From NCBI GenBank assembly GCA_002898315.1, contig BEHV01000002.1:156145-220144 (forward strand): 64,000 bases of DNA. Reading direction: 5' to 3'. The position numbers and the translations under genes are program-made. A model generated the notes under the pieces. The model made no database searches and was not told where the DNA came from. It saw nothing but the letters and a program-made list of their open reading frames with translations. Shown here in pieces: positions 1 through 64,000 of the stretch; positions within the stretch are counted from its first letter, which is position 1, and every line of letters starts with the position of its first letter. This stretch comes from a bacterium HR19 (GTDB lineage: Bacteria; Calescibacteriota; Calescibacteriia; Calescibacteriales; Calescibacteriaceae).

Positions 1-543
1 GACCGATTTTGAAAAAACCTTCATATCGTATGGCATCTCTATGACTTCTTGTATTTTTTTCTCGTCTTCAAAGACCGAGAAGAAAACTTTCGCTATCTCG
101 TTTTCTATTTTTTTCTCTTCTATGAGTTTTTGTATTTGCGTTGCGTTTTTTTTGAAGAAATATTCTGCGTACTCTCCGAGTATTTTTTTTGCAATTCCCT
201 GATGTGCTATGAGAACACTCATTTCTCCTCCCGAGATTTCAGTTATTATATTTGAAATCATGTTGAGCGCCAAGGCACATAGTTTTATCTCCTCCTCGCC
301 AACATATTTGTTTATTATCTCACAACCTATCTGATACATTTCTTCTCCTCTTCCAAAGTGGGTTATTCTGAATATGCTTCCTCTGTAGCAGACCTTGCCT
401 CCTGATGTTCTTTTTGCTATCTCACGGGTAAAATCTTCTCTGACCTCTTTTTCGTAGAGAGGAATTCTTATCTCCTCAAATCCGAGTTCATCAAAAACCT
501 TCATAGTTCTGAACTCTATTTCTCTTATTTCTTTGAGGTTCAT
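1..543 (-). CDS. hisZ: ATP phosphoribosyltransferase regulatory subunit-like (HisZ), partial
   Basis: I translated this by hand from the ATG at 541-543; the frame is open to base 1, so the C-terminus lies outside the window. The visible ~180 residues read as a class II histidyl-tRNA-synthetase-like core: an N-terminal helix ending in GFEEIRIP, then DFTREIAKR, CYRGSIFRI and GRGEEMYQIGCEII. These match the HisZ/HisS segments for template strands and motif 2. HisZ is known to activate the short form of HisG in histidine biosynthesis. The HisS-type N-terminal signature is absent, which favours HisZ. Its ATG overlaps the stop of the upstream deacetylase (ATGA), so the two are probably cotranscribed. 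A divergent HisS paralogue remains possible. Confidence 0.72.
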   Translation of the reverse strand, partial: MNLKEIREIEFRTMKVFDELGFEEIRIPLYEKEVREDFTREIAKRTSGGKVCYRGSIFRITHFGRGEEMYQIGCEIINKYVGEEEIKLCALALNMISNIITEISGGEMSVLIAHQGIAKKILGEYAEYFFKKNATQIQKLIEEKKIENEIAKVFFSVFEDEKKIQEVIEMPYDMKVFSKSV

Positions 544-1553
544 AGCTCTCTTTTCCTTTCAAAAAAGAAATCAATCAGTTTTTTTTCAAAAATTTCTCCG
601 TTCCAGTTCATAACTGCGAACCTCGGGATTTGGTTTCTTGGGGTGAGAAAATAGACCTGACCTTTTATTCCTGTGAAAGAAAATTTAAATATTCTTTTTG
701 CTAATTCAAGGGTCTTTTCGTTGAAATCTTCTTTCAGACCGAATGGGTAAGCGAAGAGTTCAATTTTTCTATTACATATTTTTTCAAGTTTTATTGCGCT
801 GATAAGCATTTCACTTTCTTGTTCTCTCTCTTCTAAGATTGATAGGGTTCTGTGAGTTTCAGTGTGCGCTCCTATGAGAAAATTTTTCCCAAGTTCGGCG
901 ACTTCGTCTTCTATCATGTAATTTCTTCCATCCATTTCATCTTCGTCATCATCCGATATGCTTTTTTTTACTTTCTCAAAAATTTCATCTGGATTTTTTG
1001 AATATTTTATTTTTCGGTAGAGCAGAGCAAAAAGTTCTGATTTTTTCAAATTCAGTTTTCGGTTTGAGATTTTTTCAAACGGTTTTGAGTATGTGAATGG
1101 AGGGAGAACATCTATCTCATCATCTTTTTCAAGCTCAATCTCCAAGGTAGTTTTTTCATCTATTTCAAGGGAGAAATTTTTTTTGATTTTTCCTGTGAGA
1201 AATATTTCTTCAAGTTTATCATACCAGGAATATTTTTTTCCGAGAAATCCAGTTGTGATGAAAAACACTGCTCCGACTCCGTGTTTTTCAAGGATTTTTT
1301 TCGCGTAATCAAAGTTATCTTTGTATCCGTCATCAAATGTGAGAAGGACTTTGCCTTTGGGTTTTGGGCAGAAAATATCTTCAAGCGGGCAGGCAAATTT
1401 TTTTATGACTTCTATCTGCTCTTCAAAGTTCTTCAAAGAGACCTTTATTTTGTATAGGTCTTTTTCATCTTTTTCTGTTATTCTGTGGTAAAGAAGAACA
1501 ACGCCTGCTGGTAATTTCTCAACAATAAACCTCTTTATAAACGCCTTTAACAT
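540..1553 (-). CDS. Polysaccharide deacetylase (NodB/CE4 family)
   Basis: This 337-residue protein carries the NodB-homology signatures: TFDDG at residues 72-76 (catalytic and metal-binding Asp), HTETH at 230-234 (two metal-binding His) and AYPFG at 268-272. The ~150-residue stretch between the first and second motifs is longer than in minimal CE4 enzymes and contains an acidic run (DDDEDE). The family hydrolyses N- or O-acetyl groups from glycans. No signal peptide is visible, so action on a cytoplasmic lipid-linked or nucleotide-linked sugar precursor is more likely than on mature wall. It lies upstream of, and overlaps by four bases, the HisZ-like gene. Confidence 0.85.
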   Translation of the reverse strand: MLKAFIKRFIVEKLPAGVVLLYHRITEKDEKDLYKIKVSLKNFEEQIEVIKKFACPLEDIFCPKPKGKVLLTFDDGYKDNFDYAKKILEKHGVGAVFFITTGFLGKKYSWYDKLEEIFLTGKIKKNFSLEIDEKTTLEIELEKDDEIDVLPPFTYSKPFEKISNRKLNLKKSELFALLYRKIKYSKNPDEIFEKVKKSISDDDEDEMDGRNYMIEDEVAELGKNFLIGAHTETHRTLSILEEREQESEMLISAIKLEKICNRKIELFAYPFGLKEDFNEKTLELAKRIFKFSFTGIKGQVYFLTPRNQIPRFAVMNWNGEIFEKKLIDFFFERKREL

Positions 1554-1647
1554 AAGATAGATAGACCTGCTTTAAAATTAAAATTATGCGTCATAAATTT
1601 TTGAAAAACTATCAAAACAAGTTGTGTTTTTTTATTCTTTAAGGTAT

Positions 1648-1878
1648 ATGGCAAGGATAACAATTGAGGATTGCCTGGAAAAAGTCCCGAATAAATTTGT
1701 TCTTGTGAGGATGGCAATTTTGAGGGCAAATCAGCTTATGAAAGGAACAAGACCACTTATAGATAACATAGAGGATAATAGAGAAATAGTCCTCGCTCTC
1801 CGAGAGATAGCGGCGGGAAAAGTAAAATACAAAGAGGTGTCAGAAGAAGAAAGAAGAAGAGAAGAAAAAATTCTCTGA
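1648..1878 (+). CDS. rpoZ: DNA-directed RNA polymerase omega subunit
   Basis: A 76-residue protein beginning [13 protein letters not shown], the diagnostic RpoZ N-terminus. It continues with [16 protein letters not shown] and ends in a charged EERRREEK tail. Omega helps fold and stabilise the beta-prime subunit of RNA polymerase. The frame is open for eight further codons upstream, but the family alignment starts exactly at this Met, and AAGG sits four bases before it. The gene stands alone between the divergent deacetylase and lepA; the common gmk-rpoZ-spoT context is absent. Confidence 0.9.
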
Positions 1879-1958
1879 AAAAAAATCTCTCTTTCGCATT
1901 TGAAATTTTGGGAATTTCTGTTCTCATAAGTTTTCAAGCGGTTTAAGTATTTGCAAAC

Positions 1959-2005
1959 TTGACAGAGCCGAACATAACTTATTACTTTGATTATTATTCT
2001 ATATT
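1959..2005 (+). promoter_or_regulatory. Candidate promoter elements upstream of lepA
   Basis: A perfect TTGACA lies at 1959-1964. AT-rich -10-like hexamers follow at 1995-2000 (TATTCT) and 2000-2005 (TATATT). The spacing from TTGACA to these is about 30 bases or more, too long for one sigma-70 promoter, so the pieces may belong to different promoters. TATATT ends six bases before the lepA ATG, and no Shine-Dalgarno is visible, so a leaderless start is possible. Confidence 0.3.
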
Positions 2006-2011
2006 GGTTCT

Positions 2012-3808
2012 ATGCCTTTTAAAGATACAAAGAGAAACTTCTGTATAATAGCTCATGTTGATCACGGAAAATCTACTCTGGCAGATAGATTCCTTGAAAT
2101 CTCCGGTGCGGTTGATCCGAGAAAAATGAGAGAGCAATTTCTTGATAATCTCTCTGTTGAAAGAGAAAGGGGGATTACAGTAAGGTCTCAGACCGCTCAT
2201 CTGAGGTACAAATTAAACGGGGTAGAGTATGAGCTTAACCTTATAGATACTCCGGGACACTCTGATTTTCAATATGAGGTCTCGCGTGCTATGTCTGCCT
2301 GTGAGGGAGCGGTCTTGCTTGTTGATGCTACACAGGGAGTCCAAGCTCAAACTCTCTCTTATGCCTACCTTGCGATAGAAAGGGGATTAGAGATAGTCGT
2401 TGCAATAAACAAAATAGACCTGCCCGCTGCTGATATTGAGAGAACGAAAAAGCAAATAGAGGAGATTATAGGAATAGATGCTGGGGGTGCAGTTCTTGTC
2501 AGCGCAAAAACAGGTCAAGGTGTTCAAGAACTCATCAAAAAGATTATAGATGTTATACCGCCTCCTTACTACGATGAAAATGGAACTCTTTCTTGCCTTA
2601 TATTTGATTCGTGGTATGACCCGTACTGGGGAGTTATAGCTCTCGTGAGAGTTTTCAACGGGAAGATGAACAAAGGGGATAAAATTCGTGTTTTCTCAAC
2701 AGGTAAAGATTTCACTATACAACGACTTGGTTTTGTAAGAGGAGGAGAAACATATGATACAGATTACCTTGAACAGGGAGATGTCGGATTTGTTATTCTT
2801 GGGACGAAAGATATTTCTGATCTGAAAGTTGGGGATACTATTACTTCATCGGAAAATCCCGTCAAAGAACCGATTCCGGGTTTCAGAGAGATAAAACCGG
2901 TTGTTTTCGCTTCTTTTTATCCGCAGTTTCCAGAAGATTATGAAAAGCTCAAAGATGCGCTTTTTAAGCTGAAGCTCAACGATTACTCACTTGAGATAGA
3001 GTATGAGAACTCTCCTGCTCTCGGAGCTGGTTTCAGAATAGGTTTTTGTGGAACTCTTCATATGGAGGTGACATCGCAGAGAATAAAAGATGAATTCGGA
3101 GTAGATGTTATAGCCACATTTCCTCAGGTTGCGTATATTGTCAGGTTGAGAGATGGTAAGGAGATAGTTGTGAAAAGTCCAGCTGAATTTCCCAGTCCCG
3201 ATAGAATAGATGTGATAAAGGAGCCGAGGGTTAGGGTTACCATTCATACTCCACAGGAGTATATAGGGGAGATATTCAGGATATGTGAGGAGAGAAGGGG
3301 TAAGCAGTTGGATTTCAAGGTATCATCTGACCTTGCGGTTATAACTTACTCTATGCCACTTTCTTCTATTGTTTTTGGTTTTAACGATGAGGTGAAGTCG
3401 GTTTCTCGTGGTTTTGCTTCTTGGGACTATGAGTTTGAAGGTTGGGAGCCGGCTGATATAGTAAAGCTTGACACTTATATAAATCAGAAGAGGGTTGATG
3501 AACTTTCTGTTATAGTGCCGAGAGATACTGCTCAGAGGAAAGCGAGAGAGATAGCCGAAAAGCTACGGCAAATCATTCCGAGGCAGGTTTTTGAAGTTGT
3601 AATTCAGGTCGGGATCGGTTCAAGAATCCTTGCGAGAGAGGAGATAAAACCTTACAGGAAAGATGTTACTGCAAAGTGCTACGGCGGAGATGTCACAAGA
3701 AAGATAAAACTTCTTGAAAAACAGAAGGAAGGAAAAAAGAGGTTGAAGATGATAGGTAATGTTGAAGTCCCCCCGGAAGCGTTTATAGAGGTCTTCAAGG
3801 TAAAGTGA
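2012..3808 (+). CDS. lepA: Elongation factor 4 (LepA GTPase)
   Basis: A 598-residue translational GTPase of full LepA length. G1 is AHVDHGKST at residues 14-22, G3 is DTPGH at 79-83 and G4 is NKID at 133-136. The C-terminal LepA-specific domain ends in a Lys/Arg-rich tail (DVTAKCYGGDVTRKIKLLEKQK is the family hallmark region, residues ~550-575). LepA binds ribosomes and affects initiation and back-translocation, mainly under ionic or temperature stress. It is not next to lepB or rpsT as in many bacteria. The start is the only ATG giving the normal short N-terminus. No convincing ribosome-binding site precedes it. Confidence 0.97.
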   Translation: MPFKDTKRNFCIIAHVDHGKSTLADRFLEISGAVDPRKMREQFLDNLSVERERGITVRSQTAHLRYKLNGVEYELNLIDTPGHSDFQYEVSRAMSACEGAVLLVDATQGVQAQTLSYAYLAIERGLEIVVAINKIDLPAADIERTKKQIEEIIGIDAGGAVLVSAKTGQGVQELIKKIIDVIPPPYYDENGTLSCLIFDSWYDPYWGVIALVRVFNGKMNKGDKIRVFSTGKDFTIQRLGFVRGGETYDTDYLEQGDVGFVILGTKDISDLKVGDTITSSENPVKEPIPGFREIKPVVFASFYPQFPEDYEKLKDALFKLKLNDYSLEIEYENSPALGAGFRIGFCGTLHMEVTSQRIKDEFGVDVIATFPQVAYIVRLRDGKEIVVKSPAEFPSPDRIDVIKEPRVRVTIHTPQEYIGEIFRICEERRGKQLDFKVSSDLAVITYSMPLSSIVFGFNDEVKSVSRGFASWDYEFEGWEPADIVKLDTYINQKRVDELSVIVPRDTAQRKAREIAEKLRQIIPRQVFEVVIQVGIGSRILAREEIKPYRKDVTAKCYGGDVTRKIKLLEKQKEGKKRLKMIGNVEVPPEAFIEVFKVK

Positions 3809-3822
3809 TTTTTTTCAACACG

Positions 3823-4593
3823 TTATAGATCTTCTGATAATATTGCTGAAGATATTTTTATATCTACGGGGAATGTTATTTTGATGTTCTCTCTTTCTCC
3901 TTTTATACCTTTGATTTTTTTAGATGTTTTGAAGATGAGTCCTGCGAGGTCTGTGATTTTTGATTTGTTTTTGATTTTATTTTTGTTTTTTTCAAGCGCT
4001 TTTTTTATAAGTGAGGCGCTGAAAGCTTGTGGTGTTTGAATAAGTGCAACTCTTTTTCTTGGTATTTCCGATGAGAAGGAGAACGGTTCTTTTCTGCCTT
4101 TTATTAATCTTATGGTTTCAGGCGGCGTTATAAATGGTACTGCGGAGCCGTATTTTTCAGCATAACTTATTACTTTTTTGAGCAGTTTTTCAGAGAAAAG
4201 AGGTCTTGCCCCATCGTGTTCTAAAATAATATCTCCATCTTTGAGTTCAAAATTCTGCTGTATTTTTCTGAAAGCTTTTAGGAACGACTCAAACCTTTCT
4301 TTCCCTCCGTAAACAACAAGTGTTTTGAGATTTTTATTTTTTTTTCTCGCTTCACCTTCAAGTTCTCTGAGCATATCTTCGGTTTCTTTGAAAATGTCCT
4401 TTCTCTTGGGTGGAACAGCTACTACCAGAATATCTACATACTTCGCAAGCTTATTTAAAGAGTACTCCAGAATTTTTTTCCCCTTGAGTTTTATAAAGCA
4501 TTTTGGTTCTCTGCTTTTGAACCTTTTACCTTTCCCTGCTGCAAGTATTATTCCAACTATCATAAAATTTTTGAATGGACTTTGAAAGATCAT
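3823..4593 (-). CDS. ispD: 2-C-methyl-D-erythritol 4-phosphate cytidylyltransferase
   Basis: IspD transfers CMP from CTP to MEP, the third step of the non-mevalonate isoprenoid pathway. Visible signatures are the nucleotide-binding GIILAAGKGKRF near the N-terminus, LEHDGARPLF (usual HDAARP), LIQTPQAF, ITDLA (usual TDDA) and a C-terminal NIKIT. The start chosen at 4593 is one base after the cheR stop and has AGGAG about 12 bases upstream. The family fold itself begins at the internal ATG at 4563, which is the alternative start. It follows cheR on the same strand, probably in one transcript. A fusion to IspF is not seen. Confidence 0.88.
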   Translation of the reverse strand: MIFQSPFKNFMIVGIILAAGKGKRFKSREPKCFIKLKGKKILEYSLNKLAKYVDILVVAVPPKRKDIFKETEDMLRELEGEARKKNKNLKTLVVYGGKERFESFLKAFRKIQQNFELKDGDIILEHDGARPLFSEKLLKKVISYAEKYGSAVPFITPPETIRLIKGRKEPFSFSSEIPRKRVALIQTPQAFSASLIKKALEKNKNKIKNKSKITDLAGLIFKTSKKIKGIKGERENIKITFPVDIKISSAILSEDL

Positions 4594-4594
4594 A

Positions 4595-5452
4595 TCATAA
4601 GAATTCTCCTGATTTTTCAACTTTTTTGTAGAAGAACATACCGCTGTCAAAGAGCGGTTCAAATATAAGGGAAATTATACTGATTCTCTCTGCGGGTCCA
4701 AGAACTAAAAATCCGCCTTTTTTGAGTATTGACCAGAATGTCTCTGCGAGTTTGTTCCGCGATGAATCATCAAAATATATTATGACATTTTTACAGAATA
4801 TGACATCAAACTTTCCCAAAAGCTTTACTCTCACTCTATCCATAAGGTTCACTCTCTCAAGCTGAACTTTCTTTTTCACATCTTCCTTTATCTTCCATGT
4901 TGAGTCATCTAATCTTTCAAAATATTTTGTGAATATGTATGGTGGAGTGCTTCTTACGGAGTATATTCCATATATTCCTTCTTTTGCTTTGCTTATGAAG
5001 TTTTCGTTTATATCTACTCCCACGACTTTGAAATTTATCAGAGGGAATTTTTCAAGAAGATATATTGCAATTGTGTATGGTTCTTCTCCTGTTGAACATC
5101 CTGCGGAGAGGAAACTTATTTCCTCACCTTTATAATCTTTCAGATACTCTCTGAAAATTTTGTCAAAGAATATATCAAGTTGAATCTTATCTCTGAAAAA
5201 CTGTGTTTCTCCTATGGTTATTGAGTTTATAATTTCTTTTATTTCTTCTGATACGGAGTCGTTTAGCAATCTTACATATTCTCTTGGTTTTATGTCAAGC
5301 TTTTTCAATCTTGAACCTACTTTATAATTGAGGAGGTAGAGTTTGTTATCTTCAATGTATATTCCAGTTTGTTTCCATATTATATCTCTTATTTCTTTCA
5401 ATTCTTCCTGAGTGAAGTTTATTATAATATCCTTTTCTTCGGTACTTATCAT
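4595..5452 (-). CDS. cheR: CheR-type protein-glutamate methyltransferase
   Basis: A 285-residue protein with both CheR domains. The alpha-helical N-terminal part ends at GETQFFRD (81-88, usual TxFFR), and the SAM-binding domain has SAGCSTGEEPY at 116-126. CheR methylates glutamates on chemoreceptors using S-adenosylmethionine. No CheA, CheW, CheB, CheY or canonical receptor is encoded in this window. The nearest possible substrates are the decayed receptor-like proteins at 29.3-32.7 kb. It is followed by ispD one base after its stop. CheR-fold enzymes also occur outside chemotaxis, so its target is unknown. Confidence 0.88.
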   Translation of the reverse strand: MISTEEKDIIINFTQEELKEIRDIIWKQTGIYIEDNKLYLLNYKVGSRLKKLDIKPREYVRLLNDSVSEEIKEIINSITIGETQFFRDKIQLDIFFDKIFREYLKDYKGEEISFLSAGCSTGEEPYTIAIYLLEKFPLINFKVVGVDINENFISKAKEGIYGIYSVRSTPPYIFTKYFERLDDSTWKIKEDVKKKVQLERVNLMDRVRVKLLGKFDVIFCKNVIIYFDDSSRNKLAETFWSILKKGGFLVLGPAERISIISLIFEPLFDSGMFFYKKVEKSGEFL

Positions 5453-5626
5453 CGGCTTTTAGCCAAATTTTTTCAGAACCCCGTTGTGTCAAAAATCGCA
5501 AAAATTTTTAAAAAAGTTTGCAACTCTGAAAATAAATTAGTGAGAAAATCAACTTTTTTCCTTTATTTTTTAAAATTTATGCTTTGTTTTTATTTGTTTT
5601 TCTATTTTTGAACTTTATGAAGGTTT

Positions 5627-6610
5627 ATGGATAGAGAGAAATTCTGGAGAGATAGACCAACACTCATCACCGGCGCAACAGGTATTTTAGGTTCTGCTCT
5701 TATCAAACTTCTCTATGAACTCCGTGCTGATGTGGTCTGCATAATGAGGGATTGGGTTCCAAAAAGCGAACTTATCTTGTCGGGACTTATAGAAAAAGTA
5801 AAGGTTGTAAGAGGAGACCTTTCAGATGTTGATTTTTTGAGAAGGGTGATAGGTGAATATGAGATAGATACGGTTTTTCATCTCGCTGCCCAAACTCAGG
5901 TTCCCGTTGCAAATCAGGACCCCCTCTCAACATTTGAGTCAAATATAAGGGGAACATGGAACCTTCTTGATGCGTGCAGAATAAACGGGAGAGTAAAAAA
6001 TATAGTTGTGGCATCATCTGACAAAGCTTATGGGGAGACGCAATTACTGCCTTATACAGAGGATATGGTTCTTAATCCGATTTACCCTTATGATGTGAGC
6101 AAAGCGTGTGCAGAACTTATATCTCGCTCCTACTCAAAAGTTTTCGGTTTGAAAATAATAATCACAAGGTGCGGGAACTTTTTCGGAGAGGGTGACCTCA
6201 ACTGGTCAAGAATAGTTCCGGGAACAATAAGAAGTGTCATCAGGGGAGTTCCACCTGTTATAAGGTCAGATGGAACACTCGTCAGAGATTACATATATGT
6301 TCAAGATGTCGCAGAAGCTTATATTCTCTGTGCCGAAAAACTTGAAGAAAACCCTTCTCTGACAGGTGAAGCGTTCAACTTCTCATACGAAAAACCTCTA
6401 TCTGTCATTGAAATTGTTGAACTTATTCTGAAACTTATGAACTCAGATTTGAAACCCATAATAAAGAATGAGGCGAAACATGAGATAAAAGCTCAATACC
6501 TTAGTGCAGAAAAAGCAAGAAAAATTCTTGGATGGAGACCTCGCTTCACACTTGAGGAGGGTCTGAGAAGAACAATAGATTGGTATAAAAAATTCTTTGA
6601 AGCAAGCTGA
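5627..6610 (+). CDS. NAD-dependent sugar-nucleotide 4,6-dehydratase-like (extended SDR)
   Basis: A 327-residue extended short-chain dehydrogenase. It has a Rossmann GATGILG at residues 16-22, HLAAQT at 85-90, SSDKAYGE at 130-137 and the catalytic YDVSK at 155-159. The phrases [29 protein letters not shown] and [12 protein letters not shown] are those of the CDP-glucose 4,6-dehydratase group (RfbG-like). That group makes 4-keto-6-deoxy sugars for surface polysaccharide. GAAGG lies six bases before the ATG. It stands apart from the glycan cluster at 10.6-15.5 kb, but may supply it with precursor. The exact nucleotide sugar cannot be told from sequence. Confidence 0.8.
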
Positions 6611-6724
6611 ATTTGCTTTCTGGAAATTTCTCATAAGGTTTTGGGGAATCTATGGAGAGGAATTGAAATTATATTTGAACTGCTTTTAACTTTTTTCTGT
6701 TCTCCTGTTTTTAATTTTTTATCT

Positions 6725-9343
6725 ATGCGTTTTGAGAGGTTCACATCAAGAGCGCAGGAAGTTTTAGAAGAAGCGGCAGAACTTGCGAGAAGGAAAAATA
6801 ACGGTGAGGTTTTTCCCGAACACGTAGCTTATATTCTCACAAAAGACCAGATGGCAAATGTTATAAAAGCTCTCGGAAAAGATATATCAAAAATTCTTTT
6901 CAAGTTAGAAGAAGCAATATCATATCTTCCGAAGGTCTTTGGGGATTCATCAGAGGTTTATATATCTCCCCAGCTTCGGAAAGTTCTCACAAGGGCAGAA
7001 AGCATATCATCTGCTATGGGAGATAGCTATGTATCAACAGAGCATCTTTTTATGGCATCTCTTGAGCACGAACCGGTTCAGAGGATTTTCCTTTCAGAAG
7101 GTATAAGTCCAAAAGACATTGAGGCGAAGATAATTGAGATGAGGAGAGGGAAAAGAATTGAGGGCAGAGATGAAGATTTCGGAGAAGGTTCGGCGCTTTC
7201 AAGATACGGGCGAGACCTTGTGGAACTCGCAAAGCAGGGAAAACTTGACCCGGTCATAGGCAGAGAAGATGAAATAAGAAGAGTCATAGAAGTTCTGATG
7301 AGAAGGAGGAAAAATAATCCTGTTTTGATAGGAGACCCGGGAGTAGGGAAGACCGCTATTGTTGAAGGTCTTGCGCAGAAAATAGCGATTGGAGATGTTC
7401 CGGAACCACTCAAAGGCAAAAAGATATTTCAGCTTGATATGTCATCTCTTCTTGCAGGAGCGAAGTACAGAGGAGAATTTGAGGAGAGATTAAAAAGCGT
7501 TCTTAAAGAAGTTCAGGAATCAGGTGGTGAGATAATTCTTTTTGTTGATGAGGTTCATAATCTTGTTGGGGCGGGGAGAGCTGAGGGTCAGGCGATGGAT
7601 GCTGCGAACATAATGAAGCCCGCGCTCGCACGAGGAGAAATACGACTTATTGGAGCAACCACAATAGATGAATACAGAAAATACATAGAAAAAGACCCTG
7701 CTCTTGAAAGGAGATTGCAACCTATATTTGTGAGAGAACCCACCATTGAAGAGACAATATCAATCCTCCGAGGATTAAAACAAAAATACGAGGTCCATCA
7801 TGGAGTTAAAATTTCTGATTCTGCAATAGTTGCTGCTGCAAAGCTTTCGGCACGATATATACAAGATAGGAAGCTCCCAGATAAAGCCATAGACCTGATA
7901 GATCAGGCGGCGAGCTCTCTCAGAATGCAGATAGAAAGCACCCCGGCTCCGATATATGAGCTTGAAAGAAAAATATCCGAACTTGAGATTGAGAGACAGG
8001 CGTTGACACTTGAATTAAGCACAGCATCTCAGAGAGAAAAGACGGAAATTCAAGAAAAGATAAATGATATATCTCATAGGTTAGCCGAACTCAGAGAGAA
8101 GTTAAATCAGCTCAGATCAAAGTGGGAGTATGAGAGAAAACTTCTTGATAGAATTAGGGAGCTGAAAGATAAGATTTCTGAACTTGAGCTTTCTGCTGAA
8201 AAAGCGACCCGTTCGGGAGATTACGAGAAAGCGGCGAGGATAACCTACGGTGAGATTCCCACTTTGAAAAAAGAGCTTGAAAAGCTTAACGCAGAATTTG
8301 AGAGCTTGAAAGATCGGCTCGTTTCAGATCAGGTGACAGCAGAAGATATAATGCGACTTATATCAAAGATGACGGGAATACCTGTTGAGCGTATGAGGGA
8401 GGAGGAGATGGAAAAACTCGCTCATATTGAAGATTTTCTCTCAAAAAAGGTTGTAGGGCAGGACCATGCGTTGAAGCTTATAGCTAACACCATAAGGAGA
8501 GCCAGAGCGGGTTTTTCGGACCCAAAAAGACCAATAGGTTCTTTTCTTTTCTTGGGACCGACAGGAGTTGGGAAAACACTTACCGCAAGGGCGCTTGCTG
8601 AATTCCTGTTTGGAGATGAAAACGCAATGATAAGAATAGATATGTCTGAGTACATGGAAAAGCACTCCGTGGCAAAACTCATAGGAGCTCCCCCCGGATA
8701 TGTGGGATATGAAGAAGGTGGTCAGCTCACAGAGGCGGTCAGACGAAAGCCGTTCTCTGTCATACTCCTTGATGAAATAGAAAAGGCGCACCCAGAGGTG
8801 TTCAATTTACTCCTGCAAGTCCTTGAAGATGGACGGCTCACCGACTCAAAAGGAAGAACTGTTGATTTCAAAAATACAATAATAATAATGACTTCAAACA
8901 TAGGAAGCGATATAATAATGCGAGAAAGTTTTGAATCTGCTGAAAGGAAGATAAAAGACCTCCTCCTCTCATATTTCAGACCAGAGTTCATCAACAGAAT
9001 TGACGAAATCGTTGTCTTCAAACCTCTTTCAGAGGAAATGATAAGAAAGATTGTAGATATACAGCTTGAGGAAGTTATAAAGAGATCTCTTGAAAGGAGA
9101 ATTCGCATTAAATTCACTTCTCGGGTGAGAGATTTTCTGGCTCAGGTGGGTTTTGACCCGAACTTTGGTGCAAGACCGCTGAGGAGAGCTATTCAAAAAT
9201 ACATATTAGATGAACTCGCTTTGAAGTTTGTTTCAGGAGAAATAAAAGAAGGTGATGAATGTGAAATTGATTACGATGGAGAGAAAGTGGTTTTCAAAGT
9301 GGTTTCATCTGATTTAGGAGCAGAGCAGGTTCAGATAAATTGA
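6725..9343 (+). CDS. clpB: ATP-dependent disaggregase ClpB
   Basis: An 872-residue double-AAA+ Hsp100 protein. The Clp-N repeat domain spans ~1-145, the first Walker A GDPGVGKT is at 203-210, and the second Walker A GPTGVGKT is near 610. Between them is a long coiled-coil middle domain (~400-520) with [15 protein letters not shown]. The long middle domain, and the lack of a ClpP-docking loop that I can see, make it ClpB rather than ClpC or ClpA. It rescues aggregated proteins with DnaK. The frame is open 28 codons further upstream, but that extension is hydrophobic and alignable sequence starts at this ATG ([14 protein letters not shown]). No CIRCE element is seen upstream. Confidence 0.95.
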
Positions 9344-9358
9344 AAATTTTTGAAAGAC

Positions 9359-9796
9359 ATGCAGAGGATTCAGAAAGACGGTGTGAGAAAAGTCAGGCAT
9401 CCCGGCGGTGGTTGCGTCTTCTGCTCAAAAGGTTTCTGGGGATTTTTTGACCCGGAAAATAACAGAGCTTTCTTTGAGTTTATATTCTCTGATGAGCATC
9501 AGGGACCTCCCAATCATGTTCACGGAGGCGTAATTGCAACTTTTATAGATGAGGTCATGAGCTTCGCTACGGGAAATTTTTTTCCTTGCTTTCTCGGAAA
9601 GATTGAGATATGGTACAGAAAACCTGTTCCTCTTTTTTCTCGTCTCCAGCTTGAAGGTGAAGTGGTAAAGGTTGAAGGGAGAAAAATTTTCACGAAAGGG
9701 TTCATAAAAAAAGACGGAGAGGTTCTTATTGAGGCACATGGAGTTTATATTCAGCCAAAAGAGAGAAATGATGTTTCGCTTGAGTTTATTGAGTGA
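9359..9796 (+). CDS. PaaI-type hotdog thioesterase
   Basis: A 145-residue hotdog-fold protein. The segment HVHGGVIATFIDEVM (about residues 53-67) is the 4HBT/PaaI signature, with the HGG turn and the acidic residue on the central helix. The family hydrolyses acyl-CoA or aryl-CoA thioesters. A Cys pair near the N-terminus (GGGCVFC) also appears in relatives of this group. The ATG at 9359 is preferred over a TTG nine bases earlier; it lies 15 bases after the clpB stop, so cotranscription is likely. The substrate cannot be predicted. Confidence 0.8.
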   Translation: MQRIQKDGVRKVRHPGGGCVFCSKGFWGFFDPENNRAFFEFIFSDEHQGPPNHVHGGVIATFIDEVMSFATGNFFPCFLGKIEIWYRKPVPLFSRLQLEGEVVKVEGRKIFTKGFIKKDGEVLIEAHGVYIQPKERNDVSLEFIE

Positions 9797-9862
9797 TTTT
9801 TCTTTCCTGGAAATTTCCTGTCTTATCTGAAAAAATTTTTTATTCTTTGAAATTTTAAGTTT

Positions 9863-10594
9863 ATGGAGAGGGTTTTTGCTACTTCAAGGCGTGACATATG
9901 GTGGGCTGAAACTTTTGGAAGTGCGGTTGTTTTTCTGGGGGTGATTCTTTATTCAATAGTAAGAGCTCTTGAAGGGAAGTTCTTTGAGTGGGGACCTTAT
10001 GTTTCTCCCTTGTATTCTATACCTTTTGATACCGCGTGGATTTCTCCGGCTGTTTTCACCATGTGGGTTCCCGCTGGGTACAGGATAACATGCTACTTTT
10101 GCCGTCGTGTTTATTATCGGAGTATATTTGCTGACCCGCCTGCCTGTGCTGTGAGGGAGTTCAAGAGAAATTACAAAGGAGAATCTGCTTTTCCTTACAT
10201 TCTTTTGAACGTTCACAGATATTTTCTTTATCTTGTTGTGATTTTTGTTTTTATTCATTGGGGGCACGCTATATCTGCATTTTTGAGATGGGGTGAGAAT
10301 GGGAGTATAAAGTTCGGTATGGGGCTTGGTTCCCTTCTTATTCTTGGTGATACGGTTCTGCTTACGCTTTATGTTCTTTCTTGTCATTCTTTGAGGCATA
10401 TTTTGGGTGGTGGTTCTGATTTTTATTCTGTGGAGCATATGGGGAAGATAAAGTATTCGTTGTGGAAGTTTGTGAGCAGGTTGAATGAGCATCACGGGTT
10501 TTTCTTCTGGACGAGCCTTTTGAGTGTGGCGATAGCAGATTTTTATGTAAGGGCGGTCTCTTCCGGGGTGATAAATGATATAAGGTTCTTCTGA
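9863..10594 (+). CDS. Orphan succinate dehydrogenase-type membrane anchor
   Basis: A 243-residue protein with about five membrane spans. Its first half closely follows the pattern of the unusual anchor of actinobacterial succinate dehydrogenase (Rv0249c type, from memory). The matching features are a WGPYVSPLYS segment, a PAGYRITCYFCRRVYYRS segment, DPPACAV, a Y-x-GE motif and NVHRYFLYL. Conserved His residues (H167-type HRYF, HWGH, CHSLRH) could ligate heme. No SdhA or SdhB gene is in the window, so either the enzyme is encoded elsewhere or this anchor serves another partner. TATTCT sits 16 bases upstream of the ATG. The 3' end converges on the glycosyltransferases, seven bases away. Confidence 0.62.
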   Translation: MERVFATSRRDIWWAETFGSAVVFLGVILYSIVRALEGKFFEWGPYVSPLYSIPFDTAWISPAVFTMWVPAGYRITCYFCRRVYYRSIFADPPACAVREFKRNYKGESAFPYILLNVHRYFLYLVVIFVFIHWGHAISAFLRWGENGSIKFGMGLGSLLILGDTVLLTLYVLSCHSLRHILGGGSDFYSVEHMGKIKYSLWKFVSRLNEHHGFFFWTSLLSVAIADFYVRAVSSGVINDIRFF

Positions 10595-10601
10595 ATTTTT
10601 A

Positions 10602-11534
10602 TTACATTCTGAACTCTTCAAGTTTTTCAGGGGGATATTTTAACTTCATGTATTTTTCGTATAGCCCGAGCAAAAGTAAAATAGATTTAGCAAGGTCTTT
10701 TACATTTTTTGTGTAAAGAAAAGATAAGAGTAAGGATTTTAAAGCTATATCTTTGTATCCTGCCAAGTATGAAGTCCAAGCAAGACGGTTGAACCTGAAC
10801 GAGAGCTCCCTTTTTCCCAGCTCCCTTAAAATCTCATCTTTGAATTCAAGTAAGATGCTTAAAAATTCTTTCATCTGAATATTTGTTTTCATGCTTAATC
10901 TTTCGAGCGAAGACCTCCTTTTTATTACACAAAGTGGTTCTGGGACATAGTCAAAGCTGGTGATTCGTGATACGCAAACTAAAAATTTGGTATCATCTGT
11001 TATTATTCTTCTTTCATCAAATAAACCAGATTGTGTTGCTATATCTTTTCTCACAATTAATGTTTGGAGATTTATCAAAGGAAATTTTAGCATTTCTCTA
11101 TAAACATAACCTTTAAGCCTTTGTATCCTCATTAATTCCATCCCTTTTCCCGTCTCTATAAATGCGTCACAATAAACAAGTCCTACATCACCATCCCTCA
11201 AAAGCAATCTAACCTGCTTCTCCGTCTTCTCAGGTAAGAAATAATCGTCATGATCAAGGAAAGCAAGAATTTCACCATCTGAATTCAAAATACCTATATT
11301 CCTTGGCACAGCAGGTCTCCCACTATTTTTCGGCAACCTTATATATTTTATTCTTGAATCCTTGAATCTTTGAACTATCTCAGGTGTGTTATCTTCCGAA
11401 GCATCATCTACCACTACAACCTGAATGTTCTTATATGTTTGGTCAAGACAACTTTGAATAGCTCTCTTCAAAAGCTCTGCTCTGTTATATGTCGGTATTA
11501 TAATTGATACTAAAGGCTCATATATCCTCTTCAC
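10602..11534 (-). CDS. Family 2 glycosyltransferase
   Basis: A 310-residue GT-A fold enzyme: VSIIIPTYNRAELLKRAI at the N-terminus, VVVDDASEDNT, and the metal-binding DHDD (LAFLDHDDY) near residue 90. The C-terminal third is helical, with no obvious membrane span, so it acts at the cytoplasmic face. It adds one sugar to an acceptor, probably the lipid-linked glycan exported by the neighbouring Wzm/Wzt. The start is GTG, four bases after the stop of the upstream glycosyltransferase, so the pair is one operon. Donor and acceptor are unknown. Confidence 0.88.
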   Translation of the reverse strand: MKRIYEPLVSIIIPTYNRAELLKRAIQSCLDQTYKNIQVVVVDDASEDNTPEIVQRFKDSRIKYIRLPKNSGRPAVPRNIGILNSDGEILAFLDHDDYFLPEKTEKQVRLLLRDGDVGLVYCDAFIETGKGMELMRIQRLKGYVYREMLKFPLINLQTLIVRKDIATQSGLFDERRIITDDTKFLVCVSRITSFDYVPEPLCVIKRRSSLERLSMKTNIQMKEFLSILLEFKDEILRELGKRELSFRFNRLAWTSYLAGYKDIALKSLLLSFLYTKNVKDLAKSILLLLGLYEKYMKLKYPPEKLEEFRM

Positions 11535-11538
11535 AAAG

Positions 11539-12549
11539 TTATAAATTTTTTACCTTCTTTAAGATTTTTGAAGAAAATTCACAAAATTTTGCATATAATT
11601 GCAAGATTTTGCTATCGGGCATAGTTTTATAAAGTAAATAAGGAAGTATATGAACTGACCATAAGGCAAGATAAATTTTTTGTTTTTGAGATATATTACT
11701 GTTAAGCTTATCAGCCAACAAACATATTCTCACACTTTCGAAGATAAATTTTATTTCCTCAGGAACAAGCACAAGGCGTAAAATACTCTCCCTATATTTT
11801 CCTGGTATTTTATCAATAATACTATGGTATATCATGTAATAAAATTTGTTGTGTGGTTTAAGGTGGAGAATTTGTCTAAAAAGATTATCTTCGGTCCCTA
11901 TAAAAATTGGATGATTTATGGTTCTGTAAACAATTGCTTCTGGTTCAAACTTATATTTCCCTATTAATGCTCCCTGAGCTAGCATATATGCATCTGAAAC
12001 TATGGTTTCCGGAAAGTTTATCTTTTCTAATACTTCTTTTTTCCATAATCCATAAATTGTAAATGAACCTAGGTCTTCAAGGATTCTTTTGTACCTTTCT
12101 ATAGCATTTTCAATCTCAGATGTATCCTCTTTTTGTATCCATGTGTACTCAGTATTTGAACTGGAATCAATTACTTTGGGAAACACAAGAATTATTTTGT
12201 CATCATTTGATTTCTTGAATGAATTTAAGAGTTTTTCAAGCAGTTGTGGATGCCATATATCGTGTCCAGATAACCAGATAAAAAAAGGAGTTTTCGCTTG
12301 ATCTAATACAAACTTGAAGTTTTTCAAAGCTCCGAGGTTTTTCTTCTGCCTGAAAAACTTTATTCTTTTTTCTTTCTTTGCGTACTCTTCGCATATCTTA
12401 TCTGTTCCATCAGTTGAACTGTTATCTGAAATCACAACTTCAAAATTCTGATATGTCTGATTGAGTAAAGATTCAAGAGTTTTTTCTATGAATTTTCGCT
12501 CATTATACACCGGCATTCCCACTGTTATTTCAGGATTTCCCTTCTTCAT
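11539..12549 (-). CDS. Family 2 glycosyltransferase
   Basis: A 336-residue GT2 enzyme with ITVGMPVYNERKFIEKTL at the start, VVISDNSSTDGT and a variant metal site SGHDIW where relatives have DxD. The C-terminal ~110 residues hold hydrophobic stretches and a basic tail, suggesting membrane association. It is the first gene of the two-gene minus-strand glycosyltransferase operon and diverges from wzt across 55 bases that contain a long inverted repeat. It probably builds the glycan exported by the adjacent ABC transporter. Confidence 0.86.
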   Translation of the reverse strand: MKKGNPEITVGMPVYNERKFIEKTLESLLNQTYQNFEVVISDNSSTDGTDKICEEYAKKEKRIKFFRQKKNLGALKNFKFVLDQAKTPFFIWLSGHDIWHPQLLEKLLNSFKKSNDDKIILVFPKVIDSSSNTEYTWIQKEDTSEIENAIERYKRILEDLGSFTIYGLWKKEVLEKINFPETIVSDAYMLAQGALIGKYKFEPEAIVYRTINHPIFIGTEDNLFRQILHLKPHNKFYYMIYHSIIDKIPGKYRESILRLVLVPEEIKFIFESVRICLLADKLNSNISQKQKIYLALWSVHILPYLLYKTMPDSKILQLYAKFCEFSSKILKKVKNL

Positions 12550-12556
12550 AATCTAC

Positions 12557-12599
12557 AATTTTTAATTTTATCTTTAATCCAAATCACAAATTAAAAATT
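12557..12599. promoter_or_regulatory. Inverted repeat in the divergent glycosyltransferase/wzt promoter region
   Basis: Two perfect 12-base arms (AATTTTTAATTT at 12557-12568 and its complement at 12588-12599) are separated by 19 bases. Centre-to-centre spacing is 31 bases, about three helical turns. They lie between divergent starts at 12549 and 12605, with no Shine-Dalgarno before either. This could be a shared operator or mirrored -10 regions. The A/T-only composition lowers its significance. Confidence 0.35.
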
Positions 12600-12604
12600 T
12601 TGCA

Positions 12605-13900
12605 ATGAATATAGCTATAAAAGTGGAGAATTTGAGCAAGCTTTACAAGATAGGGAAAAAAGAGCCATATATGGCACTCCGAGATGCTCTTTCCGAAAGC
12701 ATAAAAAAACTTTTCAGAAAAAATGAAAAAGATAAAGAAAATGAAAGCTACATATGGGCTTTAAAAAATGTATCATTTGAGGTAAAAGAAGGAGAAATCG
12801 TAGGAATAATAGGTAGAAACGGAGCTGGGAAAACAACTTTACTTAAAATCCTCTCACGCATAACATATCCAACAGAAGGAAAAGCAGTTGTGAAGGGAAA
12901 AGTCGGCTCTCTCCTTGAAGTCGGAATAGGTTTCCACCCAGAACTCACAGGAAGAGAAAACATTTACCTTTATGGAACAATCTTGGGCATGAAGAAAAAA
13001 GAAATTGATGAGAAATTTGATGAGATAGTTGAATTCTCTGGACTGGCACAGTTTATAGATACACCCGTGAAATACTATTCATCTGGAATGTATGTTCGTC
13101 TTGCTTTTGCTACTGCTGCCTATCTTCAAACAAATATATTGCTCATTGATGAGGTCCTGGCAGTTGGAGATGTTGGTTTTCAGAGGAAATGTTTTCAGAG
13201 GATGGAAGAGGTAAGAAAAGAGGAAAGAACAATCCTTGTTGTATCACATAATATGGAAGCTATTTTAAGATTCTGCAAAAGGTCAATTCTTATTGACAAA
13301 GGAAGAATAATAAAAGATGGAAATACTAAAGAAGTTGTAGAAGAATATCTAAAATATTTCTCGGAAATTTACAATTTTAGAGAATGGAGTTTTGATCAAG
13401 CTCCCGGCAGCGAATTCGCAAAGCTAAAATCTATAAAAATCAAAGATAAAAATGGAAATCAGAAAAACTCATTTGACTCAAGAGAACCCATATTTGTTGA
13501 GGTAGAATACTGGATAATAAAACCAAAGAATATCTACGCTAGTATTGTTCTACAAAACCAGATGGGAGTAATAGTATTCATAGCATCGGAAAGCTCTTCT
13601 TACCTCGGTAGAGCATATAAAATTCTTGAGCCAGGATTATATAGGGCTGTATGTGAGATACCATCTAATCTCCTTGCAGATGGTAACTACACTTTGAGAG
13701 TGGTCCTAGTAGAGCTGGGAAAGGATAGTTCACCTTTATATCATGCAGATGTTCATAATGCTGTTGGCTTCCAAGTTTTTGTCCCTCTTGCTCCCGATTC
13801 CCCGCGTGGAGATTATCCCGGGGGATACCCAGGAGTAGTTTGGCCAAAATTCAAATGGGAAACATATCAGGTAGATAAAAACATTTTTCCTGAAAGTTAA
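12605..13900 (+). CDS. wzt: Polysaccharide ABC exporter ATPase with C-terminal glycan-binding domain (Wzt-like)
   Basis: A 431-residue protein. The ATPase has Walker A GRNGAGKT at ~69-76, a signature region YYSSGM near 157 and Walker B ILLIDEVLAVGD at ~178-189, all typical of O-antigen and teichoic exporters. Residues ~260-431 form the separate Wzt-C-type beta domain that, in known relatives, recognises the finished end of the glycan. It ends with an odd Pro/Gly/Tyr-rich segment (DYPGGYPGVVWP). The insertion after the first strand (~residues 15-50) is also usual in this group. It is followed 17 bases later by the permease gene. Confidence 0.92.
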   Translation: MNIAIKVENLSKLYKIGKKEPYMALRDALSESIKKLFRKNEKDKENESYIWALKNVSFEVKEGEIVGIIGRNGAGKTTLLKILSRITYPTEGKAVVKGKVGSLLEVGIGFHPELTGRENIYLYGTILGMKKKEIDEKFDEIVEFSGLAQFIDTPVKYYSSGMYVRLAFATAAYLQTNILLIDEVLAVGDVGFQRKCFQRMEEVRKEERTILVVSHNMEAILRFCKRSILIDKGRIIKDGNTKEVVEEYLKYFSEIYNFREWSFDQAPGSEFAKLKSIKIKDKNGNQKNSFDSREPIFVEVEYWIIKPKNIYASIVLQNQMGVIVFIASESSSYLGRAYKILEPGLYRAVCEIPSNLLADGNYTLRVVLVELGKDSSPLYHADVHNAVGFQVFVPLAPDSPRGDYPGGYPGVVWPKFKWETYQVDKNIFPES

Positions 13901-13917
13901 AAATTTACTTAAACATT

Positions 13918-14751
13918 ATGCAAGAAAAAAAAGAAACTATTATTATAAAACCCCCCTCTTCTGTTTTTGATGCAATAAATCTGAAGGAGATAATAAGCAG
14001 AATAGACCTTCTTTTTGCGCTTGCTATAAGAGACATAAAAATAAGGTACAGAAGAACTATTATAGGATTTGGATGGGCTGTTATTCAACCATTTGCGCAA
14101 ATGGTCATTTTCTCACTGATTTTCGGCAAGTTCACAAAAATACCCTCTGAAAATGTTCCTTACCCGATTTTTGTTTACTCCGCTCTTGTCCCCTGGCAAC
14201 TTTTCGCAAGAGCTCTGAACGATGCCAGTATGAGCGTTGTAAATAATATTCACATAATATCAAAAATATACTTCCCGAGAATTATTCTCCCTATGTCTGT
14301 CATAATTTCCGCGCTGGTTGATTTTTTCTCCGCTTTCTCAATACTCATACTTCTTATGATTTTTTATGGTGTAATCCCGACAGCAAAGGTGCTCCTTTTT
14401 CCTGTCTTCGTGTTTGTGGAGATTTTATGCGCCCTTGGAGTTGCTCTATGGCTATCTGCCCTAAATGTAAAATTCAGAGATGTAAAATACACTCTGCAGT
14501 TTCTCACACAAATCTGGCTCTTTGCAACGCCCGTTATTTACCCCGCAAAAATCATCCCCGAAAAATTCAAATTTATTTTCGCTCTCAACCCCATGACAGG
14601 AGTAGTTGAAGGGTTCAGATGGATTCTCCTTAACACCACTCCCCCTGATTTTACCATGATGGCTATCTCAACTCTCATGATTTTTATCGTCTTTATATTC
14701 GGAGTCGTTTTCTTCTACAAAATGGAAAAAGAGTTCGCAGATATAATGTGA
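13918..14751 (+). CDS. wzm: Polysaccharide ABC exporter permease (Wzm-like, ABC-2 family)
   Basis: A 277-residue integral membrane protein with about six spans. The amphipathic N-terminal segment includes ALAIRDIKIRYRRTIIGFGWAV, and the conserved C-terminal NPMTGVVEGFRWILL segment is that of Wzm/TagG permeases. It forms the channel through which lipid-linked glycan crosses the inner membrane, powered by the adjacent Wzt. Its stop overlaps the GTG start of the next ATPase gene, so translation is coupled. Confidence 0.92.
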   Translation: MQEKKETIIIKPPSSVFDAINLKEIISRIDLLFALAIRDIKIRYRRTIIGFGWAVIQPFAQMVIFSLIFGKFTKIPSENVPYPIFVYSALVPWQLFARALNDASMSVVNNIHIISKIYFPRIILPMSVIISALVDFFSAFSILILLMIFYGVIPTAKVLLFPVFVFVEILCALGVALWLSALNVKFRDVKYTLQFLTQIWLFATPVIYPAKIIPEKFKFIFALNPMTGVVEGFRWILLNTTPPDFTMMAISTLMIFIVFIFGVVFFYKMEKEFADIM

Positions 14752-15467
14752 GTCAAAAACAAATTTTTCAAAAGGGAAAAACAAGAATGTTAGTTCATAA
14801 ATATTTAAAATCTGATTTTTCAGTTGTGAGCGAAAGAAATAACAATAAACTTGAAGTTGTAGGTTTATCAAAATCTTATAACGGTATCCAAGTCATAAAA
14901 GATTTGAGCTTTTCTGTTGAGAGAGGAGAAGTTTTAGCAGTAGTAGGGAAGAACGGCTCGGGAAAAACCACTTTGCTCAAACTCATCTCAGGAATATCAC
15001 AGAAAGATTCCGGAACTATAAAGTTATACGGGAAAGATATTTCTCATCATGATGTAAGAAGCAAAATTCTTTTTGTCGGACATTTTCCGAACATTTACAG
15101 CCACCTTACTGTTTTTGAAAATCTTGTTTTCTGGGCGAAAATCTGGGGAAAAAATTGTGATGAAAAAAACATAAAATTCGCTCTTGACTTTTTCGGAATC
15201 TTGAAATTCAAAAACTATTTTGTACATCAGCTATCTCAGGGGACGAAAAGGAAAGTTTCCCTCTGCAAGTTCTTCATTATAGACCCTGATGTTTTGGTCG
15301 TAGATGAACCGTTTTCTAACATAGATGATTTCGGCAGAGAAAAAATCTCCGAACTCTTTTCAAGGTGCAAGAAAGAAAATAAGATAGTCATTTTCTCCTC
15401 TCCCGAGAAAAAAACCGAATTCAAAGCAGATTTGATTTTAGACCTTGATTCTCTTCCGAGAACCTGA
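14748..15467 (+). CDS. CcmA-like ABC transporter ATPase next to Wzm
   Basis: A 239-residue single ABC ATPase: Walker A GKNGSGKT at ~67-74, a Q-loop-region FVGHFPNIY, signature LSQGTKRKV near 162 and Walker B VLVVDEP near 184. The style (GHFPNIYSHLTVFENLVFWAKIWG) resembles CcmA and related ABC-2 ATPases, not Wzt. No CcmB, CcmC or other cytochrome-maturation gene follows. The GTG start overlaps the wzm stop by two bases; an in-frame ATG at 14787 is the alternative. It may be a second ATPase for the same permease, or may pair with a permease encoded elsewhere. Confidence 0.78.
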   Translation: MSQKQIFQKGKTRMLVHKYLKSDFSVVSERNNNKLEVVGLSKSYNGIQVIKDLSFSVERGEVLAVVGKNGSGKTTLLKLISGISQKDSGTIKLYGKDISHHDVRSKILFVGHFPNIYSHLTVFENLVFWAKIWGKNCDEKNIKFALDFFGILKFKNYFVHQLSQGTKRKVSLCKFFIIDPDVLVVDEPFSNIDDFGREKISELFSRCKKENKIVIFSSPEKKTEFKADLILDLDSLPRT

Positions 15468-15583
15468 TATATACTTTTTCTTTTCCCGCAAACGGAATTT
15501 TGGTTTTCGTTGTATTTTTGCGAGAATCTTTTTTAGCGAATTTGCCTGCTCGCTCGTTCCCATTTATTTTAATTTAAATAGAT

Positions 15584-17023
15584 ATGAATTTCAGATATCT
15601 GATAACTGTTTCGGGAGAACTTCCTATAAAATCAAGTAAGACCAGAATAAAATTTTATAGAACTCTTCTCAGTAACATAAAACATCTGCTAAAAGAAAAG
15701 GGTTCTAAAACCTATAAACTTGAAATAATCTCCGCAAAGATTTTTTTAGAAACAGATACAGATGTTCTTGAAGATTTAGCAAGAGTTTTCGGTGTGATGA
15801 GGGTCGCAAAAGTAGAAGTGATGGAGTTTTCTGACATAAAAGACCTCGTTCTCAAAATCGGTGAAAGAACAAAGGACATGGTTTCAGGTAAAAAGTTTGC
15901 GGTGAGAGTTAGCAGGTCGGGAGAGCATAATTTCTCCTCGGAACAGTTCGCAAGAGAACTTGGTGCCTTTCTGAAACCATACTCCGCAGGTGTTGACCTT
16001 GAAAATCCAGATGTAGAGATTCGTATAGAGATCAGAGATAGGAGAGCATTTTTGTATAAGAATTTGCTTTCTGCTTGTGGTGGTCTGCCTATCGGAACAG
16101 AAGGAAGAGCCCTTTCTCTTTTCTCTGGTGGATTTGACTCACCTGTGGCTTCATACCTTATAGCTAAAAGAGGTGTAAAGATAGATTTTCTCCACTTCTT
16201 CTTCGGCTCAGTTAGCGCGACAAGATTAGCTTTCTCTGTCGCAAAAAAACTCACAGAAAAATGGTTTTACGGACATAATCCGAAGTTCTATTTTATAGAC
16301 CTCACAGAGCTTATAGATTTTTTAGCGGGTAAGGTAAGATGGGAGTTCAGGCAGGTTGTTCTGCGAACTCTTATGTATCGTATTGCATCAAAAGTCGCCG
16401 GCAAAAAATATAGTGCAGTAATCACAGGCGAATCAATAGGGCAAGCATCAAGCCAAACCCTTGCAAATATCAGAAGTTGTGAGCTCGTCTCGGGGATAGA
16501 AATACCAATCTTAAGACCACTTCTCGGATTTGATAAAACCGAGATAATAGATTATTCACGCAAGATAGGAACTTATGAGCTATCTTCCAAGGTATGTGAA
16601 GCATGTGCCATAGCTCCGAAAAAAGTGAGAACAAAAACCGAAGTGGAAGAGCTGAAATCAGAATTTGAAAAATTGCCAGAAGACCTTATAGATAAAGCCA
16701 TTGCAGAAATGAAAACCTTAGATGTCAGGAGCTCAATTATTGATGATATACTCGTTCAAAAAAGTGTTATTATTGACTACATTCCAGATGATGCCGTTGT
16801 TCTTGACCTCAGAGATTACAGCTCTTATATTAAGTGGCATTATCCCGGCGCCCTACACTATGACAATGTAAATTTAGAAGAACTCAAAGATAAAACTCTG
16901 GTTCTATACTGCTATGCGGGAGCAAAAAGCTATCTCGAAGCTTTGAGATTAAGAGCAAAGAACATCAAAGCGTATTCTTTTGCCGGTGGTCTTGAAAACA
17001 TCAAAAAGATAGCAAAATCTTAG
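15584..17023 (+). CDS. thiI: tRNA 4-thiouridine synthetase ThiI with rhodanese domain
   Basis: A 479-residue protein with the full long-form ThiI plan: an N-terminal ferredoxin-like and THUMP region (~1-165), a PP-loop ATPase with FSGGFDSPVASYL near 180, and a C-terminal rhodanese domain with DLRDYSSY and YCYAGAKS (active Cys ~441). The disulfide-partner Cys is in KVCEACAI near 335. ThiI adenylates U8 of tRNA and transfers persulfide sulfur to make s4U; it can also supply sulfur for thiamine. It stands alone, with no Shine-Dalgarno before the ATG. The stop is TAG. Confidence 0.95.
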   Translation: MNFRYLITVSGELPIKSSKTRIKFYRTLLSNIKHLLKEKGSKTYKLEIISAKIFLETDTDVLEDLARVFGVMRVAKVEVMEFSDIKDLVLKIGERTKDMVSGKKFAVRVSRSGEHNFSSEQFARELGAFLKPYSAGVDLENPDVEIRIEIRDRRAFLYKNLLSACGGLPIGTEGRALSLFSGGFDSPVASYLIAKRGVKIDFLHFFFGSVSATRLAFSVAKKLTEKWFYGHNPKFYFIDLTELIDFLAGKVRWEFRQVVLRTLMYRIASKVAGKKYSAVITGESIGQASSQTLANIRSCELVSGIEIPILRPLLGFDKTEIIDYSRKIGTYELSSKVCEACAIAPKKVRTKTEVEELKSEFEKLPEDLIDKAIAEMKTLDVRSSIIDDILVQKSVIIDYIPDDAVVLDLRDYSSYIKWHYPGALHYDNVNLEELKDKTLVLYCYAGAKSYLEALRLRAKNIKAYSFAGGLENIKKIAKS

Positions 17024-17116
17024 CTTTCAGAAAATCACGAGAATCAAGAGAGAAAACATTACAAAAATTTTTATTTTTTCGGCTTTTCTTCAAAAATTTT
17101 ATTTTGATTTTTTAAG

Positions 17117-19174
17117 ATGGACAGGGTTGAAAGCAGAGCAGAGACCTCAAATTTATTTCAAAAACTCTCTTTTATCTGGAACTTTCTGATACCTTTGAGC
17201 ATAGGTGCTCTATTTTTCACTTCTCTCTTTATACTCGCAATAATGAGAAAAGAAAATATATCAGCATCATGGATACTTGTATTGGCCCTATCTTCATACT
17301 ACATAGGATATAGATATTACAGCAGGTTTATTGCTGGAAAGGTTTTTGGTTTAGATGATAATGCAAAGACCCCAGCACATATTTTCAACAACGGATACGA
17401 TTTTGTTCCAACAAATAAGTTTGTTCTTTTTGGACACCACTTTGCTGCAATAAGTGGAGCAGGTCCTCTCGTCGGTCCAGTTCTTGCAGCTCAGATGGGA
17501 TACCTTCCAGCAACCTTATGGATAGTTTTCGGAGTTATTCTGGCAGGAGCAGTCCAAGATATGGTCATACTCATAATTTCAGAAAGGAAAAACGCGAGGT
17601 CTCTTGGAGAAATCATATCTGATGAGCTCGGAAAATTCGGCGGTATAATAGGACTTATAGGAATTTACTCAATTCTGATAATTCTTATAGCAGTGCTTTC
17701 TCTTGTTGTCGTTAAAGCCCTCTTTGAAAGCCCCTGGGGTGCATTCACTCTACTTATGACAATACCCATAGCGATGATTATGGGAACTTGGATGTGGAAG
17801 ATAAAACCAGGAAGCGTTATCGGTCCAAGTGTTTTCGGATTTGTCGCACTTCTCGCAAGTTTGATCGCAGGAAGATTCGTCGCTCTACACCCAGAACTCT
17901 CACGAATATTTTCGTTTTCCGAAACTCATATCGCACTTGGCATAATAATTTACGGAGCTTTGGCATCAATACTCCCTATATGGCTCCTCCTCGCTCCGAG
18001 AGATTATCTCAGCACATTTTTGAAAGTCGGTACGGTTTTTATTTTAGCTGTCGGAATATTCATCGCCCTCCCTGATATAAAAATGCCAGCGATAACTCAA
18101 TTTATAAATGGCAACGGTCCTGTTTGGAAGGGGGACCTATTCCCTTTCCTTTTCATAACAATCGCCTGCGGAGCTATATCTGGTTTTCATTCCCTCGTGT
18201 CTTCTGGAACTACTCCCAAACTCCTTGATAAAGAACCAGACGCAAGGTTTGTGGGATACGGCGGAATGCTTACAGAGTCATTCGTTGCCATAATGGCTCT
18301 TATTGCTGCTGTCACTATGGAACCAGGAATATACTTTGCAATAAACTCTCCCCCCTCTGAAATAGGAAAAGATATAGCGCAGGCAGTTGAGAAGATAAAC
18401 TCCTGGGGATTTCATATCACAAAAGAAGAAATTGAAGGTCTTGCCACAGCAATAGAAGAGAAAACCATACTTTCAAGAACAGGTGGCGCTCCATCTCTTG
18501 CCATAGGTATGGCTCTCATATTCTCAAAAACATTCGGAGAACATCTTATTGCCTTCTTCTACCACTTCATAATCTTATTTGAAGCGCTCTTTATCTTAAC
18601 TACAATAGATGCTGGAACAAGAATAGGAAGATATATCTTTCAAGATATAGCCGGCAAAGTCATAAAACCGCTCGGAAATTATAACTCTTACTTATCCTCA
18701 TTCGTAGCTACTATTATAACTGTCTTTCTGTGGGGATACTTTCTCTACGCTGGTGTTGTTGATCCTTATGGTGGTATAAAGACATTCTGGCCAATATTTG
18801 GTATTGCGAACCAGCTCCTTGCAAGTATGGCTCTGATTACAGCTACAACATACCTTGTAAACAACGGAAAAACAAAATATGCCTTCATAACAGCTATTCC
18901 TATGGCTTTCGTTGTCACAAATACAATCTACGGAGCTTTGCAGAAAATATTCAGTTCAAACCCGCAGATCGGCTTTATCTCACACGCAAGAAAAATGAAA
19001 GAGTTTCTCTCCTCCGGAACTGTTCCTGAAAACATACCTTCTCCCGAAATACTCAAAAAAGTTATATTTTCAGATTATCTCAATGTCTTTGTTCTTTCAA
19101 TCTATATAACTGTTGTTTTCATTATCTTTGCTCTTGCTGTAAGAAAATGGTTTAACGCGATCTATAAGACCTGA
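17117..19174 (+). CDS. cstA: CstA-family peptide/pyruvate transporter
   Basis: A 685-residue polytopic protein with roughly 15-18 membrane spans. The CstA signatures are YRYYSRFIAGKVFGLDD, FGHHFAAISGAGPLVGPVLAAQMGY (split across two motifs here), GAVQDMV, SGTTPKLLDKEPDARFVGYGGMLTESFVA and TTIDAGTRIGRYIFQD. CstA/BtsT proteins take up peptides or pyruvate on carbon starvation. The start is an ATG preceded by AAG only. It is flanked by thiI and mtaB with gaps of about 100 bases, so it probably has its own promoter. Confidence 0.93.
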   Translation: MDRVESRAETSNLFQKLSFIWNFLIPLSIGALFFTSLFILAIMRKENISASWILVLALSSYYIGYRYYSRFIAGKVFGLDDNAKTPAHIFNNGYDFVPTNKFVLFGHHFAAISGAGPLVGPVLAAQMGYLPATLWIVFGVILAGAVQDMVILIISERKNARSLGEIISDELGKFGGIIGLIGIYSILIILIAVLSLVVVKALFESPWGAFTLLMTIPIAMIMGTWMWKIKPGSVIGPSVFGFVALLASLIAGRFVALHPELSRIFSFSETHIALGIIIYGALASILPIWLLLAPRDYLSTFLKVGTVFILAVGIFIALPDIKMPAITQFINGNGPVWKGDLFPFLFITIACGAISGFHSLVSSGTTPKLLDKEPDARFVGYGGMLTESFVAIMALIAAVTMEPGIYFAINSPPSEIGKDIAQAVEKINSWGFHITKEEIEGLATAIEEKTILSRTGGAPSLAIGMALIFSKTFGEHLIAFFYHFIILFEALFILTTIDAGTRIGRYIFQDIAGKVIKPLGNYNSYLSSFVATIITVFLWGYFLYAGVVDPYGGIKTFWPIFGIANQLLASMALITATTYLVNNGKTKYAFITAIPMAFVVTNTIYGALQKIFSSNPQIGFISHARKMKEFLSSGTVPENIPSPEILKKVIFSDYLNVFVLSIYITVVFIIFALAVRKWFNAIYKT

Positions 19175-19288
19175 AACCATCTCCGTTTCCAACATAAACA
19201 GAAAAATAGAATCTGCCCTTCGGTTTAAATTAAATTAATCTGAATTGCTTTTTGTGATTCCGATATAAGTGTTCTTGAAAACTTGAAA

Positions 19289-20764
19289 ATGATAAAAGAG
19301 CAAAAAATAAATGGAAGAGAAAACGAGAGAGATGAACCCCGAAAAAACAATATAACTTTATTTTTCAGAAACTTCGGATGTAAGACGAACTTTTCAGACA
19401 TTTTCTCAATCATAGGGAAATTAAAAGATAGTTTCAATTTTAAAGTGGAGAGTTTTGATAGCGCTCAGGTGGTGCTTCTGAACTCATGCTCGGTGACAGA
19501 AGACGCCGAAAGAGAACTTGTAAAGTGGATAAGAAAAGCAAAAAGATACGGAAAAAAAGTCGTGGTCACAGGATGCCTGCCCAACCTGAACTATTCAAAA
19601 GTTATAAACTCAGGAGCAGATGTCGCCATAGGTACAGGAAAATATTCGCAAGAAAACCTGATTTCAGCATTCTCAAAACTTTTCAACGAGTATGACCGAG
19701 AAAAATCAGCTCAAAAAGATTCTGAGAAGCAAAACCAAAACCAGAATTCCGAAAAATATTCTGACTTCTACCTTGCGAAGATTTCAGACATATCTTATGA
19801 TATTGAAGAAGATTTATATTTCTTCTCTTTTGATCTTTTCCCCAGGCACAGAGTTTATCTCAAAATTCAAGAAGGTTGTTCAAGGTTTTGCACATTCTGC
19901 TCCATACCTATAACTCGTGGTCTTCCTCGTTTTGTCTCGCCGGAAAAAGTTATTGAAAAACTCAAAGAACTTCAAGACAGTGGAGTAAAGGAAGTTGTTC
20001 TTGTTGGAACTCACCTTGCACTCTACGGAAAAAACGGAAAGGTATCAGAAAACAGCAAATCATCTGGTAAAGAAAATATATCTCTTGGAACTCTTGCGCA
20101 GAAGATAACGAAAGAGATTTCTGGTATTAGAATAAGGTTCGCTTCTTTATCTCCTGGGGAAATAGATGAAGATTTTCTCTCTGCAATTGAAATTGGCAGA
20201 AAAATTTTCTGCCCACACTTCCATATCTCTGTTCAATCCGGTTCAAACAAGATTCTTAAACTTATGAGAAGATGGCATACTTTTGAAGATTTTATCAACG
20301 ATTCCGAAAAACTCCTTAAAATTTTTCCATACGCTTCAGTTGGAACAGATATAATTGTTGGATTTCCCGGCGAAACAGAAAAGGATTTCCTTGAGACATA
20401 CAATAACCTTAAATCAGCAAAAATCGGATACATTCATGTTTTTCCTTTTTCTCCGCGCCCGAGAACTCCTGCATATTTTATGAAGGGTTTGCCGAAGTCA
20501 GAAATAAAAAGCAGAGTAGAAATCCTCATCTCATTATCTTATGAGAAAAAATTCAAATTCTATAATAGCTGTGTTGGACAGAGTTTTGAGCTCCTCGTAG
20601 AAGAACAAAAGGGAAATACTTTTGAAGGAACTACTGAAAACTACCTCACTATTGTGTTGGAGAAAACATCTTCAAAAGTCAATTGTGGAGACATTATAAA
20701 GGTAAAGCTAAAATGCGTTCAGGAAAAAGATGGAAAGATTTACGGATTAGGAGAAACTATATAA
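19289..20764 (+). CDS. mtaB: tRNA t6A37 methylthiotransferase (MtaB-type radical SAM)
   Basis: A ~491-residue MiaB-family enzyme. The N-terminal UPF0004 domain has three cluster Cys, in FRNFGCKTN, LLNSCSVTEDAERE and VTGCLPN. The radical-SAM motif CSRFCTFC gives the CxxxCxxC triplet near 197-204, and a TRAM-like domain ends the protein. NSCSVTEDAERE and GSxKILKLMRRWHT are MtaB-like rather than MiaB-like. It converts t6A to ms2t6A at position 37 of tRNAs reading ANN codons. Start choice is uncertain: ATG at 19289 is taken over a TTG six bases earlier. The charged first ~25 residues are an unusual extension. Confidence 0.85.
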   Translation: MIKEQKINGRENERDEPRKNNITLFFRNFGCKTNFSDIFSIIGKLKDSFNFKVESFDSAQVVLLNSCSVTEDAERELVKWIRKAKRYGKKVVVTGCLPNLNYSKVINSGADVAIGTGKYSQENLISAFSKLFNEYDREKSAQKDSEKQNQNQNSEKYSDFYLAKISDISYDIEEDLYFFSFDLFPRHRVYLKIQEGCSRFCTFCSIPITRGLPRFVSPEKVIEKLKELQDSGVKEVVLVGTHLALYGKNGKVSENSKSSGKENISLGTLAQKITKEISGIRIRFASLSPGEIDEDFLSAIEIGRKIFCPHFHISVQSGSNKILKLMRRWHTFEDFINDSEKLLKIFPYASVGTDIIVGFPGETEKDFLETYNNLKSAKIGYIHVFPFSPRPRTPAYFMKGLPKSEIKSRVEILISLSYEKKFKFYNSCVGQSFELLVEEQKGNTFEGTTENYLTIVLEKTSSKVNCGDIIKVKLKCVQEKDGKIYGLGETI

Positions 20765-20808
20765 AAATAAAATTGCGCAAGAACTGCTTAAAAAAATAAA
20801 AATAGTTC

Positions 20809-21438
20809 GTGAGAACGGAGAGACAAAAACTACCTTTTCTTGTAATACTTATAATAATCTTCTTGGCGATCGGCTATGTTATAAATAGTTCGGGAGAAGA
20901 ACCCGAGCAGAAATACCTTCAAAAAGTTATTGATATTTCAGATTTCGTAAAGAGCATAACAGATGTTCCGGGAATAGAACTTGAGAAAGCAAGGTATTTT
21001 TCTGATAATTTTCTTATACACCCGCTGGCGGAAATCTCTCTTCCCGACCCGCTCTACAACCTTCTCTGGTTCTCAAAAACTTTTGACACATTTTCAGAAA
21101 ACATAAAAACAAGAAAGTTTTCCCCCATATTCTATGCTATCGCTAAATACTCCAGCAAAATAAAAAGAATAGATATAATACAAGACCCATCAATCCAGTT
21201 TTTTGAAGAGAAATCTCCCCCTCCTCCGGAAGCAATGAAAGTTTTCTCCGGAAAAATTCAAAATCCTTCGCTGATTTTCTCGCTTGTAAGATGCCTCTCA
21301 AAACCATATTCAAGATATAAAACCTATGCCGAAAAGCTAACAAACTATATAGGAGAGATAAAGAAGTTTGAAGATACGGAAAATATTTCTTCTTTTCTGA
21401 TGAAAAAAGATTTAGAAGAAATTAACAACATCGCTTAG
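20809..21438 (+). CDS. Membrane-anchored N-terminal part of an interrupted repeat protein
   Basis: A 209-codon GTG-started frame with one N-terminal membrane span (residues ~9-26), then a mostly helical, charged exported region with no recognised domain. It ends at TAG (21436-21438). The same frame then stays open for 9 codons into the downstream repeat protein, which has no good start of its own. The two together read as one 666-codon gene with a single in-frame amber at codon 210. The likely whole protein is inner-membrane anchored with a periplasmic repeat domain. See the linked finding. Confidence 0.65.
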   Translation: MRTERQKLPFLVILIIIFLAIGYVINSSGEEPEQKYLQKVIDISDFVKSITDVPGIELEKARYFSDNFLIHPLAEISLPDPLYNLLWFSKTFDTFSENIKTRKFSPIFYAIAKYSSKIKRIDIIQDPSIQFFEEKSPPPPEAMKVFSGKIQNPSLIFSLVRCLSKPYSRYKTYAEKLTNYIGEIKKFEDTENISSFLMKKDLEEINNIA

Positions 21439-21465
21439 GTCTCAAATACATCTTTTTACAATATC

Positions 21466-22809
21466 TTGCTCTGCTTTGAAAATTTTCTCAGCAAAATAAA
21501 AGATGACCCGAAAATACTTGGTGTTTTCAACGCAGATGTATCAGATTTTTCTGTTTTATCACTCGGAGAGAAAGATAACTTTGTTGTTATACCACAAACA
21601 CCAACAATAATAATTGATGTTCTCAAAAAAGATACAACCTATATTTACAAAAGATGGGATAGCGATGGCTTATTTTCACCCGGATTGGTGATAATAATTG
21701 ATTTTGGAGGAAACGATAAATATATTTTTGAAAATTCATCGGTTCTCTCTTTTGTTCTGACTTATGACCAAGAAGGAAATGACGAAAGGATTTGCAATTT
21801 TGTGTGCCAAGGAGGTTCAATCGGTGGAGCAGATATGCTTATTGATTTATCGGGGAACGATACTTATAAATCCTTGGGAATAAGTCAAGGTGCTGGAATA
21901 CTCGGAACAGGAGTTCTTTTAGATTATGATGGAGATGACACATACGAATCGGTCTCTTTCTCGCAGGGGTTTGGTGGCGTCGGCGGAGGAGCTCTCGTGG
22001 ATTTCAAAGGCAACGATAAATATATCTTGAAAGAAGGAACAGAAAACCCATCTTTTCAGGATAGAACAAAAAATTTGAGCATGGGGCAAGGATGCGGAAG
22101 CGGACTTAGAGCTGACTTCCTTGAAGATTTCAAATCTGTCCCCGGCGGGCTTGGAATTCTCTTTGATTACGAAGGAAATGACCTTTATTCAGCTCAGGTT
22201 TTCTCTCAGGGCTGTGGATACTGGTACGGTATAGGGGTTATAGTTGACGGCGGAGGGAATGATACTTATAAAGGATACTGGTATTGTCAGGGAACATCTG
22301 CTCACTTCGGAACGGGCATCCTCTTGGATTTTTCGGGAGATGATTCTTATTCCTGTGATTATCAGGGAATGGGGCAAGGACACGATTTAGGTCTCGGAAT
22401 TATATTTGATATAGAGTCAAAAAGAAATTCTGATTCTGATTCCTTTGAGTGTAAAACAAGGTGTCTTGGTATGGGACACGCTAACGGAGTAGGAATATTT
22501 ATAAATCAAGGTGGAAGTGATTTTTACAGAGCAGATGATTACGCTTTCGGAGATGTCACTGTAGATATATACAGAAGACCTCCCGGCATAAGAGAGATTA
22601 TTCCAACTTGGGGGTTTTTCTTTGATCTGAACTCATATAAGTTCAATTCGTCTCGCAAAGAAAATCCCGCTGAAAAATCTGATGAGAAACTCAAAAATGT
22701 GAGCAAAGATAAATTTCTCCTCAGAGGTAAAGAAATTTCTCCCGAAGAGATAAAGTCAGCCATAAAAAAAACTTTTCCTTTTTTGAGAACTTTCTTTTAC
22801 AGTGAGTAG
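21466..22809 (+). CDS. 26-residue GND-repeat protein (C-terminal part of interrupted gene)
   Basis: At 447 residues from a TTG, this is probably the C-terminal part of the gene beginning at 20809, read through or separated by an amber codon. Its core is eight or so repeats of about 26-27 residues with consensus G-[ND]-D-x-Y, then S/C-Q-G-x-G, then G-x-G-x-L-x-D. Such regular turns of Gly, Asp and aliphatic residues suggest a beta-solenoid, possibly cation binding. After the repeats comes a ~90-residue tail with a Lys/Glu-rich end. I recognise no named family. The stop is TAG, so TAG does terminate here. Confidence 0.7.
   Translation: MLCFENFLSKIKDDPKILGVFNADVSDFSVLSLGEKDNFVVIPQTPTIIIDVLKKDTTYIYKRWDSDGLFSPGLVIIIDFGGNDKYIFENSSVLSFVLTYDQEGNDERICNFVCQGGSIGGADMLIDLSGNDTYKSLGISQGAGILGTGVLLDYDGDDTYESVSFSQGFGGVGGGALVDFKGNDKYILKEGTENPSFQDRTKNLSMGQGCGSGLRADFLEDFKSVPGGLGILFDYEGNDLYSAQVFSQGCGYWYGIGVIVDGGGNDTYKGYWYCQGTSAHFGTGILLDFSGDDSYSCDYQGMGQGHDLGLGIIFDIESKRNSDSDSFECKTRCLGMGHANGVGIFINQGGSDFYRADDYAFGDVTVDIYRRPPGIREIIPTWGFFFDLNSYKFNSSRKENPAEKSDEKLKNVSKDKFLLRGKEISPEEIKSAIKKTFPFLRTFFYSE
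21706..22537 (+). repeat. Tandem protein-level 26-residue GND/QG repeats
   Basis: This stretch codes for consecutive units such as GNDTYKSLGISQGAGILG and DGDDTYESVSFSQGFGGVG, each 26-27 residues (78-81 bases). The repeats are conserved at amino-acid level but diverged at DNA level, so they are old rather than recently amplified. Confidence 0.7.
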
Positions 22810-22829
22810 AGAGAAGAAATTAAGTTTTT

Positions 22830-23657
22830 TCATTGCTCAAGCGGGTGAAAGATGCTTTCTACAACAAATATGATTATCCATAGTATCACCGCTCCGATTA
22901 TTTGTTTATCTACGACAAGAAGTGAAGGGTCTTTTCCTTTGTTCTGCTCCGCTACTATGTAGTACCTTATTATTCCAAATACAACCGGTATTATTGAGAG
23001 GAGGAGGAAGTAGCTTTCTCTTTCTACTACGACATACATTGTGAAGAAGATAATTGTCAAAGTAGCAGATATCAAACCGATGGTTTCGTAGATTTTTGAT
23101 TGTTCCTGTGTTTCTGCTTCTCTTTTCATCGCAGATATAAAAAGTGATACAAAAAACGTGCATGTGATAAGCCAAGAGGAAGGTTTAACAGATATGGCTA
23201 TCCCTCCTGCTAAAACTCTTATTACAAATCCAAGAGAGATGATTATTATATCAGCTGGTGTGTTGCCTTTTATACGCAGTGAATATACGACATTAAGGAG
23301 AAAGTAAATCATAATTACCGCTTTGATGTATATATTATCTGCAATGGCAAGAGATAGCAGAAGAAGTGAAGAAGAAAAGAGTATTGCTTCTTTTTTTGAT
23401 ATAGTTCCGCTTGCTACGGGACGATTTTTTTTTACGGGATGGTTTTTGTCTTTTTCGTAGTCGATCACATCGTTCAGAGAGTATACAGAAGATGATGCAA
23501 AGATAAAGCAGATGAGAGTGATTAATGATTTCAGGATTTTTTCTTTTGAGAACGAGAAGGAGAAAAATAAAGGAGCAAGTACAAAGACGTTTTTGTGCCA
23601 CTGAAAAGGTCTTGAAAGTTTCAAAAACACAAGAATTTTACTTTTTGCTGTTTTCAT
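22830..23657 (-). CDS. UbiA-family decaprenyl-phosphate phosphoribosyltransferase-like
   Basis: A 275-residue protein with about eight membrane spans. LSRPFQWHKN at ~14-23, the first Asp motif NDVIDYEKDKNHP at 62-74 and KKNRPVASG just after are the pattern of the DPPR-synthase branch of UbiA enzymes. Those transfer phosphoribose from PRPP to polyprenyl phosphate. In mycobacteria this feeds arabinan; in other bacteria it is presumed to prime surface glycans. This would fit the exporter cluster at 10-15 kb. The second Asp motif (SAMKREAETQ region) is partly changed. Other UbiA activities are possible. Confidence 0.75.
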   Translation of the reverse strand: MKTAKSKILVFLKLSRPFQWHKNVFVLAPLFFSFSFSKEKILKSLITLICFIFASSSVYSLNDVIDYEKDKNHPVKKNRPVASGTISKKEAILFSSSLLLLSLAIADNIYIKAVIMIYFLLNVVYSLRIKGNTPADIIIISLGFVIRVLAGGIAISVKPSSWLITCTFFVSLFISAMKREAETQEQSKIYETIGLISATLTIIFFTMYVVVERESYFLLLSIIPVVFGIIRYYIVAEQNKGKDPSLLVVDKQIIGAVILWIIIFVVESIFHPLEQ

Positions 23658-23705
23658 TTTTCTTTCTTCCTGTTTGCGACTCTACTTACTGATATTTTTA
23701 GAAAT

Positions 23706-23735
23706 TTGGCTTTTGTTTTGTTGGATACATATATT
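23706..23735 (+). promoter_or_regulatory. Candidate promoter for tRNA-Pro and trxA
   Basis: TTGGCT at 23706-23711 and TATATT at 23730-23735, spaced 18 bases, match the sigma-70 -35 (4/6) and -10 (5/6) boxes. A start about seven bases after the -10 would give a short leader before tRNA-Pro at 23755. No other promoter room exists between the tRNA and trxA. Confidence 0.4.
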
Positions 23736-23754
23736 TTTAGGGATAGGGGGAAAT

Positions 23755-23829
23755 CGGGGCGTGGCGTAGAGGTAGCGCGTTGGCATGGGGGGCCAAAGGT
23801 CGCCGGTTCAAATCCGGTCGCCCCGACCA
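23755..23829 (+). tRNA. tRNA-Pro (anticodon GGG), CCA encoded
   Basis: The full cloverleaf folds by hand. The acceptor CGGGGCG (23755-23761) pairs perfectly with CGCCCCG (23819-23825). The D-arm runs 23764-23778, the anticodon stem is TTGGC/GCCAA, the loop ATGGGGG gives anticodon GGG, and the T-arm is GCCGG with loop TTCAAAT. The discriminator is A at 23826, followed by encoded CCA. The C1-G72 pair is typical of proline tRNA. The trxA ATG follows 11 bases after the CCA. Confidence 0.93.
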
Positions 23830-23840
23830 CCCAAACCAAA

Positions 23841-24158
23841 ATGGCAATACAACTTGACGACAAAAACTTCGATAATGAAATAAACTCAGAAAAACCAATA
23901 CTTGTTGATTTCTGGGCTGCTTGGTGCGCCCCTTGCAGAGCAATAGCTCCAATACTTGAAGAAATAGAAAAAGAAGACGGTGAAAAAATAAGAATAGGAA
24001 AACTCAATGTAGATGAATACCCTGACATCGCTTCAAGATTCAAAATATTCTCTATCCCAACCCTCGTCATATTTAAGTCGGGTAAGGAATTAGGAAGAAT
24101 GGTAGGTGCAGCACCAAAATCTAAACTCAAACAGTTTATAGAAGAATCCCTAAAATAA
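23841..24158 (+). CDS. trxA: Thioredoxin
   Basis: A 105-residue classical thioredoxin: FWAAWCAPCRAIAP with active Cys at 29 and 32, a cis-Pro in FSIPTLVIF and a Gly-rich VGAAPK end. It reduces protein disulfides in the cytoplasm. The open frame continues upstream through the tRNA-Pro gene, but the true start is this ATG, 11 bases after the encoded CCA and 14 after the discriminator. The intervening sequence is C/A-rich without a Shine-Dalgarno. It must share the tRNA transcript or be transcribed leaderless. A SufD-like gene follows after 25 bases. Confidence 0.95.
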   Translation: MAIQLDDKNFDNEINSEKPILVDFWAAWCAPCRAIAPILEEIEKEDGEKIRIGKLNVDEYPDIASRFKIFSIPTLVIFKSGKELGRMVGAAPKSKLKQFIEESLK

Positions 24159-24183
24159 CCAAAATCCCTTAAAAATTAACTGA

Positions 24184-25242
24184 ATGCAAGAAATCAAAGG
24201 AAGATATATAAGAGTAAAACTCCCAGATAACCTCAAAAGCGTTGAATGGAGAAAATCAGATAGCGAAACAAGAGTCCAAGTATTCCTCAAACTCTTCAAC
24301 AAAGAAAGAGAAAAAAATCAGGTCTTCGTTTTTGCGGATGAGGGAATTTTTATCGCAAATTCAAATGTAAAATCTGACATCAGAACAAACAAAGCAGAAA
24401 TCGGAGATACTAGTTTTGAGACAAACGAATTAGCTCTTTTCATCTTTGAAAGTTCAGATGTTTTCTTGATATTCGGAGAGAACCAAGCAAACTATGTCAG
24501 CTCAATCTCTATAACGGTAGAGAGCGGGATATCTGTAAACCTTTTTGAAATCTGGAAGACGCCCCCGCAATCTTCTTCATTTAACATAACAAAAATTTAT
24601 CTCAAACCGTCAAGTTCTCTTAAACTGCTGTTTTTAGAAAACACAGAAGAATCATCCCTCGTGGTTCAGAAAAAAAAGTTTTTTATCTCAGAAAGCTCTG
24701 ATATGTACGGAGGAAATATATGGAGGGGATTAGGAAAAACCTTCGTTTCAGAGGAGGTATATCTTGATGGAGATGAGAGTTCTTTGAGGGATTTTCACCT
24801 GTGCTTGGGAGAAGGTAAGAAAAAACTTGAAGTAAATTACAAAGTTTTTCACAGAGGGAAAAGGACAAAAAGTTTTGTATCTTCTAAAATTATTTTGAAA
24901 GATAGCTCAGAGATTGCTTTCCTTGAAGATGCAGAGATAGAAAATTCAGCTCTTGATTCCGACTCTTATGTAGAGGGCAAGTCGCTGATTCTTTCGGAAA
25001 AAGCCAAAAACTTCCTTATTCCGTCAATGAATATAGGGGTAAATATAGTCAAGGCGAAGCACTCTGCTTCTTGTAGTAGAGTGGGGGAAAAAGAACTCTT
25101 CTATCTTATGTCAAGAGGTCTTGATAGAGAAACTGCCGAAAAACTTATAATATATGGTTTTATATCAGAGATACTTAATGAGTTCCCTTTGAAACGTTTT
25201 ATTCCCAAACTCCCTGATTTCCCCCAAGACCTTTTGCTTTGA
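24184..25242 (+). CDS. SufD/SufB-family Fe-S assembly scaffold-like protein
   Basis: A 352-residue protein with the SufBD beta-helix core. The diagnostic C-terminal block runs HSASCSRVGEKELFYLMSRG, then LDRETAEKLIIYGFISEIL (about 295-340). SufD works with SufB and the SufC ATPase in Fe-S cluster assembly. SufB, SufC and SufS are not nearby. It is shorter than usual SufD (about 420), mainly in the N-terminal region. The 3' end overlaps the convergent diguanylate cyclase gene by 44 bases. It is probably cotranscribed with trxA. Confidence 0.78.
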   Translation: MQEIKGRYIRVKLPDNLKSVEWRKSDSETRVQVFLKLFNKEREKNQVFVFADEGIFIANSNVKSDIRTNKAEIGDTSFETNELALFIFESSDVFLIFGENQANYVSSISITVESGISVNLFEIWKTPPQSSSFNITKIYLKPSSSLKLLFLENTEESSLVVQKKKFFISESSDMYGGNIWRGLGKTFVSEEVYLDGDESSLRDFHLCLGEGKKKLEVNYKVFHRGKRTKSFVSSKIILKDSSEIAFLEDAEIENSALDSDSYVEGKSLILSEKAKNFLIPSMNIGVNIVKAKHSASCSRVGEKELFYLMSRGLDRETAEKLIIYGFISEILNEFPLKRFIPKLPDFPQDLLL

Positions 25243-26560
25243 GCAATCTCTTATCTGCAACTTTTATTATCTCCTCGTAGTTTGAATCCGCTTCTTTTAC
25301 TGCACATAAGCCCCAGCTCACAGTGGGGCTTTCCCCAAGAATAGCTTTGAGTTCTTGATATAAACTGAATTTTCCAGTTATCCTCCTTATGACAGATATA
25401 CTTTCCTCTTTCTCTATTTCATCAAGAAGAAGAACGAACTCATCTCCTCCAAATCTTGCAGGTATATCGTATCCTCTTACATTCTGCTTCAAAATAAGAG
25501 CGAATTTTTTCAAAATCTCATCTCCTACTGTATGACCGTACTTATCATTGATTGACTTGAATCTATCTATGTCAAATATAACTACAACATAGTTTTTCTG
25601 AGTTCTCCTGTATTTTGCAAAGTTTTGTTCTAAGCGAGCCATAAAATATCTTCTGTTGTATATTGCGGTAAGAGGGTCTGTGATAGCTTTTATTTTTAGC
25701 TCTTCTTCGGTCTCTATGCGTTTGAGTATAGCAGATGTTAATTTTGAGATAAGATAGAGAAGATTCTTCTTGTTTGCGTCAAGTTCTCCTCTCACTACTA
25801 TAAATCCATACTTTTCTCCGTTAGATAATGGAAATGAAGTGTATTCTTTCTCTTCTTCTATCATTCCCTTTGCTATACTATCTATGATTTTGCTTAAAAA
25901 CTCCTCTCCTTTGATTATCTTTATTTTTTCTTTTTTGTCGGTTTCTGTTATTACTTCTTGTTCAGAACTCTTCTCAAATATAGCTATGCCTATTTCATTT
26001 TGGGGTAGTATATACTCCAAAAAATTTCCAACTTCTCTGAAAAGTTTATATCTATCTGTTTCCGCAATTGAGTATCTTATAAAGTTTGTGAGGTAAATGA
26101 TAAATTTTTCATGCTTATCAGCAGAAACTAATTTTTCTTTGATTCCTTTTTTGGTTTTCAGTATTGTATAGAATATTTCTTCTAACTCTTTTGATAATTC
26201 AGGAATACTGATTTTCTCTAATTTTTCGTCCGGGCTTTTGGGGGAAGATGCTTTTTCTTCCTTTCCTTCTGGATTTTCTAATATATTTTTTATGTATTTC
26301 AGCTCTTCAAAGAAATTCAATATCTTTGATATGAACTCTCTGTAAATTATAAAGCTCAAAATAAAGAGCGAAAAAGCAATTAAAATGAAAGAGATTATAT
26401 CTATCCTCCCAAAGATGTGGAGCAAAAGGAGAATAATGAAAATAGTTGCAGGAATAATAAAAAAGCTCTTTGGAAGAATGAAAAATATTCTCATTTTCGC
26501 CAGGGCGAGCGAGGCAAAAGAAAATAAAACAAAAAGCAGTATATACAAAGTGATTTCCAT
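25199..26560 (-). CDS. Membrane diguanylate cyclase (GGDEF)
   Basis: A 453-residue protein. The first ~85 residues hold three hydrophobic spans, then a helical linker and a GAF-like sensory region (~150-280). The C-terminal GGDEF domain has an intact active site ARFGGDEF (GGDEF at 371-375) and, five residues before it, RGYD, the RxxD inhibitory site. It should make c-di-GMP from GTP and be product-inhibited. No EAL domain is present. The gene is alone, converging on sufD with overlapping ends and diverging from trpF. Confidence 0.93.
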   Translation of the reverse strand: MEITLYILLFVLFSFASLALAKMRIFFILPKSFFIIPATIFIILLLLHIFGRIDIISFILIAFSLFILSFIIYREFISKILNFFEELKYIKNILENPEGKEEKASSPKSPDEKLEKISIPELSKELEEIFYTILKTKKGIKEKLVSADKHEKFIIYLTNFIRYSIAETDRYKLFREVGNFLEYILPQNEIGIAIFEKSSEQEVITETDKKEKIKIIKGEEFLSKIIDSIAKGMIEEEKEYTSFPLSNGEKYGFIVVRGELDANKKNLLYLISKLTSAILKRIETEEELKIKAITDPLTAIYNRRYFMARLEQNFAKYRRTQKNYVVVIFDIDRFKSINDKYGHTVGDEILKKFALILKQNVRGYDIPARFGGDEFVLLLDEIEKEESISVIRRITGKFSLYQELKAILGESPTVSWGLCAVKEADSNYEEIIKVADKRLLKAKGLGGNQGVWE

Positions 26561-26664
26561 ATTTGCTCAATCTCCTTCCTCACGATTTCCCGATACAATA
26601 AAAAATATAAAAATCCTGAATATACTTATTGCTTTACTTATACTTTTTTCTTGTATCTTATTTT

Positions 26665-27291
26665 ATGGTTGTGAAGATATGTGGTCTGACAAATGAGGAA
26701 GATGTTCTGCTATGCGACAGCGAAGGAGCAGATATGCTCGGATTCATATTTATAAGGCAAAGCCCAAGATATGTAGAGAAGGGCTCAAAAATCTTTAAAT
26801 TGAAAACTCGTGCGAAAAAGGTTGCTGTGCTATCAAATCCAGAGATAAAAAATATTGAATTCTTCGCAGAGCATTTTGAGTTCGTTCAGCTACACGGATT
26901 GGAAGAAAGAAAAACTATAAATGAATTCAAAAAAATCGGTTTGAAAATCATAAAGACAATTTTCCCGGAAGTTGAAGAGTCGGTAAAGCTGTGCTTTCAA
27001 GTTTCAGATGTAGTTGACCTTTTTCTTGTTGATTCGTCTTCCAAACTCAAAGGAGTAAAGAGTTCCCTCTTTTCATTAGAAAAACTGAAAGATATATTAG
27101 ATAGTGAAGGAAAGATTCTCGGTGTGAATTACATATTATCTGGTGGCTTAAATCCCGAAAATGTTGTAGAATTTCTCAGAATCTTAAAGCCCTACGGTGT
27201 TGATGTCGCCTCTGGTGTAGAGGACTCTCCCGGAAAAAAATCTCCCGAAAAAGTGAGAAAATTCATACTAAGTGTAAAAAATTTTTCTTAA
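26665..27291 (+). CDS. trpF: Phosphoribosylanthranilate isomerase
   Basis: A 208-residue TIM-barrel enzyme of tryptophan biosynthesis. KICGLTNEEDV at 4-14 carries the catalytic Cys, GFIFIRQSPRYV follows, and near the C-terminus are LSGGLNPENV and GVDVASGVEDSPGKK, the phosphate-binding end of PRAI. The chosen ATG starts MVVKICG as in the family; the frame is open 12 codons upstream with hydrophobic residues that do not align. No other trp gene is near. pgeF starts two bases after its stop. Confidence 0.95.
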   Translation: MVVKICGLTNEEDVLLCDSEGADMLGFIFIRQSPRYVEKGSKIFKLKTRAKKVAVLSNPEIKNIEFFAEHFEFVQLHGLEERKTINEFKKIGLKIIKTIFPEVEESVKLCFQVSDVVDLFLVDSSSKLKGVKSSLFSLEKLKDILDSEGKILGVNYILSGGLNPENVVEFLRILKPYGVDVASGVEDSPGKKSPEKVRKFILSVKNFS

Positions 27292-27293
27292 AC

Positions 27294-27965
27294 ATGCATA
27301 AAATCAACTCAAAAATGCGCGAGATAGATTCAGGAATACAATTTGATTTTCCAACCGGAGAAAAAGGTATCTTCTTCTTCAAGAATTTTCAAATCACAGA
27401 AGAATTCATAAACGATATGGTTCTTGCGAGACAAAATCATACGGGAACAAATATAATTTATCCAGATGAATACAATAAATTTGAATTTTTTGATGGCTTG
27501 GTCTCTTATAGGAGTGTAAGGCAATATCTTGGTGTTAAGACCGCAGATTGTCTCCCTGTTCTTTTCGCATCAGAGAAGTTAAAGGGTTGCTTTCATTCTG
27601 GATGGAGAGGTCTGATAAACGGTATAGTTGAAAACCTTTATGAAAAGGTGAAAATTATGGGTGAGGATTTTTCAGAAATAACATTTGTTATTGGACCTCA
27701 TATCTGTGGCAGATGCTATGAAGTCAAGGAAGATGTAGCCGATATTTTCATAAGATTTGCAAAGGAGAAAGGTATCAGCCAGAGTGTATTTATGTATTTC
27801 AAAGACCACAAGATTTTTATTGATCTTGCTTCCTGCTGTAAGGCCTTGCTCAAAACATTTTCTGTAAAAAAAATTTTTGATGTCCAGATATGTGTTAAAG
27901 AAGATATGAGGTTTTTTTCAAGAAGAAGGGGAGATAATTCCTCGCAGATTTCAGTGATATTTTAG
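27294..27965 (+). CDS. pgeF: Laccase-domain purine nucleoside phosphorylase / peptidoglycan editing factor (PgeF/YfiH)
   Basis: A 223-residue protein with every YfiH-family motif: QNHTG (usual QVHG), VKTADCLPVLF, HSGWRGL, GPHICGRCYEV and a C-terminal FFSRRRGD. The His and Cys in these motifs form the Zn/Cu site. Relatives cleave purine nucleosides, and in E. coli the protein prevents misincorporation of Ser into peptidoglycan. It is coupled to trpF (two-base gap) and followed by about 95 bases before tRNA-Leu. Confidence 0.93.
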   Translation: MHKINSKMREIDSGIQFDFPTGEKGIFFFKNFQITEEFINDMVLARQNHTGTNIIYPDEYNKFEFFDGLVSYRSVRQYLGVKTADCLPVLFASEKLKGCFHSGWRGLINGIVENLYEKVKIMGEDFSEITFVIGPHICGRCYEVKEDVADIFIRFAKEKGISQSVFMYFKDHKIFIDLASCCKALLKTFSVKKIFDVQICVKEDMRFFSRRRGDNSSQISVIF

Positions 27966-28061
27966 GATGAATTTTGTGTTTAGTTATTGAGCGTGGGAGA
28001 GCATATTTTGTAAAAGAAGATATTTTTGTCCGAAGGTAATAAAATAATTTTTTTATATTGG

Positions 28062-28148
28062 GGGTAGGTGGCGGAATGGTAGACGCAGGGGACTTAAAAT
28101 CCCCTGGGGGTGTAAACCCCCGTGCGGGTTCAAGTCCCGCCCTACCCA
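28062..28148 (+). tRNA. tRNA-Leu (anticodon TAA)
   Basis: The acceptor GGGTAGG (28062-28068) pairs with CCTACCC (28141-28147), with discriminator A at 28148. Anticodon stem GGGGA/TCCCC holds loop CTTAAAA, giving anticodon TAA. A long variable arm (GGGGGTGTAAACCCCC) and T-arm GCGGG/CCCGC make it class II leucine. CCA is not encoded. The next gene starts 10 bases later. Confidence 0.95.
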
Positions 28149-28158
28149 CATATTATTT

Positions 28159-29289
28159 GTGTTTTGTACAACCTCTTTCTCTAACATCAAAAGCGAAGAA
28201 AAAGCATGCAAGAGCATCATAGATGAAGTTATAAGTAAACTTGAACTACCGAGAAAAAAAGATATGATGCTCATAATTTTCCTCAGCTCAAAATACAAAG
28301 TTGAAAAAGTGATGGATTTTTTTTCAGATATAGATAATATCGGTGTCTCTGTTGGTGGAAATATAACAGATGATGGTGAATTTGAAGGAGAAGAGTCAGG
28401 AATATCTGTTCTCGCAATAGATAAAAGGTATATCCGTTGTCAGAGCTTCTCTTTTTCCGTCCCACAAATGGGATTGAGGGAAGTAGGTAGAAAAATCGCA
28501 GAAAGATTTGCAACAGACATACCATCATCTCTAATTCTTTTTCCAACCCCTTTTTATAACATAGATGAAATTCTGAACGGAATAAGAGATATAAAAAGTG
28601 ATAACCTTTTTGTAACCGGAGGAGTAGCGAGTTCTTATGGAGATTCTCCTATCTTTACATTTGAAAATGGCTCGATAGGAAGCTATGCGATAAGTGGAGT
28701 GTTTTTGGAAGGTGTGGAGGGAAGCGGAAGAGTTGCTCAGAGCTGTAAAGTTGTGAGCAGTAAGTTTGTGGTTACATCATCAGAAACCAATGTCATAGAG
28801 GAGATAGATGGAGAGTTAGCTTCTGATGTGTTGAACTATGTTGCTTCTGAAGTAATTACCGAAGAACCCGATATAGGAAAATTACCATGGTTCGTCGGAG
28901 TTGAAATTGACAGCAGATTGGAGCTGTTCAGATTCTATCCTATTTTAGATGTCAAAAACGGGTATATATATGTTGGTGGTGAAGTGGAGGTAGGAAAAAA
29001 CATAGTGTTTGCGGTTATGTCTCGGAAATATGCAGATGAGATTTCAAAAATGGAGTTTTCATCCATCAGTCCTAATTTATCTTACGATTTTTGCATGATT
29101 TTCAACTGCCTTGCGAGAGGAAAAAAGTTTTTCGGAAGAAAAAATCACGATATATCAATAGTAAAAAAGAGATTGAAGTGTTCTATAGGTGGGTTTTTTT
29201 CAAACGGTGAAATAATAACTTTGGGTTCGCCTTTTCTTTTCACATACTCAGCAGTTCTCGCAAATTTCAGAAAAGTTTTCATATCGTAA
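28159..29289 (+). CDS. FIST-domain sensory protein
   Basis: A 376-residue protein with the FIST plan. The N-terminal domain (~1-200) has the VxVGGxxTDDGEFEG turn and LFPTPFYNIDEILNGI. The C-terminal FIST_C part (~210-370) ends with FNCLARGKKFFGRKNHDI and GFFSNGEIITLG, the usual C-terminal signature. FIST domains are thought to bind small ligands such as amino acids, and often sit beside chemoreceptors, kinases or GGDEF proteins. The start is GTG, 10 bases after tRNA-Leu and without a Shine-Dalgarno; no earlier start exists outside the tRNA. The next two genes encode receptor-like membrane proteins. Confidence 0.85.
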   Translation: MFCTTSFSNIKSEEKACKSIIDEVISKLELPRKKDMMLIIFLSSKYKVEKVMDFFSDIDNIGVSVGGNITDDGEFEGEESGISVLAIDKRYIRCQSFSFSVPQMGLREVGRKIAERFATDIPSSLILFPTPFYNIDEILNGIRDIKSDNLFVTGGVASSYGDSPIFTFENGSIGSYAISGVFLEGVEGSGRVAQSCKVVSSKFVVTSSETNVIEEIDGELASDVLNYVASEVITEEPDIGKLPWFVGVEIDSRLELFRFYPILDVKNGYIYVGGEVEVGKNIVFAVMSRKYADEISKMEFSSISPNLSYDFCMIFNCLARGKKFFGRKNHDISIVKKRLKCSIGGFFSNGEIITLGSPFLFTYSAVLANFRKVFIS

Positions 29290-29352
29290 TTGAGCTATAT
29301 GGTTTTTATTGTAAAATTCGGAAGAAATATTTAAACTAATTTTTATATACTT

Positions 29353-31092
29353 ATGCTTTGGCTCTATGCTATAAGGTTTGTGCTCAAATTGCTTGCTGTC
29401 TCCTTTGTTGATTACTCTAAAATCACGTCTCCTGAATTTTCCTTGCCTTTCCTTTTCATTTCCTCTTTTGAAATATTATTTTCACGCAGATTATATTCTC
29501 GCAGAGAAAACATATATCTTATCGCAATAGCTTCTTTTCTCATCTATCTTATCACAATATACTCCAAAGCTCATCTTTATCTCCTTTTGCTTTTCTTATT
29601 CATTGATATAAGCTCGGGAATGGCTATTTTTTTGAGATGGGTGGTATTTCTACCTCTGATATTTACGGTTGCGATTTTCTCTCTCAATATCCCTGTTTTA
29701 TTTGTGTCTCGCTCGGTGAGTCCAGATAAAGACCTACCCGAAAATTTCAAGGTGATCAAAGGAAGCATGATAGACAGATACACGGGGAAAAAGGGGAGTG
29801 TAAATTTTTTGGGTGGTTTCCTTGTTGGTAATTATCTTTTTTCCACAACATCTCCAGAAGGAGACGAGTTCTTTGTTTTTCTGAGAACAATTGATAGCGA
29901 GAAAGAAATACTCTTTTTTTCTTTTTTGATAATTTTGAGTTTGATTTTCGTACTACTTATTTTGCAAACTGAAAGAAAAGATTTTTCCGCAGATTCATAC
30001 TCAAATGGTAAAGCCAAAACAGATAGAAATATATCTGATGAAAAGGGGGTGCCAAGCGAAGATAAAACCGAACTCTTTGCTCTATACAAAAAATATTTAG
30101 AAGAAGCCATATCAAATCTGAAAGTAAACATTGAAGAAGATAAAGCTTACCTATCATCAATCACCAAAACCTTAGACGATTTCAAGTTTAAGGTCTCATC
30201 AATACTTCTTGAAAGATCATCTGAAACAGATGTAGGGTCATTGATTAAGAATTTCAAATCATCAATATATGATAAAGTTCAGCAAATATCTAAAAAGATT
30301 GATGAGTTTGAAAGAGTCATTGATATTTCTGCATTTGAGAGAATTCAGCTCTCATCTTATGATTTTTATCTCTCTCTTATTACACTTAAAGAGAGTATAA
30401 GCTCACTCCGTGAAATTTTGCTCCATAAGTTCAGAAATATTGAGTATGTTTTCCACGAGATTTACTCCCCTCTTGGCGGTATAGAGAATGATATTGGTAA
30501 AATAAGATTTTTCAACATACAGAAAATTTTTGATTTTTCCGACATTGAAGAGGTATTTCAGGATTTTTGTGAAATGATTGTAAGGTTCAAATCAAGTATA
30601 TCTGCAATTCTTGACAGCATAAAAATTCTCGCTTTCAACTCTTTCGTGATAGCATATAAAATAAAGGACAAGGTGGAAAGCTTTGAAGTCCTTTCATCAG
30701 CGATAGAGATGATAATGGTAAATGTAGAGAATTTTTACTCTGAAGTGCAGGAGCTATGGAATGTGGTAGAGGAAAATCTGGCAAACCTTAGGTTTGAAAA
30801 CCCAGGTATTTCACTTGACGAGCTTGAAAAACAGATTGCCGAAGCGAAGAAAATATTAGACGAAGGAATGCAGGGAATAAGGTCTTTCGTAAGTTCTCTT
30901 GTCCAGTTTACCAATACATTTTTGAACAATTTAAGTTCGGGTATAGAAGATATGACAGAAGGTACCAATTTCTTCTCCAAAGTTCATATCAAATTTGAAC
31001 TCCTGAAAGATAGTTTTGATTTGATAAAAGGAGATATTTCTCTGCTAGAAGATTTTGCAAGTAAAAAAAGTGAGGGGGTGGAAGAAAAATGA
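29353..31092 (+). CDS. Membrane coiled-coil protein resembling a degenerate chemoreceptor (first of pair)
   Basis: A 579-residue protein. Residues ~1-110 hold four or five membrane spans, a soluble loop follows (~125-175), then another span (~185-205) and a long cytoplasmic coiled coil (~240-579). Near 425-460 the segment ILAFNSFVIAYK followed by FEVLSSAIEMI matches the spacing and hydrophobic pattern of the receptor hairpin tip and its flank (LALNAAIEAAR, then FAVVADEIR), but key tip residues are changed. No HAMP domain is seen. The start is ATG without Shine-Dalgarno. The stop overlaps the next ATG (ATGA). The assignment to the chemoreceptor superfamily is inferred by eye. Confidence 0.6.
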   Translation: MLWLYAIRFVLKLLAVSFVDYSKITSPEFSLPFLFISSFEILFSRRLYSRRENIYLIAIASFLIYLITIYSKAHLYLLLLFLFIDISSGMAIFLRWVVFLPLIFTVAIFSLNIPVLFVSRSVSPDKDLPENFKVIKGSMIDRYTGKKGSVNFLGGFLVGNYLFSTTSPEGDEFFVFLRTIDSEKEILFFSFLIILSLIFVLLILQTERKDFSADSYSNGKAKTDRNISDEKGVPSEDKTELFALYKKYLEEAISNLKVNIEEDKAYLSSITKTLDDFKFKVSSILLERSSETDVGSLIKNFKSSIYDKVQQISKKIDEFERVIDISAFERIQLSSYDFYLSLITLKESISSLREILLHKFRNIEYVFHEIYSPLGGIENDIGKIRFFNIQKIFDFSDIEEVFQDFCEMIVRFKSSISAILDSIKILAFNSFVIAYKIKDKVESFEVLSSAIEMIMVNVENFYSEVQELWNVVEENLANLRFENPGISLDELEKQIAEAKKILDEGMQGIRSFVSSLVQFTNTFLNNLSSGIEDMTEGTNFFSKVHIKFELLKDSFDLIKGDISLLEDFASKKSEGVEEK

Positions 31093-32711
31093 AATTTGAT
31101 TCCGCAAAAATAAAGCCAGCTCACAGAGATATATTCAAGGTTATTTTGCTTATTGCAATTTTTATTCTTCTCAATATATCCTTCGGTAAAGGTATTTTTG
31201 ATTTTCCCGATCTTTATATTTTGCCTTTTGGATTCATATTGGCACTCTTTATTAGAAAAGAAAGAAAATTATTCTTTTTCATCTTCTTCACGACATTTCT
31301 TCTTCCATATTTTGGTATAAGAACTGCTTTCTCATCGGTTCTATATCATGAGCTATCAGCTATATTGATTCTCTCTCTTTCATCACTCTTTATTTCACTT
31401 GTCTTATCATTTCTCACCGTAAAATTTCTGCAAGATAAAGGAGAAATTTTTTATAAGATAAGTGAGGTTGAAGACAAAAAGTTAGAAAAAGAGAAAGAGG
31501 TGGAAGTGTATGTGAGAGATGATGAAGATCAGAAAAGAGTAGTAGAAGAATTGAAAGATGAGATAAGATTTTTTGAAACAGAGATAGAGAGCGAGGTAAG
31601 GAAGAAATTTCCCGAAATTAATTCGGCTGAAGAAGAGCTGGAAAAGAGCATAGAAAGAGAGAAGAAAAGAAGAGAGGAGAGCATAGCATCTTTGTATGAG
31701 CTGAAAGAGAAGATTTCCTACTTCAAAAAGAGAGTGAGCAAAAGCTACTCTGAACTCTCTTCATTCATAAAAGATGTCAAAGATATTTATACATATACTG
31801 TTTCGTTTATCAGAAAAGTTGAGAATTTGAAAGAACTTTTAGATGCTAAAATTCCCGCTAAAACAACAATTTCCCTTATGTCTGACAAAAAAATTTTGGA
31901 ATTGAAAGATATCTTTGAATCTTTCAGCAATTCCTTCAGAGAGCAAGTTGAGAGAATCCTGAAGTTTAATGTGGAAGATATGATGGAAAAAATATTCATT
32001 TTGCGGACATTGATATACAACTTGAAAGAGCTTTTAAAAAAGCTTGATAGAATAAACTACTTTTCTTATGCTGTTTCACTTAAAATATCACAGATCGCAG
32101 GCAGTTCAGGAGATAGTGCTGTGAGAAGAACTCTTCTTTCCATAGCCCAAGATATAGATAACCTTTCATTCAAGTCATTAATTATATTCAGCGAAGCAGA
32201 GGAAAACATTGAAAAACTTGAAAAGAAAACAGGTGTCGTTGTTGAAAGCTTTGATGAAAAAAGCGAAAACCTGAACCAGATGAGATCTTCTATTAAAAAT
32301 GCCATGAACAAGCTGAATGTCATTCTCAAAGACAGAATTCAAAACTTTACTCAGGAAGTGAGTGGTTTTATGAACATATCAGAGATAGAAGAAATCAACA
32401 GATTTATTTCGAAGAATCAAGAATATATACAGAATATTTTGGAGTTTGGTCAAGATATAGAGAAAAAATTTCTCGTTTTCATAGACATGCTTGAAAGAAT
32501 AGAATCTGATATAGATGAACTCATAGATATATTTATACTATATGAAAATCAGTTTGAGGAAATCATAAGCAGAGAGAAGAAAATTCTTGAAGAGTTGTCA
32601 GAAATAGAGTTTGGCTGGAAGAAACTTTATTTATCTGATTTCAAGAGCATTTCAGAGCTAAGGAATATAAAAAATATAATATCAGAATTTGAAAAAGAAT
32701 TTATGTCTTAA
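31089..32711 (+). CDS. Membrane coiled-coil protein resembling a degenerate chemoreceptor (second of pair)
   Basis: A 540-residue partner of the preceding protein, with the same plan: about four N-terminal spans (~18-115), a highly charged Lys/Glu coiled coil (~125-220) and a second coiled coil to the C-terminus. The stretch INYFSYAVSLKISQIAGSS, then TLLSIAQDIDNLS (about 320-360), again parallels the receptor tip region with the consensus eroded. It begins by ATGA overlap with its neighbour, and GGGGG six to ten bases before the ATG can serve as ribosome-binding site. The pair probably forms a heteromeric membrane signalling scaffold with the FIST protein. Confidence 0.58.
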   Translation: MKFDSAKIKPAHRDIFKVILLIAIFILLNISFGKGIFDFPDLYILPFGFILALFIRKERKLFFFIFFTTFLLPYFGIRTAFSSVLYHELSAILILSLSSLFISLVLSFLTVKFLQDKGEIFYKISEVEDKKLEKEKEVEVYVRDDEDQKRVVEELKDEIRFFETEIESEVRKKFPEINSAEEELEKSIEREKKRREESIASLYELKEKISYFKKRVSKSYSELSSFIKDVKDIYTYTVSFIRKVENLKELLDAKIPAKTTISLMSDKKILELKDIFESFSNSFREQVERILKFNVEDMMEKIFILRTLIYNLKELLKKLDRINYFSYAVSLKISQIAGSSGDSAVRRTLLSIAQDIDNLSFKSLIIFSEAEENIEKLEKKTGVVVESFDEKSENLNQMRSSIKNAMNKLNVILKDRIQNFTQEVSGFMNISEIEEINRFISKNQEYIQNILEFGQDIEKKFLVFIDMLERIESDIDELIDIFILYENQFEEIISREKKILEELSEIEFGWKKLYLSDFKSISELRNIKNIISEFEKEFMS

Positions 32712-32800
32712 ATCTGAAACTCTGCTCAACTCAAAAATTTTCGGCAACAAATTTTTCAGTTTTTTTATCAACAAAAGATAACTTCATAATTTTTAAAAAA

Positions 32801-33301
32801 ATGAATTTGGAAAGCATACTTTTTTTCGTCTTTGCGAGTGCAAGCATAATCTCTTCTGTTCTGGCTATTTCAAGAAGGCAACCTATTTTTGGTGTTATGT
32901 ATCTTTTGGTTCTCGGTTTATCTGTTGCCGGGCTCTTCGCAGTAAAAAAAGCGTTCTTCCTCTCCTTGATTCAGATAATAATATACGTCGGAGCAGTGCT
33001 TGTCCTCTTCGTATTTGTCATAGCTATGATGAACCTCTCAAAAGAAGAACTTATATTCGGAAAGATCAGGAGATCAAGATTTTTCTTCCTTATTCCCTTG
33101 ATGCTTACTTTCATACTTATACTATCGGTCGTAATATCTGAAAGTACGCATAACATACAGAGGTTTCAGTTCTTCACAGCAAAAGATGTTTCACTTGCTC
33201 TTTATAAAGACCTTATTTTCCATTTTGAATACCTTTCTGTTTTTTTATTATCAGCAATAGTAATAACTGTTTTCATAGGTATGAGAGGAAAAAAGCTGTG
33301 A
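32801..33301 (+). CDS. nuoJ: NADH-quinone oxidoreductase subunit J
   Basis: A 166-residue membrane protein with five spans. PIFGVMYLLVLGLSVAGLF and IQIIIYVGAVLVLFVFVIAMM are the conserved NuoJ core; the second includes the pi-bulge helix of TM3. It is the first gene of the nuoJKLMN cluster; nuoA-I are absent upstream, where a receptor-like gene ends 89 bases before. CATAAT lies 10 bases before the ATG, and no Shine-Dalgarno is visible. Confidence 0.93.
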   Translation: MNLESILFFVFASASIISSVLAISRRQPIFGVMYLLVLGLSVAGLFAVKKAFFLSLIQIIIYVGAVLVLFVFVIAMMNLSKEELIFGKIRRSRFFFLIPLMLTFILILSVVISESTHNIQRFQFFTAKDVSLALYKDLIFHFEYLSVFLLSAIVITVFIGMRGKKL

Positions 33302-33365
33302 GAGATGAAATGGAATATGCTGAAAGCAAGAAAATTTTTTAAATAGAGGATATATGGTATAAGAT

Positions 33366-33677
33366 ATGGTGGGAGCAGAAATAACTCCTTTTCACTTTAT
33401 CACGCTTGGCTTAATTCTTTTTTTCATAGGTATATGCGGGATTATTTTGAGAAGGAATATAATCTTTGTTTTCATATCTCTTGAAGTAGCTACGAATGGG
33501 GTTTTCCTCATATTTTTTGGTGCGAGTTTGAAGGTAGGGTACCTCTCGCAAGCTCTTATACTTGTTTTTATGGCTATCGCTGCTGTTGAGGTTGCTGTTG
33601 GACTTGCTTTGGCTATCGCTATCTTCAGAACTTCAAAAACGGTTAATGTAGATGAAGTATCTCAACTTAAAGGTTAA
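33366..33677 (+). CDS. nuoK: NADH-quinone oxidoreductase subunit K
   Basis: A 103-residue, three-span protein of normal NuoK length. Conserved residues include the Glu of SLEVATNGVFL in TM2 and the Glu of AAVEVAVGLALAIAIF in TM3, both needed for proton translocation. AGAGGA lies about 15 bases before the ATG. It is the second gene of the cluster. Confidence 0.94.
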   Translation: MVGAEITPFHFITLGLILFFIGICGIILRRNIIFVFISLEVATNGVFLIFFGASLKVGYLSQALILVFMAIAAVEVAVGLALAIAIFRTSKTVNVDEVSQLKG

Positions 33678-33701
33678 TAAAAATGAGGAGGTGAGCAGGT
33701 T

Positions 33702-35531
33702 ATGGAAAGCTTATCTGCTATACTTGTAGTATTTTTGCCTCTTGCGGGAACACTTATAAATCTTCTCCTACTTTCTTACGAAATTCTTACGAAAAAAGAA
33801 GATGAACACCTCAACCCCATCAAAATCATCTCAGGAATAGTATCCTGCCTTGCGGTCGCAGTACCTTTCTTGCTCTCCCTCTATATCTTCGGAAAAGAAA
33901 CTATAAGAATTGAATTTTTCAACTGGATTCCTCTTGGTGGATATAAAATAACATTTTCAGCACTTTTTGATAATCTTTCAAAAGTATCGCTCCTTTACAT
34001 AACAGGAGTTTCATCACTGATACATATATACTCGGTAGGTTATATGTCTCACGACAGGGGCTTTATAAGATACTTTATGCTCCTCAATCTTTTCGTTTTC
34101 TTCATGATTCAAATCGTTGTCTCTGAAAACCTTGTCCAGATCTTTTTAGGGTGGGAAGGTGTTGGATTCTGCTCATATGCACTTATAGGATTTTGGTATT
34201 CTGGGTATGAGAACGCAAGAGCCGGTTTCAAAGCATTCATAGTAAACAGAGTGGGGGACTTTGGTTTCTTGGTCGGAATTGCCCTCTTTCTGATATACAC
34301 GGGGGGAGTAGATTACTCACTTGTGAAGAATCTGCCTTCTGATAAGGTTTTTCTTGTTGCTTTAGCTCTCTCTATGGGGGCGATGGGTAAAAGCGCTCAG
34401 GGACCGTTCTGGCTGTGGCTCCCGGATGCTATGAGAGGTCCTACTCCTGTTTCTGCTCTTATACACGCCGCTACGATGGTGACTGCTGGTGTATATATGG
34501 TAGTGAGGTTGAAAGACCTGTTCTCGTTCCCGTCAGGTGCTTCCGAGTTTGTGTTCTGGGTGGGAGTTATTACATCAATACTTATGGGGTTTTTCGGAAT
34601 CTTTGAAAGAGATATAAAAAGAATTCTTGCTTTCTCAACTTTGTCTCAACTCGGGCTTATGTTCGCAGGTGCGGGAACTTCTTTCAAATATACCGGAATG
34701 TTTCATGTATTTGAACACAGCTTCTTCAAGGCTTCACTCTTCCTTATATCTGGAATACTTATGCACGAATTTGAAAACGAAACAGATATTTATAAACTCA
34801 AAGAGAAAAAACCACTTGAAAAAGGTATGACTCTCTCTGCTCTCGGTTTTCTCATAGGAGCCCTCGCTATGAGCGGTGTTTTCCCGCTATCTGGATACTG
34901 GTCAAAAGAATCTATAATTCAAGCGGTCTCACACGATTTCGGAACTACTGGCTCAATACTCATGCTCATCGCAAGCTTTGTCACTCCACTTTATATGTTC
35001 AGAGCATACTTTGTTGTGTTTGGAAATCAGAAATTCAAAATTTCTTTCTCACCATCGCACGAAGGTGGATACCTTATGTTTGTACCTGTTCTTGTTCTGG
35101 TTATCCTCAGCGTTATCGGGGGCGTATTTGATGTCGGGCACTGGCTCGGAAAAGAATACGGATACCAAGAACATATACACGGAGGAGTTTCACCGGTTGT
35201 CGTGCATATTACTGTTTTTCTTGCTGTTTTCATCTCATATATTATATGGGGCAGAGGGAAAGAAGTTCCCGAAAGCGGAGTAGGAAAAATTCTCTGGAGG
35301 AAGCTTTATCTTAACGAAATTGAAGAATACTCGTTCATAGGCGGAGCCGTCGCACTTATGAAACTCATGTACTCCTTCGCAGAAAGAATAATTATAGAGG
35401 GTTTTTATCTTTTTCTATCTGCTCTGGCAAGAGTTGTTGGTTATTTGATCGCTTCCGCTCACGGAGGGGAACCGGTAAGAATATTATTTCTGATTATCCT
35501 TGGAATAACCTTTGTGCTTTTTATTGTATAG
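33702..35531 (+). CDS. nuoL: NADH-quinone oxidoreductase subunit L
   Basis: A 609-residue antiporter-like subunit of normal length. The conserved region includes LFLGWEGVGFCSYALIGFWY (key Glu of TM5), then GPFWLWLPDAMRGPTPVSALIHAATMVTAG split over TM7-8. The C-terminal ~80 residues form the lateral helix that spans NuoM and NuoN. A strong GAGGAGGTG lies about ten bases upstream of the ATG. The stop is TAG. Confidence 0.96.
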   Translation: MESLSAILVVFLPLAGTLINLLLLSYEILTKKEDEHLNPIKIISGIVSCLAVAVPFLLSLYIFGKETIRIEFFNWIPLGGYKITFSALFDNLSKVSLLYITGVSSLIHIYSVGYMSHDRGFIRYFMLLNLFVFFMIQIVVSENLVQIFLGWEGVGFCSYALIGFWYSGYENARAGFKAFIVNRVGDFGFLVGIALFLIYTGGVDYSLVKNLPSDKVFLVALALSMGAMGKSAQGPFWLWLPDAMRGPTPVSALIHAATMVTAGVYMVVRLKDLFSFPSGASEFVFWVGVITSILMGFFGIFERDIKRILAFSTLSQLGLMFAGAGTSFKYTGMFHVFEHSFFKASLFLISGILMHEFENETDIYKLKEKKPLEKGMTLSALGFLIGALAMSGVFPLSGYWSKESIIQAVSHDFGTTGSILMLIASFVTPLYMFRAYFVVFGNQKFKISFSPSHEGGYLMFVPVLVLVILSVIGGVFDVGHWLGKEYGYQEHIHGGVSPVVVHITVFLAVFISYIIWGRGKEVPESGVGKILWRKLYLNEIEEYSFIGGAVALMKLMYSFAERIIIEGFYLFLSALARVVGYLIASAHGGEPVRILFLIILGITFVLFIV

Positions 35532-35588
35532 CTTATGACCTGGTTTTATAAAGTATGTGTTGAAAATTGTGGGGAGGAAAATTAGAGT

Positions 35589-37040
35589 ATGGATGCGGTA
35601 AAGATGACTTTGATTTTTCCTTACCTTGGTTTTTTCCTCTCGCTTTTTATAAGGTCAGTATATATCGGGTTTTTTTTCTCCCTTGCGACTTTGATCTCCT
35701 CTCTTTTTATAAATGTAGGTTATTCTGATGAGATACTTATAGCGGAGAAAATAGGTTTTTCAATTTCGCTATATGTTGATGGCTTGAATATTTTGCTGAT
35801 ATGGCTGACAACAGGGCTTTTTTTTCTTGTTTTTCTCTATGCGATAGTTGAAAAGAGAGAAAGAAAAGATGAATACACGTTTTTGTTTTTACTTCTTGAA
35901 TCACTTCTCATACCTTCTTTCATGACAAAAAATGTTCTCGTATTTTACTTTTTCTTTGACGCCACTTTAATCCCGATGTTCTTCATAATAGGGATATGGG
36001 GGACTGGGAGAAAAGTTTATTCTGCTTACAAGTTTTTACTTTTCACATTCTTCGGAAGTGTTCTCTTTCTTGTTTCAATAATATACCTTGGAATTGAGTT
36101 TTTTTCTTCTGAGGGGAGATTATCTTTTGAACTTGAAGATCTGATAAAGGTTGCTGGTCAGCTTGATTTTCAAACCAAAGCTCTTCTTTTTCTTGGGTTT
36201 TTCCTGGCTTTTGCGGTAAAAATTCCTCTGATGCCTGTTCATGTGTGGCTTCCTGACGCTCACACAGAAGCACCAACAGGTGGTAGTGTGATACTTGCAG
36301 GAATTTTGCTGAAACTCGGCTCTTACGGATTTTTGAGATTTGCTCTTCCACTCTTTCCTGATGTCGTAAAAGAATACTGGCAAATCATAGCGGTAATATC
36401 TCTTGCAGGTATAATTTTAGGTGCTGTTTTAGCGTTATCTCAGGAGGATATGAAGCGACTCATAGCTTACTCCTCGGTATCGCATATGGGGTACATTACT
36501 CTTGGTTCCGTTGCTTTTTCAGGAGACAAGATAACATATGAGGGCTTACAGGGGGCTGTTTTGCAGATGGTAAATCACGGTATAGCAACAGGAGCTCTCT
36601 TTTTCATCGTGGGAATGATATACGAAAGAACTCATACGAGAATGATAAGAGATTACAGCGGAATTGCGAGAAAAGTGCCAATATTTACTTTCTTCTTCTT
36701 CATCTTCGCTTTATCATCTATCGGATTCCCTTCAACAGGTGGATTTATAGGAGAGCTTCTTGTGATATTTTCTGCTATGAGGTCAAACATAATTTTCGGG
36801 GTGCTCGTAGCTGCGGGAGCAATATTTTCTGCTGGATACCTCCTTTACCTTATTCTGCGAGTGTTTTTCGGGGCTGAAAAGAGCGATATAAATAACCATA
36901 TAAAAGATACAAGTTTTGTGGAGTTTTTAACTCTTGTTCCGCTTGCGATCTTTGTGTTCATCATAGGAATTTTTCCCGGATACTTTATGAAAATTATAGA
37001 CGGAGGTGTTGAGTTTGTATGGAAACATCTTTTACAATAA
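35589..37040 (+). CDS. nuoM: NADH-quinone oxidoreductase subunit M
   Basis: A 483-residue antiporter-like subunit. Conserved blocks are FFFDATLIPMFFIIGIWG (the usual Glu of this helix is Asp here), PLMPVHVWLPDAHTEAPTGG and LIAYSSVSHMGY. GGGGAGGA lies 14-20 bases before the ATG. The 3' end overlaps nuoN by 22 bases. The Glu-to-Asp change at the TM5 proton site is conservative but unusual. Confidence 0.95.
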   Translation: MDAVKMTLIFPYLGFFLSLFIRSVYIGFFFSLATLISSLFINVGYSDEILIAEKIGFSISLYVDGLNILLIWLTTGLFFLVFLYAIVEKRERKDEYTFLFLLLESLLIPSFMTKNVLVFYFFFDATLIPMFFIIGIWGTGRKVYSAYKFLLFTFFGSVLFLVSIIYLGIEFFSSEGRLSFELEDLIKVAGQLDFQTKALLFLGFFLAFAVKIPLMPVHVWLPDAHTEAPTGGSVILAGILLKLGSYGFLRFALPLFPDVVKEYWQIIAVISLAGIILGAVLALSQEDMKRLIAYSSVSHMGYITLGSVAFSGDKITYEGLQGAVLQMVNHGIATGALFFIVGMIYERTHTRMIRDYSGIARKVPIFTFFFFIFALSSIGFPSTGGFIGELLVIFSAMRSNIIFGVLVAAGAIFSAGYLLYLILRVFFGAEKSDINNHIKDTSFVEFLTLVPLAIFVFIIGIFPGYFMKIIDGGVEFVWKHLLQ

Positions 37041-38410
37041 GAGATTTGATAGAGGATTGGGGAGCCTTCGTTCTCTCCCTGATTCTGGGTAGCTTGGGAC
37101 TTATATTGGGTAGGTTGTTGAAGAAGAACTTAGTTTCTATGCTTTTTAACCTTTTTGCTCTGCTAATCCTTCTTATCTTTTCTATACTTTATAGCGGAGA
37201 TGGGAATGAGGTATTTGGGATTTTTGAGTTTGATAGATTTTTCTTTAACTCTTGTTTTTGGCTTTCTGTTTTTGGGATAATAACTCTTTTCGTATCGTTT
37301 CAGGAGGTATCGTCAAAAGGTGAGGTTTTTCCTGAAAACTTCTTTTTTGTTCTTCTTTCCTCGCTGGGTGCGATTTTGATGACAAGTTCAAAAGATTTTC
37401 TCTCACTTTTTATCTCAAAAGAGCTGATGTCTTTCAATATATATGCGATGATATACTTTATCAGGGATAGGTATGGAGTAGAGTCGGCTTTCAAGTATTT
37501 TATATCAAGCGCTCTGCTATCTTTGTTTTATCTTCTTGGATTTTCCTTCTTTATCATATCAAACGAAACGATTTTCATATCAAATCCAAAGACAATTCTT
37601 GGAATTTTAGGAGTTTATCTTGTTCTGTTTGACCTTTTTTTCAAATCTGGTTCTGCTCCCTTTCATTTTTGGGTTCCTGATGTGTATCAGGGGGCTCCTT
37701 CTTCCACTGTTGTATTTGCCGGTTCGGTTGTGAAGTTTGCCTCTTTTCTCGCCATAATGCGCATCTTTGACTTTACAGGTCAAAACTACCAACACCTTTT
37801 AGAGATAATCGTTGTTTTATCTGTTATCATAGGTTCTTTTGGGGGACTTGTTCAGAAGGAGCTGAAAAGGCTTCTTGCGTACTCATCAATAGCCCACTCA
37901 GGTTTTATCTCTCTTTTGCTTTTCGGAACGGGGAACAAAGATTTTAAGGAGTTTCTGCTATTTTATCTTGCGACTTATGGGATTTCATTTGCAGGTGCTT
38001 TTTCTGTAATCTCACTTTTCAAAAACACTCTTTTATATCTTGAAGATATTCGTGGGTTCTCTTCTTCTCACAGATTTTTCTCTCTTCTCCTATCTGTTTT
38101 TCTTCTCACATTTACGGGACTACCTCTTCTTTCAGGTTTCCCATCAAAATACTTTGCGTTCTTCACCGCTTTATCATCTAAAGAATTTATACCTGTCATA
38201 ATCTCGGCAATAGGGAGCTTAATATCACTATACTTTTACTTTATCCCTCTTGTGAGAACCTTTATGGAAAGCGCGGAAAATAAAATTTATTTCAACATCA
38301 ATACTTTTATAGGACTGATTCTGATGATTTTAGCTTTCTTATCTTTTGTTTTCGGAGTGTATCCCGATTTATTCTTTATTATGATTCAAAAAATTCCTTT
38401 ATCTTCTTGA
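37019..38410 (+). CDS. nuoN: NADH-quinone oxidoreductase subunit N
   Basis: A 463-residue antiporter-like subunit. LFISKELMSFNIYAMIYF has the conserved TM5 Glu, and PFHFWVPDVYQGAPSSTVVF and LKRLLAYSSIAHSGF follow. It is the last nuo gene; its end overlaps the convergent uracil-DNA glycosylase gene by 32 bases. Without NuoE/F/G, or even NuoA-D, H and I, nearby, the peripheral arm must be encoded elsewhere or be of another type. Confidence 0.94.
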   Translation: METSFTIRDLIEDWGAFVLSLILGSLGLILGRLLKKNLVSMLFNLFALLILLIFSILYSGDGNEVFGIFEFDRFFFNSCFWLSVFGIITLFVSFQEVSSKGEVFPENFFFVLLSSLGAILMTSSKDFLSLFISKELMSFNIYAMIYFIRDRYGVESAFKYFISSALLSLFYLLGFSFFIISNETIFISNPKTILGILGVYLVLFDLFFKSGSAPFHFWVPDVYQGAPSSTVVFAGSVVKFASFLAIMRIFDFTGQNYQHLLEIIVVLSVIIGSFGGLVQKELKRLLAYSSIAHSGFISLLLFGTGNKDFKEFLLFYLATYGISFAGAFSVISLFKNTLLYLEDIRGFSSSHRFFSLLLSVFLLTFTGLPLLSGFPSKYFAFFTALSSKEFIPVIISAIGSLISLYFYFIPLVRTFMESAENKIYFNINTFIGLILMILAFLSFVFGVYPDLFFIMIQKIPLSS

Positions 38411-39188
38411 AGTCGTTTTCAAGAGTTTCTGTGTATGATGGATTTCTGACGACGAAAGCGGGGTGGAAAGTGACAAACACAGTAAATTCGGGTCTCGTGT
38501 AAAATTTTCCTCTCATCTCGGAGATTTTTTCATCTTTTCCTAAAATTGCTTTTGCTGCGGGAGCTCCAAGTGCGACAACAAGACGTGGTCTTATAACAGA
38601 AAGCTCCTCAAAAAGATAGTTCAAACACGCAGATACCTCTTCTTTCTCGGGTGTCCTGTTCTCAGGCGGACGGCATCTTACAATATTAGTTATAAAAACA
38701 TCTTCTCTCCTCAAACCTAAAACATCTTGAATCATTTTCATAAGAAGTTTCCCTGATTTCCCTACGAATGGTTTCCCTCTTTTATCTTCTTCATATCCCG
38801 GGGCTTCTCCTACAAAAACAATCTGTGCGTTCGGATTTCCGTCTCCCGGAACGGCATTTGTTCTGCTTTTCCAGAGTTCGCATTTTTTGCATACCTTTAT
38901 TCTCTCAGCTATATCTTTGAGCATTCTTTGCTTTTCTTCGCGAATTATGTGATATGGGTCGGGCAACTTTGATACCTCATCCATAATCTTCTCAAAAATC
39001 CCAGCACTTTTGTTTTTGTTATCATTCCTTCTTTCCTTCTCTTCTCCCGTATTGTTTTTATCTTCTTTTATTATAAACTGCTCTCCATAGCATTCCTCTA
39101 TAAATTCAATAAAGTTGAGCACATCATCAAAGTTTATCTGACTTCCCGCCTTCTCCGTTTTTTTCTCATCTCCCATGGTTATAGACAC
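38379..39188 (-). CDS. Family 4 uracil-DNA glycosylase (Fe-S)
   Basis: A 269-residue enzyme. The catalytic core begins near residue 90 with CKKCELWKSRT. Other motifs are VGEAPGYEED (motif A), GKPFVGKSG, NIVRCRPPENRTP and the C-terminal FHPAFVVRN (motif B). Four cluster Cys are present: CxxC, the Cys of VRCRP and the Cys of SACLNYL. It removes uracil from deaminated DNA. The first ~85 residues are a charged low-complexity extension rich in Lys, Glu and Asn. The GTG start lies one base past the tamB stop; ATG at 39176 is the alternative. It is translated downstream of tamB. Confidence 0.92.
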   Translation of the reverse strand: MSITMGDEKKTEKAGSQINFDDVLNFIEFIEECYGEQFIIKEDKNNTGEEKERRNDNKNKSAGIFEKIMDEVSKLPDPYHIIREEKQRMLKDIAERIKVCKKCELWKSRTNAVPGDGNPNAQIVFVGEAPGYEEDKRGKPFVGKSGKLLMKMIQDVLGLRREDVFITNIVRCRPPENRTPEKEEVSACLNYLFEELSVIRPRLVVALGAPAAKAILGKDEKISEMRGKFYTRPEFTVFVTFHPAFVVRNPSYTETLENDFKKIKEFFES

Positions 39189-39189
39189 A

Positions 39190-42100
39190 TCAAAATCTTT
39201 TTGTGGTTCTTAAATCTAATCCCAGGTTTCCCAGGTTTCCAAAAAGTGAGTATCCGTATTTTCTGTTATCCCACGACATGATCATAGAGAGATTATCAGA
39301 AATATCTCTTGATAAAGAGAAATAGTTTATTCCTTCAAATATGTTCTGTGAGAATCTGTAATTTATGCTTCCGACTTTCCCTAAAAAACCGAATTCCGTT
39401 GGAGTAAAGAAAGTTCTAATGGCTCTGTCTTCCGGTGATATAGCGCTCTGGACTTTCTTTAAAGCTGTTGATAGTCCTCTGTATGTTGCGCTCTCAAAAG
39501 CGTTTTTGTAATCTTCTATTGATTTACATCTTCTCAGAAAAACAAGAACACACATCAGGTCTGTCTGTGATAAAGATGGAATAGATGAAAGGTACACTGA
39601 TGGGTTATCTAAATTACCTACAATACGCAACTCCACCGTGAATTTTTCATTCTCAAAAGTTATAATCTCTGTCTTTCCGGAGATATTCAGGAAGATTTTT
39701 CCCTCTTTCATAATGGCAATCCCTGACACCTTTGAGAATTCTGTATCAGCAAAAGAGAATCCACCATCTAATATCTGAAAGACACCAACTATCTGCGGGT
39801 CAGAAGTTTTTCCGGTTATGTTTATTCTTCCGTTCAGCTTTATTCCTCCGAAGGATTCTTTGAGGTAAATATTTTCCAAAACCACAACTATATTCAGAGT
39901 CCCTTCTGCGTTATCTTCTTGCATATCTCTTTTGTTTTCACTGCCAGCTTCTATTTCGCCAGCGAAAAGGTTTTTTATTTCGTCTATCTTTTCGGTATCA
40001 AACTGAAATTGACTTATTTTTATCTCACCCGATATGAAGGGTTTATCTAATGTTCCGGTGATATTTATTTTTCCCGAAACCGGTATTTGAGCTATGGTCT
40101 TTGGGAGAATTGAAACTTGCATCCTCTTTTCTTGTATATCATACTCTCCCTGTATAACTAATTCGTCTTCTTTCAAGTATCCTGTGGTATAGAAGTTCAG
40201 AATTCCCTGGTTTATTCTTGATGAGAACCTGACATTTTTCAGTCCGAAACCGGCTACTTTAACATACGGAGATTCAAAATCAAAGTTTCCTGACTTTCCG
40301 GGTATATTGTATTTGAGAGTGAAAAATCCTTCATTTGCGAGCTTTACATTTAAGATAGAAGATATATCTTCAATTTTTCCACTGCCTTCCAAATTATCTC
40401 CTGAAAATTTCACGAATGTCTCTCCTTTTGATATGGAGCCGAAAATTTTTTCGTTCTGGTATGTGATTGAGATTTCAAACTCTTCGCAAGTTTTCCCATC
40501 AAAGCTCACTTTTTCTGAACCTTCTATTATCACATTTCCCGAAACGCACGATGAACTCAAAGGATATTCCGAGAATCTGAAATCCTTTGCGAGAACTTTT
40601 ATATTCCCTTGAAGATTTTTTTCAAGGTCGCTTTCTATCTCTCCTGAAAATTCAGCATCACCTTCAAGACCGAAAGGAAGCATTCCGAAATCTTTCAGCT
40701 CATATTTTCCATTTTCTATTTTCAGCTTCAGCATATTCTGATTAGCTTGGGCTGAAAAATCAAACCTTGAATTAGCTGTTTCATCACATCTCAATACTCC
40801 ATCTTTTCCCTCTCCTTCAATATCTATTGAAAAGTTTCCTGAAAAATTAACTTTCCCTTCTATGTTGGCTCTGATACAACTTATATTTTCTCCAAGTATT
40901 TTGAAGTTCCTTGCAGTGAGGTTTTCAGATATGAAGTGGACAATTTTGTTTTTTGGATTTATGTCAATATTTACTCTGGAAGAAGAAAGCAAAGCGTCAA
41001 AAGGAATACTCAATTTCACTACTTCAAGAGAATCTTTTACACCTGAATTATCAAGATACAAACTTATATTGATGGTTTTCCAATCCTCTATGCTTCCTGA
41101 AACTGAAATGTAGCTTTTGTGATTTACAAGAATTCCCTTGAATTTTAAATTTTTGCCGTTTTCAATAGATACATCTCCATAAAACTCTTTGAACTTGATA
41201 AACTCTAAATTGAAATTTTTGACTTCCGAGCTTATTTTAGCGGTCAGTTCAGGAATGTAAAATATACCATCTACCAGTATTTTACCTTTTGAGTTTTCAA
41301 GAAATTTTGTATTTTGTAGGTCAATTTCTCCTGAGAAATTTATAGCTCCTCTACCGGTACCCACTGGTATATCGCCGGAGAGGTCTAGTTTTTCTAATCC
41401 ATCGCCAGATACTTCCGCATAAACATGAATTTTTCCGTCTTTATAGATTAACTCTATGTTTCCATAAAACTCTCCGATGTGTGTATCATTTATCTGAATA
41501 TCTCCGACATTTATTTTTGAAAATGCTTTGCTTTCCAATTTTCTTTCAGATATAGATAACTCAATTTCTGGATATATTTGTAATCTGCCGGAGTTTGCTT
41601 GAGCAACGAAATTTTTCAGGTCGGCCGAAGTTTCTCCCTTGAGTTTGAGTAATAGCTCCTTTTCCTTACACAGAGATAGAGAGAAATCAAATGAGGCAGA
41701 GATGATACCATCGTTTATTTTCACATATCCTATTGCATCAAGGTTTTTCAGATTTCCGAGAGCTCTCAAATTTACTTTTGCTTTTTCAAATCCATCGCTA
41801 AAAGATTTGGGGACATCATTTTTGAACCTAAGCTTTACACGGGTTTCAGGAATTTCAAAGTAGAATTTTGATAGAGATAAAGTCAATTTATCTGAAAAAG
41901 AAGAGAAATCTTTGGTTTGAAGTTCAAATCCTTCAATTTTTACTTCTCCTTTGAGCAAGACCGAAGGAATATGTTCTACTATCTTTCCTATTTTGCTCTC
42001 ATAAAAAGATTTTGTCATTTCGCATACTGGTCTCAGGTCTGGAACACCACCTCCCCCGGAAGGGACAGAAATTTTCAATGACCTTATATCTACTTTTCCA

Positions 42101-42462
42101 ATTGCCAATTTTATCTCATCTGAATATAAAACCTCTCCTGCACTTATACCATTAACTCTGATGTCAAGTGGTCTTGCGGAGATTTCTTTTATATGCAGAG
42201 ATTCCTTTTTAATGCCTTCTAATTTTATCTCAAAAGATTTTGATAAGGGAAAGAGCTTTATGTCTATATTTTCTATGTGGATTGCAAATTTTTTTTCTAC
42301 AACGCCCAAGAATGCTTTTTTTACTTTACTATGTCTTGAAATTATAAGCCCTATAAGAGAAACGATTGACATTATGACTGCAAAAATTGTTATAATCCAA
42401 AGTAGAATAACAGAAAGAGGAGTTCTCTCTCTTCCTGAAATTTTTTCTTTTTCTTCCGACAC
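39190..42462 (-). CDS. tamB: TamB/AsmA-like envelope protein (DUF490 C-terminus)
   Basis: A 1090-residue protein with a single N-terminal membrane span (~residues 16-38) and then about 900 residues of repetitive beta-strands (alternating ISGS, GEIEG, FSGE and LNISGK patterns), as in the lipid-transport groove of TamB. The C-terminal ~100 residues (SLSQTDLMCVLVF, then YRFSQNIF) match DUF490, which contacts outer-membrane TamA/BamA in proteobacteria. It therefore implies an outer membrane. No Omp85 gene is near. It starts at GTG and diverges from lon across 115 bases. Confidence 0.83.
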   Translation of the reverse strand: MSEEKEKISGRERTPLSVILLWIITIFAVIMSIVSLIGLIISRHSKVKKAFLGVVEKKFAIHIENIDIKLFPLSKSFEIKLEGIKKESLHIKEISARPLDIRVNGISAGEVLYSDEIKLAIGKVDIRSLKISVPSGGGGVPDLRPVCEMTKSFYESKIGKIVEHIPSVLLKGEVKIEGFELQTKDFSSFSDKLTLSLSKFYFEIPETRVKLRFKNDVPKSFSDGFEKAKVNLRALGNLKNLDAIGYVKINDGIISASFDFSLSLCKEKELLLKLKGETSADLKNFVAQANSGRLQIYPEIELSISERKLESKAFSKINVGDIQINDTHIGEFYGNIELIYKDGKIHVYAEVSGDGLEKLDLSGDIPVGTGRGAINFSGEIDLQNTKFLENSKGKILVDGIFYIPELTAKISSEVKNFNLEFIKFKEFYGDVSIENGKNLKFKGILVNHKSYISVSGSIEDWKTINISLYLDNSGVKDSLEVVKLSIPFDALLSSSRVNIDINPKNKIVHFISENLTARNFKILGENISCIRANIEGKVNFSGNFSIDIEGEGKDGVLRCDETANSRFDFSAQANQNMLKLKIENGKYELKDFGMLPFGLEGDAEFSGEIESDLEKNLQGNIKVLAKDFRFSEYPLSSSCVSGNVIIEGSEKVSFDGKTCEEFEISITYQNEKIFGSISKGETFVKFSGDNLEGSGKIEDISSILNVKLANEGFFTLKYNIPGKSGNFDFESPYVKVAGFGLKNVRFSSRINQGILNFYTTGYLKEDELVIQGEYDIQEKRMQVSILPKTIAQIPVSGKINITGTLDKPFISGEIKISQFQFDTEKIDEIKNLFAGEIEAGSENKRDMQEDNAEGTLNIVVVLENIYLKESFGGIKLNGRINITGKTSDPQIVGVFQILDGGFSFADTEFSKVSGIAIMKEGKIFLNISGKTEIITFENEKFTVELRIVGNLDNPSVYLSSIPSLSQTDLMCVLVFLRRCKSIEDYKNAFESATYRGLSTALKKVQSAISPEDRAIRTFFTPTEFGFLGKVGSINYRFSQNIFEGINYFSLSRDISDNLSMIMSWDNRKYGYSLFGNLGNLGLDLRTTKRF

Positions 42463-42577
42463 CTGTAAATTTTATTCATTTGAGTGAGTTTCTTTAAATT
42501 TTTCAAGAGAAAGTGAAAGCAAATTGAGAAAAAAAATGAAAAACAAAATTAAAATCTGAAATTCCGGAGGAAGAACT

Positions 42578-45103
42578 ATGATAGGCGACGAAGAAAGGGA
42601 AGAAGATGTTAATGAAGATAATGCCGCAGGTTCGTCTGGGAACAATGCAGGAGATGAGAAGCCACCTATACCTCTTTTGGGACCTCTTCCAACTATTAAC
42701 TTCCGGAAGGACCTTCCGATACCTGTGGTGAATTTGGTGGGTTTTGTGATTTTTCCGGGAAGTATAACTCCGATAACAGTAGCAAATCCCGAGTCGCAAC
42801 TTGCTATTGAGCACGCAATTCAATCTCATAGATTCATTTTTGCATCGCTCATAAACGAACAAGCCACAAATCCAAAAGATGCAATAAGGGACTTTGGGGT
42901 TGTAGGATTCATTATGAGGGTGGCGAAAGATGGAAACTCAATAAGAGCTCTTGTTAGCGGAATTTACAGAGCTAAAATAGAGAAATTTGTAAGCTCAATC
43001 CCCCCATTTCTTGTGAATGTTCAAATATTTGAAGATAAAAAGCCAGTTATATTCAATCCAACTCTTGAGGCGATGACAAGGCAACTTTTAGAACTTTTTG
43101 AGGAATATGTTTCTCTTCTGCCCATAAAACCGCCACCAGAAGCTATTGCAGTTTTGCGAAGTGTTGAGGTTCCCGGAAAAATAGCCGACCTTATTGCTGG
43201 CTCGCTCCCTCTCAAACCGTCAGAAGCACAAGACATTTTAGAAACAATAGACCAAGAAGAAAGAATACGAAAACTCATCTCAATCATAATAAAAGAAAAA
43301 GAGATACTCAAAATACAGAACGAAATATCTAAGCGAGTTCATGAAAACATAGATAAAGCACAGAGAATAAGGATACTTCAAGAAGAAATAAAGGAAATGC
43401 AAAAAGAACTTGAACAGCTTGAAGGAGTAAAGTCAGAAATAGAAGAGTTAAGAGAAAAAGCAGAAAAACTTCCGGAACAAGCAAAGAAAGAAGTCCTCAA
43501 ACAAATTGAAAGATTGAACACAATACCAAAAGAATCGCCAGAGTACACAGTAGCTCTGACATGGATAGAGGAGGTTTTATCTTTGCCGTGGAACGAGGAA
43601 ACAAAAGATAACCTTGATATAAAGAGAGCAAAAGAAGTTCTTGATGAAGATCACTGGAACCTTGAAGATGTGAAAGAGAGAATTCTTGAGTTTTTATCTG
43701 TCGCTTACCTGAAAAAGAGCATCTCTCGTGGAACTACGCTTTGCTTTGTCGGACCTCCCGGAGTTGGAAAAACATCTCTTGGAAGGTCAATAGCAAGAGC
43801 ATTAGGGCGCAAGTTTGTCAGAATATCTCTTGGGGGAGTAAGAGACGAGGCCGAGATAAGGGGACACAGAAGAACTTATGTCGGAGCTATGCCAGGCAGA
43901 ATAATCGCAGGAATAAAGCAAGCCGGAACAAAAAATCCCGTCTTCATGTTAGACGAAATAGATAAGATTTATGCTGATTTCAGGGGAGACCCTGCATCTG
44001 CTCTGCTTGAGGTCCTTGACCCCGAGCAGAACAACGCATTTTTAGACCACTACATATCAGTACCCTTTGACCTATCAAAAGTTTTTTTCATATGCACAGC
44101 AAACCAGATTGATACAATACCCCCGCCTCTCCTTGACAGAATGGAACTGATATTTATTCCTGGATACACAGAAATAGATAAGCTCAATATAGCGAAAAAA
44201 TTCTTCATACCAAGGTATAAGGAGGAAACAGGTCTTCAAGAATACAATATTAAGATAGAAGATCGGGCGATTTTCAAGGTGATAAACGAGTATACAAGGG
44301 AAGCAGGTGTGAGAGAGCTCGGAAGAAAAATCCAGAACATCTTTCTGAAAATAGCAAAGAAAATAGCAGTGGGAGAGATAAGTGATAACAAAAAAGAAAT
44401 TGTGATAGATGAGAAAAAGGTTGAAGAACTTTTGGGACCAGAGGAGTTTGCTATATTTGAAGATACGAGAGGTGAAGAGATAGGAGTAGTGACAGGTCTT
44501 GCTTGGACACCATACGGCGGAGACATACTCAAAATAGAATGCAATATTGTTCCAAACGAAAAATCAATTACCCTTACAGGTAATTTGGGAGAAGTTATGA
44601 AGGAATCTGCAAGAGCTGCGTTGACTTATGCAAAAGTAAATGCAAAGAAGCTTGGGATCCCGGAAAAAAAGTTCTCTTATGGAATACACATACATGTTCC
44701 TGAGGGAGCGGTGCCCAAAGATGGACCATCAGCCGGCTCAGCCATAGCTATATCTTTGATATCTGCTCTTTCGTCAAAGCCCGTTCGTCAAGATATAGCA
44801 ATAACAGGAGAGATAACCCTGCGCGGTAAGATATTGCCAGTCGGGGGAATAAGAGAAAAAGTCCTCGCCGCTTCACGCTATGGTGTCAAAGAAGTCGTCC
44901 TCCCGAAACTCAATCAAAAAGACCTTGAAAAAATTCCAGATGAAATAAAAAATAAGATCAAATTTCACTTTGTAGACCATCTTGACCAGCTTGTTGAAAT
45001 AGTTTTCGGAAGAAAGACATCGGCAAAAGAGAACGCTCCAAAAGAAAACAAGAATAATAATTTATCAATAGGTCGTAAAAGAGCCAAGCAGAGAAAAAAA
45101 TGA
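42578..45103 (+). CDS. lon: ATP-dependent protease Lon (LonA type)
   Basis: An 841-residue protease with all LonA parts: an N-terminal substrate domain beginning LPIPVVNLVGFVIFPG, a coiled coil (~240-330), an AAA+ module with Walker A GPPGVGKT at ~392-399, and the C-terminal protease. In the protease, PKDGPSAGSAI holds the catalytic Ser (~717), and the Lys lies in GKILPVGGIREKVLAA (~760). It degrades damaged and regulatory proteins. GGAGGA lies six to eight bases before the ATG. The first ~35 residues are acidic and Asn/Gly-rich, an extension not usual in Lon, and the last ~25 are Lys-rich. Confidence 0.96.
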   Translation: MIGDEEREEDVNEDNAAGSSGNNAGDEKPPIPLLGPLPTINFRKDLPIPVVNLVGFVIFPGSITPITVANPESQLAIEHAIQSHRFIFASLINEQATNPKDAIRDFGVVGFIMRVAKDGNSIRALVSGIYRAKIEKFVSSIPPFLVNVQIFEDKKPVIFNPTLEAMTRQLLELFEEYVSLLPIKPPPEAIAVLRSVEVPGKIADLIAGSLPLKPSEAQDILETIDQEERIRKLISIIIKEKEILKIQNEISKRVHENIDKAQRIRILQEEIKEMQKELEQLEGVKSEIEELREKAEKLPEQAKKEVLKQIERLNTIPKESPEYTVALTWIEEVLSLPWNEETKDNLDIKRAKEVLDEDHWNLEDVKERILEFLSVAYLKKSISRGTTLCFVGPPGVGKTSLGRSIARALGRKFVRISLGGVRDEAEIRGHRRTYVGAMPGRIIAGIKQAGTKNPVFMLDEIDKIYADFRGDPASALLEVLDPEQNNAFLDHYISVPFDLSKVFFICTANQIDTIPPPLLDRMELIFIPGYTEIDKLNIAKKFFIPRYKEETGLQEYNIKIEDRAIFKVINEYTREAGVRELGRKIQNIFLKIAKKIAVGEISDNKKEIVIDEKKVEELLGPEEFAIFEDTRGEEIGVVTGLAWTPYGGDILKIECNIVPNEKSITLTGNLGEVMKESARAALTYAKVNAKKLGIPEKKFSYGIHIHVPEGAVPKDGPSAGSAIAISLISALSSKPVRQDIAITGEITLRGKILPVGGIREKVLAASRYGVKEVVLPKLNQKDLEKIPDEIKNKIKFHFVDHLDQLVEIVFGRKTSAKENAPKENKNNNLSIGRKRAKQRKK

Positions 45104-45240
45104 TAACCTTTCAATAATCTATTCTGAATTTATTTTGCCGAATTTCATCAACAAAAATTTGTTTATATTATTTTTTATTTTTTAAAATTTTGAAATAGCT
45201 TTTCTTATCAGCGTTTTGAGTAAATTAGGGAGAGTAAGTT

Positions 45241-47382
45241 ATGAGAATAGGAATGAAATTTGAAGGGGAGAATCTTGAAGCAATTGTAGGAGAATTTGCG
45301 GGTCAGGCAGATGGCTCCTGTCTTCTTATGTATGGTGAAACAGTGGCTCTATCTACTGTTGTGTCGTCAAAGAAAAATGTTGCAGGAATAGATTTTCTTC
45401 CGCTTACCGTTGAGTTCAGAGAGAAATCTTATGCTGTCGGAGAAATCCCCGGGGGATTTTATAAAAGAGAAGGAAAACCCAGCGAAAGAGAAATACTGAT
45501 TTCAAGATTAATAGATAGGTCTATAAGACCTCTTTTTGAAAGAGGATATGTAGAAGATACTCAGGTTATATCTTATGCCCTTTCAGCAGATAAAATTCAC
45601 GAGCCAGATATATTGGCTATCAACTCTACTTCAATTGCCCTTTTGATCTCTGACATACCTTTCTACACTCCTGTGGCAGCAGTAAAAGTTGGTATGAAAG
45701 ATGGTAAATTTATCCTCAATCCCAAAAGCGAGGAAGAAAAAGCTCAACTTGAGCTTGTGGTAGCTGGAACAGAAACAGGAATAGTTATGGTTGAAGGACG
45801 GGCTAACTTTGTATCAGAAGATACTTTCTTAGACGCTATATTTTTCGCTCACAAGTATATAAAAAAACTCATAGAGTTCCAAAAGAAAATATGCGAGGTT
45901 TTGGGCAAGCCAAAAAGAAGTTTTAAACCCATAACCTACTCGGAGGATGTTATAGAAAAAATAGCGAGCAAGATAGACATCAAAGATATAGTTCTGACAT
46001 CTTCAAAGATAGAAAGAAGAAGAAAAGAAGACGAGGCGTTGGAAAACCTGAAAAAAGAGTTAGACCATTTTGTCCCTCCTGATGAGAGATATTCCGATGA
46101 AGAGAAGGTTTCAATACTGACCCACTCGTTTTTTGAACTCACCCGGAGGTTTGTCAGAAGAATGATAGTAGAAGATAAAAGAAGAATAGACGGGAGGGGT
46201 CCAGATGATATAAGAGAGATAGAGATACTTCTTGGTGTTCTTCCAAGGGCACACGGTTCTGCGATATTCAGAAGAGGAGAAACACAAGCTCTCGTCACTG
46301 TGACTTTGGGGACTCCAAAAGATGTTCAGCCGGTTGAGGGTTTTGGCGTAGAGCTTGAAGCAAAAAGGTTCATGCTACACTATAACTTCCCTCCTTTTTC
46401 ATCGGGAGAGGTAAAGCCCATCAAAGGTCCTTCAAGAAGAGAGATAGGGCACGGCTATCTTGCGGAAAAAGCTCTCGCTCCCGTAATACCGCCAGAAGAT
46501 ATATTCCCTTATACTATACGCGTCGTTTCAGATATACTCTCATCAAACGGCTCAACTTCAATGGCATCGGTGTGCGGTGGAAGTTTGGCTCTTTTTGACG
46601 CAGGTGTTCCAGTCCTCTCACACGTTGCAGGAGTTGCTATGGGAGTCATAAAAGAGGGAGAAACCTTTGAGGTCATAACAGATATTTTGGGAGATGAGGA
46701 CCATCTTGGGGATATGGATTTCAAAATAGCGGGTTCTGAAAACGGAATAAGCGCAGTACAGATGGACCTCAAAACTATGGGACTATCGTTTGACATAATA
46801 AGAGAAGCTGTGTACAGAGCTAAAAAGGCAAGAGAGAAAATCCTTCAGTTCATGTATAACCATATACAGAAACCAAAATCGCTCTCTCCATACACTCCAA
46901 AATTCCATAAGCTCAAAGTTGATGTTGATAAAATAGGAGCCCTTATAGGTCCGAACGGCAGAAACATAAAACAAATAGTTGAAAAGACAAAAGCAGATAT
47001 AGAAATAGACCTTGATGGTAATGTCAAGATTTTTGCTCCAGACGAAGAGAAACTCAAAGAGGTGATTGACCTTATAAATTACTACACAAGTGATGTAGAA
47101 GAGGGCAAAATATATAAAGCTAAGGTGAAAAGAATACTACCAAACGGCGCATTGGTACAACTTATCCCTTCTCTTCAATACGCTTTCATGCATATTTCTC
47201 ACGTTGATGTGAAAAGAATAAGCAGAGTAGTAGATGCTATAAAACCGAACGAAGAAATAGAGGTTAAAGTTGTCAAAATTGAAGAAGACGGGAGAATACT
47301 CGTATCAAGAAAAGAAGCCCTCCTTGAAAAAGAAAGAGGCGAGAGAAGAAAAGAGAAGGAAGAGAAAAGAAGAAGAATATAA
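45241..47382 (+). CDS. pnp: Polyribonucleotide nucleotidyltransferase (PNPase)
   Basis: A 713-residue enzyme with two RNase PH domains. The second carries LPRAHGSAIFRRGETQALVTVTLG and SNGSTSMASVCGGSLALFDAGVP, and active-site GDEDHLGDMDFKIAG. A KH domain (IGALIGPNGRNIKQI, ~560-573) and an S1 domain (KIYKAKVKRILPNGALV, ~620-690) follow. It degrades RNA phosphorolytically. The C-terminal 25 residues are almost only Lys, Arg and Glu. GGGAG lies about 10 bases before the ATG. rpsO is not upstream, unlike in many bacteria. Confidence 0.96.
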   Translation: MRIGMKFEGENLEAIVGEFAGQADGSCLLMYGETVALSTVVSSKKNVAGIDFLPLTVEFREKSYAVGEIPGGFYKREGKPSEREILISRLIDRSIRPLFERGYVEDTQVISYALSADKIHEPDILAINSTSIALLISDIPFYTPVAAVKVGMKDGKFILNPKSEEEKAQLELVVAGTETGIVMVEGRANFVSEDTFLDAIFFAHKYIKKLIEFQKKICEVLGKPKRSFKPITYSEDVIEKIASKIDIKDIVLTSSKIERRRKEDEALENLKKELDHFVPPDERYSDEEKVSILTHSFFELTRRFVRRMIVEDKRRIDGRGPDDIREIEILLGVLPRAHGSAIFRRGETQALVTVTLGTPKDVQPVEGFGVELEAKRFMLHYNFPPFSSGEVKPIKGPSRREIGHGYLAEKALAPVIPPEDIFPYTIRVVSDILSSNGSTSMASVCGGSLALFDAGVPVLSHVAGVAMGVIKEGETFEVITDILGDEDHLGDMDFKIAGSENGISAVQMDLKTMGLSFDIIREAVYRAKKAREKILQFMYNHIQKPKSLSPYTPKFHKLKVDVDKIGALIGPNGRNIKQIVEKTKADIEIDLDGNVKIFAPDEEKLKEVIDLINYYTSDVEEGKIYKAKVKRILPNGALVQLIPSLQYAFMHISHVDVKRISRVVDAIKPNEEIEVKVVKIEEDGRILVSRKEALLEKERGERRKEKEEKRRRI

Positions 47383-47477
47383 CAATTTCTTTTTGTAATT
47401 CCTAAATTTTTCTTATGAGGTTTTATTTTTCTTTTCAATTGTAAAATAGATTGAAGATAGGGGAGGTAGTGAGGTTT

Positions 47478-48236
47478 ATGGCAGGGCACTCAAAATGGCA
47501 CAATATAAAGCATAAGAAAGCAGCACAGGACCAGAAGAGAGGGAGAATTTTCACAAAGGTGATCAGAGAGATTGAGGTTGCGGTAAGACAAGGGGGGCCG
47601 AACCCCGAGACAAATCCTCGTCTGCGACTTGCGATTGAGATGGCAAAAAGTGTCAACATGCCAAAAGAGAATATAGAAAGAGCTATAAAGAAAGCAACAG
47701 GTGAACTCGGTGGTGAAAAACTTGAAGAGGTCTTCTTTGAGGGATATGGTCCCGGCGGAGTTGCAATGTATATCTCTGCTATAACAGATAATAAAAATAG
47801 AACCGCTTCCCAAATAAGAGCAATCTTTTCAAAATTCGGCGGAAGCCTCGCAGAAGCTGGTTCTGTATCATGGCTCTTTGAAATGAAAGGAGTCATCACA
47901 TTTCAGAAGAACTCTATACCTTCAAAAGATGAATTTATAGATTTCGTCATAGAAAGCGGAGCAGAAGATATAAACGAACTTGATGATGTGATTGAGGTGT
48001 ACTGCAACCCTAAAAATTTTGAAGAACTGAAAAAGAAAATTGAAGATGCTGGATGGAGATACGAAAGAGCAGAAATAAGCTTTGTGCCAAAAAGTACGGT
48101 TAAGGTATCGGGCAAAGATGCAGAACATCTCCTCAAACTTATGAACGCAATTGATGAACTTGACGATGTACAAAAGGTATGGGCAAACTTTGAAATAGAA
48201 GATGAAGAAATGGAAAGATTGATTGCAACAATGTAG
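47478..48236 (+). CDS. yebC: YebC/PmpR-family transcription or translation regulator
   Basis: A 252-residue YebC. It begins MAGHSKWHNIKHKKAAQDQKRG (the hallmark), with the NKNRTASQIRAIFSKFGGSLAEAGSVSWLF region in domain 2. Family members bind DNA as regulators, and recent work links them to relief of ribosome stalling at proline. The frame is open nine codons upstream, but the start is this ATG with GGGGAGG 14 bases before. Its TAG stop ends on G48236, which is also the first base of tRNA-Tyr, so mRNA and tRNA overlap by one base. Confidence 0.95.
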   Translation: MAGHSKWHNIKHKKAAQDQKRGRIFTKVIREIEVAVRQGGPNPETNPRLRLAIEMAKSVNMPKENIERAIKKATGELGGEKLEEVFFEGYGPGGVAMYISAITDNKNRTASQIRAIFSKFGGSLAEAGSVSWLFEMKGVITFQKNSIPSKDEFIDFVIESGAEDINELDDVIEVYCNPKNFEELKKKIEDAGWRYERAEISFVPKSTVKVSGKDAEHLLKLMNAIDELDDVQKVWANFEIEDEEMERLIATM

Positions 48237-48319
48237 GGGAGGTGCCGGAGCGGTCAAACGGGCCCGGCTGTAAACCGGGTGGCCCCAGGCCTACGGGGGT
48301 TCAAATCCCTCCCTCCCCA
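48236..48319 (+). tRNA. tRNA-Tyr (anticodon GTA)
   Basis: The acceptor GGGGAGG (48236-48242) pairs with CCTCCCC (48312-48318), with discriminator A at 48319. Anticodon stem CCCGG/CCGGG holds loop CTGTAAA, giving anticodon GTA. A long variable arm (GGCCCCAGGCC) and T-arm GGGGG/CCCTC (one G-T pair) fit tRNA-Tyr. CCA is not encoded. Base 1 overlaps the yebC stop; the next start codon is 10 bases after the discriminator. Confidence 0.93.
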
Positions 48320-48329
48320 CACAAAAAAA

Positions 48330-48779
48330 TTGCTCCTTACCACTATCTACTCAATTATATCTTTCTCATTCTTCCTCAACATAAAGGGTGGTTTGTCTTT
48401 TCCTTCCTCAATAGCCCAGAAGGTTTCTCCTTCCTTCGCTTTTGCTCTCGGAGTTGCGGAATTTGATAGCTTTGATGCTGGAGCAAACTTTTACTTCTTC
48501 CCATCTGCCGGTTTTTTCTTCCCATCATCAAGAGTTTCAATACGTTTTGATTCCCCTGGCTTTTTCGCAAGCATAGGAGCAGGAATCGGTCCAGGTATTC
48601 AGTCCCAGAGACAAAAAATTTTAGCTTATCTTGGACTTGAGACATTTGGAGATTTCGGAGTGTGGATAGAACCAAGGAGGTTTTCTGCCCACCTTTCCCC
48701 TATAATTTCCGGTTTTTTTGGAAGTAATTCCGGATACATAATTTCTCTTCTCTTCGGTTTCTCGGTGTTCTCCCCGTAA
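48330..48779 (+). CDS. Small exported protein, possibly outer-membrane beta-barrel
   Basis: At about 149 residues, with TTG at 48330 the only plausible start outside tRNA-Tyr (10 bases after its end, no Shine-Dalgarno). The N-terminus is hydrophobic and signal-like (LLTTIYSIISFSFFLN). The rest alternates aromatic and small residues (FALGVAEFDSF, AGANFYFFPSAG, FFASIGAGIGPG) and ends SLLFGFSVFSP with a near-terminal aromatic, as in small outer-membrane barrels. I recognise no family. A putative lipoprotein gene follows after 43 bases. Confidence 0.55.
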   Translation: MLLTTIYSIISFSFFLNIKGGLSFPSSIAQKVSPSFAFALGVAEFDSFDAGANFYFFPSAGFFFPSSRVSIRFDSPGFFASIGAGIGPGIQSQRQKILAYLGLETFGDFGVWIEPRRFSAHLSPIISGFFGSNSGYIISLLFGFSVFSP

Positions 48780-48822
48780 CCCTTAACAAATATTTCATTT
48801 CTGAATTAAATTTTTTCTCTGA

Positions 48823-49836
48823 ATGAAATTAACTCTGGAGAAAGATAAACTGCTTATATTTTTTTTCTTCATTTTTTTCTCTTGCTCTGGAACATCTGAG
48901 GTTAATCTTGGTTCGGCTTATTTCTCCTTCTCATCTACATACCGGCTCATAAAATTTTTGAGAGATGGCGTCTTCCCAAAAAGCTGGACCGACCCCTCTG
49001 ACTTTTTTGAGAAACTTTATAACTTCTTTACAGTTCTTTTCCCGAATTATAAATCAATCATACAGGTAAAGCCGTTCTCTACAAGAGATTTCTCAAATTG
49101 TATCACCTCTGCTATATTCCCTGACTCAACTTATGTTTTTGGAGAGTGTTCTGAATTCACAGAAGATAAAGATGATAAATCTGTACCTTTGATCTTAATT
49201 CGCTCATCATATATCTGCTCTGATATAAAGTCAACGAAAAACTGCAAAGGGAAAATAGAATACTTTTTCAATATTTTGGGCTGGTGTATAGATAACCTTG
49301 ATTACCTATCGTGTTCTGATATTTTCAGAAATTTTTCGGTTTCTTATTTTTACTTTTTTTCTGAATTTTCTTATTTGTCAGCAGAAACTCAAAGCACAGC
49401 TTACACACTAAGCATCAACATTGACTATTTCAGCACAAGTATAACTCTGTTTTCTGAATATAAAGATAGAAGAACAATTTTGATGAGATATAACTCAGAA
49501 ATACGGGATTTTTCTTTTATGTATGAGGTTTATAGCAAAATTATTCTCAATGTATATTTTGATGGGAAATCTCTTTTATCTTATATGAACTCTCCCGAAG
49601 GGACTTGCTATACTGTCAAATCTGATTTCAAAACCAAAGAACCATTAATATATATATTTCCAGATTTTTCTCAACGGTTTGGCGAAGATAATTTTGCGTA
49701 TTGCCCTGAAAAAGGAGTTATAAATATAAACACGAATTCAAGAAGTTTTCAGATTGATTTTGCGAAAGCTCAATGTCAAGAACTCATAAATTCTTCAAAA
49801 GATTTTGAGAGAAATTCAAGTTCTTGCTCGCCATAG
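48823..49836 (+). CDS. Putative lipoprotein of unknown function
   Basis: A 337-residue protein. The N-terminal signal (LLIFFFFIFFSCSG) has a Cys at about residue 21 that could be a lipobox, although the -3 and -2 residues are Phe rather than the usual Leu/Ala. The mature part is rich in Ser, Phe, Tyr and Asp, with nine or ten further Cys, suggesting disulfides and an extracytoplasmic location. I recognise no domain. It follows the small exported protein on the same strand and converges on the PmbA-like gene 24 bases later. Confidence 0.6.
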   Translation: MKLTLEKDKLLIFFFFIFFSCSGTSEVNLGSAYFSFSSTYRLIKFLRDGVFPKSWTDPSDFFEKLYNFFTVLFPNYKSIIQVKPFSTRDFSNCITSAIFPDSTYVFGECSEFTEDKDDKSVPLILIRSSYICSDIKSTKNCKGKIEYFFNILGWCIDNLDYLSCSDIFRNFSVSYFYFFSEFSYLSAETQSTAYTLSINIDYFSTSITLFSEYKDRRTILMRYNSEIRDFSFMYEVYSKIILNVYFDGKSLLSYMNSPEGTCYTVKSDFKTKEPLIYIFPDFSQRFGEDNFAYCPEKGVININTNSRSFQIDFAKAQCQELINSSKDFERNSSSCSP

Positions 49837-49859
49837 ATATTATGTGAAAAACCCTAACT

Positions 49860-51143
49860 TTAAGAAGATACCTCAACATCTTGAAACATTATTGATGGAG
49901 TTCCTATATTTCCGCAAACTTTGAAATCAGAAAATAAAACCGCATCTTTCAAAATTTCAAATATGTTCCCAGATATTACTGCTGTTTTGAATGGCTGTCG
50001 GGAGTTCAAAACATACCCTCTACAACCCACAGAGAAGTTCCCTCTTACTTCATCTCCTGTATGCAGACCTATTATTTCAGATACATATAAGGTTTTTGGC
50101 ATTTTCTCTGCGTCTTCTCTTTTTATCTTCCCTGGAAGAAGAGCTAATGCAGAAAAGTATTGTGATGGGAGAGCAAGATGGTTCTGCCTCATAGAACATC
50201 TTGTATTCTTTATTCCCAATATTTCTGATGTTTTTTCATCTGTAAAGAAGTTCTCAATAACTCCACCATTTATGAGGTAGAAATTATTTTTTACTCCTCC
50301 TTCATCATCAAAAAACCTCAGACCTCTGTTGAACTTCATTTCATCTTTTATTTGTGAAAAACTTTTCGGCTCAACTATCTCGCATATAAATATATTGTCT
50401 CCAAAAATTTTCTTTCCTATATCCTTTATTGAAAATCTTGAATTTCCTTTTACTAATCTATCTCCGCAGAAGTTCTGGACTATAAACTCAATAAACTGTG
50501 CGGAGATCTTCGGAGGTAGAACAATATTATATTTCCCGCTCTCTATCTTTCCGTTTCCGAAGGAAAAATCATTCAAAATCTCATCGCAAATTTTCCTTAT
50601 GTCTATTTTATCGGGCGAGAGATAAGATTCTGAGAAATAAACGATCTGCGATTCGCCATTTTTTTCTCCCCCTACCGAACCATAGATGAAAAAGTAGTTT
50701 TTCTCTTCTTCAAGCTTTACTCCGAACGAATTTATGATCTTCCTTTTTTCGGTTGTCTTACCACAGACGATTTTATCTACTATTACTTTGAAATCTGCTT
50801 TTTGTTTTATGATGCTGGTAAGTTCCATCACCACCTCTTTTGATTTCCATTTCTTCTTCTCTCCAAGAGTAAATTTTTTTGACACCTTGACTCTTGGTAT
50901 TGAAAGTTTTTCTTCTATAAGTGGTTCTGGAATTGATTTACCAGATACTCTATCTTTTCCCGATTTTTCAAAGGCAAAAAATCCATACTTTTCCATATCA
51001 GAATACCTTACAGAAGTTGATTTTATTTTTTTCGTCTGTGGGTTCGGGGAGGTATCACCTGCGGAAAGAACGAACTCCTCCGATACCTTTTCGTATTCAA
51101 AAACTTCCCATACTTTGTATTTTTTCTTTATATCATTTATCAT
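49860..51143 (-). CDS. PmbA/TldE-like protein (TldD/PmbA family)
   Basis: A 427-residue protein whose C-terminal third has the family marks GLHTGDEVRGNFSVGCRGYVL and, near the end, FKVCGNIGTPSIMFQDVEV. The mid-region YNIVLPPKISAQFIEFIV matches the start of the third TldD/PmbA domain. There is no HExxxH zinc motif, so it corresponds to the non-catalytic PmbA/TldE subunit. TldD/TldE dimers process ribosomally made peptides and destabilise antitoxin. No TldD partner is in the window. The N-terminal ~100 residues are poorly conserved. Confidence 0.75.
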   Translation of the reverse strand: MINDIKKKYKVWEVFEYEKVSEEFVLSAGDTSPNPQTKKIKSTSVRYSDMEKYGFFAFEKSGKDRVSGKSIPEPLIEEKLSIPRVKVSKKFTLGEKKKWKSKEVVMELTSIIKQKADFKVIVDKIVCGKTTEKRKIINSFGVKLEEEKNYFFIYGSVGGEKNGESQIVYFSESYLSPDKIDIRKICDEILNDFSFGNGKIESGKYNIVLPPKISAQFIEFIVQNFCGDRLVKGNSRFSIKDIGKKIFGDNIFICEIVEPKSFSQIKDEMKFNRGLRFFDDEGGVKNNFYLINGGVIENFFTDEKTSEILGIKNTRCSMRQNHLALPSQYFSALALLPGKIKREDAEKMPKTLYVSEIIGLHTGDEVRGNFSVGCRGYVLNSRQPFKTAVISGNIFEILKDAVLFSDFKVCGNIGTPSIMFQDVEVSS

Positions 51144-51239
51144 CTTAATTGATTTTATATCTCATCAAAACTAAAATGTGTGTTGTGAAAATATTTGCAG
51201 GAATATAAACAAAACTTCTTTGAAAACGGTTTGATTTAT

Positions 51240-51587
51240 CTATTGGACTTTTGGAATTTTTCCTGTTATCAAGTAATCTGTAAATAATGTTTCCACATCT
51301 ATTATTTTGTTTCTCAGGTCTCTTACTATTTCTTTTGCTTCTTCATCTTCTTTGAGGAATCTTTCCCCTACAATAAGGCAGGAATCAATAAATTCAAGAA
51401 TATCTATTATTTTCACAATTTTTTTTACTCTGTTAGCGAGTTCCTCATCTTTCAAAAAGTCATCCGCAAGCAAAACCTTATCGCTGGAATTATCAAATTG
51501 AGCTTTATCTTCATATTCGCTATTTTCCAGATTATCTTTTTCCTTCCCCACAATAGGTTTAACTTTCTTTCTTTTTTTCTCATTCAT
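51240..51587 (-). CDS. Small charged protein of unknown function
   Basis: About 115 residues from the ATG at 51587 (the frame is open 21 codons further upstream). A Lys-rich start (MNEKKRKKVKP) is followed by an acidic stretch and then amphipathic helices to the end (VKKIVKIIDILEFI, LRNKIIDVETLF). Likely cytoplasmic and helical. No recognised domain; whether it is a real gene rests on length and codon use similar to its neighbours. It follows yjbQ on the same strand. Confidence 0.5.
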   Translation of the reverse strand: MNEKKRKKVKPIVGKEKDNLENSEYEDKAQFDNSSDKVLLADDFLKDEELANRVKKIVKIIDILEFIDSCLIVGERFLKEDEEAKEIVRDLRNKIIDVETLFTDYLITGKIPKVQ

Positions 51588-51698
51588 AGCTTTTGTATAT
51601 TTTCGGAAAAAAAGTTTTTTTTTATACTGTGGGATTTGGAGCTTTTTCATTCATATTGAAAAGGAATTATAAGAATTCTCTTTGGTGTTTTCTACCAT

Positions 51699-52118
51699 CT
51701 ATACCCCAATTATTTTTACTATCACCTTTCTTGTTCTGGGACCATCAAACTCAACCAGGAAGATTCCTTGCCATGTTCCCCACGGTAAGCTCCCGTTTTC
51801 TATTGGTATAGAAACTGAACTTCCAACAATTGAGGTCTTTATATGAGCATCAGCGTTTCCTTCTGTGTGTGAGTAGCTTCCTCTGTGAGGTATGATTCTG
51901 CTGAGTGTTTCGTGAATATCTTTCTGAACCGTTGGGTCCCAGTTTTCGTTTATCATAACTCCACAGGTTGTGTGTGGAATAAACACTGCCATAATTCCAT
52001 CTTTTATACCGCTTTCTGAAAGAATCTTTTCAACTTCTTTGGTTATATCTACGCTTGATGTTCTTGACGGGGTTTTGACCTGTATTGTTTTAGAGAAGGT
52101 TTTGAAACTTCCGGACAA
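51699..52118 (-). CDS. yjbQ: YjbQ-family protein (UPF0047)
   Basis: A 139-residue protein with the family motifs VFIPHTTCGVMINEN, DPTVQKDIHETL, SYSHTEGNADAHIKTSIVG, LPWGTWQGIFLVEFDGPR. The conserved His and Glu residues form a presumed active site; some members have weak thiamine-phosphate synthase activity. The start is a TTG at 52118, forced because tRNA-Thr ends 13 bases upstream on the same strand. No Shine-Dalgarno is present; the spacer is an AAAAAATTTTTT palindrome. Confidence 0.9.
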   Translation of the reverse strand: MSGSFKTFSKTIQVKTPSRTSSVDITKEVEKILSESGIKDGIMAVFIPHTTCGVMINENWDPTVQKDIHETLSRIIPHRGSYSHTEGNADAHIKTSIVGSSVSIPIENGSLPWGTWQGIFLVEFDGPRTRKVIVKIIGV

Positions 52119-52131
52119 AAAATTTTTGGGG

Positions 52132-52204
52132 AGCCAAGGGTGGGATTCGAACCCACGACCTGGTGCTTACAAGGCACCCGCTCTACCACCTGAGCTACCT
52201 TGGC
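52132..52204 (-). tRNA. tRNA-Thr (anticodon TGT)
   Basis: Read on the minus strand: acceptor GCCAAGG (52204-52198) pairs with CCTTGGC (52139-52133), with discriminator T at 52132. D-arm GCTC/GAGC, anticodon stem GGTGC/GCACC with loop CTTGTAA (anticodon TGT) and T-arm GTGGG/CCCAC complete the cloverleaf. CCA is not encoded. yjbQ starts 13 bases downstream on the same strand. Confidence 0.95.
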
Positions 52205-52243
52205 TCAAAATAAAAAACAAATCCAAAATGAAACTGAGGTTAA

Positions 52244-52257
52244 GATAAAATTTTATC
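52244..52257. promoter_or_regulatory. 14-base perfect palindrome between divergent tRNA-Thr and rplU
   Basis: GATAAAATTTTATC reads the same on both strands. It lies 40 bases upstream of tRNA-Thr and 125 upstream of rplU, in a 177-base divergent intergenic region otherwise without recognisable features. On the minus strand its TAAAAT could be a -10 box. It may be an operator or chance in A/T-rich DNA. Confidence 0.25.
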
Positions 52258-52366
52258 GCAGTGCCGCCAGATAGAAAAAAATTCAAAATTTTAACTGCCA
52301 GAGCGAAAATGAAATAGAAAACATCAAAATTTTTGTTGTTTTTACAAAATTCAAAAATCAGAAAAT

Positions 52367-52372
52367 TATAAT
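52367..52372 (+). promoter_or_regulatory. Candidate -10 box of rplU (TATAAT)
   Basis: A perfect TATAAT ends nine bases before the rplU ATG. A TTTACA at 52341-52346 could be the -35, but the 20-base spacing is long. No Shine-Dalgarno lies between box and ATG, so the transcript would begin at or next to the start codon. Confidence 0.45.
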
Positions 52373-52381
52373 TTTGATTCT

Positions 52382-52687
52382 ATGTATGCGGTAATAAAGT
52401 TAGCCGGAAAACAATACAAAGTCAAAGAAGGAGACCTTATAAGAACAGAAAAAATAGAAGGAGTTAAAGAGGGAGAAATTTTAGAGGTAAAAGATGTCCT
52501 GCTAATTGTGAAAAACGGTGAAGTAAAACTTGGGAAAACTAACACTACTGTAAAACTCAAAAAAATAAAAGATGGAAAAAGCAAAAAGATAATAGTTTTC
52601 AAATTCAAAAGAAAAAAAAGATATAGAAGAAAATATGGGCACAGACAGCTTTTCTCAATATTCAGAGTTGAAAAAATAGAAAATTGA
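52382..52687 (+). CDS. rplU: 50S ribosomal protein L21
   Basis: A 101-residue protein beginning MYAVIKLAGKQYKVKEGD, the L21 hallmark, and containing VFKFKRKKRYRRKYGHRQLFS near residue 75-95 (the 23S-binding loop). Normal length. rpmA (L27), almost always next to rplU, is absent: the next gene, 31 bases on, is a prenyltransferase. Confidence 0.97.
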   Translation: MYAVIKLAGKQYKVKEGDLIRTEKIEGVKEGEILEVKDVLLIVKNGEVKLGKTNTTVKLKKIKDGKSKKIIVFKFKRKKRYRRKYGHRQLFSIFRVEKIEN

Positions 52688-52718
52688 AGAAACTCCTCTC
52701 AGAAACTAAAAATTATCT

Positions 52719-53714
52719 TTGATGGAGTTCTCTAAATTTGATGAGGCGGAAGCTAAAATCTGGGGGAACTTTCTCAAAATAACCTCAGGCTTTGAGAAAA
52801 ACAAAATTTTGGGATTAATAAGGGTTGTCTCTCTTCCTATAACTCTGTTTTCTGTTATAATCGCTGGATTACTTGCGTGGATCTTTGACTCTTTTGACCC
52901 AACTTTGTTCGTAGTAAATATGATAGGGCTCCTTCTCGCTCACGCTTCAAGCAACGTTATAAACGATTGGTGGGATTACAAAAACAAAGTTGATACCCCT
53001 GAGTATTTCAGGTTATTATATGGGGTACACCCTGTATTTTCTATCGGAGAGAGGAAATCTCTTTTTCTTGGACTTTTTCTTTCATTTCTTGCTTTTTTGT
53101 GCGGATTATTTCTCGCATCAAAAAGAGGACCTGCGGTTATTGCCCTTGCGATAGTCGGCTTTATCCTTCTTTTCTCATATTCCGGAAAACCCTTGAAGCT
53201 AAAATATAGGGGGCTCGGGGAATTTCTTGTATTTTTAATATGGGGACCTCTGATGATAGCTGGAAGCTTCTTTGTAATAACAGGATACATAAACGAGAAG
53301 ATTATTTTTGCTTCTCTGCCTTATGGTATTTCTGCTTCGCTTATTATTTTTGGAAAACACCTTGATAAATTAGAGGAGGACTCAAAAAAAGGAGTGAAAA
53401 CGCTTCCTGTTATTTTGGGAGAAAGAAAAACAAAAATCCTCTGCAAGATTCTCATTTTTGCTATGTATATTTCTGTTATTTTAACTGCTCTTATAACTCA
53501 GAGGTTGGGTTTTTTCTTTTCATTTTTATCTTTGCCGAGAGCAATTAAGGTTTTCAGAGGTATAGATTACGATAGACCAAAGGATTTAAGCGAAGTCCCT
53601 GATTTCTATCCAAAAGATTTCTGGCCCATGTGGTATGTTGGAGGAGCTTTCATCTTGAACACAGATTTTGCTCTTTCGTTTATTCTTGCAACTTTTCTCG
53701 CAAGATTTTTCTAA
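52719..53714 (+). CDS. MenA/UbiA-family polyprenyltransferase
   Basis: A 331-residue protein with about eight or nine membrane spans. The first Asp motif is NVINDWWDYKNKVDTPE (~85-101). The second is the GKHLDKLEEDSKKGVKTLPVILGE region (~215-238), typical of MenA-like enzymes that prenylate 1,4-dihydroxy-2-naphthoate. The C-terminal ~60 residues beyond the last core helix are unusual. It could make menaquinone for the complex I in this window, but no other men gene is here, so another prenyl acceptor is possible. Confidence 0.75.
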   Translation: MMEFSKFDEAEAKIWGNFLKITSGFEKNKILGLIRVVSLPITLFSVIIAGLLAWIFDSFDPTLFVVNMIGLLLAHASSNVINDWWDYKNKVDTPEYFRLLYGVHPVFSIGERKSLFLGLFLSFLAFLCGLFLASKRGPAVIALAIVGFILLFSYSGKPLKLKYRGLGEFLVFLIWGPLMIAGSFFVITGYINEKIIFASLPYGISASLIIFGKHLDKLEEDSKKGVKTLPVILGERKTKILCKILIFAMYISVILTALITQRLGFFFSFLSLPRAIKVFRGIDYDRPKDLSEVPDFYPKDFWPMWYVGGAFILNTDFALSFILATFLARFF

Positions 53715-53762
53715 AATCAGTAAAGTAAAAAAAGAGGAGAGAGAACCCTTTTTATTTTGCGT

Positions 53763-55154
53763 ATGGAAAAAATTATCAGAGTTTTGGAGAGAGTGAAAAG
53801 AGCTTTTCAAGATAAAGATGTGAGAGAAATATTCAGTTTATCTTTTTTAGCTGCTTTCTCCCTTGCTTCCTCAAACATACACAATTTTTTCGGAACGATG
53901 ATGGTGGGGCACATAGGAGAAGATGCAACCGAACAGATTTCTGCTATGGGGCTTGCTCTCCTTATACTCCTGCTCTTTACCTCCCCTATGAACGCTCTCG
54001 CTTCTTCTTCTCAAACATTCATATCTCAGTTCTGGGGCAGAGGAGAAAGAAAAAAATCCCTCATGTCTTTTAAATCAATGCTGTCTGTAAGCTTTATCAT
54101 AAGTTTGTTTATGAGCATAATCGTTTTTGCTCTCGGAGATTTTTTTATGAAGATATTCTCCCCATCTCAGAAGGTTGCAGAGTATGGAAAAAAATTTCTC
54201 TCAATAAGAGTGGTCGGACTTCCAGCGACATCTATGACTTTTGTCATGAGAAGTTTTTTTGACGCAATAGGAGAACCAAAAAAACATCTTGCTTTCAACC
54301 TGTCTTCAACTATATTCTGCATAGTCCTCTCATACTTTCTCGTGTTCGGAATATTTTTTCCCAAAATGGAGCTTTATGGGTTTGCTCTTGCCTCTTCTCT
54401 TTCCTCGTTTTTTGCACTCTTTCACGGATTCCTGATAATAAAACCATATCTCAAAGAACATTTTTCGGTGTCAGAAATAAAAAGTGAAAACTACCGAACA
54501 GATATGTTTGAGTTTTCGCTCAAAAATCTGAAACTCTCTTTACCTGCGGGATTGAGTCAATTTATTGCTTCGCTGAGCTTTCTTATCTTTATGTGGTTTG
54601 CGGGATTTTCAGGAGTTGAACATCAGGCGGTATCTTTCATACTTGTCAATATTCTCGGAGTCATAATGCTTCCCATGATAGCTATCGGGACATCGCTTGC
54701 AGGATTTACCGGTAGATTGATAGGAAAATCTGAAATAAAAAGAGCAGAAAACCTCCTCAAAAATATAATAATAGTTGTCGGAACTTCTTCTCTTTTTGTT
54801 TCTCTTATGCTTGTTATTCTTCCAGAGCTGACTATGAGGGCTTTTTCAAGTGAAAGAGAAATAATAGAGTCGGGTAAAATAACACTCATAACCTTTGCTC
54901 CATCTCTCATATTCGTCTCTGTTTCTATCATGCTCCTCAACGCACTTATAGGACTTGGAGATACGAAATTTGTTGTTCTCGTGGAAACAACACTCCACTT
55001 CCTATTCTTTATTCCCTCACTCATAATACTCGGACCGGTTATGAAACTTGACTCATCTTTCTTATGGGGCTTGATATCTATATATTTTGGATTGCTCTCA
55101 TTAGCGCTGATATTCAGAGTAAAATCAAGAAAATGGATAAAAAAAGTATTCTGA
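53763..55154 (+). CDS. MATE-family multidrug/ion antiporter
   Basis: A 463-residue protein with 12 predicted spans in two six-span halves. The NorM-type landmarks are GEDATEQISAMGLALLIL (TM2 region), SSSQTFISQFWGRGERKKS (TM2-3 loop), VGLPATSMTFVMRSFFDAIGEPK (TM4-5), and in the second half LPMIAIGTSLAGFTGRLIGKSEIKRAE. It exports cationic compounds in exchange for Na+ or H+. The ATG at 53763 is taken over a TTG six bases earlier. No Shine-Dalgarno is seen. Confidence 0.92.
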   Translation: MEKIIRVLERVKRAFQDKDVREIFSLSFLAAFSLASSNIHNFFGTMMVGHIGEDATEQISAMGLALLILLLFTSPMNALASSSQTFISQFWGRGERKKSLMSFKSMLSVSFIISLFMSIIVFALGDFFMKIFSPSQKVAEYGKKFLSIRVVGLPATSMTFVMRSFFDAIGEPKKHLAFNLSSTIFCIVLSYFLVFGIFFPKMELYGFALASSLSSFFALFHGFLIIKPYLKEHFSVSEIKSENYRTDMFEFSLKNLKLSLPAGLSQFIASLSFLIFMWFAGFSGVEHQAVSFILVNILGVIMLPMIAIGTSLAGFTGRLIGKSEIKRAENLLKNIIIVVGTSSLFVSLMLVILPELTMRAFSSEREIIESGKITLITFAPSLIFVSVSIMLLNALIGLGDTKFVVLVETTLHFLFFIPSLIILGPVMKLDSSFLWGLISIYFGLLSLALIFRVKSRKWIKKVF

Positions 55155-55214
55155 CCTGAAAAAATGAAAAAATTGAAGAGAACAAAAAATTAATCGGTGT
55201 TTGGGTTATAGATT

Positions 55215-55829
55215 ATGATTGGAAAGCAGAAAATATGGATAGTTGATTACGGTATGGGAAACCTAAAAAGTGTATGGGGTGCATTCAACTTCTTCGGGGT
55301 CAACTCAGTCGTCAGCTCTTCCTTTGAAAAAGCAGATAAAATAGTTATTCCCGGAGTCGGTGCTTTCGGACAAGCAATATACAACCTCAAGAAACTGAAC
55401 CTCTTTGAAAAAATAAAAGATGAGATTTTATCTGGAAAACCTGCGCTTGGAATATGCCTTGGAATGCAAATACTTTTCCAGTTCTCGGAAGAAAGCGAAG
55501 GAGTTGAAGGGCTTTCATTACTGCGAGGGGTTGTGAAAAACCTCAGAAACCTATCTCAAAATATGAGGGTTCCTAACATAGGGTGGGGCAGAACAAACCT
55601 GAAGAAATCTCAAATTTTCAGCGGACTTGATCAAGAAGAGTTCTTCTACTATATTCACTCATACTATGTCTTGCCAGAAGATACAGAGATTATATGTGCA
55701 AATTTCTCCTCGGAAAATATAAATTTCGCATCTGCTATCAATTTCCAAAATATTTTTGGGGTTCAGTTCCATCCAGAAAAGAGTGGTTTGAAAGGACTAA
55801 AAATAATAGAGAACTTCATAAAAGTATGA
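55215..55829 (+). CDS. hisH: Imidazole glycerol phosphate synthase glutaminase subunit
   Basis: A 204-residue class I glutamine amidotransferase. WIVDYGMGNLKSV at the start is HisH-specific, the nucleophile Cys lies in LGICLGMQILF (~80) and the His-Glu pair in GVQFHPEKSG (~185). It supplies ammonia to HisF in histidine biosynthesis. No HisF or other his gene is adjacent, although a HisZ-like gene opens this window, so his genes are scattered. No Shine-Dalgarno precedes the ATG. Confidence 0.95.
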   Translation: MIGKQKIWIVDYGMGNLKSVWGAFNFFGVNSVVSSSFEKADKIVIPGVGAFGQAIYNLKKLNLFEKIKDEILSGKPALGICLGMQILFQFSEESEGVEGLSLLRGVVKNLRNLSQNMRVPNIGWGRTNLKKSQIFSGLDQEEFFYYIHSYYVLPEDTEIICANFSSENINFASAINFQNIFGVQFHPEKSGLKGLKIIENFIKV

Positions 55830-55941
55830 GAAAATTTTCCTGAGTACAAATGAAAAAAACTTGAACAAGTATTCAAAAATTCTTGAAAAAACAAAATTTA
55901 TCTTGGAATTTGAGAAATTCTAAATAAGGAGGCAGGCGACT

Positions 55942-57012
55942 ATGTTTGATTTTTCGTTAAATGAACAACAAGACCTGCTCGTAAAAACCGTTGAAGAGTT
56001 TGCGAGAAAAGAGATAAGGGAAAAAATAAGAGATTTTGAAGAAAAAGGTGTAGATGAACTCAGGAAAAAGGTATTTGAAATAGGATTATCTGGTGTTGAG
56101 TTTCCCGAAGAGTTCGGTGGTGCTGGAATGGGAATGCTTGAAAGAGCTCTCGTCCTCAAAACGATGGCTGAAAAAGGAGATGGAGGAACAACTTACTCTG
56201 TATTTTCGTTTTTACCACCTTTATATGCATTATACGAGCTTTCAGATACAGAAAAAACAAAGGAGATCATAAAAAAGGCATTGCAAGGAAAAGAAAGAAT
56301 TGCGCTTGCCAAATCTGGTATATATCAAGATAGCGTGACAACAAGAGCAAAAATTGATAAAAACCTCACAACGTTGGTCGTAGAAGAAGAGAATCCAAGC
56401 ATAATTGTTTTCTTCGGTGAAGAAAATGGTAAAATATCGCTCTATATTTCACGGAAGTTCAAAAGAGGAAAGAAACTTTTCAGGTCGGGAGTTTTTTCCT
56501 CACCTGCTTATGAGTTCAATATAGAAGAATACGATAAGGTTGCAGAAAATTTTGTGAGAACCGAAAAATGGGCAAGATTTATTGCAAGAGTACATATAAT
56601 GTTATCTGCTATATGTGCAGGGATAGCAAAATGTGCATCTGATTACGCTCTTGAATATGCTCTTGAAAGAGTCGCGTTCGGTCGTCCGATCGCTTACCAT
56701 CAGGCAATTTCTTTTATGCTCGCCGATATGGACACCACATCAGACGCACTTGAAATCCTCCTCCTCAAATCCGCGTGGGATTTTGATAAATCAAAAGAGT
56801 ACTGGCAAGATTCTACAACCGAACTTATTTTAGAATCACTTGATATTGGCAAGAAGGTGACATCTGATGCTGTTCAGGTTCTCGGTGGACACGGATACAT
56901 AAAAGACCACCCAGTAGAAAAGTGGATGCGCGACTTTGAAGATATAATAAACGCTTTCGGTAGCCCAATCAGGTTTGAAGGAACTATAAAAAACCTGCAA
57001 ACCGGTTTTTAA
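55942..57012 (+). CDS. Acyl-CoA dehydrogenase-like subunit with degenerate middle domain
   Basis: A 356-residue ACAD family member with a normal N-terminal helical domain (FSLNEQQDLLVKTVEEFA) and C-terminal domain (QVLGGHGYIKDHPVEKWMRD, FEGT near the end). The middle beta domain, residues ~125-205, lacks the TEPxAGSD flavin/substrate loop and the GxKxxITN strand. It is about 25-60 residues shorter than most family members. AAGGAGG lies about 12 bases before the ATG. It is followed 48 bases later by a complete ACAD, so the two may form a heteromer. Confidence 0.82.
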   Translation: MFDFSLNEQQDLLVKTVEEFARKEIREKIRDFEEKGVDELRKKVFEIGLSGVEFPEEFGGAGMGMLERALVLKTMAEKGDGGTTYSVFSFLPPLYALYELSDTEKTKEIIKKALQGKERIALAKSGIYQDSVTTRAKIDKNLTTLVVEEENPSIIVFFGEENGKISLYISRKFKRGKKLFRSGVFSSPAYEFNIEEYDKVAENFVRTEKWARFIARVHIMLSAICAGIAKCASDYALEYALERVAFGRPIAYHQAISFMLADMDTTSDALEILLLKSAWDFDKSKEYWQDSTTELILESLDIGKKVTSDAVQVLGGHGYIKDHPVEKWMRDFEDIINAFGSPIRFEGTIKNLQTGF

Positions 57013-57060
57013 AACTACGGGAAAAATTTGATTTTGATGAAAAAAGGGAGGTAGAAGGAG

Positions 57061-58314
57061 ATGGAGTTTGAACTCTCTGAAAATCACAGACAAATACTTG
57101 AACTTTTGAAGTGGCTCGCAAAAGAAAAACTCAGACCACTTGGATTAGAGTACGATAAAAAAGAAGAACCAATCCCCCCCGACCACCCTTTCTTCAAAGA
57201 GATAAAAGCAATGGGAATAGGCATAGGAGTTATGGGTGGTGATGATGGTGGAGAGAAGACAGAAGCAGAAAGCAGATTAAAAAGCATGCTCGGAGATAAA
57301 CAAAATCCTATGCTCGCAACTCTATCAATACTTGCTGCTGAAATTTTAGCGTGGGGTGACCAGGGGGTCTTTATGTCATTCCCCGGTCCCGGGCTTGCAT
57401 CTCCTCCGATAAGAATAATGGCTACCCCTGAGCAGAAGAAGATATTTTATGATTCGTTCAAGGGAGATGAGCCGAAGTGGGGTGCATTTGCTTTAACAGA
57501 ACCCGGTGCCGGCTCAGATGTGGCGCGGATAAGAACAACAGCAAGAAAAGAAGGTAAATACTACATTCTCAACGGTGAAAAAATGTATATCACAAATGGA
57601 GCGAGAGCAGAGTGGGTTGTGGTTTTTGCTACGGTTGACCCCAAACTCGGAAGAGCTGGACACAGAGCTTTCCTCGTAAGAAAAGGAACTCCCGGATTCA
57701 AGGTTTCAAGAATTGAAAAGAAAATGGGGCTTCACGCCTCTGAGACCGCCGGACTTTTGTTTGAGGACTGCAAAGTAGAAGAAGAATTTCTGCTCGGAGG
57801 AGAAGAATACTACAAGTCAAAAGAAGGATTTAAAGGAGCTATGGAAACCTTCAATATGACTCGTCCAGCAGTTGCTGCTATGGCTATTGGAATAGCCCGT
57901 GCTGCGTATGAATACACAAGAGATTACTTCGCAGAAAACTATATGCTAAACGCGGTATCACCATTTGCTTCAAGAGTAAGAGCTGAACTTGAAAGAATGA
58001 AAAGAAAACTTGACATAGCCCGACTCGTATGCGTAAGAGCAGCATACCTTATGGATATGAAAAAACCAAACGCTAAGGAAGCATCACAGGCGAAGGCATT
58101 CGCCCCACCCATCGCCCTTGATGTCGTTTCAAAATGTGTTGAACTCCTCGGTGAAGAAGGAACTCTGGAATACCATCACATAGTAAATAAAGCTTATAGA
58201 GACATAAAAATATTTGATATATTTGAAGGAACCGGGCAAGCTCAAAGAATAGTTATATCAAAACGGCTCTTTGCAAGCAAAGGCAAACCTACTGAATGGA
58301 CAGAAACCACCTGA
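57061..58314 (+). CDS. Acyl-CoA dehydrogenase
   Basis: A 417-residue complete ACAD. LTEPGAGSDVARIRTTA and YILNGEKMYITNGARAEWVVV form the FAD and substrate loop, and KKMGLHASETAGLLFEDCKVEE is conserved. The catalytic Glu is in IFEGTGQAQRIVI near residue 390. It oxidises acyl-CoA to enoyl-CoA and passes electrons to ETF, which is not encoded nearby. GGGAGGT and GGAG precede the ATG. The chain-length preference cannot be read from the sequence. Confidence 0.92.
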   Translation: MEFELSENHRQILELLKWLAKEKLRPLGLEYDKKEEPIPPDHPFFKEIKAMGIGIGVMGGDDGGEKTEAESRLKSMLGDKQNPMLATLSILAAEILAWGDQGVFMSFPGPGLASPPIRIMATPEQKKIFYDSFKGDEPKWGAFALTEPGAGSDVARIRTTARKEGKYYILNGEKMYITNGARAEWVVVFATVDPKLGRAGHRAFLVRKGTPGFKVSRIEKKMGLHASETAGLLFEDCKVEEEFLLGGEEYYKSKEGFKGAMETFNMTRPAVAAMAIGIARAAYEYTRDYFAENYMLNAVSPFASRVRAELERMKRKLDIARLVCVRAAYLMDMKKPNAKEASQAKAFAPPIALDVVSKCVELLGEEGTLEYHHIVNKAYRDIKIFDIFEGTGQAQRIVISKRLFASKGKPTEWTETT

Positions 58315-58359
58315 AAAATAAAAAAACTCTGAATATAAAAAGATGGGAGGTTTTTATAA

Positions 58360-59232
58360 ATGGCAGGACTACTTGAAAACAAAGTTGTCATAATAACTGG
58401 CTCTGGCAGAGGGATAGGAAAGGAGACAGCAAAAATATGCGCATCTGAAGGAGCATGCGTGGTCATAAATGATGTTGACCCTGAACCAGCTCTTGAAACC
58501 CTAGAAGAGATAAGAAAGAACGGAGGAAAAGCTACTGCTTACATAGGGGATATATCAGATGAAAGCGGGGCAAAAGATATAGTAGAACTTGCAAAAAATG
58601 CTTTCGGGAAAATTGACGCGCTCGTGAATAACGCTGGAGTAACAAGGGATTCGCTCCTTGTCAGAATGGAGGTTGAAAAATGGGACGAAATAATGAAGGT
58701 TCACCTCCGGGGAGCTTTTTTATGCACAAAAAATGTTGTTGCTGAGATGATAAAACAAAAAAATTCCGGCTCTATCATAAACCTCTCTTCTCCCGCAGGT
58801 CTCAGGGGTAATATAGGGCAGGCAAACTACGCTTCAGCTAAAGCTGGACTTATGGGTTTTACACTGACACTTGCAAAAGAACTTGAAAGATACAAAATAA
58901 GGGTTAATGCTATCGCTCCTATTGCCTGGACGCGCCTTACTCAAGCTATTCCAGAAGATGTTCTCAAAAAAAGAGGAGAAGAGTTTGCTCAAAAACTCAA
59001 ATCTGCAAAACCGGAGTTCGTCGGACATCTTATCGCCTTCCTCATATCAGACAAAGCACAACATATAACGGGGCAAATATTTGGAGTGTTCGGAGAAGAA
59101 TTCCATATATGGTCCCCCCCAAAAATAGTTTTCAGAAAACAAAAACCAGGCGGATTCCAGATAAACGACTATATCTCTATTCTTGAAGAGATAAATATGT
59201 GGCTTCAGAAACCAGAGGAAAATGTAGGTTAA
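58360..59232 (+). CDS. Short-chain dehydrogenase/reductase (hydroxyacyl-CoA dehydrogenase-like)
   Basis: A 290-residue classical SDR: GSGRGIGKETA at ~14-24, NDVD cofactor segment, NNAGVTRDSL near 88 and catalytic Ser (NLSSPAG) with YASAK. The FabG-like core is followed by a ~45-residue C-terminal extension (EEFHIWSPPKIVF), as in the dehydrogenase part of bacterial 17-beta-HSD4-like proteins. Located after two ACADs with GGGAGGT before the ATG, it probably oxidises 3-hydroxyacyl-CoA in the same pathway; an enoyl-CoA hydratase is missing here. Confidence 0.85.
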   Translation: MAGLLENKVVIITGSGRGIGKETAKICASEGACVVINDVDPEPALETLEEIRKNGGKATAYIGDISDESGAKDIVELAKNAFGKIDALVNNAGVTRDSLLVRMEVEKWDEIMKVHLRGAFLCTKNVVAEMIKQKNSGSIINLSSPAGLRGNIGQANYASAKAGLMGFTLTLAKELERYKIRVNAIAPIAWTRLTQAIPEDVLKKRGEEFAQKLKSAKPEFVGHLIAFLISDKAQHITGQIFGVFGEEFHIWSPPKIVFRKQKPGGFQINDYISILEEINMWLQKPEENVG

Positions 59233-59238
59233 AAAAAC

Positions 59239-60306
59239 TTATTCTGAGTTATTCTCCTCTATTCCGTCTTGTGAATTTTGGATTTTTTCATTTTCTCCTG
59301 TTTCTCTCATCTCTTTTACCTTTTTTATGTTTTCAAGGTGTTCTTCGTATGTCTTTGAGAAAAAGTGAGTTCCATCTCCTTTTGCAACAAAGTAAAGATA
59401 TTCGGTTTTCGCTGGATTTAAAACTGCATCTATTGATGATACTGTGGGATTACATATAGGAGTTGGGGGCAGTCCATCTCTTGTATATGTGTTGTGAGGT
59501 GAATCTATTCTGATGTGGAATGGTTTCGGAGGAGTTCCAAAAATTCTCAAGCCATAGAGCGCTGTCGGATCTGCTTGCAATCTCATACCTTTTTTTAACC
59601 TGTTAAAAAATACAGAAGCTATAATTGGCTTTTCAAACTCAAAAGTTGATTCTTTTTCAACTATTGAAGCCAGTATAAGAACTTTGTAAAACCCCAACTT
59701 CTCCATCATTTTCAATCTTCTTTCTCCGAGCTTTTTTATAAAGTTCTCATACATTGTGTGTATTATCAATCTTGCATCAGAGTTCTTTGTGAAGAGGTAA
59801 GTATCTGGATATAAAAATCCCTCTGCGGTTTGGTAATTTATTCCTATCTTTTTCAAAAACTCCTGATTTTCAGCCCAGTATAAAAAATCGTCTTTATTTT
59901 CTAGTATGCCTGACTCTACTAAATTTTCTGCTATCTCGTATATGCTTTCTCCTGGAATTACTGTTATTTTTCTTTTGTAGAAGTTAGAAGTTGTGAGGAG
60001 TTCGGTTATATCTTTTGGTGAGAGATTTCCATAAAGTTCAAACTCACCCGCCATAAATTTTTTCACTTTGCTTCTCGCAAATATTCTGAAAGAGAGAGGG
60101 TATTTGAGGATTTTCAAGCTAACAAGCTTTTCTGCGATTGATTTTAATGATTCCCCCTTATTTACCTCTATCAGCAAAGGTTTTAATATCTCTCTCTTTT
60201 TCGCATAGTCAAAAAAGTAAAGATACAGGAAAACGATAAAAACAGTTGAGAAAATAAATGAGAAAATTATGGTAAGCGAAATAATTAATTTTCTTCTTTC
60301 GATCAC
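59239..60306 (-). CDS. mltG: Endolytic murein transglycosylase MltG
   Basis: A 355-residue protein with one N-terminal membrane span (~8-32) and a LysM-like region (INKGESLKSIAEKL pattern). The YceG catalytic domain has ASIVEKES (catalytic Glu ~218), LKKGMRLQADPTALYGL and the ending SPHNTYTRDGLPPTPICNP. MltG cuts nascent glycan strands and sets their length. The last ~25 residues are Glu/Asn-rich. The start is GTG. It converges on the SDR gene, six bases away. Confidence 0.93.
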   Translation of the reverse strand: MIERRKLIISLTIIFSFIFSTVFIVFLYLYFFDYAKKREILKPLLIEVNKGESLKSIAEKLVSLKILKYPLSFRIFARSKVKKFMAGEFELYGNLSPKDITELLTTSNFYKRKITVIPGESIYEIAENLVESGILENKDDFLYWAENQEFLKKIGINYQTAEGFLYPDTYLFTKNSDARLIIHTMYENFIKKLGERRLKMMEKLGFYKVLILASIVEKESTFEFEKPIIASVFFNRLKKGMRLQADPTALYGLRIFGTPPKPFHIRIDSPHNTYTRDGLPPTPICNPTVSSIDAVLNPAKTEYLYFVAKGDGTHFFSKTYEEHLENIKKVKEMRETGENEKIQNSQDGIEENNSE

Positions 60307-60346
60307 GAAATAATATTAATCATCAGGTTGGGGAGCGTGTAAAAAT

Positions 60347-61063
60347 TTAATGAATTAAAAGATTTCCAAGCATAAGAGAAATGACCGCTCCCAAAATGAA
60401 AACCAAAAAATCATTTATCGTTTTCAGGTAAGGAATGAAATCATGAATTGCAACATAAATCAGTATTCCAGCAGATAAAGGCGAAAATATAGAAACCGCC
60501 TTGGAAAACCCCAGCAATTTGTAAGCGAATAAAACCCCTATAACATTAAAGAGAGACATAAGAGTTATAAACATAGTTGCCCTTTTTATACTCTGTCCAG
60601 AATATATCACAGAGAGAATGAAACCATCTACTAACTTGTGAAAAAATATGGGAATGAGAAAAATTAAGAATTTGTCTGTTGAAAGAAGAAAGCCACCGAG
60701 GAAGAATCCATCTATAAGATAATGTATCCCGAGTCCGAGAAATATCTGCAATGAAAAAGGATTATCACACTCCCAGCAAGCAAGTGTTTCGTTAGATATG
60801 TGTTCCCCCTTCAAAAGATTTATCTTATCAAGCAATACAGATATTACTACTCCTGCAAACATAAAAATTGAGACCTTTTCAGATGAAGAAAGTTCAATAG
60901 ATTCGGGGAGAATTCTTAAAAAGACGATAGAGAGTATTATACCAGAAGCCAGGGGAAATATCACTTTTGCTCTCTCTCTTGAAAATTTCAGAAAGAACAT
61001 AGAGGAGATGACAGGGACGAAAAAGAGAGTCGCTATTACCGATGAAATTCTTACCCAGTTCAT
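60347..61063 (-). CDS. ZIP-family metal cation transporter
   Basis: A 238-residue, eight-span protein. The metal path lies in helices GLGIHYLIDGFFLGG and FFHKLVDGFILSVI (the H-x3-D/G and HK-x2-DG motifs of TM4 and TM5). The cytoplasmic loop contains ACWEC, a Cys pair that may bind metal in place of the usual His-rich loop. ZIP proteins bring Zn, Fe or Mn into the cytoplasm. It shares the strand with the CDF exporter 43 bases upstream. Confidence 0.88.
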   Translation of the reverse strand: MNWVRISSVIATLFFVPVISSMFFLKFSRERAKVIFPLASGIILSIVFLRILPESIELSSSEKVSIFMFAGVVISVLLDKINLLKGEHISNETLACWECDNPFSLQIFLGLGIHYLIDGFFLGGFLLSTDKFLIFLIPIFFHKLVDGFILSVIYSGQSIKRATMFITLMSLFNVIGVLFAYKLLGFSKAVSIFSPLSAGILIYVAIHDFIPYLKTINDFLVFILGAVISLMLGNLLIH

Positions 61064-61106
61064 AACTCAAAGAATTTATCATTGATTTTTCTTTTTTTCT
61101 CATTTG

Positions 61107-61973
61107 CTAACTTTCTCCCGCAAGGTGTGCTCCTTTTGGTTCAAAGTGAATTGAGCAGTTTTCAACTTCAAGATTTATCTCTTTCATTTTCCGCCTGAGA
61201 TTTTGTTCTATTTGATGAGCAATGGCATGGGCTTCTTGTAATGAGAACCTTCCGTCAATCTGAATTACGAGCTCCAACCTTATAGTTCTTTCAGAGGAGA
61301 AAGAGGTTTTCAGTTCCCGAACAGAAATATCATTATTATCTTCAAGGACGAACTCCTTTATTTTTGATATAAGTTCTTGGCTTGGTGCTCTATCTACAAG
61401 AAATTTTTCAACTCTGAATATTCCTATTGCCCCGTTTAAAAAGAGCAGAACGCATATGAGCAGAGAAAAGATAGAGTTTATCTCGGGCAGAAGTTTCAGA
61501 GAAAGATATGTGCTTATGACAACGAAGAAGGTTTGCAAAAGGTCTATCGCTTCGTGCAAAAACTCGCTTCTCATAGCAGACGATTTCTTATCTCTTATAT
61601 ATAATGCAAAGAGGATTATTATTATTGTCATCATCAAAAGCGATGCGACCGAATATTTCAGCGATACCTCCTCTGGAACCTTTCTGAAATTCAGTATAAC
61701 ATATGTTGCAGTTACCCCGCTTATGAAAATCTGGAACACGCTGATAATCAGGGAACCAAAAGCATCATATTTTTTGTGTCCCCAGTGATGAGTTCTATCT
61801 GCTTCCTCTTGTGATAAATTAAAGAAAAAAGCAGAGAGAAAAAGTGTCATAAGATTTTTCAAAGAATCTACACCGTCAGAAAACAGAGCATTATTACCTG
61901 ATATAAGACCAGAAAGAATTTTGAAAACTGTTGTCAAAATGTAGATGAGAAATATAAACCTCAGAAGCATCAT
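61107..61973 (-). CDS. Cation diffusion facilitator (CDF) efflux transporter
   Basis: A 288-residue protein with six spans. The metal site is SDGVDSLKNL in TM2, preceded by the short cytoplasmic loop, with DRTHHWGHKKYDAFGS after TM2. The C-terminal ~80 residues form the cytoplasmic ferredoxin-like dimer domain (HAIAHQIEQNLR). CDF proteins export Zn, Mn, Fe or Cd using the proton gradient. TATAAT with only three bases to the first of two consecutive ATGs suggests leaderless expression. Confidence 0.88.
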   Translation of the reverse strand: MMLLRFIFLIYILTTVFKILSGLISGNNALFSDGVDSLKNLMTLFLSAFFFNLSQEEADRTHHWGHKKYDAFGSLIISVFQIFISGVTATYVILNFRKVPEEVSLKYSVASLLMMTIIIILFALYIRDKKSSAMRSEFLHEAIDLLQTFFVVISTYLSLKLLPEINSIFSLLICVLLFLNGAIGIFRVEKFLVDRAPSQELISKIKEFVLEDNNDISVRELKTSFSSERTIRLELVIQIDGRFSLQEAHAIAHQIEQNLRRKMKEINLEVENCSIHFEPKGAHLAGES

Positions 61974-62066
61974 AATATTATAATTCTTCAGCTCTATTAC
62001 TGAATAAATAGATAATAAAACTGCTTTTTATATCTTCCTTTGAGAAAATTCAGAATTTATTTTTCA

Positions 62067-63398
62067 ATGTGGCACGAGTGGAAAGACGAAGAGCTGTCAA
62101 AAGACCCAAGATATAAGCTCTTATTTATAAGGTCGTTCGGAGAAGCTGAAAGTGAGTTTATGGAAAAGGGTGTCTTCGGAAGAAAAGGAATTGAAACTCT
62201 AACCCAAAGATATATGCCGGTCAAAGTTGATGCAGAAGAAAGACCAGATATATTTTTGAGATACGCTCTGAAAACGACCCCAACAGTCATTATACTCACA
62301 AGAGATGGAAAAATCATAGGTGGAGGAAATTTTTGCGACTACGATACCTTTATAAAGTTCATGGTTGAGCTCGGGACCCTCATCACAAAACAAAAACACA
62401 TAATAGAAAATATTGCAGCAGAAGATATAAAAGAAGATGATGAAGAAAATTTTTCTGAGCCGGAATCAGAATTTATAAACCAGGTAAGCTCATCTATACC
62501 TCATCTATTAGATAAGATTTTGAACTCATCTCTGATTTCTCCGAAGATTCTTTTTCTCGGACTTGATTTCTTTATAAAAAATGGAGATGAGGCGAAGGCG
62601 AGGAAAGTTATTGAACTACTTTCAAAAGCGGAAGATAAAATAGAAGGTGGATTATTTTCTTCACAGTCCTTTGAAAACCCCACGAAATTCTCAACTCAAA
62701 AAAGCTCTCTTATAAACGCAAAGTACGCGCTTTTACTCAAAAAATTCTACGAAAAATTCAAAGATGAAGAGATAAATAAAAAATTCGCTCAACAGTTTGA
62801 ATTTCTGAAAACATTTTATAATCAGAATTTCTTCATCAATAAGATTGCGGAAGATGAAGAATATTATAAATCTACAAAAAGCATAAGAGATATAAGACAG
62901 AAACCTCAAAGAGATGAAAGGTTGTTTTTTGATCTAAATCTTGAAATAGCTGAAATTCTTGTTGAGATGGGGGAGATAGAAGATGCAAGAAAAATAACAG
63001 ATTATGTTATTTCCGAACTTGTTGAAGTATCGGGAGACGAGATAAAAATTTTTCACTCAAACAAAAAAGATACTTTTAACCTCCTGTGCGATGTCTCACA
63101 AGGAATTATAACACTCTACAAAATCTATAAAGAGACAAAAGAAGAAAAGTACAGAAAACTCATAGCGAAATTTGAAAAGGTCTTGAACTCAAAAAAAGGA
63201 GATGTGCTTTATTTTGATTTCAACAAAAACGGCTTCGGTGCCCTGAAAAAGAAAAAAATAGATATTTTTGCAAATATAAAGGTATCAAAATATTTTGAAT
63301 TTATTGGAGAGAAGGAGAGAGCAGAGAAAATTAAAAGGTTGCTCCTACCTTATGCTATGACAAAAGATACTTTCGCATTTTTATACGCCTTATTATAA
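62067..63398 (+). CDS. Degenerate YyaL/DUF255-like thioredoxin-fold protein
   Basis: A ~443-residue protein. The N-terminal part aligns with the thioredoxin-like domain of YyaL/spermatogenesis-associated-20 proteins: WHEWKDEEL, VKVDAEERPDIFLRYAL, TTPTVIILTRDGKIIGGG. The CHWCHVM redox motif of the family is missing; FIRSFGEAESEF stands in its place. The ~300-residue helical remainder resembles the alpha/alpha barrel only loosely and is much shorter than the usual ~650-700 residue protein. The ATG at 62067 is chosen over a TTG at 62040 because family alignment begins at WHEW. It is followed by der after 14 bases. Confidence 0.7.
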   Translation: MWHEWKDEELSKDPRYKLLFIRSFGEAESEFMEKGVFGRKGIETLTQRYMPVKVDAEERPDIFLRYALKTTPTVIILTRDGKIIGGGNFCDYDTFIKFMVELGTLITKQKHIIENIAAEDIKEDDEENFSEPESEFINQVSSSIPHLLDKILNSSLISPKILFLGLDFFIKNGDEAKARKVIELLSKAEDKIEGGLFSSQSFENPTKFSTQKSSLINAKYALLLKKFYEKFKDEEINKKFAQQFEFLKTFYNQNFFINKIAEDEEYYKSTKSIRDIRQKPQRDERLFFDLNLEIAEILVEMGEIEDARKITDYVISELVEVSGDEIKIFHSNKKDTFNLLCDVSQGIITLYKIYKETKEEKYRKLIAKFEKVLNSKKGDVLYFDFNKNGFGALKKKKIDIFANIKVSKYFEFIGEKERAEKIKRLLLPYAMTKDTFAFLYALL

Positions 63399-63412
63399 AA
63401 AATTATCCTGAT

Positions 63413-64000
63413 ATGATAAAGGTAGCAATAGTCGGAAGAGTCAATACCGGAAAATCTACGCTTTTTAACGATCTTGTTGGCTCATCTGTTTCAATAACAT
63501 GGAAAGAACCCGGAACTACAAGAGACGTTGTAGAAGCAATAGCTCACTCAAAAAAAAGAAGCTATGTACTTATGGATACAGCCGGATACACTTTTGAAGA
63601 CGACCCGATGTATGAGATTTTCAAAGCCCAGTCAGATAGAGCAATAGAAGAATCAGATATAGTAATAGCTGTGTTTGATGTCAAATCTGGCTTCACAGAT
63701 ATAGATGATATGGTAAGGAAAAAAGTGATAAGAAGTGGCAAACCGTTTATTTTTGTAGTAAATAAAGTTGATTCAAAAAACCTTGAACTTCTTGCGTTCT
63801 CCGAGTTCTCACAGCTTGGGAAGAACTTCATAACTGTATCTGCTCTCCACAAAAAAAACATAGAGAAAATCTTTGAAGAACTTGATAAAATAGCAGATGA
63901 GCTTGAAAAAGAGAAATCAGAAAAAGCAGATTACGATCTGGAAGAAGAGGCATTTGATATTAAAATGCAGGAAATACTTTCAATACAGAGCTTGAAAGAA
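63413..64000 (+). CDS. der: GTPase Der (EngA), N-terminal part
   Basis: 196 codons are visible; the gene continues past the window. The first G domain has G1 GRVNTGKS at 8-15, a G2 region EPGTTRDVV near 35, G3 DTAGY and G4 NKVD, then an acidic/Lys linker (EKEKSEKADYDLEEEA) as between the two G domains of Der. Der is needed for 50S ribosome assembly. The second G domain is outside the window, so other TRAFAC GTPases (MnmE, Era-like) cannot be fully excluded, but PGTTRD at this spacing favours Der. Confidence 0.75.
   Translation, partial: MIKVAIVGRVNTGKSTLFNDLVGSSVSITWKEPGTTRDVVEAIAHSKKRSYVLMDTAGYTFEDDPMYEIFKAQSDRAIEESDIVIAVFDVKSGFTDIDDMVRKKVIRSGKPFIFVVNKVDSKNLELLAFSEFSQLGKNFITVSALHKKNIEKIFEELDKIADELEKEKSEKADYDLEEEAFDIKMQEILSIQSLKE

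Follow-up and report, generated by a model that had tools for sequence, protein, structure and literature searches.

tRNA genes and their downstream neighbours in the window

The window analysed here, a stretch of 64,000 nucleotides, carries four tRNA genes according to ARAGORN, and each of them is followed on its own strand by the start codon of a protein gene only 10 to 14 nt past the discriminator base (Table 1). Three of the four starts are GTG or TTG, and none of the spacers contains a Shine-Dalgarno (SD) sequence, while lon and nuoL of the same window do have one. The register of every tRNA was fixed by acceptor pairing, T8 and the T-loop. A yebC/TACO1-type gene lies immediately upstream of tRNA-Tyr, and the G of its TAG stop (48234-48236) is G1 of the tRNA, so that RNase P cleavage would leave an incomplete UA stop. 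The same overlap is found in G002, while G003 and G004 have gaps of 2 and 1 nt.

Table 1. Features of the four tRNA-led loci in the window, with the links found in related genomes (gaps in nt from discriminator to start codon).
Positions	Strand	Feature	Support	Related genomes
23755-23829	+	tRNA-Pro(ggg); discriminator at 23826, encoded CCA at 23827-23829	ARAGORN; RF00005 end and register check
23827-23840	+	14-nt spacer CCACCCAAACCAAA between discriminator and ATG, no SD	Sequence
23841-24158	+	trxA, thioredoxin, ATG start	Pfam PF00085; orthologues	Same tRNA-Pro(ggg) link in G002, G003, G004 at gaps 15, 9, 8
28062-28148	+	tRNA-Leu(taa); discriminator at 28148, CCA not encoded (CAT follows)	ARAGORN; RF00005 end and register check
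28149-28158	+	10-nt spacer CATATTATTT, no SD	Sequence
28159-29289	+	FIST-domain protein, GTG start	Pfam PF08495/PF10442	Same link and GTG at 10 nt in G002 and G004 (41% identity in G004)
47451-48236	+	yebC/TACO1-type gene upstream of tRNA-Tyr	Pfam PF01709
48236-48319	+	tRNA-Tyr(gta); discriminator at 48319, CCA not encoded (CAC follows)	ARAGORN; RF00005 end and register check
48320-48329	+	10-nt spacer CACAAAAAAA, no SD	Sequence
48330-48779	+	149-aa protein, TTG start	No Pfam match; homologues	Homologues follow tRNA-Tyr in G003 (9 nt) and G004 (10 nt)
51699-52118	-	yjbQ/UPF0047, TTG start	Pfam PF01894	Same link in G002, G003 and Candidatus Calescibacterium nevadense (L047)
52119-52131	-	13-nt spacer CCCCAAAAATTTT, no SD	Sequence
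52132-52204	-	tRNA-Thr(tgt); discriminator T at 52132, CCA not encoded (CCC follows)	ARAGORN (which gave 52129-52205); RF00005 end and register check

The window belongs to a draft genome of 1.876 Mb in 22 contigs with 45 tRNA genes (G000) from Candidatus Calescibacteriota (EM19), the phylum in which NCBI places Calescibacterium, a deep-branching group of hot-spring bacteria. Its YjbQ is 93% identical to that of the MAG BF2.bins.44 (JAUQOU01) and 67% identical to that of C. nevadense. The comparison relied on four related genomes (G001 to G004), two of the same genus and two of other genera of the family, all other genomes used being related only at the level of the domain.

Spacing between tRNAs and protein genes

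Using a hexamer-based gene caller, we measured the distance to the next start for every tRNA, working on sequence stretches around each of them. In G000, 25 of 45 tRNAs have a same-strand CDS 7-16 nt past the discriminator (29 within 30 nt), with gaps of 9 (8 cases), 10 (6), 11 (2), 12 (3), 13 (2) and 14 nt (4). G001, G002, G003 and G004 gave 20/45, 22/45, 23/44 and 24/46. Over these five genomes in three genera the count is 114 of 225, with a sharp onset at 9 nt, which is also the mode (39 cases), followed by 10 nt (26), and only six of the 114 below 9 nt. Fifteen genomes of other lineages, sampled only in part, gave 3 of 114. The remaining tRNAs are followed by another tRNA, by an opposite-strand gene or by a gene further away.

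The observation made in the original prediction, that all four tRNAs of this region lie just upstream of a protein start without a Shine-Dalgarno, is confirmed. The pattern extends far beyond the window, although it holds for about half of all tRNAs and not for all of them. Normal spacing at the other tRNAs of the genome had been set out in advance as an outcome that would speak against a genome-wide design, and it is encountered for only about half of the tRNAs.

Genome compaction, or the placement of start codons at the first possible codon after the tRNA, could have produced such a pattern, since coding density is about 91% and the gene caller may not start genes inside tRNAs. This explanation is rejected by several controls. 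Without the gene caller, asking only for an ORF of at least 80 codons starting within 60 nt, 68 of 124 anchors (one genome per genus) have such an ORF at 7-15 nt, against 0 of 124 on the mirror 5' side, 15 of 429 after CDS stops, where the histogram is flat, and 2 of 50 outgroup anchors. First-start positions would moreover fall off from 0 instead of starting at 9. The starts themselves are conserved between genera and are genuine: substitutions between G000 and G002 orthologues are three-periodic within codons 2-8 (12, 7 and 29 at positions 1, 2 and 3) while 9 of 25 spacers carry an indel, and 52 of 72 cases have an in-frame stop inside the tRNA or the spacer. The hslV gene reads TTG ACA AC in all four genomes, which places the catalytic threonine at position 2.

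Conservation of the links across genera

The same isoacceptor precedes the same gene across the three genera while the spacers diverge. These links include Asp-hslV, Pro(ggg)-trxA, Val(tac)-PfkB kinase, Lys(ttt)-SPFH protein, Cys-release factor, Gln(ttg)-prs, Glu(ttc)-BpsA-like, Ser(cga)-dnaX, Thr(ggt)-mreB, Leu(taa)-FIST, Tyr-149-aa protein and others, at 36-89% identity to G003/G004, with many alignments starting at residue 1. Links that differ between genera are also short, as for Glu(ctc) and Ser(gga) in G003/G004 and for Lys(ctt), which precedes a GAPDH-like protein in G004 (a name drawn from the N-terminal sequence only). Exceptions exist, such as Thr-yjbQ, which are 188 nt apart in G004. 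An RtcB-type RNA ligase gene (stretch L010, 1586-3022, +) is itself led by tRNA-Arg(tct) at 12 nt.

Translation initiation

The 16S 3' end carries the normal CACCTCCTTTCT, and an EM motif search found AAGGAGGTA at the usual distance in about 36% of first genes, so SDs are used in this group without being universal. The original prediction had contrasted the SD-less spacers with strong SDs at other genes. As SDs are found in only about a quarter to a third of other genes, lacking one is not unusual by itself, but an SD core is significantly rarer among tRNA-led genes (1/72 against 52/282 elsewhere, p=6e-5). Non-ATG starts are more frequent (33/72, or 46%, against 45/282, or 16%, p=3e-7), although part of this difference could reflect that the caller penalises non-ATG starts where it has a choice. 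The spacers are A/T-rich and the start region is weakly structured, but no more than shuffled sequence, and no special structure was detected beyond base composition.

Promoters

Spacers of 9-14 nt leave no room for a promoter or a terminator between tRNA and CDS. Over the five genomes, 34 led units are head-to-head with a divergent gene, so their promoter must lie upstream of, or in, the tRNA. A search for a sigma-70 consensus upstream of the tRNAs gave best scores no better than shuffled sequence. The T-rich upstream regions of G000, G003 and G004 only showed an AATTTTTGA-like motif, in excess 50-55 nt before the tRNA, and the promoter type was not identified.

Promoters inside the tRNA genes could alternatively drive separate, naturally leaderless mRNAs, the neighbourhood being incidental. 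TATAAT-like sites upstream of other first genes do lie close to the start codon, so short leaders may be common in this group. We consider this very unlikely, as tRNA bodies are constrained sequence, many different isoacceptors show the same spacing, and the spacers are too short for a promoter and are not conserved.

Processing of the tRNA ends

RNase P RNA is present in all four genomes tested. In contrast, the proposal that RNase Z or an equivalent makes the 3' cut is not supported in its RNase Z form. No RNase Z reached the family cut-off in any of the four genomes, drafts that are 82-86% complete by marker count. The best hits are conserved metallo-beta-lactamase proteins of 256-259 aa (stretches L302, L303, L304 and L305; on L304 at 1378-2148, +), which score 45-56 bits against a cut-off of 293 and resemble cyclic-nucleotide phosphodiesterases as much, and a true RNase Z appears to be missing. 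RNase E/G is present in all four genomes.

Only 17-21 tRNAs per genome encode CCA, yet 125 of 131 CCA-less tRNAs of G000-G004 keep a C directly after the discriminator (C74), as do the few CCA-less tRNAs seen in the outgroup genome G011 (8/8). The gap distribution is the same for CCA-encoded and CCA-less tRNAs (means 10.6 and 10.0, both with mode 9, p=0.37), without the shift of 3 nt that might be expected if the former were cut after CCA and the latter after the discriminator. This argues against two such cut sites and suits a single one, such as next to C74, or a ruler set by the tRNA body. C74 might instead be kept for pairing with RNase P RNA, and both readings are inference.

A ruler set by the tRNA body would also suit a different model, in which the uncut tRNA acts as a structured 5' leader. 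Ribosomes would initiate on the tRNA-mRNA precursor with the tRNA body held at the mRNA exit side, the 9-nt minimum being what the ribosome needs between the acceptor stem and the P-site codon, and processing would come later or on other copies. The identical spacing with or without encoded CCA, the sharp onset at 9 nt and the A/T-rich spacers with a weakly structured start region, though no more so than shuffled sequence, are in its favour. However, tRNA 3' maturation is needed for function and is normally fast, the acceptor stem would lie over the region that usually contacts the 16S 3' end, and we know of no precedent for a canonical tRNA doing this in bacteria. We regard this model as unlikely, though less so than internal promoters.

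A proposed model of tRNA excision generating mRNA 5' ends

The explanation that we favour, with reasonable but not full confidence, is that many tRNA genes of Calescibacteriota are the first cistron of tRNA-mRNA transcripts. In this view, transcription begins upstream of the tRNA, RNase P frees its 5' end, and one endonucleolytic cut just past the discriminator frees its 3' end. The cut would not be made by a recognisable RNase Z, candidates being RNase E/G in the A/T-rich spacer or an enzyme cutting next to C74. The downstream product would be an mRNA with an SD-less leader of about 6-14 nt, translated by SD-independent, near-leaderless initiation. Against this model stand the lack of transcript data, the roughly half of the tRNAs that do not show the pattern, the absence of a clear sigma-70 promoter upstream of the tRNAs, the missing shift of 3 nt between CCA-encoded and CCA-less tRNAs, and the fact that the enzyme is unknown. 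The sequences themselves establish the architecture, its spacing, breadth and conservation, the depletion of SDs and the shift in start codons. Cotranscription, supported only by position and by the divergent neighbours, is inferred, as are the cut, its enzyme and the translation of the product: no RNA data were available, so neither spanning transcripts nor mRNA 5' ends were examined, and a 5' end within about 10 nt of the start codon follows only if the tRNA is cut as proposed. The interpretation given in the original prediction is therefore partly supported: the genome-wide, and in fact group-wide, design with SD-less and often non-ATG starts holds, the choice of RNase Z does not find support, and the coupling of expression to tRNA synthesis or processing was not addressed by these data, nor was any regulatory benefit shown.

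A bolder version of the model is not excluded, although we hold it as somewhat less likely than not. A whole bacterial lineage would run a tRNA-punctuation system in which half of the tRNA genes serve as removable 5' leaders of housekeeping genes. A single non-RNase Z cut near C74 would make both the tRNA 3' end and the mRNA 5' end, and ribosomes would initiate on a ruler-like SD-less leader of 8-13 nt, coupling these genes to tRNA maturation.

Such a system would show that mitochondria-like tRNA punctuation exists as a general layout in free-living bacteria. It gives dozens of natural mRNAs with a defined, SD-less leader on which to study non-canonical initiation, and raises the question of how tRNA 3' ends are made without a recognisable RNase Z. 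It also warns that changing a tRNA gene in such genomes would hit genes such as mreB, smpB, dnaX, hslV, prs, a release factor and rtcB.

Comparison with known systems

The layout is best known from animal mitochondrial DNA, where tRNAs directly abut protein genes and tRNA excision is proposed to create mRNA ends with no or very short leaders. Same-strand adjacency is found here as well, and at yebC/tRNA-Tyr even the stop codon overlaps the tRNA by one base. Several aspects differ: the genome is that of a free-living bacterium of 1.9 Mb, one tRNA usually leads one unit with its own upstream intergenic region (median about 95-123 nt) rather than one genome-long transcript, the spacer is 9-14 nt rather than about 0-2, and an RNase Z of the mitochondrial kind was not found. 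As to mRNA 3' ends made by RNase P at a following tRNA, the position fits only at tRNA-Tyr after yebC and a few others, most tRNAs having an upstream gap of 40-250 nt, which does not settle the matter either way. The layout works like tRNA punctuation, but it departs from the mitochondrial type in the RNase Z feature and was not tested on RNA ends. We found no earlier report of tRNA punctuation in bacteria, of tRNA-mRNA dicistrons of this kind or of such a layout in Calescibacterium/EM19, nor a description across any bacterial phylum, in the part of the literature that was searched.

Sporadic bacterial tRNA-mRNA operons, such as thrU-tyrU-glyT-thrT-tufB of E. coli or tRNA-Trp-secE in many bacteria, also place a tRNA ahead of a cotranscribed protein gene, and tRNA-Trp-secE is present here at 22 nt. 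Those are isolated cases and in general carry a normal leader with an SD, while here about half of all tRNAs show a near-constant SD-less spacer. Propionibacterium acnes offers a precedent for tRNA 3' processing without an obvious RNase Z (PMC3848588). About half of its tRNAs encode CCA and cuts map between the Cs of CCA in some tRNAs, which would fit the conserved C74, but most of its tRNAs are transcribed individually and are not reported as mRNA leaders.

In Nanoarchaeum equitans, the 5' tRNA-His half defines the 5' UTR of valS (PMC3491384), a single half-gene in an archaeon and not a general arrangement. The leaderless mRNAs of actinobacteria share SD-independent initiation on leaders shorter than about 10 nt (PMC4681348, PMC4633059), but there the short 5' end comes from the promoter and not from excision of a tRNA.

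Other stable RNAs

The bacterial small SRP RNA family, sought as a further stable-RNA control, had no match in G000, G002, G003 or G004, other SRP RNA families not being searched. On the other hand, tmRNA (stretches L290 and L292) and RNase P RNA (L298 and L299; also L300) are closely followed by or abut same-strand ORFs. In G002 the tmRNA is followed after 24 nt (CCA included) by an ORF with a signal-peptide-like start, and the RNase P RNA of G000 and G002 abuts or overlaps a same-strand CDS. The layout may thus apply to stable RNAs in general, and in G004 RNase P RNA, tRNA-Asp and hslV lie in a row.

Follow-up and report, generated by a model that had tools for sequence, protein, structure and literature searches.

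Downstream of a tRNA-Leu gene in bacterium HR19, a gene for a FIST protein is followed by two large co-directional genes, here called X and Y, and the question is whether the three belong to one sensory system. An earlier note on the window (the whole analysed stretch of 64,000 nucleotides, contig BEHV01000002.1) had read them as a ligand sensor next to a couple of decayed membrane chemoreceptors. The tip of the chemoreceptor hairpin is among the most invariant sequences of bacterial signalling, because CheA and CheW must be held there. A lineage that combines normal receptors with a selected derivative, in which a different tip has been fixed together with a constant partner, would amount to a natural experiment on the re-targeting of this interface. 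The X-Y pair, hosted by the hot-spring bacterial phylum Calescibacterota, would also bear on what a chemoreceptor hairpin can do without the kinase.

The coordinates confirmed the order of the genes and the ATGA at which X and Y overlap (Table 1). The upstream gene indeed encodes a FIST protein, with Pfam matches to FIST N (E 3.6e-18) and FIST_C (E 3.9e-9).

Table 1. Features of the locus (positions in the window)
Feature	Position	Strand	Description
tRNA-Leu (TAA)	28062..28149	+	Outside the X-Y system
FIST protein	28159..29289	+	FIST N + FIST_C, 376 aa, GTG start; neighbour, not conserved partner
X	29353..31092	+	579 aa; N-terminal hydrophobic spans, cytoplasmic helical hairpin with MCP-derived tip (predicted)
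X residues 362-383	30436..30501	+	Invariant E..F.EI.SPLGG.EN motif; predicted helix break
X residues 412-460	30586..30732	+	Chemoreceptor hairpin tip, CheA/CheW-interface residues replaced; aligned to Tsr 364-412
Y	31089..32711	+	540 aa; 4 hydrophobic spans at the N-terminus, then long helical arms in the cytoplasm (predicted)
Y residues 321-365	32049..32183	+	Conservation peak around predicted helix break

The X-Y pair and its neighbours in Calescibacterota

We compared five Calescibacterota (Calescamantes) genomes of one family (G000-G004, G000 being that of the window); the next genomes are related at the domain level only. Since the five are 82-86% complete, absences among them are soft. 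X and Y were found side by side in all five, with a 4-nt overlap at the junction in four genomes and an 8-nt gap in the fifth. Their surroundings, assigned by eye from translations, differed among the four lineages. In the window genome and its sister species G002 (86%-identical), nuo genes, FIST and a GGDEF gene lie next to the pair. Mre-type genes (mreB/mreC-like) and cofactor genes take this place in Ca. Calescibacterium nevadense (G001), bamA-like and mscS-like genes in G003, and acyl-CoA dehydrogenase and glycoside hydrolase genes in G004. As these neighbourhoods are unrelated, the conserved unit is X-Y alone. We rejected the downstream nuo operon as a functional partner, since it is present there only in the clade of G000 and G002. 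Within the window, the nuoJ, K, L, M, N-like genes (32801-38410) begin about 90 bases past the stop of Y, and the GGDEF gene (25199-26560, minus strand) is separated from FIST by about 1.6 kb and has the opposite orientation.

FIST adjoins the pair in two of the five genomes, G000 and G002, which form one clade; that is, the FIST-X-Y triplet is a local arrangement, and FIST is an accidental neighbour outside the X-Y system. The triplet, whose conservation in relatives the earlier note had itself made the touchstone of its proposal, occurs in these two genomes only. That all three proteins form one sensory module, with FIST delivering the ligand signal, is thus very improbable: FIST lies 63 bases upstream of X on the same strand, with a similar placement in the sister species, but FIST and the pair are on separate contigs in two other lineages. 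There FIST stands among unrelated genes, namely TolB/OmpA-like and GGDEF genes in G001 and GMC oxidoreductase and FliL-like genes in G004, and none was found in G003 (84% complete), where the pair exists nonetheless. A narrower form, in which FIST-X-Y is a lineage-specific operon of the two sister species, may hold. Like the known FIST sensor proteins (PF08495/PF10442), the protein upstream of X is a full FIST N/C protein, but its position next to X-Y is not conserved, and no kinase is fused or adjacent to it. In G001 (L092 5893-7827, minus strand), the gene beside FIST encodes a small GGDEF-like protein and has the same orientation, which hints at a link from FIST to c-di-GMP.

The X orthologues are 25-86% identical to the X of the window (n=5). 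Between G000 and G002, at 83-86% amino-acid identity, X and Y had omega values of 0.145 and 0.154, respectively; for nuoJ and nuoL the values were 0.06-0.08. Values of about 0.15 indicate purifying selection, so that X and Y are constrained genes and not remnants. To call the couple decayed was therefore misleading, all the more as the tip of X carries a new invariant consensus (see below). Outside Calescibacterota we found no full-length relative of X-Y; the contig scan for X relied on short peptide patterns, which distant relatives would escape. A search of a literature library returned no account of the pair. X and Y were also considered as duplicates of one another, which we rejected at an hhalign probability of 23%.

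Chemoreceptor ancestry and the altered tip of X

X has no match to PF00015 (MCPsignal), and no HAMP match is listed in Pfam for X or Y, as the earlier note had foreseen for HAMP. We then asked what the receptor-tip-like stretch of X, ILAFNSFVIAYK, represents. A profile built from the five orthologues found its best match among 177,635 PDB sequences in the MCP of T. maritima (2ch7, E 4.2e-6), aligned over the tip. With a score matrix derived from 24 MCP tips of the same lineage, the same location was the best site in all five orthologues, and these were among the six best-scoring of 311 ORFs, one true MCP set aside; the score of X was reached by one of 2000 shuffles of its sequence. Alignment with hhalign against the MCPs of the lineage gave 90.9% for a 44-column stretch with the tip at its centre, versus 27.8% for the reversed MCP alignment. 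In 386 genomes, the X profile matched, beyond the five X genes, only five proteins at E <= 1e-5; these belong to the 381 other genomes, and all have canonical MCP tips. The likeness is thus homology and not chance, and X is, as judged by these profiles, a descendant of the chemoreceptor hairpin.

Residue by residue, the tip combines kept and replaced positions, given here in Tsr numbering. Kept in the five orthologues are N381, L378 and hydrophobic residues at 377, 380, 384, 399 and 403, with A386 and F396 each present in four of five, and position 388 stays basic (Arg to invariant Lys). Replaced throughout are E385 (I/L/R), G393 (V/A), R404 (E/K/Y) and E402 (invariant Ala); among 26 MCP tips of the same genomes, positions 385, 388, 390, 393, 395 and 402 do not vary. 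G390 has become K/R and G395 S/A, each with Gly in one orthologue, and two further positions have new invariant residues (A382 to Ser, A389 to Ile). Since the overall identity of these proteins is about 26%, their new set of invariant residues represents re-tuning and not erosion. In E. coli receptors, trimer contacts and CheA/CheW determinants are located at the hairpin tip (PMC4692393). The earlier note was right that X lacks an intact receptor tip, and the substitutions lead us to infer that this tip does not bind CheA/CheW. With its kinase-contact residues exchanged for a new conserved set, X may be a receptor that was rebuilt to work with another partner.

Conservation in X is highest in the block E..F.EI.SPLGG.EN (residues 364-379), where the AlphaFold model (pLDDT 46) predicts a helix break. 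By eye, its HEI..SPLGG resembles the H-box of histidine kinases. We rejected this reading, since one lineage (L017) has Tyr in place of the His and neither HisKA nor HATPase is among the families listed. A reading of the GG as a glycine hinge was likewise discarded, as the distance between the GG and the tip Asn is not constant across the aligned orthologues. Compared to MCPs (PF00015; T. maritima 2ch7), X shares the membrane input, the cytoplasmic helical arms and a tip that aligns around the N381 equivalent. It differs by its missing domain matches and replaced interface, by a constant partner gene and by the extra SPLGG break; no canonical methylation motif was found in X, but the same search also finds none in about half of the lineage's own MCPs.

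Y and the predicted architecture of the pair

Conservation of Y peaks at residues 321-365 (invariant R, S, K, Q, S, R, L, I, QD, D, FK), and its AlphaFold model (pLDDT 61) has a short helix break at 340-342, inside this peak. The receptor tip read into Y by the earlier note (SYAVSLKISQIAG) failed to rise above coil background in each of the tests, though conservation peaks there. PDB profile search, PSSM and hhalign of Y against MCPs, X and a further receptor family, Z, all stayed at or below the background of reversed sequences or coils, and the PF00015 match of Y (12.3 bits, cut-off 34.6) lies outside its own tip. We therefore rejected Y as a recognisable MCP relative, as no test separates it from coiled-coil background; Y may be either a diverged receptor or an unrelated partner. 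That is, profile comparison to MCPs, suggested for both proteins, was positive for X and not for Y.

Hydropathy analysis gave about 5-6 N-terminal hydrophobic spans for X and 4 for Y; the hydrophobic N-termini described earlier are present in both. In X, a loop at about residues 118-182 precedes the last span (184-204) and is, from its charge, probably extracytoplasmic. The long coiled coils of the earlier description were recovered in both proteins as long helical arms with a periodicity of about 3.5 residues, weaker in the N-arm of X. In general architecture, Y is thus similar to X as far as spans and arms can be predicted. Since the AlphaFold models are poor, fold searches were uninformative, and the hairpin and any heterodimer are putative structures. 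The X model retrieved mixed helical proteins, among them the soluble T. maritima receptor 3g6b at Z 6.5, and the Y model retrieved designed bundles, BAR domains, TBK1 and pore-forming proteins; none of these hits stood out from helical background. Matches of X-Y to ZorA, MCE and Baculo_PEP were far under the cut-offs and were dismissed as coil noise.

Long paired coiled coils, together with the lack of an enzymatic domain in X or Y among the Pfam families listed, would also fit a structural membrane scaffold for shape, polarity, division or envelope that re-uses the MCP hairpin without ligand sensing. The pair lies near mreB/mreC-like genes in G001, but this neighbourhood is not conserved in the other genomes, and X has retained tip conservation as receptors do. 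We consider such a scaffold unlikely.

A candidate CheA-uncoupled receptor-like heteromer

Our best reading of X-Y is a phylum-specific receptor-like heteromer uncoupled from CheA, with a putative function in signalling. From the pairing of the genes and their overlap, it is reasonable to infer that the two proteins form a heteromeric, CheA-free membrane complex. To the fuller proposal, a phylum-specific, two-subunit signalling scaffold of the inner membrane, in which X is the chemoreceptor-derived, HAMP-less subunit, Y its obligate partner and the effector something other than CheA/CheW, we give an even chance. X would contribute a multi-span membrane input and a cytoplasmic helical hairpin, with the CheA/CheW interface of its tip exchanged for a new conserved surface. 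Y, of the same architecture and probably produced via translational coupling, would join X in a mixed helical bundle. A change in membrane state or a small ligand could then shift this bundle, and the two conserved tips could serve as the docking site of an effector that is not the standard CheA/CheW core unit.

All five genomes carry canonical MCPs and CheA/CheW-type proteins, and flagellar and che genes have been reported for the phylum (PMC4791363). X-Y could therefore still enter arrays via contacts invisible in sequence. If the pair were an accessory of ordinary arrays, dimers of X or X-Y heteromers would mix with MCPs as kinase-uncoupled spacers or tuning subunits, and the kept N381, L378, hydrophobic 377/380/384, basic 388 and, in four of five orthologues, F396 are consistent with this. 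However, E385, E402, R404 and G393 are replaced in every X, while they are invariant or nearly so in the MCPs of the same genomes, and neither the SPLGG break nor the unequal arms resemble an MCP bundle. No che gene lies near X-Y, and neither X nor Y has a methylation-type motif in any genome, although the regular expression used also misses about half of the true MCPs of the lineage. Taken together, we regard an array accessory as rather improbable. Beyond the CheA-uncoupled heteromer that we prefer, X-Y might constitute a novel type of transmembrane receptor, organised as an obligate heteromer, with its chemoreceptor hairpin rebuilt for a non-CheA effector and fixed phylum-wide alongside normal chemotaxis; this is possible, but we hold it tentatively and with some doubt.

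A second off-consensus receptor is encoded once in each of the five genomes. This family, Z, has about 712 aa (L094 4865-7003, plus strand, on G000:C8; orthologues L095, L096, L097 and L098), and E385 of its tip is V, I or A. Z shares with X an MCP-derived hairpin, and hhalign of the two gave 91.8% over 140 columns (11.9% for the reversed alignment). Unlike X, it is clearly an MCP (hhalign 99.4% against MCPs), is encoded by a single gene and has the classic layout of two spans, a probable extracytoplasmic sensor and a HAMP-like stretch. By these alignments, Z stands between MCPs and X; it is a further conserved receptor of non-canonical type, and its gene is not linked to X-Y.
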